A stretch of DNA of 64,000 bases from Bhargavaea sp. CC-171006 (GTDB lineage Bacteria > Bacillota > Bacilli > Bacillales_A > Planococcaceae). Each line of letters starts with the position of its first letter. Position 1 is the stretch's first letter. Both the position numbers and the translations under genes were made by a program. The notes under the pieces are model-generated. The model saw only the letters and a list, made by a program, of their open reading frames with translations. It made no database searches and was not told where the DNA came from. Of this stretch, positions 1-64,000 are shown one piece after another. The stretch spans positions 62,001-126,000 of the forward strand of contig NZ_QUZH01000003.1 of assembly GCF_009761675.1 (NCBI RefSeq). Reading direction: 5' to 3'.

Positions 1-2
1 GG

Positions 3-671
3 CTTGAAACAGCCCCGCCCCCTATTAAAATGAGCGCCACAGAAAAAAGGACGCTCATTCTCATTTCAGTCATGCTGATCGGCTGGTTGACGGACGGCCT
101 CCATGGTTACGGAATTGCTTTCGTGACGATGGCTGGGGCTGCTCTGGCGATGGTGCCCGGGTATGGTGTCCTTTCTTTTAAGGAAGGTGTCCGTTCCGTT
201 TCCTGGAATCTGATTCTCTTTGTCGCTGCCGCAACAGCGCTTGGAACGGCCCTGATTGATACAGGTGTCGTCAAGGTGGCCGAAGAAAAGCTTTCCGGAC
301 TGCTTCTGTCTGCCGGGCAGGCCCCTGAGTGGCTGCTTGTCCTCGCGCTTGCCGCGGTCTCGGTGACAAGCCATCTCTACATCACGTCCCATACGACCCG
401 TGCCGTGGTGCTGGTGCCGACACTGATCCTGTTTGCCCGCAGCATTGGCGCCGATCCGGCAGCGGCCGTGTTCCTTGGTCTCATCGGCATGAACTATTGC
501 CTGACAATGCCCGTCAGCTCCAAGGCTCTGCTTTTGTTCTATGAGGAGGGTGATGCCTCCTTCAGTGTGAAGGACCTCGCCAAGCTCAGTTGTATCCTTG
601 CTCCTGTTTACATCGCGCTTATGGTGTTGTTCTACTTCACCTACTGGAAATGGACGGGGCTGGGGCTGTAA
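3..671 (+). CDS. Anion permease of the DASS/SLC13 or ArsB type, 3' part
   Basis: The reading frame is open to the left edge, so this is the C-terminal part of a larger polytopic membrane protein. About five or six hydrophobic segments are visible. The stretch TSHTTRAVVLVP followed by LGLIGMNYCLTMPVSSKA resembles the second SNT-like half-repeat of divalent anion:sodium symporters (citrate, succinate, sulfate); family membership rests on this resemblance. An internal ATG at position 30 lacks a ribosome site, so it is probably not the start. A hairpin with a short T run follows the stop. The substrate cannot be told from this fragment. Confidence 0.75.
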   Translation, partial: LETAPPPIKMSATEKRTLILISVMLIGWLTDGLHGYGIAFVTMAGAALAMVPGYGVLSFKEGVRSVSWNLILFVAAATALGTALIDTGVVKVAEEKLSGLLLSAGQAPEWLLVLALAAVSVTSHLYITSHTTRAVVLVPTLILFARSIGADPAAAVFLGLIGMNYCLTMPVSSKALLLFYEEGDASFSVKDLAKLSCILAPVYIALMVLFYFTYWKWTGLGL

Positions 672-682
672 TAAAAATGAAG

Positions 683-712
683 CGAAGCATGCCCTCTTGC
701 ATGCTTCGTTCT
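683..712 (+). terminator. Rho-independent terminator after the permease
   Basis: A perfect 10-bp stem (CGAAGCATGC / GCATGCTTCG, loop CCTCTT) lies 11 bases after the permease stop and is followed by TTCTT. Confidence 0.7.
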
Positions 713-878
713 TGTAAGTTCCGGAAGTACACTTTCTCCCTAAGAAAAACCGTTTTTCTAAAAAACACCTTCCCGCTCCATGATGGTAATAATAAATTAC
801 TGCAACAGGCAGGGTTCTCTTCCAATCTATGCTACGATAGGGAACATATAGAGTCAGGAGGGAAACGCCATCAAAAGA

Positions 879-1658
879 ATGGACCCGCAAACCCAGAATT
901 TACTTCTTGAAGCGATGCTGGACGGCAGCCAGACAGCCGCTTTAATCACGGATCCTTCACAGGAAGATCATCCGGTCCTCTACGCCAATAAAACGTTTGA
1001 AAAACTGACCGGATATAGCCCGGAAGAAACGATCGGCCACAACTGCCGATTCCTTCAGGGGCCTGACACCGAGCTGAAAGACGTGCAGAAAATGCGCGAT
1101 GCAATTAGAGATGAACACTCTGTCACCGTTACATTGAAGAACTATAGGAAAAACGGCACACCATTCTGGAACCGGGTCAATATCGAACCGGTCCGTACGG
1201 GAGGACGCCTTTTCTTTATCGGTACCCAGACCGATGTCACAGTCGAAGTGCAGCAACGAAAGAGTCTGGAGGAGAAGGAACGGGAGATCGAGCGCCTGTC
1301 CCTGCCTGTTCTGGAAATCGATGACGGCATCGCGGCCATTTCCCTGAATGGTGAAATGGGTGTCGAGCGCTATCGGCGTCTGACCGTCAAACTCAGCGAA
1401 TATGTCCAGCAACATCATTCCCATTCGGTCATCGTGGATATTTCAGGGCTATACTGGGACGAGGACACGCCGGTGTTTGACCTGCTCCAGCTCCAGGATG
1501 TCCTGAGACTGATGGGATGCCAGCTGTTCGTCACCGGCATTTCCCCGAAAGCGGCACGCGATATCGGATCGGAAGTGGACAAGGACCGCAAGCTGATCGC
1601 TTTCTCCTCATTTAAACAGGCCGTGGTCTCTGCGAAAAGAGCCGGTTCCTTTTCCTGA
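879..1658 (+). CDS. LOV-STAS blue-light photoreceptor, YtvA-like
   Basis: This 259-residue protein has an N-terminal PAS/LOV domain (about residues 10-125), a linker helix and a C-terminal STAS domain (about 145-255). The LOV signature GHNCRFLQG is intact with the photoactive cysteine at residue 56, the residue that forms the flavin adduct in blue light. The layout and length match B. subtilis YtvA (PfyP), which feeds light and salt signals into the stressosome and SigB. The ATG at 879 lies 16 bases after AGGAGGG (856-862), which is a long spacing. An in-frame ATC at 870 would have normal spacing, so the true start is slightly uncertain. The gene stands alone, with a bidirectional hairpin downstream. 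Confidence 0.93.
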   Translation: MDPQTQNLLLEAMLDGSQTAALITDPSQEDHPVLYANKTFEKLTGYSPEETIGHNCRFLQGPDTELKDVQKMRDAIRDEHSVTVTLKNYRKNGTPFWNRVNIEPVRTGGRLFFIGTQTDVTVEVQQRKSLEEKEREIERLSLPVLEIDDGIAAISLNGEMGVERYRRLTVKLSEYVQQHHSHSVIVDISGLYWDEDTPVFDLLQLQDVLRLMGCQLFVTGISPKAARDIGSEVDKDRKLIAFSSFKQAVVSAKRAGSFS

Positions 1659-1674
1659 CTCGTAAACACGCAAA

Positions 1675-1702
1675 GCCCCTTCCGGCAGTTGCCGGAAGGG
1701 GC
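1675..1702. terminator. Bidirectional terminator
   Basis: A perfect 12-bp stem (GCCCCTTCCGGC and its complement, loop AGTT) sits between the convergent LOV-STAS and FMN reductase genes. Confidence 0.8.
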
Positions 1703-1712
1703 TTATTCGAAA

Positions 1713-2279
1713 TTATTGAGTGACAGCAGCTTTTTCGCGGACTGTCTTGAGCGCGCCTGCCCAAGCATTCACTTCGTCAAGCATTGCAGTGACGTTTGTA
1801 AGGTGCAGTTCAGCCGGCTTGAACTCGGAGAAGTTTTCGAAGTCTGTGAACAGCGAGAGTGTAGGGTGCGTGCGCACGTCTGCCACTTTCAGTTCGCCGA
1901 GGATGCCGCGGAGGTGTTCCGCTGCACGCGCGCCGCCAGTTGAACCGTAGCTCACGATTCCTGCAGCTTTGTCGTGCCATACTTCACGTGCGAAGTCGAT
2001 TGCGTTTTTCAGAGCGCCGGAGAGGCTGTGGTTGTATTCCTGAACGACGAAGACGAAGCCATCGAGGCTTGCAAGCTTTTCGTTCCATTTCGCGATTCCC
2101 GGTTCCGAACCGTCAGTAGTGCCGAGGAACGGAAGCTGGTAGTCAGCGATGTCCACGATTTCGTAGTTTGCGTCGCCGCGGCCGTCCGCGATGCCTTTTA
2201 CCCACTGACCGACCTGAGGGCTTACACGACCTTCGCGTGTCGAACCAAGAATAATACCAATGTTGAGTTTTTCTGCCAT
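1713..2279 (-). CDS. NADPH-dependent FMN reductase (azoreductase/quinone reductase type), copy 1
   Basis: This 188-residue flavodoxin-like protein has the FMN phosphate-binding loop GSTREGRVS near residue 12, the segment LPFLGTTDGSEPGIAKW and the loop YGSTGGARAAEHLRG. These are typical of NADPH-dependent FMN reductases such as B. subtilis YhdA. Enzymes of this family reduce azo dyes, quinones or free FMN. The ATG is preceded by AAGGAGG. A paralogue with roughly 80% similar DNA lies at 14343-14966 behind an LLM oxidoreductase, and the two promoters share sequence elements. This copy is monocistronic and divergent from the RraA-like gene. Physiological substrate unknown; quinone detoxification is my inference. 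Confidence 0.9.
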   Translation of the reverse strand: MAEKLNIGIILGSTREGRVSPQVGQWVKGIADGRGDANYEIVDIADYQLPFLGTTDGSEPGIAKWNEKLASLDGFVFVVQEYNHSLSGALKNAIDFAREVWHDKAAGIVSYGSTGGARAAEHLRGILGELKVADVRTHPTLSLFTDFENFSEFKPAELHLTNVTAMLDEVNAWAGALKTVREKAAVTQ

Positions 2280-2302
2280 GTTGTTTGGCCTCCTTGTTGT
2301 TG

Positions 2303-2316
2303 GTTACTTTACGTTA
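2303..2316 (-). promoter_or_regulatory. Candidate operator shared with the second FMN reductase locus
   Basis: GTTACTTTACGTTA lies three bases downstream of the -10 box of the FMN reductase promoter. A 12/14 match (GTTACTTTTCGTAA) occupies the identical position at 16155-16168, upstream of the LLM oxidoreductase and second FMN reductase. Conserved position in two otherwise different leaders suggests a protein-binding site. The binding protein is unknown. Confidence 0.45.
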
Positions 2317-2319
2317 CTT

Positions 2320-2348
2320 ACTATACATTGGTTTCATCTCGGAATCAA
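2320..2348 (-). promoter_or_regulatory. SigA-type promoter of the FMN reductase gene
   Basis: Read on the minus strand, TTGATT (2348-2343) and TATAGT (2325-2320) are separated by 17 bp, about 40 bases upstream of the start codon. Confidence 0.6.
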
Positions 2349-2355
2349 GACTTTT

Positions 2356-2373
2356 TATCTCGAATTCCATCTT
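2356..2373. promoter_or_regulatory. MhqR-operator-like element
   Basis: TATCTCGAATTC followed by CATCTT matches one complete half plus the centre of the palindrome TATCTCGAATTCGAGATA, which I recall as the B. subtilis MhqR operator (catechol- and quinone-responsive). It lies just upstream of the -35 box. A related 12-mer with one mismatch lies in the promoter at 16184-16195. The second half-site is poor, so binding is not assured. Confidence 0.4.
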
Positions 2374-2394
2374 TCTCTTCGATATTTAATTATT

Positions 2395-2422
2395 TTGACA
2401 AACCAATCGGGTTTGATAGGAT
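2395..2422 (+). promoter_or_regulatory. SigA-type promoter of the RraA-like gene
   Basis: TTGACA (2395-2400), a 16-bp spacer and TAGGAT (2417-2422) lie 30 bases before the ATG at 2453. Confidence 0.6.
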
Positions 2423-2452
2423 GAAATCATCTTAGTTTTGGAGGCGAATGCC

Positions 2453-3073
2453 ATGTCAGAAGAACTGATTGCCCGTTATGCGAGCGTCCCGACTACAGCG
2501 GTTTCGGATGCAACCGGCGGGCTGAACAATATGGACTCTATGATCAAGCCGCTCCGGGAGGAATACCGGATTGCGGGACGCGCCGTCACGGTGAAGCTTC
2601 CCGGAGGCGATAATCCGGCGATGCTCAAAGCGATGCGGACGGCCAGCCCCGGTGATGTACTTGTCGTGGATGCAAAAGGTGACTTGGCGAAAGCGGTGGC
2701 CGGGGATTTTGTCGTCGGCATGATGCAGACACTCGGCCTTGCGGGGCTCGTCGTCGACGGTGCCATCCGCGATGTCCGTGATATCAAGGCGCTCGGCTTC
2801 CCTGTTTTTGTCCGGGGAACGACCGTTGCCGCTAGCAGCAAGACAGGTGCCGGTGAAGTGAATGTCCAGATTTCCTGCGGCGGAGCGGCTGTCCGCCCGG
2901 GGGATCTCATCATCGGCGATGCGGACGGCGTCACCGTCGTTCCGCGAGAGCAGGAACAGGAAATCTTGCAGGGAGCCCTCGCCAAACTGGAAAAAGACGA
3001 CGCACGCGAACGGGAAGTTGCGGGAGACATTGAAGCGGTGCGCCGCTATCTGGACCAGGCAGCTTCCAAATAA
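2453..3073 (+). CDS. RraA-like 4-hydroxy-4-methyl-2-oxoglutarate aldolase/dimethylmenaquinone methyltransferase-fold protein
   Basis: This 206-residue protein contains VSDATGG, the central GLVVDGAIRDVRDI (substrate- and metal-binding region of HMG/CHA aldolases and RraA-like proteins) and GDADGVTVVP. Family enzymes cleave 4-carboxy-4-hydroxy-2-oxo acids or decarboxylate oxaloacetate; others bind RNase E. In Firmicutes without RNase E an aldolase or decarboxylase role is more likely. I chose the ATG at 2453 because GGAGG lies 8 bases upstream; the in-frame TTG at 2438 overlaps that site. It is monocistronic with its own promoter and terminator, so substrate cannot be inferred from context. Confidence 0.85.
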   Translation: MSEELIARYASVPTTAVSDATGGLNNMDSMIKPLREEYRIAGRAVTVKLPGGDNPAMLKAMRTASPGDVLVVDAKGDLAKAVAGDFVVGMMQTLGLAGLVVDGAIRDVRDIKALGFPVFVRGTTVAASSKTGAGEVNVQISCGGAAVRPGDLIIGDADGVTVVPREQEQEILQGALAKLEKDDAREREVAGDIEAVRRYLDQAASK

Positions 3074-3075
3074 AC

Positions 3076-3110
3076 AAGCTGTGCGGCATATACGCCGCAC
3101 AGCTTTTAAT
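3076..3110. terminator. Terminator between convergent genes
   Basis: A perfect 12-bp stem (AAGCTGTGCGGC and complement) is followed by TTTAATTTTT. It reaches the stop codon of the macrodomain gene on the other strand. Confidence 0.8.
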
Positions 3111-4011
3111 TTTTCACGAATACGTTTTTGTACGCCATTTCATCTTCTTTTCCAAACACATTAAAGACGATTTGGCTGAACCGGTCAGGATGGCTGGCGA
3201 GCCAGCCGCTTACCGTTTCCACTGCCACGCTTGCGGCCTCTTCCTTTGGGTAGCCGAAAGCGCCCGTTGAAATCGCACAGAAGGTGATCGTCTTGATCTC
3301 CTCCACTTCTGCAGCGGCCTCAAGGCAGGATATGTAGCAGGAGGCGAGTTGTTTCTCCTCTTCCTCTGTCGGTGTCCGGCCACCTTCAATGATGGGACCG
3401 ACCGTGTGCAGGACAAACCCCGATGGCAGGTTATAGGCCCTCGTCACTTTGGCGCCTCCCGTTTTTTCCGGTTCTTGCTGCATCGCCATGATCGTATTGC
3501 AGTCCTCCCGCAACTCCGGTCCGGCGGCAGAATGAATCGCGTTGTCGATGCATTCGTGGAGAGGCTGCCAGCAGCCCAGTAGCTGCTCGTTTGCTGCGTT
3601 GACGATGGCATCCGTATCAATCAGCGTGATATCTCCTCGCCAAAGCGACATTTTGTCCGCATGCTTTACGGAAGTCCCCGGGAACTCGTCCGATGTCATT
3701 GGCAGTGACGATGCCTCGGCCACTCCCCTTTCCTTCAGTTCAAGCTGCAGCAGCCCATCAAGATTGTTCAGGAAGTCAGGTTCCATCGGATATGGCGGTC
3801 TGATGTTCAGCAGTCCCCGGAGCAGCTTGCGCTTTTCTTCGTAAGACTTAGGAATTTCTGCGCTTTCCGGCATTTCCGGCTCCCCGAGCAGTCCTTCGAT
3901 CAAACTTTCCGTGACCCGGACGCGCTCCAGCGGATTGACCGGATCGATCGGAATGGACCGTTCATGAAGGTGAATGGCCGGGCCGTATTCTTTAATCGTC
4001 AGTTGTGCCAT
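3106..4011 (-). CDS. Zinc-dependent macrodomain protein-ADP-ribose hydrolase
   Basis: This 301-residue protein has an N-terminal helical region (about 1-115) and a macrodomain (about 118-290). The segment GCWQPLHECIDNAIH, with C147, H152 and C154, is the zinc-binding signature of the Zn-macrodomains of Staphylococcus and Streptococcus, which remove ADP-ribose from protein. DAIVNAANEQLLG and STGAFGYP complete the ADP-ribose pocket. The start is placed at the ATG of MAQLTIKEYG, preceded by GAGGGAG; the frame extends 42 codons further without a ribosome site. In pathogens this enzyme is often beside a class M sirtuin and lipoylation genes. None are present here, so the partner ADP-ribosyltransferase is unknown. 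Confidence 0.9.
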   Translation of the reverse strand: MAQLTIKEYGPAIHLHERSIPIDPVNPLERVRVTESLIEGLLGEPEMPESAEIPKSYEEKRKLLRGLLNIRPPYPMEPDFLNNLDGLLQLELKERGVAEASSLPMTSDEFPGTSVKHADKMSLWRGDITLIDTDAIVNAANEQLLGCWQPLHECIDNAIHSAAGPELREDCNTIMAMQQEPEKTGGAKVTRAYNLPSGFVLHTVGPIIEGGRTPTEEEEKQLASCYISCLEAAAEVEEIKTITFCAISTGAFGYPKEEAASVAVETVSGWLASHPDRFSQIVFNVFGKEDEMAYKNVFVKN

Positions 4012-4137
4012 GTTGATCAGCTCCCTCTCGTGAATCCATTTATCTTCCTTGCTCATTTTCCACGCCGGGACGGCAGCTCCTCCCCAAAATCCTAAAAAGA
4101 CTCCGGACAGATACACATCAATCGTGATGATAACCAC

Positions 4138-4266
4138 TTAACCTTTATACGGGTTTTCTCCCGTTTCCAACAATGCCTTTAATCCTTGGAACATCAGGTC
4201 CCAACCGTGTTCCGTACTGTCATGATACTCTTTGCGAAATCCATCATCCCCTTGAGGGATCGTAGC
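4138..4266 (-). pseudogene. C-terminal remnant of an SRPBCC/AHSA1-family gene
   Basis: Read on the minus strand, a frame gives ATIPQGDDGFRKEYHDS, then TEHGWDLMFQGLKALLETG, ending PYKG and a stop at 4138-4140. This resembles the C-terminal helix of AHSA1/SRPBCC proteins. No start or N-terminal part is present, because upstream it runs out of frame into the 3' end of the LysR gene. The LysR stop codon (4244-4246) lies inside the remnant, so the last LysR residues (YDPSRG) are probably encoded by remnant DNA. Confidence 0.7.
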
Positions 4267-5113
4267 TTTCGATAAACTCGACAAATTTCCTTACCGCCTT
4301 CAGTTTCAGCGATTTTTCGTGGTAGAACATCCACGAGCCTCTCCTGATCAGTTGCCCCTCCCGGTCTTTCAACTCGGTCTTATGGATATCTTCCATGTTA
4401 CGGACGACGAGACTCGTGACGATCGAGTATCCCAGACCGTTCCTGATCATTTCCCTGCAGCTTTCTGCTTTGTCCATGACCATTGAAATCCTCGGAACTT
4501 CACGGAAGTTCACGTCCCACCATGAGCTGATCATCGTATCCAGCTTTATGTCCTTTTTATAGTCGATCCGCGGCGACGCAGGCAATTCTGCAAGCGGAAT
4601 CGGCTGTTTCGATGCGATACAGAGCGTTTCTTCAAAAAGCAGATGTTTTCTTCCCTGCCACTGATAATCCCCCCTGATGAAGCTGACATGCACATCGTCA
4701 TTCCGGACCTGGTCATACATGTCCCTGCTCCATCCGGTGGTAATCTGGAAATCCACTTCCGGATACTTTTCCTTGAAGGCGCGGATGACATTGAAAAGCA
4801 GGAAACTGGTCAGGAAATTGGAAACGGCGATCTTGATCGTCCCTTTGACCTCTTCTTCCATATTCCACAGCGTGTCCTTCATCACCTCATACTCCTTCAG
4901 GATGGACCTTGCACTATCGGCAAGGTACTCACCCTCCGGAGTAAAGTGAATTCCCTTCTTTCCCCGGAAGACGATCCGCACATCAAAGCCGGCTTCCATC
5001 TGCTTGAGCCGCTTGGTGATCGTCGACTGGGAAAGCTGCATGTTTTCAGCAGCTTTCGTGATATTCAGATGCCTGGACAGCTGGTCGAGAATTTCCCAGT
5101 CCTGATTGTTCAT
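4244..5113 (-). CDS. LysR-family transcriptional regulator
   Basis: This 289-residue regulator has an N-terminal winged helix-turn-helix (LNITKAAENMQLSQSTITKRLKQME, about residues 13-38 of the form used here, broken as LNITKAAENMQLSQ / STITKRLKQME) and a periplasmic-binding-like effector domain. The ATG of MNNQDWEIL is preceded by AAGGAGA. It ends 12 bases after the start region of the AEC transporter gene upstream, so the pair is likely co-transcribed. A second LysR of the same subfamily (6069-6959) lies on the other side of the transporter, and both share a GYSIVTS/GYAILPE-type C-terminal motif. The C-terminus may be altered where it runs into the SRPBCC remnant. Effector unknown. Confidence 0.92.
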   Translation of the reverse strand: MNNQDWEILDQLSRHLNITKAAENMQLSQSTITKRLKQMEAGFDVRIVFRGKKGIHFTPEGEYLADSARSILKEYEVMKDTLWNMEEEVKGTIKIAVSNFLTSFLLFNVIRAFKEKYPEVDFQITTGWSRDMYDQVRNDDVHVSFIRGDYQWQGRKHLLFEETLCIASKQPIPLAELPASPRIDYKKDIKLDTMISSWWDVNFREVPRISMVMDKAESCREMIRNGLGYSIVTSLVVRNMEDIHKTELKDREGQLIRRGSWMFYHEKSLKLKAVRKFVEFIESYDPSRG

Positions 5114-5124
5114 CGCTTCTCCTT

Positions 5125-6048
5125 TCAAAAAATCAGTTTGGATACATATACGGCCAGTGTGACGCTCAATGCGCTGAGCGCAGTCGTCACTAGAACAATC
5201 TGGCCGGCCAATTCGGGATAGTTATTGTATTCCAGCGCGAATTGGGCGCTGTTCCGGGACGACGGAAACGAACTGGCGATAAAGAGAGCCTGTGCCACGA
5301 TCCCGTCCAGTCCGAGCAGAAAGATGATGCAAAGCGATACGGCAGGATTCATCAAAAGCCGGCCTATACTGCTGGCAATGATCACTTTATTTATTTTCCC
5401 GATTTTGATGAAAGCTACCTGTGCGCCGAGGGCCAAGAGTGCAACTGCAAGAAAGGCATCCGCTGACCGTTCAATCGGCTCCATGATAAAGAACGGCAGC
5501 CCGATATCCAAGCTTTTCAGAACCAGTCCGAGAAGCAAGGCATGCAGTACCGGCATCTTCAGGAATTCACGGATCGCCTTTACCCCGCCGTGCCGGGCGG
5601 ACAGCGAATTGTACAGCCCATATGTATAGGTGATGAGGTTCTGGATGATCATCACGATCACCTGTACCGCGACTCCGACCGGCTGGCTCTGGAACACCAG
5701 CTGGCTTACCGGAACGCCGTAATTGCCCGAGTTCATCAGGACCACGCTGTTCTTGAAGGTGGCGTCCATGCCCCTGTCCAGTTTCAGAAGCCGCGACATG
5801 CCCGAGGAGATTCCGGCCATGACCGCCGCAACAAGCAGCTGGACGATGACGATAGTGAAAAACATGTCGCCCGTGATCTGACTGTCGTAGACATTAATGA
5901 ATGCAACGACCGGAAGAAAATAGTAGGTCAACAGCTTTGAAAGTGTCGACAGATTCAAGTTGAATATTCTGTGCATCATGGCACCTGCCCCGATCAGGAC
6001 AAAGACGGGAGCGATGACTTTCAGGAGGATGGTGAACAATATCTCCAT
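5125..6048 (-). CDS. AEC-family (auxin efflux carrier-like) transporter
   Basis: This 307-residue protein has about ten hydrophobic segments in two halves. The conserved MNSGNYGVPV motif near residue 106 and FPSSRNSAQFA in the second half are typical of AEC permeases such as malate or malonate carriers. Its stop lies 11 bases before the LysR gene downstream, and a second LysR gene lies upstream with a 20-base gap, so all three minus-strand genes could be one transcript. The substrate is probably a small organic acid (family-level inference). Confidence 0.88.
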   Translation of the reverse strand: MEILFTILLKVIAPVFVLIGAGAMMHRIFNLNLSTLSKLLTYYFLPVVAFINVYDSQITGDMFFTIVIVQLLVAAVMAGISSGMSRLLKLDRGMDATFKNSVVLMNSGNYGVPVSQLVFQSQPVGVAVQVIVMIIQNLITYTYGLYNSLSARHGGVKAIREFLKMPVLHALLLGLVLKSLDIGLPFFIMEPIERSADAFLAVALLALGAQVAFIKIGKINKVIIASSIGRLLMNPAVSLCIIFLLGLDGIVAQALFIASSFPSSRNSAQFALEYNNYPELAGQIVLVTTALSALSVTLAVYVSKLIF

Positions 6049-6068
6049 ACGGAAAACCCCAGTTCATT

Positions 6069-6959
6069 CTATAAGTCTTGTTTATTGTGGTGTGCATGTT
6101 CTTCTTTCATAAAGTCGATGAACGCGCCGACCAAACTGATTTCTCGGAACTCCCCCGGATAATACAAATAGATGCCCGAGGAAATCGGCAATCCGTTCCG
6201 GCTGGTAATTTCATGGCGGTGCAGCTGGTCGCTGTCACCGATGATCATCTCCGGCAGAATGGCGTAGCCGACACCGCTCTTCACCAATTCCTTGGCCGTG
6301 TCCGCTTTGTCTACATGAAATCCGGTCTTAGGCGGATCACTGAAATTCTCAGCCCACCACTGCTCCGCCAGTTTCTCGGAATGATGCTCCGTCTGGTATT
6401 CGATTCTTGTCAGATTAGGCAGCTCTTCTTTCCGGATTCTTCCCGTCGACACGGCGACAAGCGGGTCATTCATCAAGAGTTCGGCCTGGTGCACCCAGTT
6501 GAATTCGCCGTTCACGATCCCGACATGCACCTGCTTGTCGTTCACCATGCCAATGATTTCTTTGCTCCACCCAGCGTACACCTGGTAGTTAATCTGCGGA
6601 TACTGCAGGCGGAACCGGCTCAACAAATGTGGCAGGCGATTCCTTGAAAAGTGATTGGACACCCCGATTTTCAGCGTTCCGGCCACCTCGTTTTTCATCC
6701 GAATAACGTTTTTTCGGATCTGGGCAAAACGGTCAAGCATCCGGTCCGCCTGGCCGGCCAGGTACTCGCCCTGCTGAGTGAAGCTGACTCCCCTCCTGCC
6801 CCGTCGGACTATCTCCGTTCCGAACGCCTCTTCAATCTGTTGGAGCCGCTTGGTCAGATAAGGCTGGGAGAGATATAGCTCTTCTGCTGCTTTTGTAATA
6901 TTGCGGTGGGCAAACAGCGTCTTCAAAATCAACCAATCCCGCTCTTCCATTGCGCTCAT
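6069..6959 (-). CDS. LysR-family transcriptional regulator
   Basis: This 296-residue protein begins MSAMEERDWLILKTLF with the helix-turn-helix NITKAAEELYLSQPYLTKRL, followed by the effector-binding domain. It is similar in layout and motif choice to the LysR at 4244-5113, suggesting a duplicated regulator pair around the AEC transporter. A second ATG three codons in is possible; GGAAG lies 9 bases before the first. It is probably the first gene of the LysR-AEC-LysR unit. Confidence 0.92.
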   Translation of the reverse strand: MSAMEERDWLILKTLFAHRNITKAAEELYLSQPYLTKRLQQIEEAFGTEIVRRGRRGVSFTQQGEYLAGQADRMLDRFAQIRKNVIRMKNEVAGTLKIGVSNHFSRNRLPHLLSRFRLQYPQINYQVYAGWSKEIIGMVNDKQVHVGIVNGEFNWVHQAELLMNDPLVAVSTGRIRKEELPNLTRIEYQTEHHSEKLAEQWWAENFSDPPKTGFHVDKADTAKELVKSGVGYAILPEMIIGDSDQLHRHEITSRNGLPISSGIYLYYPGEFREISLVGAFIDFMKEEHAHHNKQDL

Positions 6960-7056
6960 CCCCCGATTCTTCCTAGCTTTTTCATTATAATCTCCACAGT
7001 GACATAATTAAAATACCGTTTATTCATCAATAAGCATGAATAATAGGAATGACTAA

Positions 7057-7088
7057 AACCCGACCCGGCATTTGCCGGATCGGGTTTT
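7057..7088 (-). terminator. Terminator after the CocE/NonD hydrolase gene, identical core to 11581-11606
   Basis: The hairpin AACCCGAcCCGGCA/TGCCGGaTCGGGTT lies 26 bases past the stop of the hydrolase gene on the minus strand. A 26-base core (7059-7084) recurs exactly at 11581-11606, so identical terminators bracket the CocE-BCCT-TetR block. Confidence 0.75.
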
Positions 7089-7113
7089 CATTGTTCTTCA
7101 ATTGTACGCACAC

Positions 7114-9162
7114 TTAAGTAAAGTCCCGGGGAATCTCAACTTCCCAAGTCTTGTCGAACACTTCCTTATCGCCTTCATAGGCGGTCAGGCGGTTCGTCAG
7201 GTAATAGTTTTTCTCGTCAGCGGTCATGACACTCTTCGTGACCAGATGGGTCTGCCAGTCTCCCCGGCCGACATCCAGCGTCCAGTCGCATTCGACCTTG
7301 GCACTGAGCGGGTCTCCGCCTCGGATCGTATAGACGTTGCGGTTTGTGCTGCCGTATTCCAGTCCGTTGACATGCAGGCGGCGCGAACCTTCATCGGAGA
7401 AGTCATCAAGCGTCCAGATGTCAGTGACCACATCATGCTTGATCTCGCGTGTACGGCCGGCCTCCCGTAGGATGTCTTTCGTCAGGACAGGAGCGGTTTC
7501 GGCAGGAGCGAACGGCTTCAGTTCCGCATCAATTGCCTTTTCCCCGCGGACCGGAAGCGAGAGGTATGTGTTCTCTGAGGGGTAGACGGTGAGTGTCGCT
7601 TCTTCCGGCGACGGCCAGGCATGCGGCCAGTAGTTCGGTGAAATGGCAAGTTTCCACTGGTGCCCCTTGGCAAGCGTGTAGCCGATGACATCCATTTTCA
7701 CGTCAACTTTGTACTTCTTGCCCGGCTCCAGCGCTTCCGGGAATTCATCGTTGTCACGATGGGACAGGTTCAGCATCCCCCATGTCACCCGTGTGGATGA
7801 ACCGTCCGGAGCAACGTCGTTCAGGCGGACCGCGATCAGTGCATCCGGTTTGTCGGAAGACAATTCCACGCTGAAGGTCGGGTGTCCGAGAATCGGCGTG
7901 TCCTGCTTAACCGGTTCAGATTCAAATACCACGGCATAGCCGTTTTCATTCCGCTGGTCGGCAGGCAGATCACCCGGCTGCCCGAACGGACAGTAGACAC
8001 CCGCGTGCATGCCGTGCTGCTGGACGCTTCCGACCCGAATGTCCGAGCAAGCTTCCGGTTGCAAGATCAATTTGTTTTCACCCAGGTAAAGACGCTGGTC
8101 ATTGATCGCTGCAGGCGGCCACTGTTTTTCAGCGATCCAGTGACCCGGCCGGTAGTCATAGCTTGTCTGCGGCGGCACGCTGTCCTGAAGGTAAGCCCGG
8201 AGCATCGGCTCTTCCATGATGCCGGTGTCCTCCCCCTTCAGCCACTGATCCCACCAGCGCAGGCATTCCTGGAGAAATCCGATCTGAGGGCCGGGCACGG
8301 CCATCTCCGGATACTCATGCGCCCACGGCCCGATGAGGCCCTTACGCGGTACTTCGAGATTTTCGAGCATTCTCGGAATCGCATTTGGGTAGCCGTCCGC
8401 CCATCCGCCGACCGCAAAGACAGGGATTTCAATCGCCTGATAGTCCTCATTGACAGAACCGTGTTTCCAATAGGCGTCGCGGCGCTGATGACGGACCCAT
8501 TCCTCGACGAATGGCGGAGTGTTCTCCATGCGTTCCAGCCAGTTCGACTTCCAGGACTCGCCGACCACTTCGGGATCTTGCGGCCGGGCGTTGTAGGCGA
8601 ACATCGTCGAGGCCCACCAGAGCATGTCCGATGCCAGCATGGCACCGCCTTTGTAATGGACATCGTCCGCATAACGGTCGTCCGTCGAGCAGATGGTGAT
8701 GATCGTCTTCAGCTGTTTTGGACGGCGTGCAGCCACCTGCAGCCCGTTAAAGCCTCCCCACGACTTACCGATCATCCCGACACTTCCGGTCGACCATGGC
8801 TGCTGTTCAATCCATTCGAGGATTTCCAGCGCATCGTCCTGTTCCTGCTTCAGATACTCGTCATAGAGGATGCCGTCCGAATCACCGGTCCCGCGAATGT
8901 CGACGCGGATGCTTGCATAACCGTGCCCTGCAAAATACGGGTGCCGGAGCGAGTCACGCAGTGCCGTGAACTCGTTTTTTCTGTATGGCAGATATTCGAG
9001 GATGGCCGGAACCGGATTTTCCTCTGCCCCTTCCGGAAGCCAGATCTTGGCGGACAGCTTTGTCCCGTCCGACATCGGAATCCAGATGTTGTTCAGTTCT
9101 TTTATTTTATGGGGAAATTCGTCCCGAACAGAGCGGTTTGTTTCTCGTACGTTAAATACCAA
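7114..9162 (-). CDS. CocE/NonD-family alpha/beta hydrolase (X-Pro dipeptidyl-peptidase S15-like)
   Basis: This 682-residue cytoplasmic hydrolase has the nucleophile elbow GKSWGG (Ser134), an Asp candidate in GGWADGYPNA and a His candidate in GPWAHEYP. The C-terminal third is the jelly-roll domain of the CocE/PepX family. Members hydrolyse esters or amides such as cocaine, glutaryl-7-ACA and acyl peptides. The gene starts 3 bases after the stop of the BCCT transporter gene upstream and is probably co-transcribed. A joint role in taking up and hydrolysing a quaternary-amine ester is my inference from that pairing alone. Confidence 0.88.
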   Translation of the reverse strand: MVFNVRETNRSVRDEFPHKIKELNNIWIPMSDGTKLSAKIWLPEGAEENPVPAILEYLPYRKNEFTALRDSLRHPYFAGHGYASIRVDIRGTGDSDGILYDEYLKQEQDDALEILEWIEQQPWSTGSVGMIGKSWGGFNGLQVAARRPKQLKTIITICSTDDRYADDVHYKGGAMLASDMLWWASTMFAYNARPQDPEVVGESWKSNWLERMENTPPFVEEWVRHQRRDAYWKHGSVNEDYQAIEIPVFAVGGWADGYPNAIPRMLENLEVPRKGLIGPWAHEYPEMAVPGPQIGFLQECLRWWDQWLKGEDTGIMEEPMLRAYLQDSVPPQTSYDYRPGHWIAEKQWPPAAINDQRLYLGENKLILQPEACSDIRVGSVQQHGMHAGVYCPFGQPGDLPADQRNENGYAVVFESEPVKQDTPILGHPTFSVELSSDKPDALIAVRLNDVAPDGSSTRVTWGMLNLSHRDNDEFPEALEPGKKYKVDVKMDVIGYTLAKGHQWKLAISPNYWPHAWPSPEEATLTVYPSENTYLSLPVRGEKAIDAELKPFAPAETAPVLTKDILREAGRTREIKHDVVTDIWTLDDFSDEGSRRLHVNGLEYGSTNRNVYTIRGGDPLSAKVECDWTLDVGRGDWQTHLVTKSVMTADEKNYYLTNRLTAYEGDKEVFDKTWEVEIPRDFT

Positions 9163-9165
9163 CGG

Positions 9166-10704
9166 TTATTCCTCCTTGGAAGCCTGAGTGATTACATACC
9201 CTGATTTTTTCGGGAAGTCCTTCTTGAGCCACCTGACCAACGAGACAATCAGCAGAAGGTAGAACAGGAAGATCGGGACAGACACCACGACTGCCGATGT
9301 CTGGACAACCCTTAATCCGCCGACAAGGAGAAGTGAAATCCCCATCACCGCGAGCACGCCGCCCCAGATCATCCGGTGCCAGCGGGCCGGCTCCTGTCCC
9401 GGACGCATCTCTTTCGTCGCGATGGCCGCAAGGACGTATGTCGCCGAGTCCAGCGAGGTGGAAAGGAAAATCACGGCAAGGACAATGAAGAACGGCAATA
9501 CGATGGCACTGAGCGGCAATGAACTCAGAATCTCGACAACTGCTGCGTCGCCGCCTTTTTCCGCAAGAATATCGGTCAGGTTCAGTTTGCCGGTCAATTC
9601 GGCATTCATCGAGTAGCCGCCAAAGACCATGAAGTAGATCCATGCCCCGATCGATCCCCATAGAAGCATGTGCATGATCAATTGGCGGATGGTCCGGCCC
9701 CTTGAGATCCGCGCAACAAACAGTCCCATGAATGGCGCCGTAGCCGCGAACCAGGCCCAGTAAAAGACTGTCCACGCCTGAGGGAACCCGCTTTGCCCGA
9801 TCGGGTCCGTATAGAAACTCATCATGGCGAAGTTCTGGATCATCATGCCGAAACTGTTCGTGAAGTAAGTCAGGATAAACAGTGTAGGACCGGCAAGGAG
9901 CACGAAAATCGCAAGTGCAAGAGCGAGGTAGACGTTCAGGTCGCTCAGGCGGCGAATCCCTTTATGCAATCCGAGATAGGCACTTGCCGAGTAAACCACA
10001 GTGATCAGGATGACCAGTATGGCATCCAGCATCAATGACGGTTCGAGTCCGAACACTCGGGCGACAACCTGAGACACCATCGGCACGCCCAGTCCGAGCG
10101 TCGTTCCCAGTCCGCCGATCAGGCTCCAGATCACGAGAATATCGATCACCTTGCCCAGCCAGCCGTCTGCGTATTTTCCGAGCGCACCGCGAAGCGCAAC
10201 GCTCATCTTCAGCGAAGGCTGCTTCCTGATGAAATAGGAATAGGCAATGACAACTGTCGGGAATGCGTACAAGGACCATGCGGAAATTCCCCAATGGAAC
10301 AGCGCATAAGTTAGCGACCACTCGGCCGCCGCCTGGCTGCCGGGTTCAATTCCGAATGGAGGTCCGGAGTAGTAGTGGAGCGGCTCCACCATGGACCAAT
10401 ACATGATACTTGTCCCCATCCCCGCCGTGAACAGCATCGTGCCCCAGCTGAATGTCGAGAACTCCGGCTTTCCATCGCCCAGCCTAATCTTTCCGAAGCG
10501 GCTGAACGCCAGCCAGATTAATAATACAAACAGGCCGATCGTGAGAAACTGCCAGGCCCAATCCATTTTAAACGTGATGCCGGTCATGATCTGATCTAGT
10601 ACCGGCTCTGCACTTTCCCTGAATACTACCAGGGACACCGTGGCCAATAGGACGACAATAATCGCAAACCAGAAGATAAATGAATCTATCCGTGCTTTCT
10701 GCAC
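9166..10704 (-). CDS. BCCT-family (betaine/carnitine/choline) transporter
   Basis: This 512-residue protein has about 12 transmembrane segments. FTAGMGTSIMYWSMVEPLHYY and TYALFHWGISAWSLYAFPT contain the BCCT signature and the aromatic-box tryptophans that bind trimethylammonium groups. The start is set at the GTG six codons into the open frame, because AGAGGTGA lies just before it and the upstream ATG overlaps that site. It is divergent from a TetR regulator and followed 3 bases later by the CocE/NonD hydrolase. Whether it takes up betaine, choline or an ester is unknown. Confidence 0.9.
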   Translation of the reverse strand: MQKARIDSFIFWFAIIVVLLATVSLVVFRESAEPVLDQIMTGITFKMDWAWQFLTIGLFVLLIWLAFSRFGKIRLGDGKPEFSTFSWGTMLFTAGMGTSIMYWSMVEPLHYYSGPPFGIEPGSQAAAEWSLTYALFHWGISAWSLYAFPTVVIAYSYFIRKQPSLKMSVALRGALGKYADGWLGKVIDILVIWSLIGGLGTTLGLGVPMVSQVVARVFGLEPSLMLDAILVILITVVYSASAYLGLHKGIRRLSDLNVYLALALAIFVLLAGPTLFILTYFTNSFGMMIQNFAMMSFYTDPIGQSGFPQAWTVFYWAWFAATAPFMGLFVARISRGRTIRQLIMHMLLWGSIGAWIYFMVFGGYSMNAELTGKLNLTDILAEKGGDAAVVEILSSLPLSAIVLPFFIVLAVIFLSTSLDSATYVLAAIATKEMRPGQEPARWHRMIWGGVLAVMGISLLLVGGLRVVQTSAVVVSVPIFLFYLLLIVSLVRWLKKDFPKKSGYVITQASKEE

Positions 10705-10740
10705 CCAATCACCTCTCAAATGTTTTTAGGTATCCAATTG

Positions 10741-10769
10741 CCGATACGTATGTGAAGTCACACTTGCAA
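10741..10769 (-). promoter_or_regulatory. Candidate promoter of the BCCT-CocE operon
   Basis: On the minus strand TTGCAA (10769-10764) and TATCGG (10746-10741) are separated by 17 bp. Just upstream, the palindrome ATCATGAT occurs twice 16 bases apart (near 10786 and 10802), a plausible site for the divergent TetR protein. Confidence 0.4.
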
Positions 10770-10815
10770 TCAGAAAGAATTACAATCATGATATATAAAG
10801 TAATCATGATTATTT

Positions 10816-10844
10816 TTGTAACATTGATTATGCTAACATATGAT
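10816..10844 (+). promoter_or_regulatory. Candidate promoter of the tetR gene with a cre-like site downstream
   Basis: TTGTAA (10816-10821), 17 bp and TATGAT (10839-10844). The sequence AAAGCGCTTTCA (10858-10869) just downstream matches the right half and centre of a CcpA cre site; its first bases (CA instead of TG) do not match. Confidence 0.4.
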
Positions 10845-10902
10845 AAGATGGTTTGCAAAAGCGCTTTCAAGATTTTTTCAGTTACGGAGGTGCCGGTCCG
10901 GT

Positions 10903-11571
10903 ATGACAAACAAGCAATTACAGAAGAGCCGGATGTGGAAGTATTTCATTGAAGCGACAGTGGAAATCATCCATGAAGAAGGGATCGACAAAGTGACGAT
11001 CCGCAAAGTGGCAGACCGAGCCGGTTATAATAGTGCCACTCTATATAACTATTTCAGCGAACTGTCCCATCTGAAGTTCTTCGCAGCGATGCGGCTGCTG
11101 GGTGGTTATATCGAAGAAGTGACTGCACGGATGGATGACGCGGAAACACCGCTCGACAAGTATGTGATCGCCTGGGAATGCTTTATCCGCCATTCCTTCA
11201 GATCACCCAAACTTTTCAACGCGGTATTTATCATGGACCTCGGAGACCAGCCGGGAAAACTCATGGAGCGCTATTATGAGGTGTACCCGGCAGAACTGGT
11301 CAATGTCCCTGACGAACTCCAACCCACCCTGTTTGAACGCAGTGTGATGAAGCGGGGCAAGTCCATGCTTCAGATGGCTGCCGAAGAAGGCCAGATTCCG
11401 ATGGCACAGATGAATCCGGTCAATGAAAAGACGAACCTGATCTGGCAGGGCATGATGACGAGCATCCTCAATAACCGCCTTGACTACGATATTGGGGAAG
11501 CGGAACGGAATACCATGAAGTATGTTCGTGAAATTATCGAAGATGCCCGGAAATCAATCCAACCGTCATGA
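10903..11571 (+). CDS. TetR/AcrR-family transcriptional regulator
   Basis: This 222-residue protein has the N-terminal helix-turn-helix VTIRKVADRAGYNSATLYNYF and a variable all-helical ligand domain. I chose the ATG at 10903 because GGAGGTG lies 10 bases upstream; the open frame extends 21 codons further but without a ribosome site. It is divergent from the BCCT-CocE operon across about 200 bp with paired palindromes, so it probably controls that operon. Ligand unknown. Confidence 0.9.
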   Translation: MTNKQLQKSRMWKYFIEATVEIIHEEGIDKVTIRKVADRAGYNSATLYNYFSELSHLKFFAAMRLLGGYIEEVTARMDDAETPLDKYVIAWECFIRHSFRSPKLFNAVFIMDLGDQPGKLMERYYEVYPAELVNVPDELQPTLFERSVMKRGKSMLQMAAEEGQIPMAQMNPVNEKTNLIWQGMMTSILNNRLDYDIGEAERNTMKYVREIIEDARKSIQPS

Positions 11572-11572
11572 C

Positions 11573-11614
11573 CAAACAGGCCCGACCCGGCATTTGCCGG
11601 ATCGGGCCTGTTTG
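11573..11614. terminator. Bidirectional terminator between tetR and catalase
   Basis: An 18- to 20-bp stem (CAAACAGGCCCGA...TCGGGCCTGTTTG) with TTTTT follows. Its centre is identical over 26 bases to the terminator at 7059-7084. Confidence 0.8.
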
Positions 11615-11622
11615 TCTTTTTA

Positions 11623-13662
11623 TCAGGTACGGTCCCAGAATCGTTTCATCGCAAGCGCTTCGATGTACTGGTCTGCAAAATCAGGATTGTTTTCCGCCAT
11701 GACGACGCCGTCCAGGTTGTTGGCTTCGGTGCTCATGGCGTATTGGGCGGCACCGGCACCAACGGCGATCGGCTTCATGAACATGTAATGCATCTTGAAG
11801 AAGTCCATCGCGCCCTGGTCGAACTTAAGCTGATTCATCTTCGCTTTGCCGCCGACGAGGTAGACTGAATCATAAAGCGTCGGGTGGACGGTCAGGAACG
11901 TGTTCGTCGGGGTCAGCTCCATGCCGTCTTTCCCTTTGACCGGCGAGAGCGTCTCGGAGACGATATCGATCACCGCTCCGACGCCTTTCAGTGCAGCCAG
12001 GGCCTTGTCGACTTCTTTCTCGTCGAACCCATCGCCGATGACGACTGCGACTCTGGAAGTTATTGCAGAGTGCGGCGAATTCAACTGGCTCAGGGACGGA
12101 TAGCTTTTTTCATAGTCGACATGCTTCGTTGCCGGTGGGGTCACGCCGACGTTTTGCGCAAGCATCGCAGCAAAGTCGGTGTCGACATTCGCGAACATCT
12201 CCACCGTCTTCTGACGGATTTCCTTATTTTTCACGCCGCCGACGTGGAAGCTGAACGACTCGATCAGGTCCTGCTTCTCCGGCATCGACAGGCTGTTCCA
12301 GAACATGCGCGGCTGGGAGTAGTAATCCTGGAAGGAATCGCTCGGGTGCTCTCTCGTCACATAGCCTTCGACCTTCTCCTGGTAATTCTCGTACCCTTCC
12401 GGCGCAGGAGTCTCGTGAGGGGTGCCGTCCGCCTGCATGTTGTTGTGGAAGTGGACGTTGTCCTGCTCGATCGGATACTTCAGATAGCTGTCGCGCAGGT
12501 TGTGGTTCACATCAGAGATCGGGCGGTTGATCGGCAGCTCCTCGTAGTTAGCGGAGTGGTGGCGGTGCAGCTCCGTATCGCGGTAAGCGAACGAGCGGCC
12601 CTGCAGCACCGGATCATTCGTGAACTCGATGCCCGGGACGAGGTTCGCCGGGTTGAATGCGGACTGTTCCGTTTCGGCGAAGAAGTTGTCCTGAAGACGG
12701 TTCAGCACCATCTTGCCGACGACCTTCGGCGGCACTTCCTCCTCCGGCCACAGCTTGGTATCGTCCAGAATGTCAAAGTCGAACTTGAACTCATCTTCCT
12801 CATCAATCAGCTGGACGCACAGGTCATATTCCGGATACGCGCCGCTCTCAATCGCTTCGATGATGTCACGGCGGTGGAAATCCGGGTCAACGCCGCCGAT
12901 GATATTCCCCTCATCCAGCGTGACAGAGTGGACGCCAAGCTTCGGCTTCCAAATAAAGCGGACAAACGTGGACTTGCCTTTTTCATTGATCAGCCGGAAC
13001 GTGTTGACCGGGAACCCTTCCATCATGCGCCAACTGCGCGGGCGGCCGCGCATCGACATGAGCCACATGACCATATGCGCCGACTCCGGGTTGCTCGTGA
13101 CATAGTCCCAGAAATTATCGTGCGCGACTGTGGCCTGCGGCATATGCTGCTTGGGCTCCGGTTTCGCTGCGTGAGTCACGTCCATGAACTTCATGGCATC
13201 GGCCAGGATGAACACCGGGAACTGGAGCGCCAGCATATCATAGTTGCCTTCTTCGGTGTAGAACTTCGTGGCAAATCCGCGGATGTCGACCGCCGTGTCC
13301 TTGGAACCGCGATTCCCGACAAAGTTTGAGAAGCGCACGAAGACCGGTGTTTTCTTGCCCGGCTCCAGGAATTTCGCCATCGTGTAGTCCTTCATCGATT
13401 CCGTCGCCACGAATTCCCCGTGGACACCGTAGCCCCGGGCGTGGACGACTTTCTCAGGGATCCGTTCACGGTTAAAATGGGACTGCTTTTTGTAGAAGTG
13501 GAAATCCTGCATGAGGAGCGGGCCGCGCTTGCCCGCTCGAAGTGTTTTCTGGTCATCCGCAACTTTACTGCCGTTGATGTCGGTCATCGGCTTACCCGTG
13601 TTCTGCCTCCTGAACTGCTCAAGCTGCTTGTCTTTTTCATTGCCACCGTTTTTCTGATCCAT
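11623..13662 (-). CDS. katE: Large-subunit catalase (clade 2, KatE/HPII type)
   Basis: This 679-residue haem catalase decomposes hydrogen peroxide. The core (about residues 30-510) includes [15 protein letters not shown] with the distal histidine, [13 protein letters not shown], and the proximal region around the tyrosine of [22 protein letters not shown]. The last 150 residues form the DJ-1/glutamine-amidotransferase-like domain that marks large-subunit catalases; length is close to B. subtilis KatE. A SigB-like promoter lies upstream, consistent with general stress control. It stands alone between two terminators. Confidence 0.94.
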
Positions 13663-13746
13663 GTTTTCACCCTTTTCCAGTAATCATTTCGTTCAGTAGA
13701 CGAGGACTCCCGTTTACGTGACCCCCCACATCTGGTTCTCTTCCCT

Positions 13747-13773
13747 TTTCCCTATAGATTGATAGTTTCAAAC
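13747..13773 (-). promoter_or_regulatory. SigB-like promoter of katE
   Basis: On the minus strand GTTTGA (13773-13768) and GGGAAA (13752-13747) are 15 bp apart, about 85 bases before the katE start. This resembles GTTTAA-N13-15-GGGTAT, with one and two mismatches. katE is SigB-dependent in B. subtilis. Confidence 0.4.
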
Positions 13774-13805
13774 AATAACGGTTGATTGATTCTGAACGTA
13801 ATTTA

Positions 13806-13840
13806 AAAGGCGGCCCGAAGATTTTCTTCGGGCCGCCTTT
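13806..13840 (-). terminator. Terminator of the small stress-like protein gene
   Basis: Perfect stem AAAGGCGGCCCGAAGA / TCTTCGGGCCGCCTTT, 5 bases past the stop at 13845, with flanking A/T runs. Confidence 0.8.
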
Positions 13841-13844
13841 CACG

Positions 13845-14099
13845 TCATGAAATTTTATCGTGGGTTCTGTTTTCCTGGGATTGGTTATAATACTGGACGC
13901 TGGTCATCGCACCTTCCGACACCATTTCCGCATCATCGATGTCGGCCGGCTTGCCAAGCTCTTTTTTGTAATCCGGGTTGAACACACGGATTGCCTCGTC
14001 AATTTGTTTTTTGACATTTCTTCTGTTTTCTTCATTTGTGAGATACGCTGCCCCGGCAACCAGTCCGGCTGCGCCCACCAACTTTGTCAGTTTCCCCAT
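13845..14099 (-). CDS. Small protein with an N-terminal membrane segment, unknown function
   Basis: This 84-residue protein has a glycine/alanine-rich hydrophobic stretch (LVGAAGLVAGAAYL, residues 7-20), a basic helical part (NEENRRNVKKQIDEAI) and an acidic, polar tail. The layout resembles short YtxH-like general stress proteins, but I do not recognise a specific family. AGGATG lies before the ATG, and a strong terminator follows the stop. It is next to katE on the same strand but separated from it by a terminator. Confidence 0.7.
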   Translation of the reverse strand: MGKLTKLVGAAGLVAGAAYLTNEENRRNVKKQIDEAIRVFNPDYKKELGKPADIDDAEMVSEGAMTSVQYYNQSQENRTHDKIS

Positions 14100-14290
14100 T
14101 CATCTCAGCATCCTTTCCTGCCCATCTGCCAATCATTTTAAATGATTGAAAGCCAATTACTCTATTCCCTTATCTGCTGCTCCTTAAACAACGCAACCGG
14201 CCGTAGCAGTGAGCCCGATTGGTTCCCTTTGGAGTAATTGAACAAAGCCTTGGTCAACCAGACGCTGAGATGCCTTCCAATTTCTATCCA

Positions 14291-14324
14291 AAAAGCCACC
14301 ATCCGCTTGAGGATGATGGCTTTT
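14291..14324 (-). terminator. Terminator of the LLM-FMN reductase operon
   Basis: AAAAGCCATCATCC / GGATGGTGGCTTTTT on the minus strand (one mismatch), 18 bases past the stop of the second FMN reductase. Confidence 0.75.
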
Positions 14325-14342
14325 GTTCTGAACGTATGTGAT

Positions 14343-14966
14343 TTAGACCATGCTTGGTTCTTTCGTTTCTTTACGGATTGTCTTAAATGCCGTTGCCCAT
14401 TCGTTGACTTCACCGAGCATCGTATTGACGTTCTCAAGATGCAGCTCGGCCGGCTTGAACTCCGTAGCATTCTCGAAGTCGGTAAAGAGCGAGAGGGTCG
14501 GGTGCGTCCGGACATCGGCAACAGACAGTTCACCGAGGATGCCGCGAAGGTGTTCCGCTGCACGCGCGCCGCCCGTCGAGCCGTAGCTGACGATGCCTGC
14601 CGGCTTATCCGCCCACGCTTCCCGCGCCGTGTCGATTGCGTTTTTCAGGACGCCTGAAATGCTGTGGTTGTACTCCTGGACGACGAAGACGAACCCATCA
14701 AGGCTTGCGAGCTTCTCGTTCCACTTTGCGATGCCAGGCTCCGAACCGTCTGTCGTTCCGACAAACGGGAGCTGGTAGTCTTGGATGTCGATGATTTCAT
14801 AGTTGGCATCATTGCGACCTTCCGCGATGCCTTTGAGCCACTCACCGACCTGAGGGCTCACACGGCCTTCGCGTGTAGAGCCGAGGATGATACCGATTTT
14901 GAGTTTTTCCGGCACTACTGGTGCCGCTTCCTGTTTTTTGCCGAATAGTTTAGAGAAAAATCCCAT
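14343..14966 (-). CDS. NADPH-dependent FMN reductase, copy 2
   Basis: This 207-residue protein is a close paralogue of the one at 1713-2279, with the same GSTREGRVSPQVG loop, TTDGSEPGIAKWNEKLASL and YGSTGGARAAEHLRGILGEL. It adds about 20 residues at the N-terminus (MGFFSKLFGKKQEAAP). The ATG at 14966 has AGGAG 8 bases upstream; an in-frame GTG at 14975 overlaps that site. It is the second gene of an operon with an LLM flavin oxidoreductase 45 bases upstream, so it may supply reduced FMN to that enzyme. That pairing is common for two-component flavin monooxygenases. Confidence 0.9.
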   Translation of the reverse strand: MGFFSKLFGKKQEAAPVVPEKLKIGIILGSTREGRVSPQVGEWLKGIAEGRNDANYEIIDIQDYQLPFVGTTDGSEPGIAKWNEKLASLDGFVFVVQEYNHSISGVLKNAIDTAREAWADKPAGIVSYGSTGGARAAEHLRGILGELSVADVRTHPTLSLFTDFENATEFKPAELHLENVNTMLGEVNEWATAFKTIRKETKEPSMV

Positions 14967-15011
14967 GATGATCACTCCTGATTAATTGTTTCCAAAGTCT
15001 GAGAAACGAAT

Positions 15012-16079
15012 TTACATTGAGCCGACCGCTTTCCGGACAGCCGGGGCGACCTCGGTGGCGAGGAGCTCGATGCTCCGGGCGACCTGCTCATACAGCTGGC
15101 CGCCGATGTCCAGCTGTGCGAGGAAGCGGGTATGGCCAAACAATTCATGCTGGCGGAGGATCTTCTCCGTCACTTCTTCCGCGCTGCCTACAAATAGTGC
15201 ATGGTCCGGTCCGGTGACTTGATCGAAGTCCTCACGGCTCATACGGAAGGCCATGCCCCGCTGGCGGTTTACCTCTGCCCAATATCCTGAGTAGTACGGA
15301 TAGAATGTGTCCCGTGCGGTTTCCCCGTCTTCTGCAAGGAAGCCGTGTCCGGTGACGCCGACACGGAGTGAATCCGGATCATGCCCTGCCGCCGCGCCCG
15401 CCTGCCTGTACAGATCCGCGAACGGCTTGAACCGGCCAAGCGGTCCGCCGAGGATGGCAAGTGCCATGCCGGCACCGAGCCTTCCTGCACGGACCGCACT
15501 TTCAGGTGTTCCGCCGACGCCGATCCAGAACGGGATTTCCGGCTGGACGGGACGCGGTGCGATTTCCGCGTTCCGGAGAGGAGAGCGGAAACTCCCGCTC
15601 CAGTCCACGACTTCGTTTTCATTGAGCACACTGAACAGTTCCGCGTTTTCTTCGAACAGTGCATCATAATCCGCCGTATCGAAACCGAACAGAGGGAACG
15701 ATTCAATAAAGGCCCCGCGGCCGGCCATGACTTCTGCCCGTCCGTCCGACAGAAGGTCGAGTGTCGCGAAGTCTTCAAAAAGCCGGACAGGATCGACGGT
15801 ACTGAGGACGGTCGTCGTGCTCGTCAGCCGGATCTGTTCCGTCGCCTGTGCGACCGCAGCGAGGACAACCGGCGGCGCGGAAACGGCATAGTCCAGCCGG
15901 TGATGTTCTCCGACGCCGAACACATCGAGGCCGAGCCGGTCGGCCAGCTTGGCCGCATCGATGATTTCCTTCAGCCGCTGGCCGGCGGAAAGCGTCTTTC
16001 CGGTATGAGGGTCCCTCACGATATCGCCGAGCGTGTAGATGCCGATCTCAAATGCCGGCTTTTCATTTGATGGATTCAT
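15012..16079 (-). CDS. LLM-class (luciferase-like) flavin-dependent oxidoreductase
   Basis: This 355-residue TIM-barrel enzyme contains GVGEHHRLDYAVSAP, TSTTTVLSTVDPVR and AGRGAFIESFPLFG, typical of bacterial luciferase-like monooxygenases of the CE1758 type. These use reduced FMN and oxygen. The FMN reductase gene directly downstream (36-45 bases) is the likely reductase partner. A SigA promoter at 16172-16200 overlaps an MhqR-like half-site and follows the operator-like element found also at the first FMN reductase. Substrate unknown. Confidence 0.9.
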   Translation of the reverse strand: MNPSNEKPAFEIGIYTLGDIVRDPHTGKTLSAGQRLKEIIDAAKLADRLGLDVFGVGEHHRLDYAVSAPPVVLAAVAQATEQIRLTSTTTVLSTVDPVRLFEDFATLDLLSDGRAEVMAGRGAFIESFPLFGFDTADYDALFEENAELFSVLNENEVVDWSGSFRSPLRNAEIAPRPVQPEIPFWIGVGGTPESAVRAGRLGAGMALAILGGPLGRFKPFADLYRQAGAAAGHDPDSLRVGVTGHGFLAEDGETARDTFYPYYSGYWAEVNRQRGMAFRMSREDFDQVTGPDHALFVGSAEEVTEKILRQHELFGHTRFLAQLDIGGQLYEQVARSIELLATEVAPAVRKAVGSM

Positions 16080-16154
16080 CTTCCTGTTTCACTCCTGAAT
16101 ACAACGGGGCCATGGCCACATCTAGCAGATCCCCGCCTAGAAAATTGTTCTCAA

Positions 16155-16168
16155 GTTACTTTTCGTAA
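16155..16168 (-). promoter_or_regulatory. Candidate operator, second copy
   Basis: GTTACTTTTCGTAA ends three bases from the -10 box, exactly the position of its 12/14 counterpart at 2303-2316. Confidence 0.45.
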
Positions 16169-16171
16169 TCA

Positions 16172-16200
16172 ACTATATTTTAATATCTCGATTTCGTCAA
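16172..16200 (-). promoter_or_regulatory. SigA-type promoter of the LLM-FMN reductase operon with MhqR-like half-site
   Basis: On the minus strand TTGACG (16200-16195) and TATAGT (16177-16172) are 17 bp apart. The spacer holds TATCTCGATTTC (16184-16195), one mismatch from the element at 2356-2367. Confidence 0.6.
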
Positions 16201-16277
16201 GTCTATTGTGCTGAAAAATGGGGCCACAAAAAAGCCGCCTCCGATTTTTAAGTGGCTGCACATCGTTACGCGGCTGA

Positions 16278-16439
16278 TTTGTGATAACGGCCACTGATAC
16301 GGAATATGGGCGGTGCGTTTGGAGTACGTGCCCAGCAGTTGGAGTAACGCCGGTACATTTGGAGTAAAGGGCCCCGCGTTTGGAGTAACTCCGGCCCATT
16401 TGGAGCAAGCGCCCCGCGTTTGGAATATCGGCGAAACAA
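16278..16439. repeat. Intergenic phased repeat array A, 20-bp period, core TTTGGAGTA
   Basis: Eight units begin at 16278, 16298, 16318, 16338, 16358, 16379, 16399 and 16419, giving steps of 20 bp with one step of 21. The core TTTGGAGTA is exact or nearly exact in the middle five units and degenerates at both ends (TTTGTGATA, TACGGAATA, TTTGGAGCA, TTTGGAATA). The other 11 bases of each unit vary freely and are GC-rich. The array fills most of the 430-bp gap between the divergent LLM and EamA genes. It has the same architecture, with a different core, as the arrays at 39653, 40894, 43531, 50098 and 53395. Confidence 0.9.
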
Positions 16440-16509
16440 TAATCTATACACCCGGCCCGGTCATGATTAAAATGACATAGTTGAATTCATGCAGGAAGGT
16501 TGAGCGGTT

Positions 16510-17394
16510 TTGCTGAAATCATATGCCTGGCTGACTTTTTGTGTACTGGTATGGGGAAGTAACTTCGTCTTCGGCAAAATGCTGGTACAGGACTTTTCCC
16601 CTGCCGCACTGACGATGCTCAGATTATTGTTCATCATTCTTTTTCTTGTCGTAATCTCCTTGCCTCGGAAGCGATTGCCTCGTTTGTCCGCGCATGACTT
16701 CCTGGTGGTCGTGATTCTCGGAATCATCGGCGTATTCATCAATCAGTGGTCCTTCTTCGAAGGGCTTCAAACTGCCGATCCTACCACTTCCGCGCTGATC
16801 CTGGCCACCGCTCCCGTGCTGACCGGATTTCTGGCTGCTGTCTTTCTGAAAGAAAGATTAACGCTCCGAATGATTGCCGGCTCATGCATCGCCATATTGG
16901 GCATCTTCTTTGTAGTGGCCCAGGGGAATATGTCGTCAATCCGGATTGACCCTGGCCTTTACTGGATCGTCATCACGATGGTGACGTTCGCCATCATGGT
17001 GATCGTTACCCGGCTCCTTTCCAACAGGGTCGATCCGCTGACGCTCACCCTTTATTCGAATATCGTCGGATGGGCGGTGTCGGTTCCATTTGTCTTCATA
17101 TTGGATCGCCCGCTCAAGGTCAGCACGGAATGGTCCCATTGGATGCTGCTGATTGTGACAGCGGTTGTCGTCCACGGCGCGGCCAATCTCATCTGGAATC
17201 AGCAGATCCGGTACGTGGATGCCTCAAAAGCATCGATTTTATCCAATCTGGAGCCGTTTGTGGCAATGGTCATGGGCCTCATCCTTTTGGGCAATCCCAT
17301 CACCGGCTACCAGGTCCTCGGCTCCCTGTTCATCATCGGGGGTGTCCTTTTGTCGACGTATCAGTGGAGAGTGCGACTGAAAAGCAAAAAGTGA
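16510..17394 (+). CDS. EamA/DMT-family transporter
   Basis: This 294-residue protein has ten predicted transmembrane helices in two EamA repeats (about 5-135 and 150-285). LTFCVLVWGSNFVFGK at the start and FLEPFVAMVMGLILLG-type sequence (here LSNLEPFVAMVMGLILL) near the end are typical of drug/metabolite exporters. The start is TTG at 16510, 10 bases after AGGAAGG. It is monocistronic, with a strong hairpin after the stop. Substrate unknown. Confidence 0.9.
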   Translation: MLKSYAWLTFCVLVWGSNFVFGKMLVQDFSPAALTMLRLLFIILFLVVISLPRKRLPRLSAHDFLVVVILGIIGVFINQWSFFEGLQTADPTTSALILATAPVLTGFLAAVFLKERLTLRMIAGSCIAILGIFFVVAQGNMSSIRIDPGLYWIVITMVTFAIMVIVTRLLSNRVDPLTLTLYSNIVGWAVSVPFVFILDRPLKVSTEWSHWMLLIVTAVVVHGAANLIWNQQIRYVDASKASILSNLEPFVAMVMGLILLGNPITGYQVLGSLFIIGGVLLSTYQWRVRLKSKK

Positions 17395-17419
17395 CGGCGC
17401 GTCACCGTCCACAAGAAAC

Positions 17420-17450
17420 GCCCGGCCTGGGAAACCCGGCCGGGCACTTT
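17420..17450. terminator. Terminator between convergent EamA and cupin genes
   Basis: GCCCGGCC / GGCCGGGC stem followed by ACTTTT, 6 bases before the stop of the minus-strand cupin gene. Confidence 0.7.
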
Positions 17451-17455
17451 TCTGT

Positions 17456-17773
17456 CTAACCGATCTTCGTCAAGGTTCCGAACAATGTCGTCCGGTTGTC
17501 CCCGTTGTTCTCAAAACCGATCATTTCTTTCTCGTCACAGAACAGGACGTCCCCTTCGGTGGCCATCACTTCCTCCCCGTCTACGGTGAATGTGCCGCTC
17601 CCTTCGATCACGACCAGATACAGTTCCTTTCCCGGATGGCTGTGGGCTTTCATCACCTGGCCTGGAGAAAAGTTCAGTGTGAATGCCGTGCTGTGCCCGT
17701 TTTTCATGAAATCGACTTTCGTAAACCGGTTGTCGTCATACTGCTGAAATGCCTTGAGCGCCTGATGGTCCAT
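17456..17773 (-). CDS. Small cupin-domain protein
   Basis: This 105-residue single-domain cupin has motif 1 as MKAHSHPGKELYLVVIEGSG (two histidines and a glutamate for a metal) and the second part GDVLFCDEKEMIGFEN, where the usual histidine is replaced. Such proteins range from small dioxygenases to sensors. The ATG two codons inside the open frame is chosen because AAGGAGG lies 8 bases upstream, and the outer TTG would be too close. Function unknown. Confidence 0.8.
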   Translation of the reverse strand: MDHQALKAFQQYDDNRFTKVDFMKNGHSTAFTLNFSPGQVMKAHSHPGKELYLVVIEGSGTFTVDGEEVMATEGDVLFCDEKEMIGFENNGDNRTTLFGTLTKIG

Positions 17774-17902
17774 GTGCAAGCCTCCTTCAAAGTGTTGGTA
17801 TTTGTACTATACCGTTGTCGGAAAGATCGAAAACCTGATGACCTTGTATATAATGGAGCAAGGGGAATGTATAGGGGGGCCACGGATAGAAGGGGGCATT
17901 TC

Positions 17903-18208
17903 ATGATGGCGGGCTTTGAAGTGTTTATTTTCATCGCATTAGGTGCAACACTCCTAATGGTGATCGCGTCGATCGTTCTTCAAAAATCAATGCCGGAGAA
18001 GAAAAAACAATATCTGAGATTTGGTTTTCTGGGTCTGCTGATCCTGAGCTTAGGAATTTTTATTTTTAGTTTCTATATCGGAGGTTGGCAGGGGATCGGT
18101 TATGGCTTTATGGCCATCTCGATTCTGGTCGGCACTTTATTGGGTGGACTGATTAACGTGGTTACAGATTTCATGAGACGCAGCAAATTGATTAATAAAC
18201 AAGAATAA
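17903..18208 (+). CDS. YesK-like small membrane protein
   Basis: This 101-residue protein has three hydrophobic segments: EVFIFIALGATLLMVIASIV, LGLLILSLGIFIFSFYIGG and FMAISILVGTLLGGLINVV. The stretch FSFYIGGWQGIGYGF resembles YesK-type proteins of Bacillus; family assignment is tentative. It ends with a basic tail. The start is the ATG at 17903 (or 17906) behind AAGGGGG. It stands alone and nothing indicates function. Confidence 0.65.
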   Translation: MMAGFEVFIFIALGATLLMVIASIVLQKSMPEKKKQYLRFGFLGLLILSLGIFIFSFYIGGWQGIGYGFMAISILVGTLLGGLINVVTDFMRRSKLINKQE

Positions 18209-18256
18209 ACCTCCAAAACCATTATTGGTTTGAAGGCACTGCAAAGGGACCCTCTT

Positions 18257-18667
18257 TCAAAATATCCAGGGTTCCTTTTTGAATGCCGCAAGTTGCCTGA
18301 CGGCCTGGCGGATCGCTTCCCCGCCAGGCGGCAGGCCGACCGTTCCGCGGGAGCGTTGCACAGATCGGTCATCATAACGGACCGTCACCTCATATGTCCT
18401 GCCCTCCAGAACCGGCGAACCTAAATCCGTTTTCCACTCACTGATCGTGAATTCGGTACTGAGGGAATCGAGGAAGGACGCCGTTTTTTCGGGATCGACG
18501 TTGTACTCATCCTTTATGTGGCGCATGCCGCGTTCGTTTTCCCCTTTAGTCGAGAGGACTTCATGGACAATAAGGCCGTCCCTGGTGATCCTGACGTCGT
18601 GGACGCGTTCCTGATTTGGCAGGAGCGGGCCGCTTTCGGTGGTTTCAATACGGATTTCGGTGATCAC
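18257..18667 (-). CDS. Hypothetical protein of 136 residues
   Basis: I do not recognise a family. The protein is mixed alpha/beta and charged, with MITEIRIETTESGPLLPNQE at the start, no signal peptide and no membrane segment. The GTG at 18667 is chosen because AGGAGG lies 7 bases upstream. The longer open frame overlaps the CPBP gene antisense-free but lacks a ribosome site. It starts 20 bases after the CPBP gene stop on the same strand, so it is probably co-transcribed with it. Confidence 0.7.
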   Translation of the reverse strand: MITEIRIETTESGPLLPNQERVHDVRITRDGLIVHEVLSTKGENERGMRHIKDEYNVDPEKTASFLDSLSTEFTISEWKTDLGSPVLEGRTYEVTVRYDDRSVQRSRGTVGLPPGGEAIRQAVRQLAAFKKEPWIF

Positions 18668-18687
18668 GGACAGGCCTCCTCTTTTTC

Positions 18688-19473
18688 TCAAACTGCTGAC
18701 TTTCTTTTTATGATGTTCAGGTTGTTCCATCCTTTTCCGTAAGCCATCGCCATCAGGCCCAGCACCAGCGCATAAAACAGGAACTTGGACAGTTCCTCCT
18801 GTTCGGCTGTGCCGGATTGCAGACCGTCGGACAGGTAGAAGACATTCAGCATTCCATGCAGGATGGCGGCTGGAATGACTGACCGGCCGGCTTCTCTGAC
18901 GTAGGTGAGCGTCATGGAGACCAAGAACAGCAGACCGATGTAAGTTGTGATTCCCGTCCACAAATCCCCATACCCTTTATAAAAAACGGCAATCGGCAAG
19001 TGCCACAGCGACCAGGCTGCAGCTATGATGACAGCCGTCCTGAACAGGGGATGGTTTTTCCGCAGATGGTGATGAAAGTTCCCGCGCCAAACCACTTCTT
19101 CCAATAATGCGGACAAGGTCGCAACGGTCAGGCCGATCACGAACAACAGACCCAGTTCCTTCTCCTGCTCAAACAGGAACTGTATGCCATGATAGCTGAG
19201 ATAGACGTGAAAAGTGATTCCCAACAAGACCGGAAATAATATAGAAAACAACATGCTCTTCAAGTTCGGACGGAACAGTCCCAGTGTGGATCTGACCGGG
19301 AGTTTACAATAAACAGCCTGATATGCTAAAACGACGATCAGCGGGACTGCCATCACCGCTCCCAGAAACGCGCGTCCGTCCTCCAAATTGACAAGGACCG
19401 CATGGACAAGGAAAGTGACCAAGAAGATGAAGGCTATAGACGTTCCAACAATATTCTTCCGGTTTTGCTTCAC
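18688..19473 (-). CDS. CPBP-family intramembrane metalloprotease
   Basis: This 261-residue membrane protein has about seven hydrophobic segments and the three CPBP (CAAX protease/bacteriocin-processing) motifs: EEVVWRGNF (EExxxR type), SLWHLPIAVF and ILHGMLNVF. These supply the glutamates and histidines of the active site in the membrane. The start is GTG with GGGAG upstream. Bacillus members act in peptide processing or self-immunity; the substrate here is unknown. Confidence 0.88.
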   Translation of the reverse strand: MKQNRKNIVGTSIAFIFLVTFLVHAVLVNLEDGRAFLGAVMAVPLIVVLAYQAVYCKLPVRSTLGLFRPNLKSMLFSILFPVLLGITFHVYLSYHGIQFLFEQEKELGLLFVIGLTVATLSALLEEVVWRGNFHHHLRKNHPLFRTAVIIAAAWSLWHLPIAVFYKGYGDLWTGITTYIGLLFLVSMTLTYVREAGRSVIPAAILHGMLNVFYLSDGLQSGTAEQEELSKFLFYALVLGLMAMAYGKGWNNLNIIKRKSAV

Positions 19474-19560
19474 CCACCCACTCCCTCTCAGCTACTCTTC
19501 AGCAATCTTATCCAACACAGTATTCATTACGGAGTTTGCCTCCTCGTTTACATTCTTTCC

Positions 19561-20520
19561 TTAAGTGGTGCCTGCCTCCAACGCTCCCATTGCCCTCTTT
19601 TTCATTTCTTCCACATCCACCGTCTGCCGTTTTCCGGATCCCTCAAGCACACAGCGTTGGACGGGCAGATTCAGGATGCGGTTCATGAACCCCAGTTCGT
19701 CCGGATAATCCACTATCAGCTCTCCTGTTTCAGGATAGCCGTGCTCCTTCTGCCAGTCGATCAGCCCTCTGCAGAAGTTGGGGTTATTGGGGATCTCAAT
19801 CTGGTCAAATAGATTTTCCGGCAGCAGATGTCTCGCAATGTGATAAAGGCCGTGGGCTTCCGTGCACAGGCTTTTGTAGAGTTTCGGCCTGTCCACTCTC
19901 CTGGAAGTCTTACAGACATTGCCCAATGCTTCTGTAGCCCGATCTGCATCCCGGTCCGCAATCGCCAACAGATATTCCATGATCGCTTTTTCCCACAGGC
20001 CTTTTTTCTGGCCTAGCAGTTTCGTCCCTTCCGTATAAGCCGCATCCAGCCATTCATCATTCCGGTACCATAAAGCCATCAATAAATTACTTGTTTTCAC
20101 AAAAGGCGGATAGCCGTTCTTGCCCAGACCCAGTTCTTCCGGTAAACAGGCTTCAACCGTCTCCACGTGATTGGAGGCCATGGCGTCCAAGACCTTCCAA
20201 AAGTTCCCGCTGTGGTCATATCCTCCAGAGCTGAATTTTGAGAGTTCATGCTTGCTGTTGTGGTAAATCGCGTTATGGAGCATTTCGTAGTCCTGTTTCT
20301 GAAAGGCCAGATATAACCCGGTCAGATATGGATTTTGCAAAAGATATTTATAGCCGAATGGATCGATTTCTTTCCCGGCTTCCGTTGCTTTTTCGTGAAG
20401 TCTCTTATAGGTTTCTTTCTGTTCTTGCAGATACTCCTCTAAATCCTCGTAGGTATACAGGTATTCTGTCACTTCCGGGTCACGGTATAGCTTCAGGTAT
20501 TCTTTAGCGATCTTCTCCAA
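19561..20520 (-). CDS. Hypothetical helical protein of 319 residues
   Basis: The protein is cytoplasmic, charged and predicted mostly alpha-helical. It has repeated helical pairs such as KTSNLLMALWYRNDEWLDAA and AHGLYHIARHLLPENLF, which recall the Imm49-type immunity fold, but I cannot confirm this. The TTG at 20520 (LEKIAKEYLKLY) is chosen because GGGGGAG lies 4-5 bases upstream. It then overlaps the GNAT stop by 17 bases, which suggests coupled translation. No polymorphic toxin is adjacent, so an immunity role is not supported by context. Confidence 0.7.
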   Translation of the reverse strand: MEKIAKEYLKLYRDPEVTEYLYTYEDLEEYLQEQKETYKRLHEKATEAGKEIDPFGYKYLLQNPYLTGLYLAFQKQDYEMLHNAIYHNSKHELSKFSSGGYDHSGNFWKVLDAMASNHVETVEACLPEELGLGKNGYPPFVKTSNLLMALWYRNDEWLDAAYTEGTKLLGQKKGLWEKAIMEYLLAIADRDADRATEALGNVCKTSRRVDRPKLYKSLCTEAHGLYHIARHLLPENLFDQIEIPNNPNFCRGLIDWQKEHGYPETGELIVDYPDELGFMNRILNLPVQRCVLEGSGKRQTVDVEEMKKRAMGALEAGTT

Positions 20521-21103
20521 TGGTCTCCCCCTTTCCGCTTGAGCCAGTCTTCTCCCATAGCGCAAGATCTTCTTTCAGGATGGAATACATGTAAAGGTCG
20601 TCGAATTTGCCCCGCCCGTATTCATAATGGCGCAGGAGCCCTTCCCTCAGGAATCCGTTTTTCTCGACCAGCCGGAGGGAAGGTTCGTTTTTAGGTTCGA
20701 TCAGCGCCTCGATCCGCTCCAGCCTCAGTTGGTCGAATCCATACCGGACAACCGCCTGCAGCGCCTCGCTTGCAATCCCTTTCCCCCAATGCTCCCGGCT
20801 GAGTTCATAACCGATTTCAGCCCGGAAATGCTTGGGCTCCCGGTTATGAAAGCCGCAGCTTCCGATCATTTTTCCGGTCTCCATGAGCGTGATGCCCCAC
20901 CGGATGCCGCTGCCTTCTTCGACAAGGGATCGGTACCAATGGATTTCATCCAGTACGTCCTCCGTCGTTTGGAAAGGTTCCATGCCGGTATATTCCATCA
21001 CTTCAGGATCCGACAGGTAGCGCAGCATATCGTCTGCATCAGCGGGAGTGGCTGCCCTCAAGTGCAGCCTTTCAGTCGTAATAACAGGAAACGGTGCTTC
21101 CAT
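20504..21103 (-). CDS. GNAT-family N-acetyltransferase (RimJ/RimL type)
   Basis: This 199-residue protein has ITTERLHLRAATPADADDML at the start, IGYELSREHWGKGIASEAL with the acetyl-CoA pyrophosphate loop (Q/RxxGxG/A type, here HWGKGIA), and NEPSLRLVEKNGFLREGLLR, a standard RimJ/RimL C-terminal motif. It acetylates protein N-termini or small amines; the target is unknown. It overlaps the hypothetical gene downstream. Confidence 0.9.
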   Translation of the reverse strand: MEAPFPVITTERLHLRAATPADADDMLRYLSDPEVMEYTGMEPFQTTEDVLDEIHWYRSLVEEGSGIRWGITLMETGKMIGSCGFHNREPKHFRAEIGYELSREHWGKGIASEALQAVVRYGFDQLRLERIEALIEPKNEPSLRLVEKNGFLREGLLRHYEYGRGKFDDLYMYSILKEDLALWEKTGSSGKGETIGEDR

Positions 21104-21125
21104 TTTTGTTACCTCCCAATAAAAT

Positions 21126-21152
21126 GGCCGGTCCCATTGATCCGGGCCGGCC
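21126..21152 (-). terminator. Probable terminator of the VOC gene
   Basis: GGCCGG-CCC pairs with GGGACCGGCC (one bulge) 6 bases past the stop, followed on the minus strand by ATTTTATT. Confidence 0.5.
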
Positions 21153-21157
21153 TTCTG

Positions 21158-21529
21158 TTATCTGTGCTGGTCCACCAGAATCGGATTACCGTCCGGGTCT
21201 TCGATCACGAAGTGGGCCGGTCCTTCAGATGATGGGTCAGCCTCCGTGATAAACTGCATCCCCTTTGCCTTGAGCTCTTCCTGAAGTTCCCTGACGTCCC
21301 TGAATGGATTCACTTCTTCGGCACTACTGTTCCATCCCGGGTTGAACGTCAGCATGTTCTTCTCGAACATCCCCTGGAAAAGTCCAATCACGCAGTCTTC
21401 ATTTTTCAGAATCAGCCAGCCGCTTTCCTCGTCTCCGCCGAGCGCGGAAAAGCCGAGCTTCTCATAGAATTCCTTGGATGCCTGAAGATCCTTTACGGTC
21501 AGGCTAAGCGAAAATGCCCCGATTCCCAT
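21158..21529 (-). CDS. VOC-family protein (glyoxalase/bleomycin resistance fold)
   Basis: This 123-residue protein has MGIGAFSLSLTVKDLQASKE at the start and GPAHFVIEDPDGNPILVDQH at the end, the two halves of a vicinal oxygen chelate fold. The ATG at 21529 is chosen because GGGGGAGG lies 8 bases upstream; the open frame begins 16 codons earlier. It follows the serine hydrolase gene by about 30 bases. Substrate unknown. Confidence 0.85.
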   Translation of the reverse strand: MGIGAFSLSLTVKDLQASKEFYEKLGFSALGGDEESGWLILKNEDCVIGLFQGMFEKNMLTFNPGWNSSAEEVNPFRDVRELQEELKAKGMQFITEADPSSEGPAHFVIEDPDGNPILVDQHR

Positions 21530-21560
21530 TGGCAAGTCCTCCCCCGGTTTCATGGTTGGA

Positions 21561-22868
21561 TTAATTTCCGTGTACACTCTTCAAATAACGTTTCCTTGTT
21601 CCGTAAGGATCCGTATGGGTCAAGCTTTGCTTTTGCAGATCGATGACCAACTCATCGTTCAAATATCTTCCCTTGAGCCTGATCTGCCGGCTGTCTGCAA
21701 TGACGGGTATGACTTCACAGTTGTAGACCACTCCGTACATCTTCAGCAGGGCGACAAATACCCGGTCCCCTTCCGAAAAGATGCTCAGCTGCCCCTGATC
21801 CGAGTGATACATTCCGATAATGGCCGCAATCAGCCGCTCATCCGGAACGATGGTAGCCGGCGAAGGGAGTGCACAATCTCTCTGTTCAAATACAACAGAG
21901 GCAATGTCTTTTGCGATCCGGTCTACCGGGGTCAAGCCGAAATTGCTCAGAACGATAACTGCCAACTCTTCTTCCGGGTAACGAAGGTAATACGACGCGA
22001 AGCCGTTTACGTCACCGAAGTGTTCCCAGCGGGTGCGCCTGCCCCCATCTTTTTCTTCGTCCGTAAAGAACCAGTGGTATCCGCACATATCGTTGTGCCG
22101 GGTGAACATCTTCACGAACGGTTCCCGACCGAAAATGCTTTCCCCATCGAGGGCCTGGTCCCAGACGAGCAGGTCTTCTGCAGTCGAATATATACTGTAC
22201 GCACCAGTCGCCACTGTCATGTCGATCCACTCTGCACGCCTGATGTCCCGGTCGAGCGAGTAGCCCTGGGCATACTGGCTAATGACCGTCCTACCGCCAT
22301 CACTGCCGGTGTTTTTCATGCCGAGCGGCTTAAATACCTGTTCTTGCATATAATCTCCGTAGCTGAGACCGGTCACTTTTTCGATGATGGCAGCCAGGAT
22401 CGTATAACCGGAGTTCGAATATCCGGCCTGGCTGCCGGGCCCGAATTCCGGAGGCAGTTCTCTAATGGCTTCCATCAACGTTTGCATCGTGGCCGGCAGT
22501 CTCATCATCCGTGTCCAATAGTCCGGATGTGAAGCAAAATCGGCCACGCCGCTCATATGGGAAAGCAGCTGATGGATGGTGATTTTGTCGCCTGCCGGAA
22601 AATCACTGAAGAAACGGCTGATCGGGTCTTCCCTCCGAAGAACGCCCTTCTCCTCCAGATGAAGGATCGCCATCGCAGTAAACGCTTTTGACAACGATCC
22701 GATTTTGAACCTGGTGTTGGAGGAGTTAGGGACACCAAACCCATGATCCGCCATGCCATAACCTTTGCAAAAGACGGTCTTTCCCTGATGCCGGACCGCA
22801 ATGGCGCCGCTAAAATAGCCGTGCGCATCCAGCGAATCTACATACTTCCTGATTAATTCTGTTTCCAT
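21561..22868 (-). CDS. Serine hydrolase of the class C beta-lactamase/DD-peptidase family
   Basis: This 435-residue protein has the catalytic SLSK (SxxK, near residue 60), the YSN of GYSNSGYTIL (YxN motif) and a C-terminal lipocalin-like beta domain. No signal peptide is visible, suggesting a cytoplasmic esterase or peptidase rather than a secreted lactamase. The ATG at 22868 has GGAGG five bases upstream. It precedes the VOC gene on the same strand. Confidence 0.87.
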   Translation of the reverse strand: METELIRKYVDSLDAHGYFSGAIAVRHQGKTVFCKGYGMADHGFGVPNSSNTRFKIGSLSKAFTAMAILHLEEKGVLRREDPISRFFSDFPAGDKITIHQLLSHMSGVADFASHPDYWTRMMRLPATMQTLMEAIRELPPEFGPGSQAGYSNSGYTILAAIIEKVTGLSYGDYMQEQVFKPLGMKNTGSDGGRTVISQYAQGYSLDRDIRRAEWIDMTVATGAYSIYSTAEDLLVWDQALDGESIFGREPFVKMFTRHNDMCGYHWFFTDEEKDGGRRTRWEHFGDVNGFASYYLRYPEEELAVIVLSNFGLTPVDRIAKDIASVVFEQRDCALPSPATIVPDERLIAAIIGMYHSDQGQLSIFSEGDRVFVALLKMYGVVYNCEVIPVIADSRQIRLKGRYLNDELVIDLQKQSLTHTDPYGTRKRYLKSVHGN

Positions 22869-22929
22869 AAAATCCTCCGGGTTAGTTCCAGAACCTTCAT
22901 TCAAAGTCCCGTTAGGTAAAGTAAAAATC

Positions 22930-23277
22930 TTATAGTCGGCTTAAATGGGTGTCCTTAAAACGGGTCGGATACTTGAGTCCATAGCCGAGCATCCGGTCCA
23001 TCCCGATATGGGCCAGCCAGATGAGGCCGATTGCCAGAATGCCCCCGCTGTTAAAGAGGAGCCCTGCGATGATCAAGATGATCGGGACAGAAGTGGTGTG
23101 AAAGTAGTTATACATCTTGGCGCCTGTCTTCAGATCGACCATGTACCCGAGCGCGGCAAGATCCGGTGCGAAAAGCAGGATGAAAAACATCGGCCAGCTC
23201 AATGAATGGGAAGCATACAGGTACAGGGCAAACAGCAGCATGGCCAAGCCTTCGACATGCAGAAGAATCCTCACCAT
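22930..23277 (-). CDS. DUF4260-family membrane protein
   Basis: This 115-residue protein has three or four hydrophobic segments and the C-terminal signature WLAHIGMDRMLGYGLKYPT, which I associate with DUF4260 proteins. Its start overlaps the Nudix gene stop by 7 bases, so the two are translationally coupled. Function unknown. Confidence 0.8.
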   Translation of the reverse strand: MVRILLHVEGLAMLLFALYLYASHSLSWPMFFILLFAPDLAALGYMVDLKTGAKMYNYFHTTSVPIILIIAGLLFNSGGILAIGLIWLAHIGMDRMLGYGLKYPTRFKDTHLSRL

Positions 23278-23813
23278 GACGCCTGCCTCCTGTCAGTCAT
23301 GCGGCAGCCGTATTGCCTGCGGATATCAAAAAGCAGCCGGATCAGGCTCGGGTAATACGGGATGAACGTGCCATTCTCGATCATCTCTTCAATTTGATCG
23401 GCTGTTGCCCATTTGACGTCGCGGACTTCTTCGTATTGCAGGGTGACTTGATCCAGGTCGATCTCCTTTTCGATCAGATAGATGTCATTGAACCCCCGTT
23501 CGAAGTTGATGGTCAGCTGAGGCCTGACGTTTTTCAGGTCCAGGCGGATCCCCAATTCCTCCTCGAGCTCCCTTGCCACGGCAGCCTGGCTGCTGTCCCC
23601 AACTGTTGCGCTTCCCCCGGCAGTCAGGTCCCACATGTCCGGCCAGCTGTCCTTGAACGGTTGCCTCTGCTGGATCAGCATCTTCCCTTCACGGTTGAAG
23701 ATGCACACATGAACGACCAGATGAAGGTCCCCCTCTTTGAATTCGCCGCCGCGCGTCATCGTCCTGCCTGTTTTCATTCTTTCCGCATCATAGATGTCCC
23801 ACAGCTCCGCCAT
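23271..23813 (-). CDS. Nudix hydrolase
   Basis: This 180-residue protein has the Nudix box GGSATVGDSSQAAVARELEEELGI (about residues 66-89; consensus GX5EX7REUXEEXGU, with the first E replaced by D). LTINFERGFNDIYLI follows. The layout resembles IPP-isomerase-like Nudix proteins such as YfcD, which act on nucleoside diphosphate derivatives. It is coupled to the DUF4260 gene downstream. Confidence 0.87.
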   Translation of the reverse strand: MAELWDIYDAERMKTGRTMTRGGEFKEGDLHLVVHVCIFNREGKMLIQQRQPFKDSWPDMWDLTAGGSATVGDSSQAAVARELEEELGIRLDLKNVRPQLTINFERGFNDIYLIEKEIDLDQVTLQYEEVRDVKWATADQIEEMIENGTFIPYYPSLIRLLFDIRRQYGCRMTDRRQASW

Positions 23814-23843
23814 GTCATCGCCCCTTAGTCCCCTGTTTATGGA

Positions 23844-24542
23844 TCAATTTCTGACGCTCCAGTAGATCTCTGTCCGGTCGTCGCAGTAGAAGCCTTCCAA
23901 GTTACAGTCTTGGACGATCCGCTCCAGCCTCTTTTTGTCATTTGAGCAGATCATTGAAAAATGGCTGTCCCAATGGGTCGTGATGAGAAGAGATTGGTCA
24001 TGCGTAAATAGATTATGTCTTTCCAATGTGTCCCCTGTGATCAGATCGTCGATGTATTCAAGTTTCCGCTCCGTGCAAAATTCGTCACCAACCCAGAGCC
24101 ACTCGTACCCCTCTTTACTCACTGCTCCCAATACGTCATTGATCAGCAGCTCCGGCAAGAACCCTTCAGTTGGCGGAACCAGACGGTGCTCCGCGCACAC
24201 TGCAAAGACTCTTTCAGCAAGCTGTTCGTCAGCATATTTTTCTTTTAGTCCGCTGATCCCAGTACGAAGGCCGATATCCAGTTGGCGAACCGATTTTATT
24301 CCGGACAGCGCTAGAAACTCCTGCCACCCGACAGCTTCACAGTGCCGCATGATCTCTTGCTTTCCCAGTCGAGGGTCTGAAAAATACTGTTCAAGCGGTA
24401 AGGTCACCGGCTTGATGAACGGATGGAAGAAGATAAAGACATCACTGAAAATATCCTGATAGAACGACTTGATCGGGACCTCATTATTTGAACAGACCGC
24501 ATACCTATGCGGTGGCGGCAAGTGCCTGACTTCTTCCTCCAT
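23844..24542 (-). CDS. Hypothetical protein of 232 residues, perhaps DUF2711-like
   Basis: The sequence starts MEEEVRHLPPPHRYAVCSNN and is rich in aromatic residues (FIFFHPFIKPVTLP, EGYEWLWVGDEF, TTHWDSHFSMICSN). No signal peptide or membrane segment is seen. It recalls DUF2711 proteins of Bacillus, but I am not sure. AGAGGGGG lies 7 bases before the ATG. It is followed on the same strand by the Nudix-DUF4260 pair. Confidence 0.65.
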   Translation of the reverse strand: MEEEVRHLPPPHRYAVCSNNEVPIKSFYQDIFSDVFIFFHPFIKPVTLPLEQYFSDPRLGKQEIMRHCEAVGWQEFLALSGIKSVRQLDIGLRTGISGLKEKYADEQLAERVFAVCAEHRLVPPTEGFLPELLINDVLGAVSKEGYEWLWVGDEFCTERKLEYIDDLITGDTLERHNLFTHDQSLLITTHWDSHFSMICSNDKKRLERIVQDCNLEGFYCDDRTEIYWSVRN

Positions 24543-24628
24543 CCGGTTCCCCCTCTTTTCTGATAGGTAATATCATTTTCAGCCCAAGTCACTGTACGAT
24601 TTCTTATCGTTTATTTAGAGACATCACA

Positions 24629-24991
24629 TTATCCGCAATGTTCATCGATTGCCCGGATTGCCAATTCCAGCGATTTCAGCCTTCGCTCAAGAAGAGTCCG
24701 CTGGGGGCTGCCGGTCTTTGAATTAGCATATGCCTTCTCGACGGATGGAATCAGACCGCGGAGCACATCTCGGGCTTTTGATAATGCCTCTTTCCCGTAT
24801 GGATAAGGCTGCCGGTTCCAAGTGCTCTCCAAGACAGCCAGCCCGATCCTCATCGCATGGAGCCGCTTCTCGATCAGGGTCGTATGGGCGCCTTTTTCCT
24901 TCATCTGCGCCAACCCCTTTTCCATCTTGCGGATGGTTGATTGGAAAGACTGGATGGACTCCGTTCTGACGGTTTCCGTAACGCTATCCAA
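24629..24991 (-). CDS. Small helical protein with an internal duplication
   Basis: This 120-residue all-helical protein has two similar halves of about 50 residues. LIEKRLHAMRIGLAVLE in the first aligns with LLERRLKSLELAIRAID in the second, each preceded by a helix and a GAHTT/GSPQR turn. The start is TTG at 24991 behind GAGGGGGTG. No family recognised, and it is not clearly linked to its neighbours. Confidence 0.65.
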   Translation of the reverse strand: MDSVTETVRTESIQSFQSTIRKMEKGLAQMKEKGAHTTLIEKRLHAMRIGLAVLESTWNRQPYPYGKEALSKARDVLRGLIPSVEKAYANSKTGSPQRTLLERRLKSLELAIRAIDEHCG

Positions 24992-25072
24992 ACCGGCACC
25001 CCCTCTTCTCTAGTAATCTATTCCAATTATCACACAACCACAAATCCAGTTGAAGACGGACCAATAAAAAAA

Positions 25073-25094
25073 CGAACCCCATTGCTGGGGCTCG
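25073..25094 (-). terminator. Terminator of the HAD phosphatase gene
   Basis: CGAgCCCC / GGGGtTCG stem directly after the stop, followed on the minus strand by seven T residues. Confidence 0.75.
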
Positions 25095-25096
25095 CA

Positions 25097-25783
25097 TCAG
25101 ATGACAATGTCTAAAAGTTCTTCTAGCCTACTGATTTCATACGTGGGAACAATCGGTGTTTGGTTTTCCTTGTTGGCCGGATTAAACCAACACGTGTCCA
25201 CTCCAGCGTTCAGTCCGCCCTGAATATCAGAAGTCAGAGAGTCTCCTACCATCAACACGGAAGAGCGGTCCGTGACCTGTAGCTGCTCAAACGCGTAATC
25301 AAAGATCTCTTTTTGTGGTTTCCGGAATCCCGTCTCTTCCGAGATGATGATCTGCTCAAACGCATCTTTGAATGGGGATTGCCGGATTCTGGACAACTGC
25401 ACATCCTTGAAGCCGTTTGTAATGATGGCCAGACGCTTGTGGGACAAGGCTTCGATGACCTTCTCGGCTCCGGGGACCAGATGCATCTGTTCACCAAGAA
25501 AACCTAAGTAATCCTGATTAAAAACGACTGCATCCATATCCAGCTCATGTTCCAGAAACAATCTCCTGAACCGTTCAGACCCCAAGTCACCCAGGCTAAG
25601 TTTTCCGTTTTCCAGGTCGCGCCACAGGCCCTCACTGATTGTCCGGTAGCTATTCCTGTATCGCTCAAGACCATCAGGCAACTCATATTTGCCGAACACA
25701 CTGCCGAATGCCGCCTGCTCGGACTTGTCGAAGTCCATAAGTGTGTCATCCACATCGAACAAAATCACATCATACTGTTTCAT
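25097..25783 (-). CDS. HAD-superfamily phosphatase, YjjG/YfnB type
   Basis: This 228-residue protein has HAD motif I FDVDDTLMDF, motif II in IITNGFK, the lysine in GFRKPQKEIFDYA and motif IV MVGDSLTSDIQGG. Length and motif wording match the noncanonical pyrimidine nucleotidase YjjG (YfnB in B. subtilis), which removes phosphate from modified pyrimidine nucleotides. AGGGGGG precedes the ATG. It is monocistronic. Confidence 0.88.
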   Translation of the reverse strand: MKQYDVILFDVDDTLMDFDKSEQAAFGSVFGKYELPDGLERYRNSYRTISEGLWRDLENGKLSLGDLGSERFRRLFLEHELDMDAVVFNQDYLGFLGEQMHLVPGAEKVIEALSHKRLAIITNGFKDVQLSRIRQSPFKDAFEQIIISEETGFRKPQKEIFDYAFEQLQVTDRSSVLMVGDSLTSDIQGGLNAGVDTCWFNPANKENQTPIVPTYEISRLEELLDIVI

Positions 25784-25832
25784 ACAAGTCCCCCCCTTTT
25801 CGCCTGTTCGCTATTGCCAATCAAAATGAAAA

Positions 25833-25857
25833 AGCCTTCTCATTCAGAAAAGGCTCT
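25833..25857 (-). terminator. Terminator of the dus gene
   Basis: AGCCTTtTC / GAgAAGGCT stem 16 bases past the stop, with TTTTT on the minus strand. Confidence 0.7.
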
Positions 25858-25872
25858 TTACTGCTTGTCCGA

Positions 25873-26835
25873 TCAGTCTTCAGATTCAAACTGGTCCAGA
25901 AGTGCCCGTACTTCATCGGTCGATTTTGTCTGCATTAATTGGTTCCTTAACGAGCCGGCACCGTGGAATCCTTTGACGTAGATCTTGAAGAAGCGGTGAA
26001 GGGCGGTGACGGAGCGCGGTATTTCCCCAATGTATTGATCGTGCAGGTCAAGGTGCAGCCTTAGGAGGTCCAGGTATTCCTTCGTGCTGTGCTCCTTCTG
26101 CTCTTTCTCGAAGGCAAACGGATTCTTGAAGATGCCACGGCCGATCATGACGCCGTCCACGCCGTACTTCTCCACGAGCTCAATGCCCTTCTGGCGATCA
26201 GGGATATCCCCGTTGATCGTCAGCAACGTATCGGGCGCTACACGGTCACGCAGTTCCTTGATTTCCGGAATCAGTTCCCAGTGTGCATCAACCTGACTCA
26301 TTTCCTTTCTCGTACGCAGGTGGATCGAGAGGTTCGCGATGTCCTGCTCCAGGATATGCGCCAGCCATTCCTGCCACTCATCGACCTCATTAAAGCCAAG
26401 ACGGGTCTTCACGCTGACAGGAAGACCGCCAGCTTTGGCCGCCTGGATCAGTTCCGCTGCTGTGTCCGGCCGCAGGATCAGTCCGCTGCCCTTCCCTCTT
26501 GTCGCCACGTTCGGTACTGGGCAGCCCATATTAATATCAAGGCCGCTGAATCCCATCTCCGCCATGCCGATGCTCATCTGACGGAAATACTCAGGCTTGT
26601 CCCCCCAGATATGCGCCACCATCGGCTGCTCGTCTTCCGTGAACAGCAGGCGGCCGCGAACGCTATTGATTCCCTCCGGATGGCAGTAGCTGTCCGAGTT
26701 CGTGAACTCGGTGAAAAACACATCCGGCCTGCCGGCGTCGGCGACGACATGGCGAAACACCACATCCGTCACATCTTCCATCGGGGCAAGCACAAAAAAT
26801 GGCCGTGGTAAATCACGCCAGAAATTTTCTTTCAT
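25873..26835 (-). CDS. tRNA-dihydrouridine synthase
   Basis: This 320-residue FMN enzyme reduces specific uridines in t[18 protein letters not shown] at the start, [20 protein letters not shown] with the catalytic cysteine, VSVKTRLGF and [12 protein letters not shown] are the conserved Dus blocks. The type resembles the second Dus paralogue of Firmicutes (YfjN-like). A weak promoter (TTACTA-N17-TATAGT) may lie near 26885-26915. Confidence 0.92.
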
Positions 26836-26948
26836 TTCTTACTCCAGTCCTCTCGTTGCGGATACAAGTAAACGCATAACCATTGCTGTTTTGCTCATTT
26901 GACATGCACTACTATAAACGATTTTCGATCCTTTAGTAAATATTTTGG

Positions 26949-27731
26949 TTACATATATTTTTCTATAAGGGCAAAAATATATGCGGTGTTTTGTGATTTA
27001 CTGCTTACCTCGTGCCTGATTCCAGCCTCTTTATTTTTCCAACGATCATAGTACGAATTCACAAAAATAAAATCACTTTTGGAGATTGGCCTTTGCATGG
27101 ACAGCTTGCTGGACGGCTGATTATTCGTGGCCTTGTCAACATATAAATACCCGTTATTTGTTGAAACGGTAAACCAAAGACCCGTTGATGTTTGTAATTC
27201 AGTTCCTGTTGACGGAATTTCTGTAATCAACCGATTCCACAACGCTTCGCCCTGCAATTTCTCTTTACGGACCGTTGGTGCAGCAATTGACCAATTACTG
27301 TTTACTTCAACACCGGCGTCCTTCAGAAGATTGTACAAAGGACATCTTTTTTCGACCGCCTCTTTAAGACGTTCCAAAGCCTCCTCATCTTCCCCGGTCT
27401 CGACCACGATATTCAGCTCAACAGACTGAAAATAAGTCTGTACGTCTTCCACGCCGCGGAAACCGCGCGGATCCAAGGTTCCGGAAGCGTCGTACTCGAG
27501 TCCCTCATAGTTGAAGTTTTGTTCCTTCGCCACATAAGAAGTCATGATCGACGTGCAGGCCGAGAGCGCGCCAAGGAAATACTCGAGGGGGTTGGGACCG
27601 GTGTTGGTGCCGCCGAGCCGCTCAGGTTCATCAACGGAAAAAGCCGGAAGGTCCCTCACACTGACCGTATTCTCCAAGCCCTTACCCGCTCTGCCGTTTA
27701 CATGCAGTACGGCCATCTGGTTTTGTGTCAT
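26949..27731 (-). CDS. OsmC/Ohr-family protein with an unusual C-terminal extension
   Basis: Residues 1-150 are an OsmC domain with the two peroxidatic cysteines, C59 in GALSACTS and C130 in EKRCPLYNLL, which reduce organic hydroperoxides. About 105 further residues follow, from KLQGEALWNRLITEIPS to the stop. They contain TGLWFTVSTNNGYLYV, KPISKSDF-like (RPISKSDFIFV) and NTAYIFALIEKY, and look like a separate small domain I cannot name. OsmC proteins usually end near residue 140. DNA of the extension is more AT-rich than the OsmC part. The ATG at 27731 is preceded by AGGAGA. Confidence 0.85.
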   Translation of the reverse strand: MTQNQMAVLHVNGRAGKGLENTVSVRDLPAFSVDEPERLGGTNTGPNPLEYFLGALSACTSIMTSYVAKEQNFNYEGLEYDASGTLDPRGFRGVEDVQTYFQSVELNIVVETGEDEEALERLKEAVEKRCPLYNLLKDAGVEVNSNWSIAAPTVRKEKLQGEALWNRLITEIPSTGTELQTSTGLWFTVSTNNGYLYVDKATNNQPSSKLSMQRPISKSDFIFVNSYYDRWKNKEAGIRHEVSSKSQNTAYIFALIEKYM

Positions 27732-27852
27732 GCTGATTCTCCTGTCACGTGATTTTTGTGTTACATGCCTAGGAGCATGCGCTGCTATTGAATGTTTATA
27801 GTGTAGCATGATTTTTTCCTGGGGCGGGTTGTCTCGGATTGGGATCAAAAGC

Positions 27853-28344
27853 TTAGTGGTCCGAAAAAGGGATGCTCAAAAACTGGAAAGCATACGCCAA
27901 TTTTCTCGCAAAGTCGAGAGGCGGTTCAACCGACTGAATATGAACATACATGATTAATGGATTTGTGAATAGCCAATGATTATGGAGCGCACTGACGATC
28001 AGCCCGTACTGCGACAATGTTCGAATGAATACTGGAACTTCCTCCTGGAGAACGGCAACTTCCGCCAGATTCAACGCACGGCCAGTTTGATCGAGAGATT
28101 CGAACGACACATTGGCCGTCATAAGCCGGGTGCTTTTTTTCCCTAGAACGGTGGTGTTCATTGTCCGATGAAGAGAAACCGTACATCCCCCTTTTTCCCA
28201 CTTGCCCTGACCATTGAGAATCTGCGCAAATTGTTTGCAGAGTTGATCGTTATCAACCACTATCCCCGTCCCCTTTATCAGTTCTCCGTCATTTCTGTAG
28301 CATACGGAAACTTTTCGGGATCTGTGAAGAATGGTTTTCAGCAT
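27853..28344 (-). CDS. DUF1259 (LppY/LpqO-like) protein
   Basis: This 163-residue protein matches the DUF1259 pattern: an early GTGIVV, then GKWEKGGCTVSLHRT, LNLAEVAVLQEEVPVFIRTL and VSALHNHWLFTNPLIMYVHI, the most conserved segment with histidines. Family members often have a lipoprotein signal; this one does not. Its 5' end is divergent from the TPP enzyme gene. Function unknown. Confidence 0.8.
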   Translation of the reverse strand: MLKTILHRSRKVSVCYRNDGELIKGTGIVVDNDQLCKQFAQILNGQGKWEKGGCTVSLHRTMNTTVLGKKSTRLMTANVSFESLDQTGRALNLAEVAVLQEEVPVFIRTLSQYGLIVSALHNHWLFTNPLIMYVHIQSVEPPLDFARKLAYAFQFLSIPFSDH

Positions 28345-28422
28345 TTTGCCAGCGAGTTTGCCTGGTATCCGTTAGTGGAAGAACTAATGGTAGTAAAAAT
28401 GGAATCGACGAGGAGGTTCATT

Positions 28423-30039
28423 TTGGCAAAAACAGAACAAACCGTTGCAGAATTGTTGCTTGATCAACTGGCGATGTACGGCGTGAAACGGATCTATGGG
28501 GTCGTTGGCGATGCCACGATCGGGTTCATCGACGCACTGGCCAAACAGGATAAGATCCAGTTCGTAACAACCAAACATGAGTCAACGGCTGCCTTCATGG
28601 CATCCGCCGAAGCGAAGCTGACCGGAGGGCTGGGCATCTGTACGGCGACGATGGGCCCGGGAGCGACCAATCTTCTGAACGGGCTGGGTGATGCCCATGC
28701 AGACCGCGCACCTGTCCTTGCCCTCACCGGACAGGCCCCCACTGACAAATACGGAACAGCGACTCCGCAGTTCATCAACCAGCAGGATCTAATGAAGCCG
28801 TTTGTCGCTTATTCCGAGAACCTGGCAAGTGCGGATGCGGCGGTCGACCTCCTTGAAAAAGCGGTGGCCACTTCTCTCAGGCAACGGGCGGTCACCCACC
28901 TGTCCGTGCCAAAGGATCTGTTCATGGAGAAGACAACGGAAAAACCTCGTCCATTGGCCGAAGTCATACAAGGCACCACCGTCTTTACGGCAGAAAGTCT
29001 GGAAAAGGCGGCGACCATCATGAAATCAGCAAAACGGCCGATGATTCTGGCCGGTTCCGGGGCCGCCGGGTCCTCCGAAGAACTTCAGAAACTGGCCGAA
29101 TTATGGGGCGCCGGCATCCTGGCAAGCCTGGGTGGCAAAGGATTGTTTGAAGAATCCGCTCCACTCATGCTGCAAGGAATCGGCGAAGGCGGCAATCCGC
29201 ATGCTTCCGAGTTATTTAAGGAATCGGATGTGGTCCTTCTTGCGGGAACCACTTGGTGGCCTGAAGGGCATGTGCCGACTAATGCCCGGTTGATCCAGAT
29301 TGATCCCCACTTTAACCAGGTCGAAAAGAATATTCCTGTGGAACTGGGAATCGTCGGCACATCGGAAGAAGTGCTTCCTTTATTAAATGGGCATCTTGAA
29401 GGCTTCTCCCGTTCTGATGACTGGGTGGCCCGGTGCCAGGAAGTCAAAGAAAAATGGGCCCGGCAGAATGAGGAGGAAGGAAACAGCGAAGGATTCCCTG
29501 TCCACCCTTCACGGATCATCCGTGCGCTCGACAAAACCGTTGCGCCGGACGCCATCCTTGCGTTGGATACAGGAGACAACACCGTATGGACAAACCGCAA
29601 CTTCCGGCAGACCAACCAGAAGACCGTATTCTCCGGCTACTGGCGGACCATGGGCTTCGGACTCCCTGCCGCTATGACAGCCAAACTGATCCATCCGGAC
29701 AAACAGATCGTCGCGATTGTCGGTGACGGAGGACTCCAGATGGTGCTCGCAGATCTGATGACCGCCATCCGGTACGGACTCGATATCACTGTCGTTGTCC
29801 TGAACAACGAATCCCTGCAGATGGAGAAAGACAAAATCGATGTAATGGGGACAAAAGACATCGGAACAGACCTCACCAACCCTGACTTCGTCAAACTTGC
29901 AGAAGCGTGTGGTTGGAAAGCATTCCGACCCGAGTCGGATACGAAGATTGAATCAGTGCTGGAAGAAGCACTCAATTCAAACGGTCCGTCACTCGTGGAT
30001 ATCCCCACAGCTCAGGTATTTTTCCCTGAGACGGAATAA
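28423..30039 (+). CDS. Thiamine-diphosphate-dependent enzyme, YdaP-like pyruvate oxidase
   Basis: This 538-residue enzyme has the three-domain layout of the acetolactate synthase/pyruvate oxidase family. The ThDP glutamate is in TTKHESTAAFMA, and the ThDP-Mg motif is GDGGLQMVLADLMTAIRYGLDITVVVLNN (GDG to NN). The overall sequence matches B. subtilis YdaP, a SigB-controlled general stress protein annotated as pyruvate oxidase. The TTG at 28423 is chosen because AGGAGG lies 6 bases upstream; the open frame extends far upstream through the divergent DUF1259 gene. Exact reaction unproven. Confidence 0.88.
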   Translation: MAKTEQTVAELLLDQLAMYGVKRIYGVVGDATIGFIDALAKQDKIQFVTTKHESTAAFMASAEAKLTGGLGICTATMGPGATNLLNGLGDAHADRAPVLALTGQAPTDKYGTATPQFINQQDLMKPFVAYSENLASADAAVDLLEKAVATSLRQRAVTHLSVPKDLFMEKTTEKPRPLAEVIQGTTVFTAESLEKAATIMKSAKRPMILAGSGAAGSSEELQKLAELWGAGILASLGGKGLFEESAPLMLQGIGEGGNPHASELFKESDVVLLAGTTWWPEGHVPTNARLIQIDPHFNQVEKNIPVELGIVGTSEEVLPLLNGHLEGFSRSDDWVARCQEVKEKWARQNEEEGNSEGFPVHPSRIIRALDKTVAPDAILALDTGDNTVWTNRNFRQTNQKTVFSGYWRTMGFGLPAAMTAKLIHPDKQIVAIVGDGGLQMVLADLMTAIRYGLDITVVVLNNESLQMEKDKIDVMGTKDIGTDLTNPDFVKLAEACGWKAFRPESDTKIESVLEEALNSNGPSLVDIPTAQVFFPETE

Positions 30040-30112
30040 ACAGAAACGGCGGCCGTAAATCAACGGACACTCATCTTTTCTACAGGCTCATCCATGTGTA
30101 CAGGATTCAAAA

Positions 30113-30142
30113 AAGCCCGTTCACAGTTAAGTGGACGGGCTT
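30113..30142 (-). terminator. Terminator oriented to the minus strand at the left edge of the AT-rich island
   Basis: AAGCCCGTcCAC / GTGaACGGGCTT stem, followed on the minus strand by TTTTTT. It serves the small open frame at 30154-30273 rather than the plus-strand TPP gene. Confidence 0.65.
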
Positions 30143-30153
30143 CCTCGATTACT

Positions 30154-30273
30154 CTAGAATTTCACCGCTTCAGGAATATCTGACAACTGCACTTCATCGT
30201 AGGGAGTTAGCTCATTTTCTTTATTCAAGTACAAGTACAGCATCAAACAAACGTCTTCATGCAGCACTTTCAT
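30154..30273 (-). pseudogene. Short open frame, probable 3' remnant of a lost gene
   Basis: A 39-residue frame runs from MKVLHEDVCLMLYLYLNKE to LSDIPEAVKF and a stop, ending 12 bases before a proper terminator. There is no ribosome site and an in-frame TAG lies three codons upstream. The sequence has normal protein character. I read it as the surviving 3' end of a minus-strand gene whose 5' part was lost when the AT-rich island arrived. A very small intact gene is the alternative. Confidence 0.4.
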
Positions 30274-30299
30274 TGCTGTGAACTACACGGCGACAGAAC

Positions 30300-33200
30300 C
30301 GTATTGTTGACATTTGTTAATTTAATACTTTAAATTTTTTTCATCTGAAATATACTTTTGGAACATACCCTTATTATAATCTACTGTATACCACCATTCA
30401 TGATAGTGGCTTTTAGCAACTTTTTCAGCATAGACGCCCCACATTAACGAGTAATCATTTTCTTCAATGAATTTTATTAAATTTTCCTTTTTTATTAACA
30501 AACAACTGTCATATCCTAATAGTCTAGCATCAAAACATATTATATCTCCATTTTCATCTTGCCAGACTCCTTCAGTTTGTTGTTTTAAAGCAAAATGATC
30601 AACAATAATTTGAGCTGGCAGTACATAAGTCACACTATCGCCGTCATCGAATGAGTGATCTGTTTCCCAGAAATACTCATGACAAGCAGGTAATACATCA
30701 TTATCCTTGTAGCTGGCTCTCTCTTTTTCAAAGTCACTATAAGATTCACTCCAATAATGCTCATAAGCAAAAATATTGTATGAGCTTGGCAATGGTACGC
30801 CATTGCCATCAATAGACTCCCTTCTTCTCTTTACAACTTCCTCTTTATTGCTACTTTTAACAAAAAATGCACTTGCCCGGAATATTATCGAGTCTCTTTC
30901 ATTATAAGGAACATCCTCTTTTTTTATTGCCCAATTAAAATGTGAAAATAATGCAAGAAAATTAGTGTTATTAAGCTCTAACTCCAAATACTTATGTGTA
31001 TCATCGAAAAGTGAACCATCTTTTACCCATTCAATTGTTGTTTCTGTTGGTAGCTGGCTTGGAATTAATTCTAATTCTTTTTCTTTAATACCTTTCAATA
31101 AAAAAGTTGGATCAATATCACGCATAGTTGGTTCCCAAGGTCCAGAGTATTTTGGATTAAAGGTTTTGTTAACTTTAATTATATGTTCTTCTTCATTAAG
31201 AATATCCTCGATTTCTTCTTCTAGTTCTTCCTTACCTTCAATTACAGCCCACTGTTTTAGTATATTTCTCTCTTTATATTCTCCATATTCCTTCGTATAT
31301 ATTTTTTCTTCTTTAAATGTCGGAAAGTTATCAGTCAGCTTTGCCATTAATTCATGGAATGCAATCCATTGATATTTCTTGCCAATCCTTTCAGTTACAT
31401 TCGAATGTCTATCAAAACTACTGACACGCATGTCAAATTCCCCATGTAGTCCGATATCATACCCCATTTCAAAAACTCTTTTTATCGCTATATTACTTAG
31501 ATCTTGGTCACTATCAAATTGATTTTTCCATGCTGTAACTTTTGAACCAAAAACATATCTACCGAAATCTCCATATCCACCGACACCTCTACCATATTCA
31601 GTTGTCATAGAAGAAATTATTCTATTAACTGAGTATGCTTCTCGAGTGTTATTATCTTTAGTATATTCTTTTTCTAATTGATCAATTTCATCGTTCGTAG
31701 GGATTTTTTTATACCACTTGCTCTTATAAGGTGGAGTAATTTTTTCTCTATCTAATTCAGGTAAGTCATAGCTTAATAATATAAATTCAATTGTTTGTCT
31801 AGCATAATCTCTTAATAAAACATGTGGATATACTTCACTCTTGCAAAAAATTTCTTTGTATATATATTTTGCAATGTTAGGATGTACTTGATGATTCTTG
31901 CTTCTAACTACCCCTCCCAATACAGCTGCATATAGTCTCTCTAAAATGTATGGATCATCAACAGAATTAAATTTGTGCAATATGTTTAGTACTGTTTCGG
32001 GGAACTCTTTAAATAAAATTACTAAACTCTTCGTACTAGAATCCCTAACCTCTTTATTTGTAGAGCTTAAAAACCAAATCAATGTTATTTGGTATAATTC
32101 CACTGTCTTAGGATTTATCCTAGTGCTATTTTCCCTAACCCAGTTAATAATTTTTAAAATATCGATATTCCTACTTGATATTTTTGTAGTCCAAAAAGCG
32201 TCTCTTATCGGCATTGCGTTTCCTGACAAGATTTTAAATAATGCATTAGCGTTTAATGGATGTTCTAATACGCAACTTTTCTGAATTAAAACATCTAAAA
32301 AACTTTCTAGAGTATATTTATAATGGAATATATGTTTGTTTATATATTCTTTGGTGATTTCAGTAATGCTTGATCCATCTCTCCAAATTAAGCTATTGTT
32401 AAATGACTCCATAAAAGTAAAGTCTTCTTTATATGTAGGGAAAACTTCAAATAACTCAATATGAAACTCATCTGCTAAGACAACCATTAATGCCTCTAAC
32501 AATCCAACGTTAAAGGATACATCGGCTTCTGTGTTAAAGTATTTTTTGATATTTTTATCTGTACTAATGCTTTTAATTAATTCTTCTCTCGTCCGGTCTT
32601 TTGTTTTGTATCGTTCCAGTAGATAATTGGCCAACAAATAATCACCCATGCGCTCATAGGCAAAATAGACAATTCGTTCTCCTTTATAATCAACCGAGTC
32701 CATTAATATATTTTCCTGAATTAAGGCTTCTAACACTTTTGTTTCAAATCTTGTAAAGTCTGCAGCAACTTGTCTTATTGCTCTATAAACATCCATATAA
32801 TCCATTTCTCTATAAACAGACTTATGTTGTACGCTTATTACTTCCCGAAGTATCTCATGTACTACAGTAAGATTTGAGTCAAAATCCAACCTATTATAAT
32901 CAGACAACTTTTTATTTGCGTCATCTATTATAAATGCAAACAGGTTAGATATTTTAAGGTTCTGATCAAATGAATTATGATCTCTACTGGCATGTAATTC
33001 ACATACAAGTTTCAGAAATAACGGATTGTTATACTCTGGGTTTAATAAAGGGAAAGCTGGTTCTTCAATTTTATAGTAGGAACAAAAAGCTGTAATTGGA
33101 CTATAGTTGTCTTCACTAAAACCAAAATGCTCGAACTTCGTTATTTTATTAGTATCTATAAAATTTTCTGGGAGTATTTTGGATATAAAAGGAGTTCTAA

Positions 33201-34752
33201 TCGAAAAAACAAATGAAATACTTGGATAATCTTTTATCTTGTCTATGAACTTTTGGAGATGATTTCTCCAAAGTCCCCCTCTTCCTTCTCCTTCATTTAA
33301 TGCATCTATTATAAGAATCGCACGTTTATTAGTCCTCACTGCTTCCCTATTTATTGTTGAAAGAAATAGTTCAGTTGATCCTGTAAAATCCAAACTTTCT
33401 AGCATTTGTTTTAAAGGATCCATTTGACTCGAAAAATGTTGGCCCAAAAAAAGAAAGACAATATGGTTTTCTGCTCTTTTCTTTATTGCCATATCTGCTA
33501 ATAAATGCGACTTACCAATTCCAGCTTCTCCGCAAAATAATAAGTATGGATCATATAAACATTGGTAACATGTTTTATTTAAAAATTTCTTGAAGCTCAA
33601 AATTACCTTATCAATCTCTCCGAAATACTTTATTAGAGTATCTTTATCTTCTTTTTCAATGTTAGCTTCGTAAAAAGGATACGGATCTGACGATGATTGA
33701 ATCTTATCCAAAACTAAGTGTGCTTCTTTTAACAGGCTAAGCATTTCCTCGAACTTTTTATCACTATCGAGAAATTCTCTAATCTTAGTTAAATCCACAT
33801 TTATTCGGTTCATAAATTCACGATAAATCTCTTTGCCCTTGAGACTTCTTAAATTGCTTTCAATATTTTCCTCAATGCTATAAACAATCTTATTAAAATA
33901 TTTGTAGTTTTCTTCTATAAACCACTCACTCATTGTTAATGCTTCAAATACAAGCATATTTTCGGTCTCAATGTTTAGCTTAGGGGTATAGCGTGGACCT
34001 AGGGATGATATGCTAGCAGATAACTGATTATCAATTAAATTGTCCCTTAATATAGATGTATCTTGGCTATTAATATCTAATTCCTTCGACATTAGTTCTA
34101 TTATTTTATTCTGACTGTCGATATTTAGATCTAGAAACCTTTTAGTTAAATCTTTTGTTAATAAAATATCTTCCTTTGGGCTGAATTTAATATTATACGG
34201 ATTATAAAATACAGCGTTTTTAATGTTTTCATTCTGCTGCCCAATAAACAAAAACTTCATTTCATGGTCATTTTTTTTATAATCAGCTATTATATCTTTC
34301 GATAAAGATGATTCTATTTTTTTCTTTGTACAACTAGCAGAAACCTGAATTATTATTTTTAACTTACGATCAATCAAATCAATTCCTGCTGCATTTTGAT
34401 TTTCAGCATTCATGTTGGATAGATTAAATTCGAATAAATAGTTTAGTAAATCCCTATAAAAATTTTCTGCATGAACATTATCAGATAATAGGTTTAATCG
34501 ACCGTTTTCTTTTATATATTCATTTAGACTTACTAAATATTTTATAAACAAAGCCGTATTTTTGTTTCTATTCATCTCATCATCCATCCCCCAGTTTAAA
34601 TTAACCAAATTCAATTAGTTTTAATGTGCTTTAGATTTTTATTCCTTTATTCCTACTCTTCATACCTCCCCTTTAAATAAGAAGTGAGAGGTTGAACTAA
34701 GAATTTACTTATAATTTTCATTCATAAAAGTTTAAGTTTTATTGCAACATAC
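30300..34752. other. AT-rich island inserted between the ydaP-like gene and rlmCD
   Basis: Base composition shifts abruptly to AT-rich at about 30300 and back at the rlmCD stop (34755). The island holds one very large minus-strand gene and about 180 bases of AT-rich leader (34576-34754), in which I see no clear promoter. No integrase, transposase or obvious direct repeats are visible at the edges. Confidence 0.75.
30322..34575 (-). CDS. Avs-type STAND NTPase with N-terminal SMEK-like domain, probable antiphage protein
   Basis: The open frame runs from TTG 34614 (1430 residues); I place the start at ATG 34575, with ATG 34587 also possible, as no site has a good ribosome sequence. Numbered from the longest frame, residues 20-110 contain GIDLIDRKLKIIIQVSA and KKKIESSLSK, resembling the SMEK domain found at the N-terminus of Avs-like proteins. 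LGPRYTPKLNIET (205-217) is a motif common in such proteins. The Walker A loop is CGEAGIGKSHLLAD (361-374) and Walker B ILIIDALNEGEGRGGLW (433-449). The remaining ~950 residues are helical and probably sense a phage protein. AVAST proteins detect phage terminase or portal and then act through the N-terminal effector. The gene is much more AT-rich than its neighbours. Confidence 0.85.
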   Translation of the reverse strand: MNRNKNTALFIKYLVSLNEYIKENGRLNLLSDNVHAENFYRDLLNYLFEFNLSNMNAENQNAAGIDLIDRKLKIIIQVSASCTKKKIESSLSKDIIADYKKNDHEMKFLFIGQQNENIKNAVFYNPYNIKFSPKEDILLTKDLTKRFLDLNIDSQNKIIELMSKELDINSQDTSILRDNLIDNQLSASISSLGPRYTPKLNIETENMLVFEALTMSEWFIEENYKYFNKIVYSIEENIESNLRSLKGKEIYREFMNRINVDLTKIREFLDSDKKFEEMLSLLKEAHLVLDKIQSSSDPYPFYEANIEKEDKDTLIKYFGEIDKVILSFKKFLNKTCYQCLYDPYLLFCGEAGIGKSHLLADMAIKKRAENHIVFLFLGQHFSSQMDPLKQMLESLDFTGSTELFLSTINREAVRTNKRAILIIDALNEGEGRGGLWRNHLQKFIDKIKDYPSISFVFSIRTPFISKILPENFIDTNKITKFEHFGFSEDNYSPITAFCSYYKIEEPAFPLLNPEYNNPLFLKLVCELHASRDHNSFDQNLKISNLFAFIIDDANKKLSDYNRLDFDSNLTVVHEILREVISVQHKSVYREMDYMDVYRAIRQVAADFTRFETKVLEALIQENILMDSVDYKGERIVYFAYERMGDYLLANYLLERYKTKDRTREELIKSISTDKNIKKYFNTEADVSFNVGLLEALMVVLADEFHIELFEVFPTYKEDFTFMESFNNSLIWRDGSSITEITKEYINKHIFHYKYTLESFLDVLIQKSCVLEHPLNANALFKILSGNAMPIRDAFWTTKISSRNIDILKIINWVRENSTRINPKTVELYQITLIWFLSSTNKEVRDSSTKSLVILFKEFPETVLNILHKFNSVDDPYILERLYAAVLGGVVRSKNHQVHPNIAKYIYKEIFCKSEVYPHVLLRDYARQTIEFILLSYDLPELDREKITPPYKSKWYKKIPTNDEIDQLEKEYTKDNNTREAYSVNRIISSMTTEYGRGVGGYGDFGRYVFGSKVTAWKNQFDSDQDLSNIAIKRVFEMGYDIGLHGEFDMRVSSFDRHSNVTERIGKKYQWIAFHELMAKLTDNFPTFKEEKIYTKEYGEYKERNILKQWAVIEGKEELEEEIEDILNEEEHIIKVNKTFNPKYSGPWEPTMRDIDPTFLLKGIKEKELELIPSQLPTETTIEWVKDGSLFDDTHKYLELELNNTNFLALFSHFNWAIKKEDVPYNERDSIIFRASAFFVKSSNKEEVVKRRRESIDGNGVPLPSSYNIFAYEHYWSESYSDFEKERASYKDNDVLPACHEYFWETDHSFDDGDSVTYVLPAQIIVDHFALKQQTEGVWQDENGDIICFDARLLGYDSCLLIKKENLIKFIEENDYSLMWGVYAEKVAKSHYHEWWYTVDYNKGMFQKYISDEKNLKY

Positions 34753-34754
34753 CT

Positions 34755-36119
34755 TCATCTTAATTCCAAGTTGCAAACTGCTTCAACATGACTAGACTGC
34801 GGAAACATATCCACCGGCTGGACTTCCTTCGTTTTGTAACCGCCGTCTTCCAGGATGCGGAGGTCGCGGGCGAGTGTGGCTGGGTTGCAGCTGACGTAGA
34901 CTAGGCGCTTCGGTCGGTACTCGAGGATGGTCCGGAGCAAGTGCTCGTCGCAGCCTTTTCTTGGCGGGTCGACGACAAGAACGTCAAATCGTTTGCCTTC
35001 TTTGTACCAGCGCGGGATGACGTCTTCAGCCGCTCCGGCTTCGAAATGTGTGTTCGTGAAGCCGTTGACTTCTGCGTTGCGCTTGGCATCTTCAATTGCT
35101 TGAGGGACGATTTCGACGCCGTACACTTCCTTCGCCTGCTTGGCGAGGAAGAGCGAGATGGTGCCGATGCCGCAGTAGGCGTCGATGACGGTTTCGTTCC
35201 CGCTGAGGTTGGCGTAGTCGAGCGCCTGCGAGTACAGGACTTCGGTCTGGTCGGGGTTGATCTGGTAGAACGAGCGGGCGGAGATTTCGAATGTGACGCC
35301 GCCGATTTTGTCGGTAATGACGGGCGGTCCGTAGAGCGAAATGGTCTCATCGCCCATGATGACGTTTGTCTTCCGGTCGTTGACGTTCTGGACAATCGAT
35401 GTCACATCCGGCACGACACTGCGGATGAGTTCGACGACTTCGTCCTTCTTCTTGAATTTGCGGTTCCGGGTGACGAGGACGACCATCGTTTCACCGGTCG
35501 CCTTCCCTTTCCGGATGACAACATGGCGCAGGAAGCCCTTGTCCTTTTGTTCGTCATACGCCTTGATGCCAAGCTCGTGCAGGCTGTGCTTGATCGTGCG
35601 CATGACGACATCGGCTTCGGTCGACTGGATCAGGCACGTCTCGGTGTCCATGATCGTGTGGGTGCCTCGGCGGAAAAAACCTGCGACAACTTTTCCGTCC
35701 CGCTCGGCAAACGGGATTTGTGATTTATTCCGGTAGCGCCATGGATGCTCCATGCCTTTAACTGGATGGACCGGGACATCAGGAAGCTTCGCGATCCGGT
35801 CCATGACGTCTCGGACCATTTTGCGCTTGCGCTCCAGCTGACCCTCGTATGAAAGGTGCTGGATCTGGCAGCCCCCGCACTCCGGGAATACCGGGCACGG
35901 CGGCTCGACACGGTTTTCGGACGGTTCGACGATGTTGAGGAGCTTTGCGAATCCATATTTCTTGAGGGTTTTGGTGACCTTGAATTCGACGGTTTCGCCG
36001 GGAAGCGCGCCGGGGATGAAGAGCGGATAGCCGTCGATTTTTGCCACGCCTGAACCGTCATGGGTCAGGTCGGTGATTTCGCCGATCAGCCGGTCGTTTT
36101 GTTGGACTGCGTAAGCCAT
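34755..36119 (-). CDS. rlmCD: 23S rRNA (uracil-5-)-methyltransferase, RlmCD/RumA type
   Basis: This 454-residue SAM enzyme has a TRAM domain (about 5-65), a cysteine cluster CPVFPECGGCQIQH for a 4Fe-4S centre, and the methyltransferase core. The core has DAYCGIGTISLF, DPPRKGCDEHLL and the nucleophile-bearing YVSCNPATLARDL. In B. subtilis the orthologue YefA methylates U747 and U1939. GGAGG lies 9 bases before the chosen ATG; the open frame extends 18 codons upstream. It is downstream of dagK in the usual order, though the cyd operon and other genes intervene. Its 3' end abuts the AT-rich island and no terminator is seen. Confidence 0.93.
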   Translation of the reverse strand: MAYAVQQNDRLIGEITDLTHDGSGVAKIDGYPLFIPGALPGETVEFKVTKTLKKYGFAKLLNIVEPSENRVEPPCPVFPECGGCQIQHLSYEGQLERKRKMVRDVMDRIAKLPDVPVHPVKGMEHPWRYRNKSQIPFAERDGKVVAGFFRRGTHTIMDTETCLIQSTEADVVMRTIKHSLHELGIKAYDEQKDKGFLRHVVIRKGKATGETMVVLVTRNRKFKKKDEVVELIRSVVPDVTSIVQNVNDRKTNVIMGDETISLYGPPVITDKIGGVTFEISARSFYQINPDQTEVLYSQALDYANLSGNETVIDAYCGIGTISLFLAKQAKEVYGVEIVPQAIEDAKRNAEVNGFTNTHFEAGAAEDVIPRWYKEGKRFDVLVVDPPRKGCDEHLLRTILEYRPKRLVYVSCNPATLARDLRILEDGGYKTKEVQPVDMFPQSSHVEAVCNLELR

Positions 36120-36245
36120 ATATAATTTCCTCCGATTCAGTGCAGTTGGGTTTATTTTATCAGAATGTGGCATTTTTTATTAGAGAAAGTCAGTCTGTCC
36201 GTCGGATAGAAAGAAAAATCGTCCCTTCCCCTTCTCTCCACAACG

Positions 36246-36276
36246 AAAGCCGCCCCGCTTGCAGGGACGGCTTTTT
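36246..36276 (-). terminator. Terminator of the cyd operon
   Basis: AAAGCCGtCCCTGC / GCGGGGCGGCTTT stem close to the stop of the small cydS-like gene. The T run on the + side reads cttttttctc, so it may act mainly as a bidirectional hairpin. Confidence 0.6.
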
Positions 36277-36278
36277 TC

Positions 36279-36401
36279 TCACTTCTTCTTTTCCTTCGGT
36301 GGCCTTGTCGCCGCTCCGTCCATCGGGGCGACGATGAAGGCGAGGAAGATCGCGCCGATCAGCACGATGAATGGTGCGTAGAACATGAGGAATTCATCCA
36401 T
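36279..36401 (-). CDS. cydS: CydS-like small subunit of cytochrome bd oxidase
   Basis: This 40-residue protein begins MDEFLMFYAPFIVLIGAIF, has one transmembrane helix and ends in a basic tail (KEKKK). The MxxFLxxYAPxxV start matches CydS of Geobacillus cytochrome bd, which packs against CydA. GGAGG lies 8 bases before the ATG, 22 bases after the cydB stop. Position as the third cyd gene on the same strand supports the call. Confidence 0.85.
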   Translation of the reverse strand: MDEFLMFYAPFIVLIGAIFLAFIVAPMDGAATRPPKEKKK

Positions 36402-36422
36402 TGGGTTTGCCTCCTTCGCCCT

Positions 36423-37451
36423 TTAGGCGTGTTCGTCTTTTTTGCGCCCTTTCACGTAGTCCTTGTTGAATAGGAACAGGCGCAGGAGCAGGTACAGCGA
36501 CGGGATGAGCAGTCCGAGCCCGAGGATGAAGGCGATGATGAGTGCGGTCGCCATCGCCGTGTTCGTGAAGCTGTCGTGAATCGTCAGGTGCGGATACAGC
36601 AGGTACGGGTAGTGCGCTATGCCGTATCCGTAGAAGGCGAGCGCGAACTGGCCGATCAGGAGCCAGACCGCGAGGCCGTAGTTGTGCCGTTTCCAGAGCA
36701 GGTAGACCGTTCCGATAAAGAGTGCGCCGGACAGCGCGAACATCCACCATAGGCCAAGCAGTTGATTGTAGTGTTCCGCGTTGTGGCTGCGAAGCTCCCA
36801 GACGATGCCGCCTGCGGTGATGATCGTCGGCAACGACCAGATGAGCGCGTACTTCCTGAGCAGTTCCGTCGCGTCACGGTCCCCCGCCTTGTCGGCATAC
36901 CAGGTGAGGAACACCGCCGAGATGTAGAGGGTCGCTGCAATCGACAGGAAGACGATCGACCAGGTGAGCGGACTTGTGAACAGTGCCCCGTAATCCAGCA
37001 CCGGCTGGCCGTCGACCATATCGATAAAGCCGCCCTCAGAGATCGTGAGCACGATCGAGAGTGACGCCGGGAGCAGCAAGCCGGCGAGCCCGTACATGAA
37101 CGAGTAACCCTTATGGCCGCTTGCGCCGTACGTTTCAAATGCGTAATACGATCCGCGTATTGCCAGCAGGATCAGCGCGATACTAAGCGGTACAAGCATC
37201 GTCGTGCCGTAGTAAAATGCCGTCGACGGGAAGAATCCGACCATCCCGACAAAGAAGAACACGAGGAAGACGTTCGTCACTTCCCACACCGGTGACAGGT
37301 AGCGCTGGATGACGTTCGTCAGGATGTGCTCCTTCCCCGTCAGCAGGCTGTAGGCGTTGAAGAATCCCGCGCCGAAGTCTATGGCGCCGACGATGATGTA
37401 ACCGAACAGGAACGTCATGAGGACCGTGATGCCAAGCACTTCAAGGCTCAT
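36423..37451 (-). CDS. cydB: Cytochrome bd ubiquinol/menaquinol oxidase subunit II
   Basis: This 342-residue membrane protein has nine or so hydrophobic segments. The N-terminal FGYIIVGAIDFGAGFFNAY and VWEVTNVFLVFFFVGMVGFFP are conserved CydB blocks. It forms the quinol:oxygen oxidoreductase with CydA, coupling oxygen reduction to proton motive force without pumping. Its start overlaps the cydA stop by four bases (ATGA), so the two are translationally coupled. Confidence 0.94.
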   Translation of the reverse strand: MSLEVLGITVLMTFLFGYIIVGAIDFGAGFFNAYSLLTGKEHILTNVIQRYLSPVWEVTNVFLVFFFVGMVGFFPSTAFYYGTTMLVPLSIALILLAIRGSYYAFETYGASGHKGYSFMYGLAGLLLPASLSIVLTISEGGFIDMVDGQPVLDYGALFTSPLTWSIVFLSIAATLYISAVFLTWYADKAGDRDATELLRKYALIWSLPTIITAGGIVWELRSHNAEHYNQLLGLWWMFALSGALFIGTVYLLWKRHNYGLAVWLLIGQFALAFYGYGIAHYPYLLYPHLTIHDSFTNTAMATALIIAFILGLGLLIPSLYLLLRLFLFNKDYVKGRKKDEHA

Positions 37452-38812
37452 CGGTGATCACCGCCTTTCCGGGTACCTTCACGGACTTCCGCTTCGCGGT
37501 CGGCAATCTCGCGTTCGACCGGGTTTTTGCGGAACATCCGCCTCAGCACGACGACGCTGCCGACACCGAGGATCAGGTAGAGCGTCGCGAACAGGTAAAG
37601 CATCGTATCGACATGGCCGCTCGTCGTGGCGGCCTCCGGCACTTTCATGATGTCTCGCAGGATCCAAGGCTGGCGCCCGACTTCCGCGTACCACCAGCCG
37701 GCTTCGATCGCAATGACTGTTAGCGGGCCGCCTGCGACGATGAGCCAGCGGTACCAGCGTGAGTGGATAAACCGCCACCTCATGTGTTTGCCGAGCCAGT
37801 ACAGGCCGGAAACCATGATCATGAGCATCCCGATCGTCACCATCGTGTCGAACAGATAGTGGATATAGAGCGGCGGGATCTCGTCTTCCGGGAATTCGTT
37901 CAGCCCGATCACTTCCGCCGTCGGGTCAGAGTGCGCGAGGATGCTGAGTGCGTACGGAATCGTGATGGCATACTTTACTTCCTGGCCGTCGAGCACGCCA
38001 TACAGCATGAGCGGCGCCTCGCCTTCCGTCTCAAAGTGCCATTCCGCGGCAGCCAGTTTTTCCGGCTGGTACTCGGCGAGGTATTTCCCCGAGAAGTCCC
38101 CGATAATCGCGGCGCCAATCGAGAAGATCAGTCCGAGTTTCATCGTGAGGAACAGCGCCTTTTTGTGGTACACGTGATCCGAGCCCTTGAGCAGCCGGAA
38201 GGCGGCGATGGCGGCAAGGATGAATGCGGATGTCATATAGGCGGTGATGACCACGTGCGCCACCTTCGTCGGCATCGCCGGGTTGAACATCGCGACAAGC
38301 GGCTGGATGTTGACGAGCTCGCCGTCCACTAGATCGAAGCCCTGCGGCGCGTTCATGAATGCGTTCACGATGGTGATAAATACAGCCGAGAATGATGCCC
38401 CGAGAGCAACCGGGACGAGCAGCAACAAGTGCTTTTTCTGATTGTCGAACCGGTCCCATGTATAGAGATAGATCCCGAGGAAAATCGCTTCAAAGAAGAA
38501 AGCGAACGTCTCCATGAACAGTGGAAGCGCGATGACCTGCCCCGCCAGCTCCATGAAGTTCGGCCAGAGCAGCGACAACTGCATGCCGATGGCTGTCCCG
38601 GTCACGACCCCGACCGCGACTGTAATGACAAATCCCCGCGCCCAGCGGCGTGCGAGGAGAATATAATGTTCGTCGTTTTTCTTGATGCCCACCCACTGCG
38701 CGATCATGATCATGAGCGGTACACCGACGCCGATCGTGGCGTAGATGATATGGAAGCTCAGGGTCAGCTCTGTAAGGACCCTCGAGAAGAATACCGATTC
38801 TTCATTTCCCAT
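37448..38812 (-). CDS. cydA: Cytochrome bd ubiquinol/menaquinol oxidase subunit I
   Basis: This 454-residue membrane protein carries the haems. SFHIIYATIGVGVPLMI near the N-terminus contains the haem-ligand region, GKYLAEYQPEKLAAAEWHFET is the start of the quinol-binding Q loop, and TMVTIGMLMIM holds the second conserved membrane part. The Q loop is short, as in Firmicutes. No cydCD assembly genes follow. A candidate microprotein gene lies 51 bases upstream on the same strand. Confidence 0.94.
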   Translation of the reverse strand: MGNEESVFFSRVLTELTLSFHIIYATIGVGVPLMIMIAQWVGIKKNDEHYILLARRWARGFVITVAVGVVTGTAIGMQLSLLWPNFMELAGQVIALPLFMETFAFFFEAIFLGIYLYTWDRFDNQKKHLLLLVPVALGASFSAVFITIVNAFMNAPQGFDLVDGELVNIQPLVAMFNPAMPTKVAHVVITAYMTSAFILAAIAAFRLLKGSDHVYHKKALFLTMKLGLIFSIGAAIIGDFSGKYLAEYQPEKLAAAEWHFETEGEAPLMLYGVLDGQEVKYAITIPYALSILAHSDPTAEVIGLNEFPEDEIPPLYIHYLFDTMVTIGMLMIMVSGLYWLGKHMRWRFIHSRWYRWLIVAGGPLTVIAIEAGWWYAEVGRQPWILRDIMKVPEAATTSGHVDTMLYLFATLYLILGVGSVVVLRRMFRKNPVEREIADREAEVREGTRKGGDHR

Positions 38813-38863
38813 TCCGTCTTCCCCCTCGTTTAATGTGCATGATTATAGGGTATGTACACTTAG

Positions 38864-38959
38864 TCATCCCCCGAAGATCCTGCCGGCAATCGACAGCAGC
38901 ATGATGGCTGCCACGGCGAATGCGAGCCACATGAGCCAGCGTTCCTGTTTCTTGTACAC
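38864..38959 (-). CDS. Candidate 31-residue single-helix membrane protein before cydA
   Basis: A GTG start at 38959 has GAGGG seven bases upstream, giving MYKKQERWLMWLAFAVAAIM followed by LLSIAGRIFGG and a TGA. It has a basic head, one hydrophobic helix and a short tail, like known small respiratory subunits. It is the first open frame after the region with TATACT (about 38984-38989) and lies 51 bases before cydA on the same strand. Function is inferred from position only; I know no named family. Confidence 0.6.
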   Translation of the reverse strand: MYKKQERWLMWLAFAVAAIMLLSIAGRIFGG

Positions 38960-39090
38960 GGGGCATCCCTCTCTTTCTTAAACCAGTATACCCTTGGTTT
39001 ATGGGGGAATAACGCAGGAAATAAGGCAGATTTCCGAGCTTGCTATGACAATTTGGTTGAGGTCAAGTGACAGATTCTTGACACTTAGTG

Positions 39091-39119
39091 TTGCGAAATT
39101 TCTAAGAATTAGGTATAAT
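39091..39119 (+). promoter_or_regulatory. SigA-type promoter of the Nudix gene
   Basis: TTGCGA (39091-39096), 17 bp and a perfect TATAAT (39114-39119), 33 bases before the ATG. A perfect TTGACA at 39078 is too distant (30 bp) to pair with it. Confidence 0.65.
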
Positions 39120-39151
39120 GTATGAATCACACAAAGGAGGTGCCGGCCGTT

Positions 39152-39586
39152 ATGATGGTTGAACTCAGGAAGAAAGTATTGGCTTATATTACTCGCGGAG
39201 ACGGGCCGGGCCAGCAGTTGCTCGTTTACACGATGAAGGATCATCCCGAATCGGGTGTGCAAGTGCCGGGCGGAACGATCGACCGCGGCGAACTTCTGAT
39301 GGATGCGCTTTATCGCGAAATCGAAGAAGAGACAGGGATCCTGAAGGATGACCTGGTCCTTATCGGCAAGCTAGCGAAAAACACGTACTTCCCCCGTCAC
39401 CGTGACCGGAAATACGAGCGCACCATTTTCCAGCTTGAGTATAAGGGGAACGGTCCCGATGAATGGGAGCACACCGTTACGGGAGAAGGCAAGGACCAGG
39501 GACTCGAGCTCCAAATCCGCTGGATGCCCCTCAGTGACATCCCCGACCTTGCAGAAAAACAGGATATGGCGATTGACGCCTTATAA
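39152..39586 (+). CDS. Nudix hydrolase
   Basis: This 144-residue protein has the Nudix box GGTIDRGELLMDALYREIEEETGI (about residues 41-64), which fits GX5EX7REUXEEXGU. KVLAYITRG at the start and LQIRWMPLSDIPDL at the end complete the fold. Substrate unknown. AAAGGAGGTG lies 10 bases before the ATG at 39152; an in-frame ATG at 39122 has no ribosome site and overlaps the promoter region. Confidence 0.88.
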   Translation: MMVELRKKVLAYITRGDGPGQQLLVYTMKDHPESGVQVPGGTIDRGELLMDALYREIEEETGILKDDLVLIGKLAKNTYFPRHRDRKYERTIFQLEYKGNGPDEWEHTVTGEGKDQGLELQIRWMPLSDIPDLAEKQDMAIDAL

Positions 39587-39595
39587 TGAAAGACG

Positions 39596-39626
39596 AAAAG
39601 ATCCGGCCGCGAGCCGGATCTTTTTT
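39596..39626 (+). terminator. Terminator of the Nudix gene
   Basis: GATCCGGC / GCCGGATC stem flanked by AAAA and TTTTTT, 14 bases past the stop. Confidence 0.85.
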
Positions 39627-39652
39627 GCTGTTTGTGGGGCGGGGACGTTGCG

Positions 39653-39757
39653 TCACTTTCGGGGAGTGTTTCGTCACTTTCAGGGGGCGTTGCGTCACTT
39701 TCGCGCCCTCTTTCATCACTTTCGGAACGCGATTCATCACTTTCACTTTGGCAACCG
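39653..39757. repeat. Intergenic phased repeat array B1, 21-bp period, core TCACTTTC
   Basis: Five units begin at exactly 39653, 39674, 39695, 39716 and 39737. The extended core is TTNRTCACTTTC; the remaining nine or so bases vary. The array lies between the convergent Nudix and NERD genes. The TGA stop of the NERD gene (minus strand) falls inside the last core, and TGATG there overlaps an ATG of an open heptad-repeat frame. Array B2 with the same core lies on the other side of the NERD gene. Confidence 0.92.
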
Positions 39758-40705
39758 TCTCAGCCGCCCCTTATACCTCCATATATAGGTCGTCGTCTTG
39801 CTCTGGCCGACCTTCTTTAGCGGATATTTTCTGAGCAGATTAGCCGCAGCTGTCTGCGACATGCCAAACAGATGTTGGACTTGCTCGTTCGTAATCGAAG
39901 AGCTCCGCAGCAGGAACCACCTCTCCAAAGTATGTGTGTAGGGATCCGTCGTCTCCCATCCACACCGGCATACCCATCGCCGCTTTGTGACTCTCTCCAA
40001 CTTTCTCCAACACTTCGGGCAGACGGGCTTCCAAAAAAGTTCAGTGGCGGCTAAATCGACTTTTTCGATCAAGGGAAATGGCATATAAGGTTCATTCCGA
40101 TTGCGAATATACTCCGCCAGCTCCCTGATCTCGTTTTGAGTCCGTCCCCCGCCGGCGTGATAATCACCTAAAATATGATTCCTTATTTGCCGGATTCTAA
40201 ATATCTTGCCGCCACGGGGAGGCTTTTCAATCATCGCGCTTCCGGTCATCACCACTGCCCCGTCAACGGCGCATGCGATATCGTGATCATAAAACCATTG
40301 TCGCAGGTTGGCCATCTCTTCCTGCAGCTGGAGCATGGGGCATTCATAGCTTGCGACAAGCCTCCCCTCGGCATCCAACTTATCCAAGCGGGATGGATCG
40401 GATTCGAATCTGAGCCGATCCGCCATGTTCTTTGCTTCATAAATCATCGCGTGAAAAGGTGTCAGCACAAGTACATCAATCTGTGCGTAATGCCTTGGTG
40501 CCAGCCTTAGATTGACGTCCCATAAAACCTCGACCGGCAGGTTCAAGTTGAACAGATATTGAAGCACCTTCCGCTCCCCCGCCATACCTGCCCTCAGCGA
40601 ATACAGTCTCTTCTCAATAACACTTCTTGACCGTTGTTCCAGTCCCGGCATATTGAGCAGCATATCCAACGCGGCCTCATGCAGTAATTGAACCGATTCC
40701 CCCAA
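39743..40705 (-). CDS. NERD-domain protein (nuclease-related) with C-terminal zinc-ribbon-like and winged-helix-like parts
   Basis: This 320-residue protein has a NERD domain (about 45-150): AGMAGERKVLQYL, then QIDVLVLTPFHAMIYEAKN with the D...ExK nuclease motif. A cysteine pair cluster (CPKCW...WVCRCGW, about 230-255) suggests a zinc ribbon. NEQVQHLFGMSQTAAANLLRKYPL near the end looks like a DNA-binding helix-turn-helix. I place the start at TTG 40705 because GGAGG lies 7 bases upstream; the open frame reaches 40744. Repeat arrays with the same core lie just before and just after the gene. Confidence 0.82.
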   Translation of the reverse strand: MGESVQLLHEAALDMLLNMPGLEQRSRSVIEKRLYSLRAGMAGERKVLQYLFNLNLPVEVLWDVNLRLAPRHYAQIDVLVLTPFHAMIYEAKNMADRLRFESDPSRLDKLDAEGRLVASYECPMLQLQEEMANLRQWFYDHDIACAVDGAVVMTGSAMIEKPPRGGKIFRIRQIRNHILGDYHAGGGRTQNEIRELAEYIRNRNEPYMPFPLIEKVDLAATELFWKPVCPKCWRKLERVTKRRWVCRCGWETTDPYTHTLERWFLLRSSSITNEQVQHLFGMSQTAAANLLRKYPLKKVGQSKTTTYIWRYKGRLRRLPK

Positions 40706-40893
40706 ATCCCAACCTCCGCCCCCACGTTTCCCCCACCATAGCACGCATTACGTTAATAGAGAATACCGCTGGAATGCCGGTAATCCGAGCACTTTATGAT
40801 TTTGACATCGAAAACTGTTCCATATTCGAATTATGACCCACTATATCGCCTCAAAATTGAAAGATGGCTTTTTCGAAAATAAATGGTGATTCG

Positions 40894-40998
40894 TCACTTT
40901 CAAGGGCTGATTCATCACTTTCGGAGGTCCTTTCATCACTTTCACGGTCCCTTTCATCACTTTCGCACCCTCTTTCGTCACTTTCGCATTCCCCCAAA
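40894..40998. repeat. Intergenic phased repeat array B2, 21-bp period, core TCACTTTC
   Basis: Five units begin at exactly 40894, 40915, 40936, 40957 and 40978, with the same extended core TTYRTCACTTTC and orientation as B1 but different filler. It lies 3' of dagK and its terminator and upstream of the NERD gene. Read on the minus strand it is open and would encode basic heptads (AKVTKEG, AKVMKGT, VKVMKGP), which I regard as a by-product of the 21-bp period. Confidence 0.92.
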
Positions 40999-41000
40999 CA

Positions 41001-41025
41001 AAAAACCCCCGCCGAAGCGGGGGTT
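41001..41025 (-). terminator. Terminator of dagK
   Basis: AACCCCCGC / GCGGGGGTT stem 8 bases past the dagK stop, with TTTTTTTG on the minus strand. Confidence 0.85.
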
Positions 41026-41032
41026 CACGCAA

Positions 41033-41947
41033 TCACACTCTGTCCTGTTCCTTGATCTGATCGATCGGGACGAACATTTCAATGTGGCGGTGGAGGTTCT
41101 CGAAGCGTGCCGGCAAGAGACCGCCGAATTCGCCGTCGAGGTTCAGCTGCACTTTCTCATCGGAAGTGACTTCAATCTTTGACGGTTTGGCATGGATGAC
41201 GAGCGGGTCGTTCAGATGCTCGCCGCGGAGCGCCAGACTGACGACACGGATGAATTCATAGAGATTGCATTTTTTCAGGATGAACATGCTGAACCGGCCG
41301 TCGTTGATGCTGGCGTTCGGTGCCAGTTTTTCAAAGCCGCCGACCGAGTTGGTGAGTCCGACAAGGAACAGCATTGCTTCGTCATCAAACACTTCACCGT
41401 CGTATTCGATCCGGACGCGTGATGCTTTGATGGAAGGGAGCATCTCGATGCCCTTCAGGTAGTAGGCAAGCTGCCCAAGAACGGTCTTGAGTTTGCTCGG
41501 CACCTCATAGGTGAGCTCGGTGATCTTGCCGCCGCCTGCGATGTTGATGAAGTGACGGTCGTTGACGATGCCGACGTCGACCGGGATCGTTTCACCGGCG
41601 ATGATGATATCGAGCGCATCGTCGATGTCCCGCGGGATATGGACGGCACGGGCAAAGTCATTGGTCGTCCCCATCGGGATCAATCCGAGCTTCGGCCGTT
41701 TTTCGTAGCCGCTGACACCCGCGACGACTTCGTTCAGCGTGCCGTCTCCGCCTACTGCAATGATGATGTCAAAGCCTCGCTCGACAGCGGCCTTGGCAGC
41801 TTCTGTCGCGTCACCTTCGCAGGTCGTGGCGTGGCAGGAGGTTTCATAGCCGGCCTCCTCCAGACGGACAAGCACTTCCGGAAGGTGCTTTCGGAAAATT
41901 TCGCGGCCTGACGTCGGGTTATAGATGATGCGTGCACGTTTGGTCAT
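41033..41947 (-). CDS. dagK: Diacylglycerol kinase (DgkB type)
   Basis: This 304-residue soluble lipid kinase has the N-terminal RIIYNPTSGREIFRKHL, the nucleotide-binding VGGDGTLNEVVAG and MGTTNDFARA. It recycles diacylglycerol from lipoteichoic acid synthesis to phosphatidic acid and is essential in B. subtilis. GAGAGG lies 6 bases before the ATG. It keeps its usual place between gatB and rlmCD, though extra genes lie on both sides. Confidence 0.93.
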   Translation of the reverse strand: MTKRARIIYNPTSGREIFRKHLPEVLVRLEEAGYETSCHATTCEGDATEAAKAAVERGFDIIIAVGGDGTLNEVVAGVSGYEKRPKLGLIPMGTTNDFARAVHIPRDIDDALDIIIAGETIPVDVGIVNDRHFINIAGGGKITELTYEVPSKLKTVLGQLAYYLKGIEMLPSIKASRVRIEYDGEVFDDEAMLFLVGLTNSVGGFEKLAPNASINDGRFSMFILKKCNLYEFIRVVSLALRGEHLNDPLVIHAKPSKIEVTSDEKVQLNLDGEFGGLLPARFENLHRHIEMFVPIDQIKEQDRV

Positions 41948-42027
41948 GGTTGTCCTCTCGCTTCTTGAGTACTTATATAGGATATGACGGCGGGTCCCGT
42001 CAAATGTTGCGGTGTCCACCAAAAAGA

Positions 42028-42045
42028 AGCCGGCGGTCGCCGACT
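42028..42045 (-). terminator. Possible terminator of the thioredoxin-like gene
   Basis: AGtCGGCG / CGCCGgCT stem with TTCTTTTT on the minus strand, about 50 bases past the stop. Confidence 0.5.
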
Positions 42046-42095
42046 CCCCTTTCCTTCATCATATGCCTGTCCGGCTGAACGCGCAAGCCGTAAGT

Positions 42096-42665
42096 TCAGT
42101 CCTGTTTCTGAAGCGCCGTCATGAATGTGCGGCGGATATCTTCGTAAACCCACAGCCAATAGTCCGCATTGGTTGTGTACTCGACGTAGAGATTCTTGAA
42201 CAGTTTCTTCTGCTTTTCCTCGAAGTCCGGAGCGTCCTTCGGAGGTAGTGTTTCGCGCTGCTCCATCACGTATTCCTGTACCTGTGGCGCACGCGGGCCC
42301 CACTTAGCCAGCACGTCCCCGTCCTTGTCCAAAAGGAGATAGACTGGGATCGATCGGCCGCCGTTCGTGAGCCAGCGGTCGATCAGTTCAGTGTCCGCGT
42401 CGCGGTAGGCGATGCGCGCCTCGATGCCGGCCGCTTCGACGATGTGCCGGAGAATCGGGTTGTTCATCATCGCATCCCCGCACCAGTCTTCAGTGATGAC
42501 CAGAATATGCGGCTGCTTTTCCTTCAGGAGCCCGATGAGCTCATCGCCCTGCGGCAATTTAAAGCTTTCATATACTTTCTGGCTGTTTTCCTTATGGGTC
42601 GTCATGCCCTCCATATAATCGGCGAGCGTTTTTCCTTCTTCATAGTATTGCTGTTCCGTTTTCAT
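42096..42665 (-). CDS. Thioredoxin-fold protein with a single-cysteine active site
   Basis: This 189-residue protein has a thioredoxin fold centred on LVITEDWCGDAMMNNP (about residues 55-70) and the cis-proline in GRSIPVYLLLDKDG. The usual CxxC is CGDA, so only one cysteine remains and classical disulfide exchange is not possible with this motif alone. Similar single-Cys thioredoxin-like proteins are common in Bacillales and of unknown role. GGAGGGG lies before the ATG. Confidence 0.85.
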   Translation of the reverse strand: MKTEQQYYEEGKTLADYMEGMTTHKENSQKVYESFKLPQGDELIGLLKEKQPHILVITEDWCGDAMMNNPILRHIVEAAGIEARIAYRDADTELIDRWLTNGGRSIPVYLLLDKDGDVLAKWGPRAPQVQEYVMEQRETLPPKDAPDFEEKQKKLFKNLYVEYTTNADYWLWVYEDIRRTFMTALQKQD

Positions 42666-42736
42666 CTGACATCCCCTCCTGAATCCAGTTTACTGAATTT
42701 CAGTCAAAGGGACCATCATTCAGTTTCAATATTGAA

Positions 42737-43354
42737 TCACTTCTGGATAACGCCGCAGGCGATCCGCTCACCGGCGTCCCCGGACGGCTGCGAGGTGTAA
42801 TCATCCTCTCCGCCATGGATGACGAGCGCTGTGCCCTCTTCTGTGAACAGGGTATTGTCGGCATCTTCCTGCAGGGAGATCTGATCCGTGTCGAACTCTA
42901 CATTCGCCGTGCCGTCTTCACCAACTTCTATATTCTCGAAATCACCGGCATGAGGGCCGTTTTCGCTGTCCTTGCCGTGTTCAGTGCCGCCGGGGTTATA
43001 GTGGCCGCCGGCTGACTCAAAGTCGGGTGCTTCACAGCTTCCTTTCTCATGCACATGGAAAGCGTGTGTGCCGGCCGGAAGGTTTTCGACGGCCAGTTCC
43101 ACATGGACGGTTCCTTCACCAAGATCACTGAACACCGCCTGACCCGCCGGTTGTCCTTCCACATCCTCCAACTGCACAAGAACATCCTCCGCCGGATTAT
43201 GGCCGGTATCCTCCTGCACGGTTTCTGTTTTTTCGGTGTCCTCGGTGCCCGTGTCCGTTTCTCCATTGTCCGTCCCCTGGTCCTGTCCTCCGCAGCCGGC
43301 CAATACTGCCGCCAGCAATCCGCTTGCCATTCCTCCAACCCACAGCTTCTTCAT
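42737..43354 (-). CDS. sodC: Lipoprotein Cu,Zn superoxide dismutase
   Basis: This 205-residue protein starts MKKLWVGGMASGLLAAVLAGC, a lipoprotein signal with lipobox LAGC. An acidic linker follows, then the SOD domain. All metal ligands appear present: FHVHE, SAGGHYNP, TEHGK, GPHAGD and LVIHGGEDD. B. subtilis YojM is the related protein but is known for altered copper ligands, whereas this copy looks complete. It would be anchored outside the membrane and remove superoxide there. GGGAGAGG precedes the ATG. Confidence 0.92.
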   Translation of the reverse strand: MKKLWVGGMASGLLAAVLAGCGGQDQGTDNGETDTGTEDTEKTETVQEDTGHNPAEDVLVQLEDVEGQPAGQAVFSDLGEGTVHVELAVENLPAGTHAFHVHEKGSCEAPDFESAGGHYNPGGTEHGKDSENGPHAGDFENIEVGEDGTANVEFDTDQISLQEDADNTLFTEEGTALVIHGGEDDYTSQPSGDAGERIACGVIQK

Positions 43355-43525
43355 TTACACCTCTCCCTTCAAAAATACGCTCCCTCTTCTATTGACCAAG
43401 AGGACATGAATAAACCGGGAGAGAAGGTCTGTTTATGTAACGTCAATAAAGGCCGGAAGTAACGATAGCTGTGATAAGTTCCCCGCTTCAAGATAAAGAC
43501 TAATAGATTTGACCCAATGGGCGGT

Positions 43526-43610
43526 GAATCCATATGCTGTCGTGAGTTTACATGTTGGTTGCCCGAGTCTGCATGTTCCGTCCCTGAGATTGCACATTCA
43601 CCACCACGCA
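43526..43610. repeat. Intergenic phased repeat array C, about 21-bp period, core (A/G)CATGTT
   Basis: Four units have cores at 43531 (CATATGCTG), 43551 (CATGTTGGT), 43572 (CATGTTCCG) and 43593 (CACATTCAC), with steps of 20, 21 and 21. The middle two share GAGTYTRCATGTT. The array lies 3' of gatB beyond its terminator and upstream of sodC. It is the weakest of the six arrays. The rest of the 302-bp gap (43355-43525) holds the sodC leader and nothing else I recognise. Confidence 0.65.
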
Positions 43611-43623
43611 ACCCTATCCAAAG

Positions 43624-43649
43624 CAAAAAGACCGCCCAAAAGGACGGTC
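43624..43649 (-). terminator. Terminator of the gatCAB genes
   Basis: AGACCGtCC / GGgCGGTCT stem 8 bases past the gatB stop, followed by TTTTTGCTTT on the minus strand. Confidence 0.85.
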
Positions 43650-43656
43650 TCCGAAA

Positions 43657-45087
43657 TCAGCGTTTGCGGATTTCCTGGTTGATGAGTTTGTTGACGAGCG
43701 GCGGGTTCGCCTGGCCTTTCGTCGCTTTCATGACCTGGCCGACGAGGAAGCCGACGGCACGGTCTTTCCCTTCCTTGAAGTCGTCGATCGACTGCTGGTT
43801 ATTATCCAGCACTTCGGTGACGACTTTCAGGAGTTCGCCTTCGTCGGAGATCTGGACGAGGCCCTTCTCCTTGACGATCTTCTCCGCGTCGCCGCCGTTG
43901 TCGGCGAGTTCTTTGAACACTTTCTTCGCGATCTTCGAGGAGATCGTGCCTTCCTCGATGAGCTTGATCATGCCCGCGAGGTTGTTCGGCGTGAGGCCGG
44001 TGTCGGAAAGCTCTTTCTGGTTCGTGTTCATGTAGGCGGAAACCTCGCCCATGAGCCAGTTGGAAGCCAGCTTCGCGTCAGCGCCGGCCTGGACCGTCGC
44101 GTCGAAGAAGTCGGACATGTCCTTTGTGAGCGTCAGGACCATCGCGTCGTATGCCGGGAGGCCAAGTTCGCTCACGTAGCGCTCTTTCCGGGCATCCGGA
44201 AGTTCCGGAATTTCTGCACGGATGCGCTCCATCCACTCATCGTCGATGGACAGGTCGGTAAGGTCCGGTTCCGGGAAGTAGCGGTAGTCGTCGGAGCCTT
44301 CCTTGACACGCATGAGGATCGTCTTGCCGGTGGACTCGTCGAACCGGCGGGTCTCCTGTTCAATGATGCCACCTGCAAGCAGCACTTCCGCCTGGCGCTT
44401 CTGTTCGTGCTCGAGGCCCCTGCGGACGAAGTTGAAGGAGTTCAGGTTCTTCAGCTCGGCTTTCGTGCCGAACTCTTCCTGGCCATAAGGACGCAGCGAG
44501 ATGTTGGCGTCACAGCGAAGAGAGCCTTCTTCCATCTTCACGTCGGAAACGCCCGTGTACTGGACGATCGATTTCAGCTTTTCAAGATACGCGTAAGCCT
44601 CTTCCGGCGTGCGGATGTCCGGCTCGGAAACGATCTCGATCAGCGGCGTGCCCTGGCGGTTGTAGTCGACGAGGGAGTAGCCTTTGTCGGTGTGGTTCAG
44701 CTTGCCCGCATCTTCTTCGAGGTGGAGGCGCGTGATGCCGATGCGCTTTTTCTTGCCCTCGACCTCAATCTCGATCCAGCCGTGCTCGCCGATCGGCTTG
44801 TCGAACTGGGAGATCTGGTAAGCTTTCGGGTTGTCCGGATAGAAGTAGTTCTTCCGGTCAAACTTCGTCTCCTGATTGATCTCGCAGTTCAGGGCCATCG
44901 CGGCCTTCATGGCGAACTCGACAGCGCGCTTATTGAGCACCGGGAGAACGCCCGGATAGCCGAGGTCGATGACATGTGTATTGGTGTTCGGTCCCGCGCC
45001 GAAATGGTTCGGAGCCGGGGAGAAAATCTTCGAGTCTGTTTTCAGTTCAACGTGGACTTCAAGTCCGATGACGGTTTCAAAGTTCAT
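43657..45087 (-). CDS. gatB: Asp-tRNA(Asn)/Glu-tRNA(Gln) amidotransferase subunit B
   Basis: This 476-residue protein begins [20 protein letters not shown], the GatB signature, and contains [19 protein letters not shown]-type tRNA/kinase-site sequence and a C-terminal YqeY-like helical tail (from about 330). It phosphorylates the misacylated tRNA carboxyl before amidation by GatA. Its start overlaps the gatA stop by four bases. It is the last gene of the gatCAB unit. Confidence 0.96.
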
Positions 45088-46553
45088 TGTTCCAATCCCT
45101 CCCGAATTTCCGGCATCCGCTTGTGGAAGTCGGTCGACTGCTCGAACGCGTGAGCGACACGGTAGACGGTCGACTCGTCAAAGTGGCGGCCGATGATCTG
45201 GAGGCCGAGCGGCAGGCCATTATCGAATCCGCAAGGGACCGAAATCGCCGGTACGCCGGCAAGGTTGACCGGAATCGTCAGGATGTCGTTCGCGTACATC
45301 GTGAGCGGATCGTCGATCTGTTCACCGAGCTTGAACGCAGGGGTCGGCGAAGTCGGGCCGATGACGACGTCGTACTTCTCGAATGCGTTCGTGAAGTCGT
45401 CGCGCACGAGTGTGCGGACCTTCTGTGCCTTTTTGTAGTAGGCGTCGTAGAAGCCGGAGCTGAGGGCGAATGTGCCGAGCATGATCCGGGTTTTGACTTC
45501 GTCGCCGAAGCCTTCGGAACGGGTCTGCTTGTAGAGGTCTTCCAGGTTCTCGATGCCTTCCGCGCGGTATCCGTAGCGGATGCCGTCAAAACGTGCCAGG
45601 TTCGAGGATGCTTCGGAAGAGCTCAGCAGGTAGTAGGCAGGAAGCGCGTACTTCGTATGAGGCAGCGACACTTCCTCCACTTCCGCACCAAGCGATTCCA
45701 GAACTTTGATGGCGTCTTTGACCGCGTTGCGGGACGCTTCCCCGACGCCTTCACCGAGGTACTCTGAAGCGATGCCGATCTTGAGGCCTTTGATGTCGCC
45801 AGTCAGTGCCGATGCAAAGTCCGGCACGTCGATATCGAACGACGTGGAGTCAAACGGGTCATGGCCGGAGATCGCGGACAGCAGGAATGCGTTGTCCTCG
45901 ACCGTGCGTGTGATCGGGCCGATCTGGTCAAGAGATGAAGCGAACGCGACCAGGCCGTAGCGCGATACGCGGCCGTATGTCGGCTTCATGCCGACGACGC
46001 CGCAGTAGGCCGCCGGCTGGCGGATGGAACCGCCTGTGTCGGTGCCGAGCGTGAACGGCACTTCGCCTGCTGCAACCGCAGCGGCGGAGCCGCCGGACGA
46101 GCCGCCCGGGACATAGTCAAGATTCCAAGGGTTCGCCGTCTTTTTGTAATACGAGGTCTCGGTAGAGCCGCCCATTGCGAATTCGTCCATGTTCACCTTG
46201 CCGACTGTGATCAGGCCTGCATCATCAAGCTTTTTCGCAGCCGTCGCATGGTAGATCGGGTCAAAACCGCCGAGCATGCGGCTCGCGCACGTCGTCTCGA
46301 GGCCTTCTGTCACGATGTTGTCTTTCACGCCGACCGGCAGGCCGTGAAGCGGGCCGCGCTGGTCCGCCGGCGTGTTGTCGAGCTCGGCGGCACGCGCCTT
46401 TGCCTGCTCTTCATTGAGCGCAAGGAAGGCCTTGACGTCGCCGTCGACTTTGCCGATGCGGCGGAACGCCTCGTCCGTCAGTTCGACGGCGGACACTTCC
46501 TTGCTATGTAGGAGCTGCTGGAGCTCTTTAGCGGAATGATTGAATAGCGTCAT
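45084..46553 (-). CDS. gatA: Asp-tRNA(Asn)/Glu-tRNA(Gln) amidotransferase subunit A
   Basis: This 489-residue amidase has the Ser-cisSer-Lys triad: lysine in [10 protein letters not shown] and the serines in [16 protein letters not shown], followed by [18 protein letters not shown]. It produces ammonia from glutamine and passes it to GatB. It starts 25 bases after the gatC stop. Confidence 0.96.
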
Positions 46554-46577
46554 CTTTCTGTTTTCCTCCTCTGTCCG

Positions 46578-46868
46578 TCAGCCCAGGATGGACGGCACTT
46601 TGACCATGCCATCTTCATGCTCGGGTACGTTTTTCAGCATCAGGTCGCGGTCGAGCCCTTTGGACGGCTTGTCCTCCCGGAGCACATTCACGAGCGGTAC
46701 CGGGTGTGTCGTCGGTTCGACGCCCGATGTGTCCACTTCGTTCAACTGCTCGGCAAACTCGATGATCGATGCAAGTTTTTCGGTGTAATGTTCCGCTTCT
46801 TCCTCGGTGATGGCGAGCCGTGCGAGATTCGCGACGTGCTTCACCTGATCCTTTGTGATCACTGCCAT
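46578..46868 (-). CDS. gatC: Asp-tRNA(Asn)/Glu-tRNA(Gln) amidotransferase subunit C
   Basis: This 96-residue protein starts [20 protein letters not shown], the GatC signature, and ends [12 protein letters not shown]. It wraps around GatA and stabilises the complex. The ATG at 46868 is preceded by GGAGGAG; the open frame extends five codons upstream. It begins about 70 bases after the camS stop with no terminator between. Confidence 0.95.
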
Positions 46869-46937
46869 AACTGTCTCCTCCAATCGTGCAAAATATCCTC
46901 TGTCTCTGCCTCCGCTATCATATCACGAAAGCCATCA

Positions 46938-48029
46938 TCAGTTATGATAAATATGGGTGTACGGCTCGGCTTCCCCGCGCTTCTTCACGATGAGCGCTTC
47001 CGGTCCTTTCGTCGAGGTGATGCTCACCTCCACATGAATATCCGGGAAGTGATCCACGAGCAGCCCGGTCAGGTATTGGGTGAAGCCGATGATTTCCGCA
47101 TTGCCGTAGAACTCGATCGGAACGTCGATGTCGAGCGAGGCAATTTGTCCATCCTTATAGAAGCCTGTGCCGATGACGTTGACGAAGGATGAAAAGTACT
47201 TCTCGACATCCTGCTTGAGATTCCGGAAGCCCGTGTCGACGTCCCGGTAGCGATCCTCGCTGGAGCTTGTCGGGAACAGCACATATTCCTCATTGACAGA
47301 GTCCCATCCCGACAGCACGTCCTTGCCCTTTTCCGCCACCCCTGTGGCAAAATAGTTCCCCGGAACGATATCGTCTTTCGGGCTCTGCCTGAACAGGCCG
47401 ATGATAATCGGCACTTCCTGCAAACCTTCGATGCCCCGCATGCGCTTGACGATCTGTGCAGCGGCTTTTTTGCCGTTTTCCTCGACCTGTGCGGCAGAAA
47501 GCTTGTCGCCGGTAACGGTATTCACCGTATTCAGCGCGATTGCGAGCGAGACTCCCTCAAGGCGGATCTTGTCCTCCGCCGTGCGTTTCAGGTAGTTCTG
47601 CTCAAGGATATGGGCGATGTAACGCGGGGATTCATTGCCCGCCGGGTTCAGGCCTTCAGGATTATTTTCTTCATCCTTGCCGCCCAGCCAGGAAAGGATG
47701 GTTTCCTGGTCGAGGTACTGGCCTTCCTGGTAATAGTATTCGTCAGTCGGGAAGTGCTGCCGTGACAGGCGCATCAGCCCGCCCTCGACTTCCGCGATAT
47801 TGTACTGCGAGTTCAGCATGCTCACGACAAGGCCGTATGATGCGCTTTTCTTATAAGGCAGGAGCATCCGGTAGTATTCTTCCTCCAGCTGGTGGGTCGG
47901 AATGATGACCCGCGTCTCCTGCTCCTCTTTTGCCTGGTCCGTTGCCTCTTCCGGCTGGTCGCTCTTCGGCATGCAGCCGGAAAGCAGCAGCGCGGCGATG
48001 GCGGCCGCGGTGATTGTCTTGATCTTCAC
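46938..48029 (-). CDS. camS: CamS-family sex-pheromone-like lipoprotein
   Basis: This 363-residue lipoprotein has the signal MKIKTITAAAIAALLLSGC with lipobox LLSGC and a C-terminal CamS domain (MRGIEGLQEVPIIIGLFRQ, FFSSFVNVIGTG-type segments). In enterococci the signal peptide of the homologue yields the pheromone cAM373; in Bacillus (YerH) function is unknown. It lies 20 bases after ligA in the conserved pcrB-pcrA-ligA-camS order. Confidence 0.93.
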   Translation of the reverse strand: MKIKTITAAAIAALLLSGCMPKSDQPEEATDQAKEEQETRVIIPTHQLEEEYYRMLLPYKKSASYGLVVSMLNSQYNIAEVEGGLMRLSRQHFPTDEYYYQEGQYLDQETILSWLGGKDEENNPEGLNPAGNESPRYIAHILEQNYLKRTAEDKIRLEGVSLAIALNTVNTVTGDKLSAAQVEENGKKAAAQIVKRMRGIEGLQEVPIIIGLFRQSPKDDIVPGNYFATGVAEKGKDVLSGWDSVNEEYVLFPTSSSEDRYRDVDTGFRNLKQDVEKYFSSFVNVIGTGFYKDGQIASLDIDVPIEFYGNAEIIGFTQYLTGLLVDHFPDIHVEVSITSTKGPEALIVKKRGEAEPYTHIYHN

Positions 48030-48048
48030 TGGTGCAGATCCCCTTTGG

Positions 48049-50217
<2,169 letters not shown>

Positions 50218-50220
50218 CTC

Positions 50221-52473
50221 TTACGCCTTTTCGATCGGTGCGAATTTGGCGAGGAGGCGCTTGATGCCGACCGGTTCCGGGAAGGCGATGTCGAGCTCTT
50301 TGTCTTCCCCTTCTCCGCGGACGCTGACGACCATGCCTTCGCCCCACTTTTTGTGCTTCGCTTTGTCGCCGGCTTGCCAGCCGACGGAGGCACCGTTTTT
50401 GCGTGCGGACGGGCGCCGGACGGCTGGGCGTGCCGCAGGGCGGCCGCCGAACCCGCCGCCGGAGATCGGCGTGCGGCTGTAGTCCGGCTGTGAGCCGCCG
50501 GCGCCGACAGTTTCGATGATGTCCTGGGAGATTTCAGTGATGAAGCGGGACGGGCTGTTATAGCTTGTCCGTCCGTAGAGCGTGCGATACTGCGCGGACG
50601 TGAGGAACAGCTTCTCTTCCGCCCGGGTGATGCCGACATAGGCAAGCCGCCGCTCTTCTTCCATCTCATCATCGTCGCCTATCGAGCGGGAGTGCGGGAA
50701 GACGTTTTCCTCCATCCCGATGATGAAGACGACCGGGAATTCGAGCCCCTTCGCCGAGTGCATCGTCATGAGGACGATCTGCTCGTTCGACGCGTTTTCT
50801 TCCTTATCTAGGGAGTCGATGTCCGCGATCAGCGCGAGGTCGGTCAGGAATGCGACCAGTGACTTGTCGCCTTCGTCTTCATCGGCGCGCTTCTCGAAGG
50901 ACTCCGTGACGGACAGGAATTCGTTGATGTTCTCAAGGCGGCTTTCCGACTCGATCGTCTTCTCGTTGTTCAGCATCGCGCGGTAGCCGGACTTCTCGAG
51001 CACTTCCTCGACGAGTTCGGTGACCGAAAGGAATTCCTGCATCTGCGTGAATCCTGCAATCAGGTCGCGGAACCCGGCCGCCTGGTTGATGGCGCGTGGC
51101 TGGAGGCCCGGGATAAAGTCGACTTCCTTGAGCGCATCAAAGATCGACAGGTCGTTCTGGATTGCATAGGCCGCAATCTTATCGAATGTCGTCGCCCCGA
51201 TGCTGCGCTTCGGCTCATTGATGATCCGCGCAAGCGACAGGTCGTCGTCGTTGTTCGCGATCAGCCGGAGATAGGCAAGCAGGTCCTTGATCTCCTTGCG
51301 GTCGTAGAACTTCGTGCCTCCGACGATCGTGTAATCCAAGTTCGACTTGACAAGGTATTCCTCGATCATCCGGGACTGGGCGTTTGTCCGGTAGAGGACG
51401 GCGAAGTCGGTAAGCTTGCGGTTCTCCTTTTCCTGCAGCTCGAGGATCTTCGAGACGACAAACTGGGACTCGTCCTTTTCATCGGACGCTTTGTAGACGT
51501 AGATGTGCTCCCCTTCGGCGTTTTCCGTCCGGAGGTTTTTGTCATAACGGCTCGAGTTGTTCTTGATGACGTCGTTGGCCGCCTTCAGGATCCGCTGTGT
51601 GGAACGATAGTTCTGCTCGAGCATGATGACTTTCGCGTCCGGATAGTCTTTCTCGAACGACAGGATGTTGCCGATGTCGGCCCCCCGCCATCTGTAGATC
51701 GACTGGTCAGAATCGCCGACGACGCACAGGTTCTTGAACTTGTCGGCAAGCATGCGGACCAGTTTGTACTGCGCGTGGTTCGTATCCTGATACTCGTCCA
51801 CGTGGATGTATTGGAACTTGTTCTGGTAGAACTCAAGCACTTCCGGCATCTGCTCGAACAATTTGATTGTGACCATGATCAGGTCATCGAAGTCGAGCGA
51901 CTGGTTTTTTCGGAGGCGCTTTTCATAAGCGGCATACACTTCGCCGGCCGTTTTCTCGAACGGGTTGAACTGATTCGCCTGTTCCTGGAACGACTTCGCG
52001 TCAATCAATTCGTTTTTCGCGTTTGAAATCGTCCCGAGAAGCGAGCGCGGCTCGTATTGTTTCGGGTCGAGGTTCTGCTCTTTCAGGATGTTCTTGATGA
52101 CGGTCAGCTGATCGGAGCCGTCGAGGATCGAGAAGTTCTTGGAGTAGCCGATCCGGTCAATTTCGCGGCGCAGGATCCGGACGCACATCGAGTGGAACGT
52201 CGAGACCCACATGCGCTCGCCCGTGCCAGGCCCGAGCAGGCCGTCGATCCGCTCGCGCATTTCGCGTGCGGCCTTGTTCGTGAATGTGATCGCGAGGATT
52301 TTCGAAGGATACACCTGTTTTTCGACGATCAGGTAGGCGATCCGGTGAGTCAGGACCCGCGTCTTGCCGGATCCCGCTCCGGCCATGATGAGAAGCGGCC
52401 CTTCGGTGGTGCGGACCGCCTTCGCCTGTTCCGGGTTCATGCCATTGAGGAGATTGTTTGAAATGGTTTCCAT
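50221..52473 (-). CDS. pcrA: ATP-dependent DNA helicase PcrA
   Basis: This 750-residue superfamily 1A helicase has Walker [15 protein letters not shown], motif [13 protein letters not shown], motif [17 protein letters not shown], motif IV-VI regions ([25 protein letters not shown]) and a C-terminal Tudor-like domain ([14 protein letters not shown]) that contacts RNA polymerase. It unwinds DNA 3' to 5' in repair and conflict resolution. The C-terminal linker is rich in G, R and P. It lies 68 bases after pcrB. Confidence 0.96.
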
Positions 52474-52541
52474 GGGTGGCTCCTTTCTGATGAAGCGTGC
52501 GAGCAGACGGGAGTTCGCCTCCAGTCTGCTCTATTTTTATA

Positions 52542-53240
52542 TCAAATAGTCTTTTCCGTTTCTTTCACTGCGCGGACGGTTTTCAAAGCCGCTTTCAGGT
52601 CTTCATAGATGATATTTCCGACGACGACCGTGTCTGCGTATCGCGCCATCTCGGCGGCCTGTTCCGCTCCGCGGATGCCGCCGCCATAGACGAGTCGGGT
52701 GTTGTTCAGCACTCGCGCCGTGCGGCTCACCGTCTCCGAGTCGCCATACGTGCCGCTGTACTCCAGGTATAAGACGGGCAGGCGGAAGAAATGCTCCGCA
52801 AGCCGCGCATAGGCGATGACGTCTTCAGTCTCAAGAGGCGCTTTTGCTCCGGTGAGCCTGGCCGCCTTGCAGTCAGGGTTCAGGATGACGTAACCCTCTG
52901 AGAGAATCTCGCTGAAGTCCATAAGGTCGCCGTACTCGCGGATCGCCGCGAACTGATGGCCCTTGACCCAAGAGGCGTCGTCGGTGTTCAGGACGCTCGG
53001 AATGAGGAATCCGTCAAAGCCCGGAGTGATCGCCTCTGCGTCTGATACCTCGAGGACGACCGGCACCGAATACCTGCGGATCCGCATGAGGAGCGCGAGC
53101 ACATTATCAAGTGTCACATTGTCGGTTCCGCCGACGATCAGGCCGTCCGTGCCCGACTCGCACACCCGCTCAAGTGCTTCGTCACTGATCTCCTTGGCCG
53201 GGTCCAGTTTAAAAACATGCCGCCATTCTAGAAACTCCAT
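52542..53240 (-). CDS. pcrB: Heptaprenylglyceryl phosphate synthase
   Basis: This 232-residue TIM-barrel prenyltransferase has FKLDPAKEISDEALERVCES at the start, GTDGLIVGGTDNVT, LYLEYSGTYGDSETV and YGGGIRGAEQAAEMA. It joins heptaprenyl diphosphate to glycerol-1-phosphate, as shown for B. subtilis PcrB. The ATG at 53240 has AGGTGG 9 bases upstream; a long in-frame extension to 53444 runs across array E and is not translated in my view. Confidence 0.94.
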   Translation of the reverse strand: MEFLEWRHVFKLDPAKEISDEALERVCESGTDGLIVGGTDNVTLDNVLALLMRIRRYSVPVVLEVSDAEAITPGFDGFLIPSVLNTDDASWVKGHQFAAIREYGDLMDFSEILSEGYVILNPDCKAARLTGAKAPLETEDVIAYARLAEHFFRLPVLYLEYSGTYGDSETVSRTARVLNNTRLVYGGGIRGAEQAAEMARYADTVVVGNIIYEDLKAALKTVRAVKETEKTI

Positions 53241-53394
53241 GATGCAGTACCACCTGTCTATAGTTTGCGTCCCCCCATTATAACAAAAAAGACTCCATCC
53301 GGCGGCTGTTTTGGGGTCGCCCGGAAAGGAGTGTTTCAGGAGAGGTATTCTTGTGGAGTGAGACGGGAGAAAAGCCCGTTGCAGACAGCGGGTG

Positions 53395-53490
53395 ACCGCG
53401 CATAGGTTTCTATGCGCGGTTTGCGACGTCCTATGCGCGCTCAACCCGTTTCTATGCGCGCTTGCGGGCTTTCTATGCGCGCTTTCCCCT
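53395..53490. repeat. Intergenic phased repeat array E, 21-bp period, core CTATGCGCG, with an inverted first unit
   Basis: Four direct units begin at exactly 53410, 53431, 53452 and 53473; the core is YCTATGCGCG(C/G). A fifth core is inverted at 53395-53405 (ACCGCGCATAG), so with the first direct core it makes a perfect 11-bp hairpin with loop GTTT (53395-53420). The array lies 3' of dsdA and its terminator, and upstream of pcrB. Confidence 0.9.
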
Positions 53491-53504
53491 AGACGAACGT
53501 AAAA

Positions 53505-53527
53505 AACGCCGGCACTCGGCCGGCGTT
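53505..53527 (-). terminator. Terminator overlapping the dsdA stop
   Basis: AACGCCGGC / GCCGGCGTT stem with TTTTTT on the minus strand; the stem begins in the dsdA stop codon. Confidence 0.85.
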
Positions 53528-54863
53528 ACATCCATTGTCTTCCCTTATTAATATACGACTCCATCACATCTTCAGGCACCATTCCACCGCCGGTCGCCCA
53601 GGCGATATGGACGGCCCGGTCCATCCGGTCCTTCATCCCCGGATGAACCAGAGCATCGAACCCGGACTTGGCGACATGCACCGCACCCGGCACACCCGCC
53701 AAAGCGGACGGCTCAAGCCGGATGTCTTCCAGTTCGCTCATCTTCGCCAGCAGCCGATACATCTTGCCGTCATCCACGGTAAACGAACCGGCAAGCAGCC
53801 GTTCCATCACTTTACCGACGAAACCTGACGGGCGGCCGACCGCAAGACCGTCCGCATCCGTCTTGTTGTCCAGGCCGAATTCCTGGACCGATACTTCGTC
53901 ATGCTTTCCGGTGACGAGACCGAGCAGCATGCAAGGCGCATGGGTCGGCTCCGCGAAAAAGCAGTGGACATGGTCTCCGAACACCTGCTTGAGGCCGAAC
54001 GCAATGCCCCCGGGCCCCCCGCCGACGCCGCACGGCAGATAAACGAATAGCGGCCGCTCCTCGCCGATTTCGATCTCCTGCTCCTCCAGTTGCTTTTTCA
54101 GGCGCAACGCGGCGACTGAATAGCCGAAGAACAGGGTCTTCGAGTTCTCATCATCGACAAAGTGGTCATTCGGATCCGCCTCCGACTGGCGGCGTCCTTC
54201 TTCGACTGCCTTGCTGTAGTCGTCCGGATGCTCGATGACATTCACGCCCTTTTCGCGGAGCATGTTCTTTTTCCACTCTTTCGCATCACTCGACATATGG
54301 ACCGTCACCCGGAAGCCCATCTTGGCGCTCATGATGCCGATGCTGAGCCCCAGGTTCCCGGTTGATCCGACCGTGATCGAATACTTGGAGAAGAACTCAC
54401 GGAAGCGGGGTTCGGCGAGCACCGAGTAATCATCCGACTCCTTGAGAAGTCCATGCTCCAGAGCCAGATCCTCCGCATGCTTTAGTACTTCATAGATGCC
54501 GCCGCGCGCCTTCACGGAACCGGAAATCGGCAGATGGCTATCGCACTTGAGCATCAGCTGTCCCGGAATTTCTACTCTGGCCTCCCCTTCCAGCCATTTC
54601 TTCATTTCAGGGATTTCTTTCAACAGCGATTCAATGATGCCGCCAGCAGCTTCTGTCTCCGGAAACACCTTCGCGATGTACGGTGCAAACCGTTTGAGGC
54701 GTGCCTCTGCGTCCTTTACATCACTGATCGATAGGCCGGTCTCTGTCTCATGAACAGACCCGTATATCGGGTTTTCCCAGAACACTTCCTCCGCCTTCAT
54801 GATCTCACCGATGACCGGATGTTCGCCCGTCCACTCTTCAACTGTCTTCCCTGCAATCTTCAT
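53526..54863 (-). CDS. dsdA: D-serine ammonia-lyase
   Basis: This 445-residue PLP enzyme converts D-serine to pyruvate and ammonia. The PLP lysine lies in [15 protein letters not shown], the phosphate-binding loop is [14 protein letters not shown], and [14 protein letters not shown] is the substrate loop, all as in DsdA. Length equals the E. coli enzyme. No dsdC or dsdX gene is adjacent. It is divergent from the MBL hydrolase gene. Confidence 0.93.
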
Positions 54864-54969
54864 CCTGAATGTCCCCCTTCACAATCTGCTCTCTCTATTA
54901 AAGCAGGAATCCTGTAAACTTTCCCGAATTAATTAATAAAATGAATGACTATTCATCACAAAGGGAGAC

Positions 54970-55779
54970 GTGACTGCCTTGCTCCGTACATACGACCACA
55001 ATAACGTAACCTGCCTTGAACTGACTCACCCGGTCATGGGAAAAGTCTTTTCCTTTCTCACCGACGGCATGCTGGTCGATACCGGCCCGCAATCCCTCGA
55101 AGCTGACATCATGCCCCATCTTGAACAGGCATCTTTCGATCAGATCGTCCTGACACATAGCCACGAAGATCATTCAGGGAATGTCCCGGCCATCCTGAAG
55201 CACCGTGACGTGCCCGTCTTCATTCACGAAAAGGGTATCGGCATCTGTGCCAAGGACACCCCTTACCCTGCCTACCGCCAAGCGGTATGGGGAAAGCGCA
55301 GGCCTTTCATTGCCCAGCCGCTTTCCGAAACAATCCAGTCCCGCACTCGCCAGTTGGCAGTGATTCATACACCCGGACATGCGGAGGACCACATCAGCCT
55401 GTTTGACCCACAGTCCGGCGCTCTCTTCTCCGGTGACCTGTACGTGTCTCCAAAAACGAAGGTGATCATGGCGGATGAATCCATTCCGGATCGGATGAAT
55501 TCAATCCGCAGTCTGCTTGAGCTCGACTTCGGACCGCTTTTTTGCTGCCACGCCGGCTATGTCCCCGACGGTAAGAAAATGCTGCAGCAAAAGCTGGACC
55601 ATCTCGAGTACATCTATGGTGAAGTGGAAGCACTGCATAAAAAGGGCCTCCCGGCCGAAGACATCCGAAAGGCGCTGTATCCAAAAGATTATCCGATTAT
55701 CAGCGTTTCTGGCGGTGAATGGGACTCGTTGCATATCGTGAACTCGGTTATTGCAGACATCAAAAAAACAACACCCTGA
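54970..55779 (+). CDS. MBL-fold metallohydrolase
   Basis: This 269-residue protein has the metal-binding motif THSHEDHSGN (HxHxDH, near residue 61), HTPGHAEDHISLF and FSGDLYVSPKTK, and C-terminal histidine CCHAGYV. It is a glyoxalase II-like or lactonase-like hydrolase of unknown substrate. The GTG at 54970 is two bases from AGGGAG; an in-frame TTG at 54979 is 11 bases from it, so the start is uncertain. Confidence 0.87.
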   Translation: MTALLRTYDHNNVTCLELTHPVMGKVFSFLTDGMLVDTGPQSLEADIMPHLEQASFDQIVLTHSHEDHSGNVPAILKHRDVPVFIHEKGIGICAKDTPYPAYRQAVWGKRRPFIAQPLSETIQSRTRQLAVIHTPGHAEDHISLFDPQSGALFSGDLYVSPKTKVIMADESIPDRMNSIRSLLELDFGPLFCCHAGYVPDGKKMLQQKLDHLEYIYGEVEALHKKGLPAEDIRKALYPKDYPIISVSGGEWDSLHIVNSVIADIKKTTP

Positions 55780-55835
55780 TTAATCGGGTGAATGCGTCGA
55801 ATTGCAACAGCATGGACAGTTAGGAAGCTAAAACC

Positions 55836-55984
55836 ATGAATAACCGTTGGAACAGAATCGTCTACAGGGTCTGGTCGCCAATCTATGACCGCTTCTTTTA
55901 TTCGGGCGGCTTTCTGAAAGCCAGACAACAGGTATTTTCGGATATTGTCTTTTCCGAAGGACAGAAAATTCTTTTCGTCGGAAT
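55836..55984 (+). pseudogene. Class I SAM methyltransferase, 5' fragment
   Basis: After AGGAAG, the frame gives MNNRWNRIVYRVWSPIYDRF, then FYSGGFLKARQQVFSD and GQKILFVG. This is the N-terminus of a UbiE-like methyltransferase up to the first part of motif I (ILFVGxGTG). From about 55984 the sequence continues as IRPLISMCFDG with AT-rich DNA and no methyltransferase similarity. The break falls exactly in the SAM-binding glycine loop, so the product cannot work. Confidence 0.75.
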
Positions 55985-56076
55985 CAGACCCCTAATTAGC
56001 ATGTGTTTTGACGGACGCAAAAGAATTTGTACATCCAAAAATCGTGCTTAAATGACTGCTAAAACGTATTAATAAT

Positions 56077-56109
56077 TCTTTTCTAATTGGAGATAGTAAT
56101 TAGAAAAGA
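56077..56109 (+). promoter_or_regulatory. Inverted repeat reaching the ribosome site of the secreted-protein gene
   Basis: TCTTTTCTAATT (56077-56088) and AATTAGAAAAGA (56098-56109) form a perfect 12-bp stem with a 9-base loop. The right arm runs into AGAGGTG, the ribosome site of the gene at 56122. It could be an operator or a translation-masking hairpin. Confidence 0.55.
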
Positions 56110-56121
56110 GGTGAATTTATC

Positions 56122-56565
56122 TTGAAAAAAATATATGTATCGATTGTAACGATTTTAATCATATCTTTATTTTCTTTGGTATCATTTGAAGCTTATGCAC
56201 AGCCTAAACATTGTCCTGTATTAAGTGAATTAGAGAGAACATCGCTTAAGGATAAAAAAGAGGTAATAGAAGCGTTAAATACTTTAATACCAAAAACTTA
56301 TGGAACTGGATTAGAGGAATTACCTGATCTATATGCTAAGTGGAATGTAGTAACTGCCAAACCTTTCCCTAATACAGTTGGTAATAAAATAGAAGAAGAC
56401 TATTTTGGAATGGCTAAAACCTTTTGTGGCAAAGAAATTGCTGAAAAGTCATGGCTTGTACGCTTAGATTTCCCCAAAGCACCTGGAGCTGACTTAGCCC
56501 AAGGTCAAATATTTTTAGCTAAAAGTAAGGAAAAAGGATGGTTTGTTTGGTTTCGATACCATTAA
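56122..56565 (+). CDS. Small secreted protein of unknown function
   Basis: This 147-residue protein has a signal peptide (KKIYVSIVTILIISLFSLVS, cleavage probably after AYA near residue 27). The mature part of about 120 residues has two cysteines (in KHCPVLSE and KTFCGKEI) that could pair, and ends WFVWFRYH. The start is TTG behind AGAGGTG. It is much more AT-rich than its neighbours and directly follows the broken methyltransferase, with its own terminator, so it looks acquired. I do not recognise a family. Confidence 0.75.
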   Translation: MKKIYVSIVTILIISLFSLVSFEAYAQPKHCPVLSELERTSLKDKKEVIEALNTLIPKTYGTGLEELPDLYAKWNVVTAKPFPNTVGNKIEEDYFGMAKTFCGKEIAEKSWLVRLDFPKAPGADLAQGQIFLAKSKEKGWFVWFRYH

Positions 56566-56620
56566 ACCCGCTATTCCTACTTAAACTAACGGATGCTTCA
56601 GTAAAAATGACGTCAAATTA

Positions 56621-56660
56621 TAATGAGCTTGGAGATACATTTCCCAGCTCATTTTTATGT
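56621..56660 (+). terminator. Terminator of the secreted-protein gene
   Basis: ATGAGCTtGG / CCcAGCTCAT stem followed by TTTTTATG, about 55 bases past the stop. Confidence 0.7.
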
Positions 56661-56686
56661 GCATTTCTCTAACATAGCCAAAAAAA

Positions 56687-56704
56687 GCACCCATCTGGGT
56701 GCTA
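56687..56704 (-). terminator. Terminator of the meta-cleavage operon
   Basis: AGCACCC / GGGTGCT stem followed by TTTTTTT on the minus strand, about 95 bases past the last operon stop. Confidence 0.75.
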
Positions 56705-56798
56705 ATTTAATGTCTTGATAAAACCTCTGCTATTTGCGGTGCTAATTCGCTTGTTTGCACCACTCAACTGAACGGCTGCATCTGCGCCTTCTCTTTCT

Positions 56799-58271
56799 TT
56801 AGTTCAATGCAATACAAATATTCTTCGCTTCCGTGAAGAAGGCCATGCTGTGCTCTCCGCCTTCACGGCCGATGCCGCTTTTCTTGAAGCCGCCGAACGG
56901 AGCACGGAGGTCGCGGACGAACCAGCAGTTGACCCAGATCGTTCCTGCACGCACGCCGTGCGAGATACGGTGTGCCCGCTTCAGGTTTTCTGTCCAGACG
57001 ACGCCGTTCAGGCCGTACTGAGTGTCGTTGGCAATCTCAAGCGCCTCTTCCTCCGTATCGAACGGAATGATCGTGACTACCGGTCCGAAAATCTCTTCTT
57101 GGCAGATCCGTGCTTTCGGATCTTCGTGAACATAAATGGTCGGCTCCAGGTAGAAGCCTTCGCTAAGCTTCTCAGGAAGCTCCGGACGCTTGCCTCCGCT
57201 GATCAGCTGGGCACCTTCCTGTTTTGCAACTTCAAAGTAGCTGGTTACTTTCTTATAGTGATCTTCACTGACCAGCGGCCCCATATCCGTGCCCTTTTCC
57301 TGCGGGTCGCCCACTTTCATCGCTTGTGCGGCTTGCTTAAACTTCTCGAGGAATTCATCCAGAATGGAGCGCTGGACGAGAATCCGGGATCCTGCAAGGC
57401 ACACCTGGCCCGAGTTGAAGAAAGCGGCACGGATCGATCCCGGAATCGCTTTTTCAAGGTCGGCATCTTCGAAGATGATGTTCGCCGCTTTACCGCCCAG
57501 TTCAAAGGAGACTTTTTTCAGCGTGCTTGCGCCGCTCTCCATGATGTGCTTGGCAGTGGCCGTCGAGCCGGTGAAGGAAACCAGATCGACTTCCGGGTGG
57601 GTCGTCAGTGCATTACCGACGACGCTGCCTTTGCCCTGGACCACGTTGACCACACCGTCCGGAATCCCCGCCTCTTTGGCAATTTCACCAAGGAGGGACA
57701 CAGACAGCGGGGTGTTTTCGGCCGGTTTGATCACGGCCGTGTTTCCGGCGGCCAGGCACGGGCCGAGCTTCCATGTCGTCAGCATGAACGGAACATTCCA
57801 TGGCGTGATCAGAGCCGCCACGCCGACCGGCTCGTATCTCGTATAATTGATGTATTCTTCGCCCATCGGGTAGGCTTCCGCACCCTGCTTTTCCGCAAAG
57901 TCCGCGAAGAAACGGATGTTGTGGGCGGCACGCGCAACCTCGCCGTTTAGCGTTGCTTCATACGGCTTCCCGACATCCATTGCATCGTTGCGTGCGATTT
58001 CTTCTTTCCGTTCCAGAATGATATCGGCCATTTTCCGGAGCTTGGCGGCCCGCTCCTCGATCGGCATCTTTCTCCACGGGCCGTTCTCGAATGCGTCTCT
58101 GGCTGCGCGGCAGGCCCGGTCCACGTCTTCTTCAGTGGCTTCGCTAACCCTCGCAATCAGTTCCTGATTGGCCGGGTTGGTCACTTCAAAGGTTTCGCCG
58201 TCGCTTGAAGGCACGTATTCCCCGTTGATGTACAGCCCGACTTCTTTGACTTCGGTTTTCACGGTTGTCAT
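56799..58271 (-). CDS. 2-Hydroxymuconic semialdehyde dehydrogenase
   Basis: This 490-residue aldehyde dehydrogenase has the NAD site FTGSTATAKHIMES, the general base in FELGGKAANIIFED and the catalytic cysteine in FFNSGQVCLAGSR. It oxidises the ring-fission product of catechol to 2-hydroxymuconate (DmpC/XylG reaction). Context decides the substrate: it is the last gene of an operon with catechol 2,3-dioxygenase and the 4-oxalocrotonate enzymes. Its start overlaps the tautomerase stop by four bases. Confidence 0.9.
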   Translation of the reverse strand: MTTVKTEVKEVGLYINGEYVPSSDGETFEVTNPANQELIARVSEATEEDVDRACRAARDAFENGPWRKMPIEERAAKLRKMADIILERKEEIARNDAMDVGKPYEATLNGEVARAAHNIRFFADFAEKQGAEAYPMGEEYINYTRYEPVGVAALITPWNVPFMLTTWKLGPCLAAGNTAVIKPAENTPLSVSLLGEIAKEAGIPDGVVNVVQGKGSVVGNALTTHPEVDLVSFTGSTATAKHIMESGASTLKKVSFELGGKAANIIFEDADLEKAIPGSIRAAFFNSGQVCLAGSRILVQRSILDEFLEKFKQAAQAMKVGDPQEKGTDMGPLVSEDHYKKVTSYFEVAKQEGAQLISGGKRPELPEKLSEGFYLEPTIYVHEDPKARICQEEIFGPVVTIIPFDTEEEALEIANDTQYGLNGVVWTENLKRAHRISHGVRAGTIWVNCWFVRDLRAPFGGFKKSGIGREGGEHSMAFFTEAKNICIALN

Positions 58272-58468
58272 TTTGCTTTCTCCCTCCGCTTCTTCACAGA
58301 TTCACCGGCAATGCCCCAATGCTCGGGTTTCATTTCGTTGATCATGACCCGGACTGTCTCTTCCGGTGCATCGAGAATATCCGAAGCCAGATGGGTCACT
58401 TCTCGAATGAATTGCTCTTTTTTCTCCGGGGATCTTCCTTCTAAAATATTGACTTGTATGAATGGCAT
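58268..58468 (-). CDS. 4-Oxalocrotonate tautomerase
   Basis: This 66-residue protein has the catalytic Pro1 (MPFIQVNILEGRSPEKK) and Arg11 in the expected places, then a tail of charged residues (VKKRREKAK). It converts 2-hydroxymuconate to 4-oxalocrotonate (XylH/DmpI). AGGTCGGGTGGGAAGAG upstream contains only a modest ribosome site. It overlaps the dehydrogenase gene. Confidence 0.92.
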   Translation of the reverse strand: MPFIQVNILEGRSPEKKEQFIREVTHLASDILDAPEETVRVMINEMKPEHWGIAGESVKKRREKAK

Positions 58469-58492
58469 GTCTCTCTTCCCACCCGACCTGAA

Positions 58493-59284
58493 TTATTCCG
58501 TGAATACGGCCTGTACCGAACCGATTCCGTCAAAGCTTGCGGTGAACTGGTCTCCAGGCTTGACCTCCACAGCAGCGGATAGAGAACCGCTGAGGACGAC
58601 TTCCCCCGGCTTCAAGGTTTTGCCGACTTCATTCAGCTTGTTGGCCAGCCAGGCAACCGCCCTTGCCGGGTGCCCCATCACGGCCGCTCCGGCACCGGTC
58701 GCCTTGACTTCTCCGTTTTTCCTGTAGACAAAGCCCATCAGTTTCAGGTCCAGGTCATCCGGCTTGTAGAAGCGTTCCCCGATGATGAATTTGGCAGAGG
58801 AAGAATTGTCGCTGACCGCGTCTGCCAGTGTAAACTTGTAGCCAAAGAATCGGCTGTCGATGATTTCGATGGCAGGCGCCACATATTCCGTCGCATCCAA
58901 TACGTCGGCCACCGTAATATGCGGGCCTTTAAGCTCTTTGTTCAGTACAAAGGCGATCTCGGGTTCAGCCTTGGCGTGAATGAATGGGGCAATCGAAACC
59001 GGCTCGCCCTCATTCACCTGCATGCTCCCCAGCAGTGCGCCGTAAGACGGCTCGTGGACGCCCATCATCTCCTGCTTCGCCTTGCTCGTGAGGCCCAGCT
59101 TCCAGCCGACCTGCTTCGTGTTTTCCGCTTCCACTTTCTTGGAAACCAGCCGGTCCTGGACCTGATAGGCCATCGCCTCGTCGAGTTCCGGATAGCGGTC
59201 CACGAATTGATCCACTGCCGTTTTATTTTTTTCGGCGGCAAACAATTCTTGTGCAATGACATCCACTACATCTGTTTTAATCAA
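58493..59284 (-). CDS. 4-Oxalocrotonate decarboxylase
   Basis: This 263-residue protein of the hydratase/FAH-like family resembles XylI/DmpH more than XylJ. Diagnostic segments are WKLGLTSKAKQEMMGVHEP, FKFTLADAVSDNSSSAKFI and GAGAAVMGHPARAVAWLANK. It decarboxylates 4-oxalocrotonate to 2-hydroxypenta-2,4-dienoate, in complex with the hydratase. The TTG at 59284 has AAGGGTGA upstream and lies 20 bases after the hydratase stop; the longer frame would overlap that gene. Confidence 0.88.
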   Translation of the reverse strand: MIKTDVVDVIAQELFAAEKNKTAVDQFVDRYPELDEAMAYQVQDRLVSKKVEAENTKQVGWKLGLTSKAKQEMMGVHEPSYGALLGSMQVNEGEPVSIAPFIHAKAEPEIAFVLNKELKGPHITVADVLDATEYVAPAIEIIDSRFFGYKFTLADAVSDNSSSAKFIIGERFYKPDDLDLKLMGFVYRKNGEVKATGAGAAVMGHPARAVAWLANKLNEVGKTLKPGEVVLSGSLSAAVEVKPGDQFTASFDGIGSVQAVFTE

Positions 59285-59303
59285 CGGTTTTTCACCCTTT
59301 TCA

Positions 59304-60080
59304 TTAGCGCTTGAATGTGACGCTGACCGAACCGATCCGGTCAAATTCAGCCGTGAACGTATCCTGATCCTCTGCCTCGACTGCGCTCGTCAGTGCACCG
59401 GATAGGATGATTTCCCCTGCTTTGAGGGAAACATCATACTTACCCAATGAATTGGCCAGCCATGCGACAGAACGCAATGGGCTTCCCAGCACCGCAGCCC
59501 CGGCTCCGGAATCGATCATTTCACCGTTTTTATAGGCGACCATGCCGATATGGGCGAGGTCGATCCCGTCCAGCTTGGCCGGTTTTCCGCCGATCACCGC
59601 AGCTGCCGATGACCCGTTGTCAGCCACGGTATCTTCAAACGCGATTTTCCAGTCGCCGATCCTGCTGTCGATGATTTCAATCGCCGGAGCAATATAATCG
59701 GTGGCCTCGATGACATCCATGACCGTGACGTTCGGGCCTTTCAGATCCTTTTTCAGTTTGAAGGCAATCTCAAACTCCACTTTCGGCTGGATGAAATTCT
59801 CCAGGGAAATGACTTCTCCTTCTGTATGCATCATGTCATTCAGCAGATGTCCATAGTCAGGCTGATGGACACCGAACATGTTCTGAATGGCCTTGCTGGT
59901 CGCACCGATTTTCTTTCCGACGACAATGGCCCCGTCCTCCACCCTGCGGCGGATGATTTCCAGTTGGGTGTGGTAGGCTTCATCCACCGTGATGCCCGGA
60001 TAGGTTTCCGTCAAAGGCGGGATGGCCTGTTTGGACCTTTCCGCTTCCAGCAATCTTGCAGCTGCTTCATGTACGGCCAA
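59304..60080 (-). CDS. 2-Oxopent-4-enoate hydratase
   Basis: This 258-residue protein is homologous to its neighbour but resembles XylJ/DmpE: GKKIGATSKAIQNMFGVHQPDYGHL, DWKIAFEDTVADN and GSPLRSVAWLANSLG. It hydrates 2-hydroxypenta-2,4-dienoate to 4-hydroxy-2-oxovalerate. The start is TTG with AAGGAGG 7-8 bases upstream. It follows the aldolase gene by 13 bases. Confidence 0.88.
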   Translation of the reverse strand: MAVHEAAARLLEAERSKQAIPPLTETYPGITVDEAYHTQLEIIRRRVEDGAIVVGKKIGATSKAIQNMFGVHQPDYGHLLNDMMHTEGEVISLENFIQPKVEFEIAFKLKKDLKGPNVTVMDVIEATDYIAPAIEIIDSRIGDWKIAFEDTVADNGSSAAAVIGGKPAKLDGIDLAHIGMVAYKNGEMIDSGAGAAVLGSPLRSVAWLANSLGKYDVSLKAGEIILSGALTSAVEAEDQDTFTAEFDRIGSVSVTFKR

Positions 60081-60093
60081 GCCAATTCCTCCT

Positions 60094-61107
60094 TTATACG
60101 GTCACTTTTTTCTTTTTCGCAAGTTCAAGGGCGACATCGAGGATCCAGTCCTCCTGGCCTGCTATGGCCTGACGCTTCCCGAGTTCTTCCATGATTTCAG
60201 TCGGATTCAGATCAAACTTTTCTGCCGCATGTCTGACATGCAGGAGGAAGCTGTTGTAGACACCGGCATAGCCGCTGGACAGATTATCACGGTCAATGAC
60301 AATCGGTCCCGGCATGATCGGCGCCACGACCTCTTCGGACAGATCCATCAGTTGGGACAAATCGATGCCCGTGTTCAGGTCCATCTTGTTCAAGGCTGCC
60401 ACGAGCACTTCTGTCGGAGCATTGCCGGCACCCGCACCGAGTGCCCGGACGGTTCCGTCGATCTGGTCCGCACCCGCTTCCAGCGCAGCGATTGAATTGC
60501 CGATGGCCAGCCCCAGATTATTGTGCGCATGGAAACCGACGTCGATCGAGAGGGCTTCTTTCAGGGCGGAAACCCGCTCCCTGACTCCCTGCGGAACGAG
60601 CGCCCCCGCGGAGTCAACCACATAGACACAGTCCGCGCCGTAGGACTCCATCAGTTTCGCCTGTTCTGCAAGCACTTCGGCCGGCTGGGTATGCGACATC
60701 ATCAGGAATCCGACCGCTTCGATGCCCAGCTCTTTGGCCAGACGGATATACTGTTCCGTCACATCTGCTTCCGTGCAGTGCACTGCCACCCGGATCGCCC
60801 CGATGCCGATCTCGGCTGCTTTTCTCAATTCTTCACTGGTCCCGATGCCCGGCACGAACAGGGAAGCGATTTTCGCCTTTTCGGCGGTCTCGACCGCTGC
60901 CCTGATCAGATCGAATTCGGGTGTTTTCGAAAAGCCTTGCTGAATGGTGGAGGCGTTCAGTCCTGCGCCATGGCTGACTTCGATCACCGGGACACCTGCC
61001 CGGTCGAGTCCACCCACGATTTCCCTGACCTGTTCTTCGGTGAAGCTATAGCTGATGGCATGCGCTCCGTCTCTCAAAGTGGTATCCGTAATTCTTGGCG
61101 CTTTCAT
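60094..61107 (-). CDS. 4-Hydroxy-2-oxovalerate aldolase
   Basis: This 337-residue DRE-TIM metallolyase has [19 protein letters not shown] with the metal and base residues, [12 protein letters not shown] and [16 protein letters not shown]. It cleaves 4-hydroxy-2-oxovalerate to pyruvate and acetaldehyde and channels acetaldehyde to the dehydrogenase encoded just upstream. The genes overlap by four bases, as expected for subunits of one complex (DmpG-DmpF). Confidence 0.95.
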
Positions 61108-62018
61108 TGCCCGACCTCCTCTTTCTGAAGGAAATGGCTGGCATACAGTTCTCCGACCTTTCTGGCCGAAGCGGTCATGATATCCAGGTTCCCGGCGTAT
61201 TTCGGGAAGAAGTCACCGGCACCTTCCACTTCATTCATGATGACGATGACAGGCAGCCGTCCCCACGGGGTTTCCCGCTCGTCGAGGAGCGGTTCCCCTT
61301 TCAGGCGATAGCCCGGTACATATTCAGAAACGTCCTTGACCATTTCATGGACCGACTTACGGATTTCATCGAAATCAAAGTCTTTCTCCTGAATGACGGC
61401 ATAGACCGTATTGGTCATGGTGATCGGAGGCTCGGCAGGGTTGAAAACAGGAATTGCCCTGGCCGTTTTGGCCCCTCCCACTTCCATGAGGGCATTTGCT
61501 GTCGTCCGTGTGAATTCGTCGACATTCTGACGGGTTCCCGGTCCGATCGCACGGCTGGCCACTGTTGCAATCATTTCGGCATAGTGGACGGGAACCACTC
61601 TGGAAACCGCATAAACAAGCGGTGCTGTCGCCTGCCCCGCGCAGGATACCATGTTCACATTCTTCGCTCCGATATGATCGTCGAGATTGACGGGCGGCAC
61701 CAGGTAAGGACCCACAGCTGCCGGGGTCAGGTCAATGGCCATTTTCCCTGCGGCTTCGAGCTTCTCTGCATTCTGGATATGTGCTTTGGCGCTGGTCGCA
61801 TCAAACACAATCCGGATGTCCGGATCTGCCAATATGGCGTCAATTCCATCATGGCTCGCTTCAATCCCGGCTTCCCGCGCCCTGGCAAGCCCCTCCGATT
61901 CAGGATCAATGCCGGCTACAAGAGCCAGCTCCATGGCACCGTCATTCTTCAAAATCTTATACATCAGATCTGTCCCGATGTTACCGGATCCCAGAATCGC
62001 TGCTTTAATTTTCGCCAT
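61104..62018 (-). CDS. Acetaldehyde dehydrogenase (acetylating)
   Basis: This 304-residue protein has the NAD loop [14 protein letters not shown] and the catalytic cysteine in [16 protein letters not shown] (C126). It converts acetaldehyde, NAD and CoA to acetyl-CoA (DmpF/XylQ). The ATG at 62018 lies 8 bases after AAGGTGG; the GTG at 62030 overlaps that site. It is coupled to the aldolase gene. Confidence 0.94.
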
Positions 62019-62047
62019 CTGTTCGTCCACCTTCCTTCCATTATGTA

Positions 62048-62099
62048 AATGGAAGATTCCTTAAAAAAGTTCACACTCTTTTAAAGGGATCTTTCCATT
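62048..62099 (-). other. Long imperfect inverted repeat between the dioxygenase and acetaldehyde dehydrogenase genes
   Basis: AATGGAA-GATTCCTT pairs with AAAGGGATCTTTCCATT (one bulge, one or two mismatches) around an AT-rich loop. It fills the gap between two genes of the same operon, beginning three bases after the dioxygenase stop. There is no clean T run, so it may be an attenuator or mRNA-stabilising hairpin. Confidence 0.6.
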
Positions 62100-62101
62100 C
62101 A

Positions 62102-63085
62102 TTATTTGGCTATTATGACTTCCGGGAGTGTCACCGGAGTGCCCTGGGTCCACCACGATTCAGGGAACGCCGTTCCGATCCACGTATCTCCGTAACCAGG
62201 TGTGTCTTTCATTTCCCAGATGACCGGCTCAAACGTCGGGTCCGTAATCAGGTATCCGGCATCACCGAACAGTTCAATCCGGTTGCCGCCGGGCTCGTGC
62301 ACATACATGCAGAACGCCTGGCTGATCCCGTGTTTGTTTGGAGGCACTTCGATATGGTAATCGTTGTCTTTCAGCAGGTCGCTGATGTCGAACAGATTTT
62401 GAGGAATACCGTACCAGTAGCACAGGTGATGAAGTTTTCCCGGAACCTGGTTCGGCTCCTGCATAAAGGCGATTTCATGGACCAGGTTGGAGACGCTCAT
62501 CCAGCTGCCGAGGGGCGTTCCCTGATCCTGGATCTGCTCTCTCAGCCTGAAGCCGAGGGCATCGAGCATAAAGTCCGTGTTTTTCGCCGTATCGGACGTC
62601 ATCAGGTTGATATGGTCCAGGCGGCGCACGGGAACACCGCGATCCGGGCGTTTGACGTTACGGTTCAGGAGGCGGCTCTTTTCTCCGTCCTGCTGCTTGT
62701 AGTAGTCGACCTCGAACATCAACTCCATGTTGTGTCCATCAGGCGTGGTGAACTGATACGCCGGGCCATGCCCGACATCCCCGTCGATCCAGCCCTTGCC
62801 CAGGCCCGTTGCCTCGACCGCTTGGACACGGCGTTCGAGTGCTTTTGGCGTGTGCGTGCGCCATCCGACATGCCCCAGGCCGGCATCCTTGGATTCGGTG
62901 ATCTTCAGTGTGTTTTGGTACGAATCCTCATAAGCTTTGAGGTAGACCGATTGCCCCTCACGGGCGGTAACGCTCATCCCCAAAAATCGAGTGAAAAATT
63001 CGACGGTCTCCTGCGGCTTCGGTGACAGCAGTTCCACATGCGCCAGTTGTGCGACATCGAAAACCGGTTCTTTGAATTGAGTCAT
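62102..63085 (-). CDS. Catechol 2,3-dioxygenase (extradiol, VOC superfamily)
   Basis: This 327-residue enzyme has two VOC modules. The iron ligands are likely H158 ([12 protein letters not shown]), a histidine at 219/220 ([11 protein letters not shown]) and E271 ([10 protein letters not shown]), matching the 2-His-1-carboxylate set of XylE. It opens catechol next to the hydroxyls to give 2-hydroxymuconic semialdehyde. Placement between the flavin reductase and the lower-pathway genes fits a phenol-to-catechol route. Confidence 0.93.
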
Positions 63086-63132
63086 TACTAATCCCCCTAA
63101 GGATTTTTATTTGATGGACAGCTCGAGTCCCG

Positions 63133-63612
63133 TCAGATCACAGCACCCGTTTTTTCCAGAGATTGATATTGGCCTTTGTAGAAGAGCAGCGGATCCGAGC
63201 AGTCTTCGAGCTTCAGGTCGACCACTTTGCCGATAAACAGCGTATGGTCTCCCTCAACATGCTCATTGACGACGTCACAGACGATTTGAACCGAGCAGTC
63301 CTTGATGACCGGCAGATCGGACAGCCATTCAAATTCGACGTGGTGCTTTTCCTTGATCTGTCCGGCAAAGATCATCGAGAGATCCTTCTGGTCATTGGAT
63401 AGGATGTTCACCGCGTACTTCCGGCTCTTCCGGATTTTATCCAGCATGCTGGCATTTTCACCGATTGAAATCACGATCAGCTTCGGATCCAGTGAGACGG
63501 ACATAAAGGCATTTGCTGTCATCCCGTGTACGTCTCCGTCCACTTCTGTAGTAATGACATTGACACCCGTGGCAAAATTCCCCATGGCATTTCTGAACTG
63601 ACGATCATCCAT
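63133..63612 (-). CDS. Flavin reductase component of phenol 2-monooxygenase (PheA2/HpaC-like)
   Basis: This 159-residue protein has RNAMGNFATGVNVITTE at the start, GMTANAFMSVSLDPKLIVISI and the C-terminal FYKGQYQSL, the pattern of short-chain flavin reductases that supply FADH2 to two-component aromatic hydroxylases. PheA2 of Geobacillus is the closest known type by context. It lies between the large hydroxylase and catechol 2,3-dioxygenase genes. Confidence 0.9.
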   Translation of the reverse strand: MDDRQFRNAMGNFATGVNVITTEVDGDVHGMTANAFMSVSLDPKLIVISIGENASMLDKIRKSRKYAVNILSNDQKDLSMIFAGQIKEKHHVEFEWLSDLPVIKDCSVQIVCDVVNEHVEGDHTLFIGKVVDLKLEDCSDPLLFYKGQYQSLEKTGAVI

Positions 63613-63657
63613 TGGAAACCCTCCTTTTGAGATTCCTGACCTTACGATCAGTCCGAC

Positions 63658-64000
63658 TTATTGTTTAACCAGTGCTTCCACTTCGGACGGGTTGACCCAT
63701 GTTTCATTCGTCCAGCCATGCAGGTCATAGTCGCCCATCGCTGTTTCGGCAAAGGACTTGAACGAGTCTGCAGCCCCTACAGCTTCCGCATGCTTCAGCG
63801 CTTCGAGGCGGATATTCTCGGTGTTGCCCGCATAGTTGATTTCATAGAGTTCATGTCGTCCGCCAAATTCGGAACCGATGGAATCCCAGACCATCTTCAG
63901 CAGCTTGATCTTGTCTTCCGCTTCGATCCCGGTGCCGCGATAGTACTTGTCGATATACGGCCGGAGCTCAGGATTCAGAAGATCGCTTGCGCTGGACGGG
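63658..64000 (-). CDS. Large component of a two-component phenol/4-hydroxyphenylacetate hydroxylase, C-terminal part
   Basis: The frame is open to the right edge, so only the last 114 residues or so are seen. SDLLNPELRPYIDKYYRGTG, LLKMVWDSIGSEFGGRHELY and INYAGNTENIRLEAL match the C-terminus of HpaB/PheA1 FAD-dependent monooxygenases. The enzyme would hydroxylate phenol (or a substituted phenol) to a catechol using FADH2 from the reductase downstream. The internal ATG near 63894 is not the real start. Confidence 0.88.
   Translation of the reverse strand, partial: PSSASDLLNPELRPYIDKYYRGTGIEAEDKIKLLKMVWDSIGSEFGGRHELYEINYAGNTENIRLEALKHAEAVGAADSFKSFAETAMGDYDLHGWTNETWVNPSEVEALVKQ

Follow-up and report, generated by a model that had tools for sequence, protein, structure and literature searches.

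RAYT (TnpA-REP) proteins are HUH/Y1 transposases, and the REP repeat is palindromic and folds into a hairpin. Plasmid iterons and ParR centromere repeats are 20- to 22-bp direct repeats on which copies of a dedicated protein bind next to one another, and the known contexts of the NERD domain (PglW, the MADS6 kinase, and helicases) are larger multi-domain proteins. In Bacillus, tandem repeats of a constant 20–21 nt (and 52 nt) but variable sequence were described by Subirana and Messeguer (PMC8161180), the available text of which treats them as enigmatic and gives no function. The properties set out in that text, namely a constant 20–21 nt unit, several families, and no coding of amino-acid repeats, were all found in arrays of Bhargavaea. 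As far as the available text goes, the likeness extends to the variable sequence, the non-coding location, several species-specific families per genome, a short conserved word in each family, and a proposed protein that needs the spacing. The initial annotation of this DNA had known of no named family with such behavior, a statement that fails because arrays of this description were already in print for Bacillus; the match to a described repeat family, which it had named as refuting its reading, was in part found (PMC8161180, available text). A partner protein family, and the rule that the core goes with the winged helix and the period with the protein clade, are proposed here. The words "nuclease," "NERD," and "Bhargavaea" do not occur in the main text of PMC8161180, nor do the first two in the available text of PMC6749651 and PMC8625621, and a literature search, with most subscription journals and bioRxiv outside its coverage, found no paper linking NERD proteins to these repeats.

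The window, a stretch of 64,000 nucleotides from Bhargavaea sp. CC-171006, carries six arrays, all of them present between genes where they had been reported:

16318..16427, + strand: array B, six copies of core TTTGGAGTA at a period of 20 (one 21)
39647..39744, no strand assigned: array A (left), core TTYRTCACTTTC on the + strand (GAAAGTGAYGAA on the − strand), five copies, period 21
40889..40985, no strand assigned: array A (right), + strand core as in array A (left), five copies, period 21
43539..43601, no strand assigned: array E, degenerate, about three copies of a GAGNYTGCATGTTC-like core, period 21, 3′ of gatB
50118..50210, no strand assigned: array K, period 20, core GCCATGYGGCAA in three good copies and one or two poor ones
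53396..53484, no strand assigned: array D, CTATGCGCG, one inverted and four direct copies, period 21

Each array was compared with 2000 dinucleotide-preserving shuffles of its gap at any lag from 15 to 45. Five of the six beat every shuffle, and the weakest, at 43531, was reached by 3 of 2000 at any lag and by none of 2000 at lags 20/21. Core spacings were 20, 20, 21, 20, and 20 bp at 16318–16419; 21, 21, and 21 bp in the array at 39653, the fifth copy of which (at 39737) crosses the end of the tested stretch; 20, 20, and 20 bp at 50138; and 21, 21, and 21 bp at 53410, while the cores of the array at 40894 also kept a 21-bp register. The suggestion that all cores face the same side of the DNA is exact for 21 bp, but 20 bp is slightly less than two turns. 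As initially described, five of the six lie 3′ of a minus-strand gene, the exception being the array at 16278 in the divergent gap between a luciferase-like gene and an EamA gene. Array D sits 3′ of a PALP-family gene, and array K lies between pcrA and ligA, with about 8 to more than 20 units in related species. Relatives of array E at L053–L055 are better preserved, and their core is GAACGTGCARACTC or similar. The adjoining genes (pcrA, gatB, NUDIX, DagK, luciferase-like, EamA, and PALP) had no function in common, and Rfam gave no match in the window at gathering score, nor any in L033, L035, and L043.

Periodicity of 20–21 bp was likewise found elsewhere in the genome, where the initial annotation had proposed to look for it. 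A motif-free autocorrelation scan over 415 kb of the window genome found 32 intergenic periodic places, of which 30 had a lag of 20, 21, or 40–42; a Markov-simulated control, run on 6 of the 20 sequences, gave none. In TCACTTTC-type arrays, 85 of 87 intervals were on the 21-bp register, and in TTGCMRYAWGG-type arrays, 70 of 73 were on the 20-bp register. TCACTTTC occurred at 14 places with 55 exact pairs (reversed control, 0); cores do differ between loci, as had been claimed, but they are not private to one locus. Several array families of different sequence, species- or genus-specific, were present per genome, and strict core A was found in just four Planococcaceae genomes of 250, each of them Bhargavaea. 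Cores GAAAGTGAYGAA, TTTGGAGTAA, and GAATGACGARA are non-palindromic, and those of types K and D are partly palindromic; many cores appear to begin with GAR.

By gap type, 35 of 92 arrays were in convergent gaps (92 gaps), 53 in tandem gaps (428 gaps), and 4 in divergent gaps (132 gaps), these types being approximate because the codon-based gene caller misses atypical genes, including NERD genes. Among the tandem-gap arrays, 40 were closer to the upstream stop and 12 to the downstream start, with 1 tied. Six TCACTTTC-type arrays in tandem gaps had the same orientation as the upstream gene in four cases and the opposite in two, which, with small numbers, argues against a strand-specific RNA. A coding repeat was ruled out by intergenic placement together with the period of 20, which excludes coding for the period-20 arrays.

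Between the two A arrays, which are of the TCACTTTC type, lies a gene for a NERD-domain protein, with the following features:

39743..40744, − strand: NERD-domain gene, 333 aa, PF08378 match, 55-row alignment
40247..40588, − strand: NERD domain of PD-(D/E)xK fold, aa 53–166
39962..40021, − strand: putative zinc ribbon, four cysteines invariant in the alignment (aa 242, 245, 259, and 261)
39782..39940, − strand: C-terminal winged-helix-like region, aa 269–321, proposed core reader from the model and an identity contrast

Array A (left) is directly 3′ of this gene and array A (right) is upstream of it, 3′ of a DagK-like gene; judged from sequence, the protein is the likely partner of core A. It matched PF08378 with an E value of 1.9e-09 and 38.4 bits, above the curated cut-off of 22.1. 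In the 55-row alignment, E57, D90, K105, and Q139 of the NERD domain are invariant and E103 is at least 90% conserved, and the PD-(D/E)xK active-site residues are kept in array-linked NERD proteins. The latter belong to the PF08378 family, are mostly 310–450 aa with zinc ribbon and winged helix, and are smaller than the proteins of the known NERD contexts, the models of which few of them match and then weakly: among anti-phage defense models (PADLOC, NCBIfam), PglW matched 1 of 10 (E 4e-5), and MADS6 matched 2 of 6, far below cut-off. A Pfam scan of 10 proteins found the NERD domain and no Y1 domain. The name "winged helix" for aa 269–321 is our reading of the secondary structure in the structural model. 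Foldseek found no match at E ≤0.001 among solved structures and two among viral models, the first named nuclease-related domain protein; a second structural look (VIA) returned PD-(D/E)xK nucleases, backing the fold of residues 51–197 only, and A1 gave only weak zinc-ribbon matches to sequences of solved structures (best E 0.0047). A phage or plasmid origin was rejected, as core A was absent from the viral contigs searched and relatives of the window protein were not found in the phage or plasmid collections searched.

NERD genes of Bhargavaea, 8–13 per genome, are associated with arrays. A periodic place (lag 19–22) was found within 1 kb of 47 of 58 NERD genes of 250–480 aa, one of these positives being doubtful (G003_C9_1073692, lag 22, low complexity), compared with 72 of 434 control genes (Fisher p 9e-23). 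The other 11 had no array within 1 kb, two of them standing at contig edges. Long NERD genes (545–662 aa) had an array in none of five cases, and fragments (56–131 aa) in all three. Downstream arrays began at a median of −0.5 bp from the NERD stop codon (n = 42). Arrays were on both sides of 21 genes in this proximity analysis, and in the orientation count, which took in 23 two-sided genes, the two arrays were inverted in 12, of the same sense in 7, and ambiguous in 4. In G003, the arrays flanking a NERD gene have one spacer in common and a second that is similar, arranged in matching order.

In the tree of Bhargavaea NERD proteins, from which 7 of 73 NERD places (five in G004 and two in G006) were left out, the core beside the gene tracked the protein clade, and so did the period. 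All seven period-20 arrays beside NERD genes fell in one eight-protein clade (support 100/100), within which the cores differ; the remaining 38 NERD-side arrays with a usable core had period 21, and one doubtful low-complexity place had 22. Where the core differs, the winged helix differs as well: proteins with core TTTGGAGTAA and those with core TTGCCACATGG are 82–88% identical in the NERD domain but 34–43% in the winged helix, a contrast resting on six proteins, of which G001_C28_594 was grouped by tree alone (its array side is cut by a contig edge), whereas same-core pairs are 66–88% identical in the winged helix. A Mantel comparison of tree and core gave a Spearman correlation of 0.29, reached by 0 of 2000 permutations. 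This agreement is partly expected because whole loci are inherited, and since the correlation is alike for the N-terminal (0.30) and C-terminal (0.29) parts, it is not enough on its own to point to the winged helix.

For two cores, abundance tracked gene presence. The three genomes that carry an open A-type gene had 47, 34, and 39 core A pairs, and the five without had 24, 17, 8, 0, and 0 (p 0.018); B. beijingensis, whose A-type gene is reduced to a C-terminal remnant (aa 179–333), has the fewest among the six genomes with any. In three genomes the G-type gene has core G, and there core G pairs numbered 4, 34, and 23, against 0, 0, 0, 0, and 2 in the other five (p 0.013); in G004, with zero, a member of the G-type clade is present beside a different core. 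The cognate NERD gene of array B is at G000:C19:340845 of the window genome, adjoining a long same-core array. No cognate gene was recognized in the same genome for A in G002 and G005, C in G005, F in G007, K in G000 and G003, or array E of the window genome; such families need recent gene loss, another binder, or NERD-independent arrays.

Seventeen NERD genes, one of them a fragment, were examined outside Bhargavaea, and all were near arrays, 11 of which were detected by the first setting of the program, two by looser settings, and four by eye. Arrays were found by program at six and by eye at two of eight Planococcaceae loci, and by program at five and by eye at one of six named Bacillales loci; at three further loci the first setting detected nothing, looser settings picked up arrays at two, and the third was recognized by eye. 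In three outside genomes, the dispersed arrays and the NERD-side array share a core (46, 58, and 36 shared 9-mers, against 0–6 across different genomes). In a comparison that used 49 of 56 loci, genomes whose sample of about 20 kb contained a phased array had more NERD genes than the others (median 6 versus 3, p 0.002; p 0.02 for lags 20–21/40–43 alone), and none of 12 genomes with 0–1 NERD genes had such an array. Twenty stretches from 18 other Planococcaceae genera had no array at lags 20–22 or 40–43, although most of these genera nonetheless have NERD genes. Of the 151 Planococcaceae genomes searched, 137 contained relatives of the window protein, as did 43 of the 49 genomes to which the named Bacillales loci led.

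Growth of arrays by local copying of whatever core founded them, as initially suggested, stands in part. Unit numbers vary between species (e.g., five units versus one), and within single arrays of the window genome, 2 of 67 spacer pairs were identical against 0.01 expected; the cores, however, are genome-wide families tied to a protein rather than founders of single loci. Spacer exchange between distant arrays was rejected, as identical spacers between loci of shared core were not clearly more frequent than in shuffled data (across four genomes, the count was reached by 50 to 1000 of 1000 shuffles). Summed over every ortholog alignment, differences occur at 408 of 3324 core sites and at 535 of 1561 spacer sites, a pooled contrast that takes in misregistered units; in the G007/G002 type E ortholog pair, core (6/68) and spacer (7/43) differ about equally. 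Array presence at the same gap varies greatly by species, with 12 of 15 G005 arrays not detected in G007.

We propose that the arrays are very probably the cognate DNA sites of the NERD–zinc ribbon–winged-helix protein family. Each protein family would read its own core of about 9–12 bp through the winged helix, and the rest of the protein would set the core-to-core distance, 20 bp in one clade and 21 bp in others, so that protomers could sit in a row on the array, spaced by roughly two turns of the helix. Direct binding is suggested by these sequence correlations, and the kept nuclease site may act on DNA and drive the gain, loss, and spread of units. Each gene would lie within or beside an array of its own core, with more such arrays scattered intergenically, mostly at gene 3′ ends, and gene and dispersed arrays together would form a repeat-plus-dedicated-protein system. 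The earlier preference for protein recognition over coding or RNA structure gains support, as the winged helix tracks the core and the clade tracks the period. A bolder and only tentative extension is that the array is written by its own protein: the winged helix would hold a core, the NERD nuclease, kept at a fixed reach of about two turns, would nick or cut next to it, and slipped or recombinational repair would copy one unit of exactly the nuclease's reach. The protein would then act as a molecular ruler, writing a tandem repeat of its own and lengthening and dispersing it; whether the period is 20 or 21 would depend on how far the protein reaches, and the 52-bp class might come from a two-headed form whose cores are inverted.

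Alternatively, the arrays could be made and kept by something else, with NERD genes as homing-type nucleases settling in them. NERD genes often lie between arrays of one core, and in B. cecembensis DSE10 and B. ginsengi the gene and both arrays are missing together from the same gap; homing would also tie winged helix to core and cope with gene-less array families. We nevertheless consider it unlikely, as core abundance tracks gene presence, the period belongs to the protein clade, and simply splitting one array would give flanking arrays of the same sense only, against which the inverted pairs count. A protein–array complex might instead serve the host as an insulator, roadblock, or supercoiling sink behind genes, for which the BIMEs of enterobacteria offer a comparison. 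Such a role, compatible with the cognate-site reading, would fit the preference for convergent gaps and for the upstream-stop side of tandem gaps; it is doubtful given that presence at the same gap varies so much between species and that one array sits inside the pcrA–ligA gap of a probable operon, and it leaves the nuclease site and the many cores per genome unexplained.

Three further explanations are less likely still. Neutral slippage of tandem DNA without function would account for changing unit numbers and recent duplicates, yet unit length stays fixed while spacers diverge, core and spacer diverge unequally, and the period classes and the NERD link are left unexplained; already disfavored by the spacing counts, it has hardly any probability. 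TIGR arrays combine a conserved repeat with a variable spacer, and the conserved repeat and variable 9-nt spacer here resemble them, but a guide-RNA array of TIGR-Tas or CRISPR kind is hard to reconcile with many scattered short arrays of different cores and deserves practically no credence; the Nop domain (PF01798) of TIGR-Tas was found in none of eight Bhargavaea genomes, with four archaeal controls positive (4 of 14 genomes searched). A transcribed satellite or small RNA, or a nucleoid model with a general protein, draws on PMC8161180, and the 52-nt repeats of B. coagulans are reported as transcribed in the available text of PMC8161180 and PMC8625621. Both are very improbable here, as Rfam finds nothing in the window, the spacing is near-invariant, both orientations toward transcription occur, and each core has one dedicated protein instead of a general one.

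The cognate-site reading brings these arrays close to REP sequences and RAYT proteins, and by analogy the NERD–array system probably works like them, built from other parts. As in REP/BIME–RAYT systems (see PMC2817692 and PMC8266576), a dedicated gene is flanked by its own extragenic repeat, many dispersed copies lie at gene ends, and sequence classes track the protein; a gene flanked by its own repeat together with dispersed extragenic copies was indeed found in Bhargavaea. Unlike a RAYT, the Bhargavaea protein is of PD-(D/E)xK/winged-helix and not HUH transposase type; unlike REPs, the repeats are tandem and direct, with non-palindromic cores at 20/21 bp, and there are about ten gene–array pairs per genome. 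With iterons and ParR repeats they share direct repeats of similar length and a proposed dedicated protein, but they are chromosomal, with many arrays and many cores.

While the arrays themselves were already known, no account of the gene–array pairing was found in the literature searched, and the pairing offers an explanation for a class of bacterial satellites (20–21, perhaps 52 bp) that had neither function nor partner. A named protein family with a kept nuclease site makes this class a testable protein–DNA system. It supplies dozens of winged helices, each matched to its own DNA word, with the spacing as a second readable property, and such natural pairs are useful for decoding DNA recognition.

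The six arrays that the initial annotation had placed at 16278, 39653, 40894, 43531, 50098, and 53395 of the window (positions 62001–126000 of contig C6 in a 3.27-Mb genome) were present there, and all were intergenic. When the arrays were compared with 2000 dinucleotide-preserving shuffles of their own gaps at any lag of 15–45 bp, five exceeded every shuffle, and the weakest, at 43531, was matched by 3 of 2000. At 53396–53430 the array is head-to-head, with forward core copies followed by inverted ones, and the same arrangement was seen in two other stretches (L040, 18716–18914; L041, 9095–9400); arrays arranged in this way could form long, interrupted hairpins by folding back. The closest named relatives of the genome are Bhargavaea species (86%–92% identity in the CamS-like protein).

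The excess of 20- to 21-bp periodicity that the annotation's reading called for in other intergenic DNA was also found. Motif-free autocorrelation of the window and 19 stretches of the same genome (20 sequences, 415 kb, one contig of Ns being removed), in which array density is biased upwards because some stretches were selected for TCACTTTC pairs, detected 32 intergenic periodic places. Lags of 20, 21, or 40–42 bp accounted for 30 of these; Markov simulations, made for six sequences among the 20, contained no periodic place. Furthermore, TCACTTTC words paired 19–23 bp apart numbered 55, spread over 14 places of this genome, and the reversed control gave none. Other Bacillales (56 loci, 1.12 Mb) yielded 32 intergenic periodic places, whose lags were 20–21 (14), 40–43 (7), 51–52 (6), or other values (5) bp; neither 400 kb of other Bacillota nor 20 stretches from 18 other Planococcaceae genera held a place at lag 20–21 or 40–42. 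Arrays with a 41- to 42-bp period were noted at L113 (14713–14880), L047 (1510–1656), and L082 (20033–20848), two unlike half-units alternating in the first two.

The annotation knew of no named family that behaves in this way, but Bacillus tandem repeats of constant size (20–21 or 52 nt) and variable sequence have already been described by Subirana and Messeguer (PMC8161180). According to that paper, several families occur per genome, very few such repeats are present in a group of species that includes B. subtilis, and the authors, to whom the function was unknown, speculate on a transcribed RNA or a protein requiring the spacing. The words "Nuclease," "NERD," and "Bhargavaea" are absent from its main text.

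Large array-bearing gaps often contain an atypical gene overlooked by our gene caller. Between the two type A arrays of the window (types denote families sharing a core, the conserved word of each unit), this is an open 333-aa gene for a NERD protein, which combines a PF08378 nuclease-like domain with a putative zinc ribbon and a winged-helix-like region (the winged helix). Contig C1 of this genome has a similar gene flanked by type G arrays on both sides, and another Bhargavaea genome (G005) has one beside a type D array. A PF08378 search of eight Bhargavaea genomes yielded 73 NERD places, 8–13 per genome, of which 66 were examined for neighboring arrays. A periodic place (lag 19–22) lay within 1 kb of 47 of 58 NERD genes of 250–480 aa, compared with 72 of 434 genes whose length was comparable (Fisher p = 9e-23). 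For one of the 47, the place is of low complexity and doubtful, and among the 11 genes lacking an array, two are cut by contig edges. All three NERD fragments, but none of the five long NERD genes (545–662 aa), had such a place. Downstream arrays start at the NERD stop codon (median −0.5 bp, n = 42), and upstream ones lie a median of 133 bp from the gene (n = 25). Both sides carried arrays in 21 genes; with fragments included and where the two sides were comparable, 12 pairs were inverted, seven had the same sense, and four were unclear. Arrays were mostly missing beside the ordinary-length genes G005_C5_52058, G002_C2_49802, G001_C18_38050, and the group of G007_C25_145079; these subgroups may have lost their arrays or do something else. 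Additional cores unseen in the window, such as AATATGG, AGGTAGGGACTC, and GAATCGAACGATTAG, each adjoin their own NERD gene in genomes G004 and G006 (loci L248, L251, L263, L267, L268, L275, L276, and L279). In B. cecembensis DSE10 and B. ginsengi, the NUDIX-dagK gap (L051 and L055) is about 100 bp and has neither the NERD gene nor type A arrays, as if gene and both arrays were gained or lost as a whole module.

A maximum-likelihood tree was built from 57 proteins, and seven NERD places (in G004 and G006) are absent from it. Its clades matched cores. Such agreement by itself could reflect inheritance of whole loci. Three facts, however, exceed locus inheritance: the period of dispersed arrays, a contrast in the winged helix, and the genome-wide abundance of cores. 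All seven period-20 arrays adjoining NERD genes belong to one eight-protein clade (support 100/100), whose members have different cores, and dispersed arrays of these cores keep the period, as in type K (70 of 73 intervals on the 20-bp register) and the window's type B array (spacings 20, 20, 21, 20, and 20), whose cognate gene is elsewhere in the genome. Within this clade, TTTGGAGTAA-core and TTGCCACATGG-core proteins, one of the latter being assigned by the tree alone, were 82%–88% identical in the NERD domain but 34%–43% in the winged helix, which was 66%–88% identical in same-core pairs. Winged helix and core vary together while the period is constant. Type A pairs numbered 47, 34, and 39 in genomes with an open gene versus 24, 17, 8, 0, and 0 in those without. 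For type G, counted as a test once the tree had been made, there were 4, 34, and 23 pairs in genomes with the gene versus 0, 0, 0, 0, and 2 in the others, among which G004 has a member of this clade next to another core. Genome-wide core abundance tracks the presence of the cognate gene for types A and G.

Spacing hardly varied: the 21-bp register was kept by 85 of 87 type A intervals and by 56 of 57 type C intervals. Comparison of orthologous gaps between species, which the annotation had proposed, determined less divergence in the core (408/3324 sites) than in the spacer (535/1561), all aligned pairs being pooled with misregistered units included. In five pairs judged one-to-one by eye, the differences were 11/288 versus 31/190, one of these pairs having near-equal rates (6/68 versus 7/43). 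Unit number was labile: the pcrA-ligA array has about 4–5 units in the window, about 11 in B. cecembensis DSE10, about 21 in B. beijingensis, and about 8 in strain T14; another orthologous array has five units versus one, and arrays were gained and lost at given gaps. The pcrA-ligA gap with about 20 or more units in B. beijingensis and B. massiliensis (L052, 7455–7882; L054, 7347–7889) probably sits inside an operon. In orthologous type A arrays of two species (L139, 15444; L130, 6610), two spacers were common, one was altered, and the order was swapped, a sign of recombination within the array. Closely related type D arrays adjoin the same terminator-like sequence at three contig ends (L033 start, L035 end, and L043 end), where no RNA family was found; arrays probably break assemblies.

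Beyond Bhargavaea, searching with a 55-row profile gave NERD relatives in 137 of the 151 Planococcaceae genomes covered, and 43 of the 49 genomes reached via named loci had them too. In the PF08378 search, B. subtilis, assumed to be one of the 14 controls since it matched in another search, was not among the control genomes with a NERD match. Eight NERD loci of other Planococcaceae, hand-picked from the top of the profile matches to span several genera, had arrays in six by program and two by eye, and the best-match loci of six named Bacillales genomes in five and one, respectively. Three further NERD genes (in L075, in L076, and a fragment in L086) showed no array at the program's first setting. 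With looser settings, arrays appeared upstream of two of them, at 300–650 bp in L075 and at about 190 bp in L086; in L076, units of about 20–21 bp were seen by eye within a longer repeat. In Psychrobacillus vulpis, Sutcliffiella deserti, and a Bacillales MAG, whose dispersed arrays were found before their NERD loci were retrieved, the NERD-side core equals the dispersed core, with 46, 58, and 36 shared 9-mers within genomes versus 0–6 in cross comparisons. Random windows shared a mean of 1.9–3.8, and those of the MAG without its array a mean of 0.19 and at most 4. Among the 49 loci that were usable out of 56 (~20-kb samples), genomes with a phased array had a median of 6 NERD genes versus 3 without (p = 0.002); the 12 genomes with 0–1 NERD genes all lacked such an array in their sample. 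A 51- to 52-bp array adjoins a NERD gene in Cytobacillus kochii (L319, 526–1322), a hint that the 52-nt class also belongs with NERD-linked arrays. By eye, the 52-bp units of L066, L077, and L105 seem to pair a core with an inverted copy about 25 bp away.

Most likely, NERD proteins line up on the arrays as a platform, the core being read by the winged helix. How far away the next protomer sits would be set by the rest of the protein. The NERD gene would lie inside its own platform, with more platforms dispersed behind genes. A gene within its own repeat plus dispersed repeats is an arrangement shared with REP/RAYT, although none of the REP/RAYT parts occur here. Several array families have no recognized cognate gene in their own genome: A (G002 and G005), C (G005), F (G007), and K (G003 and the window's genome, where type E also has none and the type D gene is a 131-aa fragment). 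Recent gene loss would explain these, and the thin type A family with a broken gene in B. beijingensis is consistent with such loss. The boldest reading that fits is that the arrays would be self-written: a nuclease kept at a constant reach would duplicate units whose length equals it exactly.
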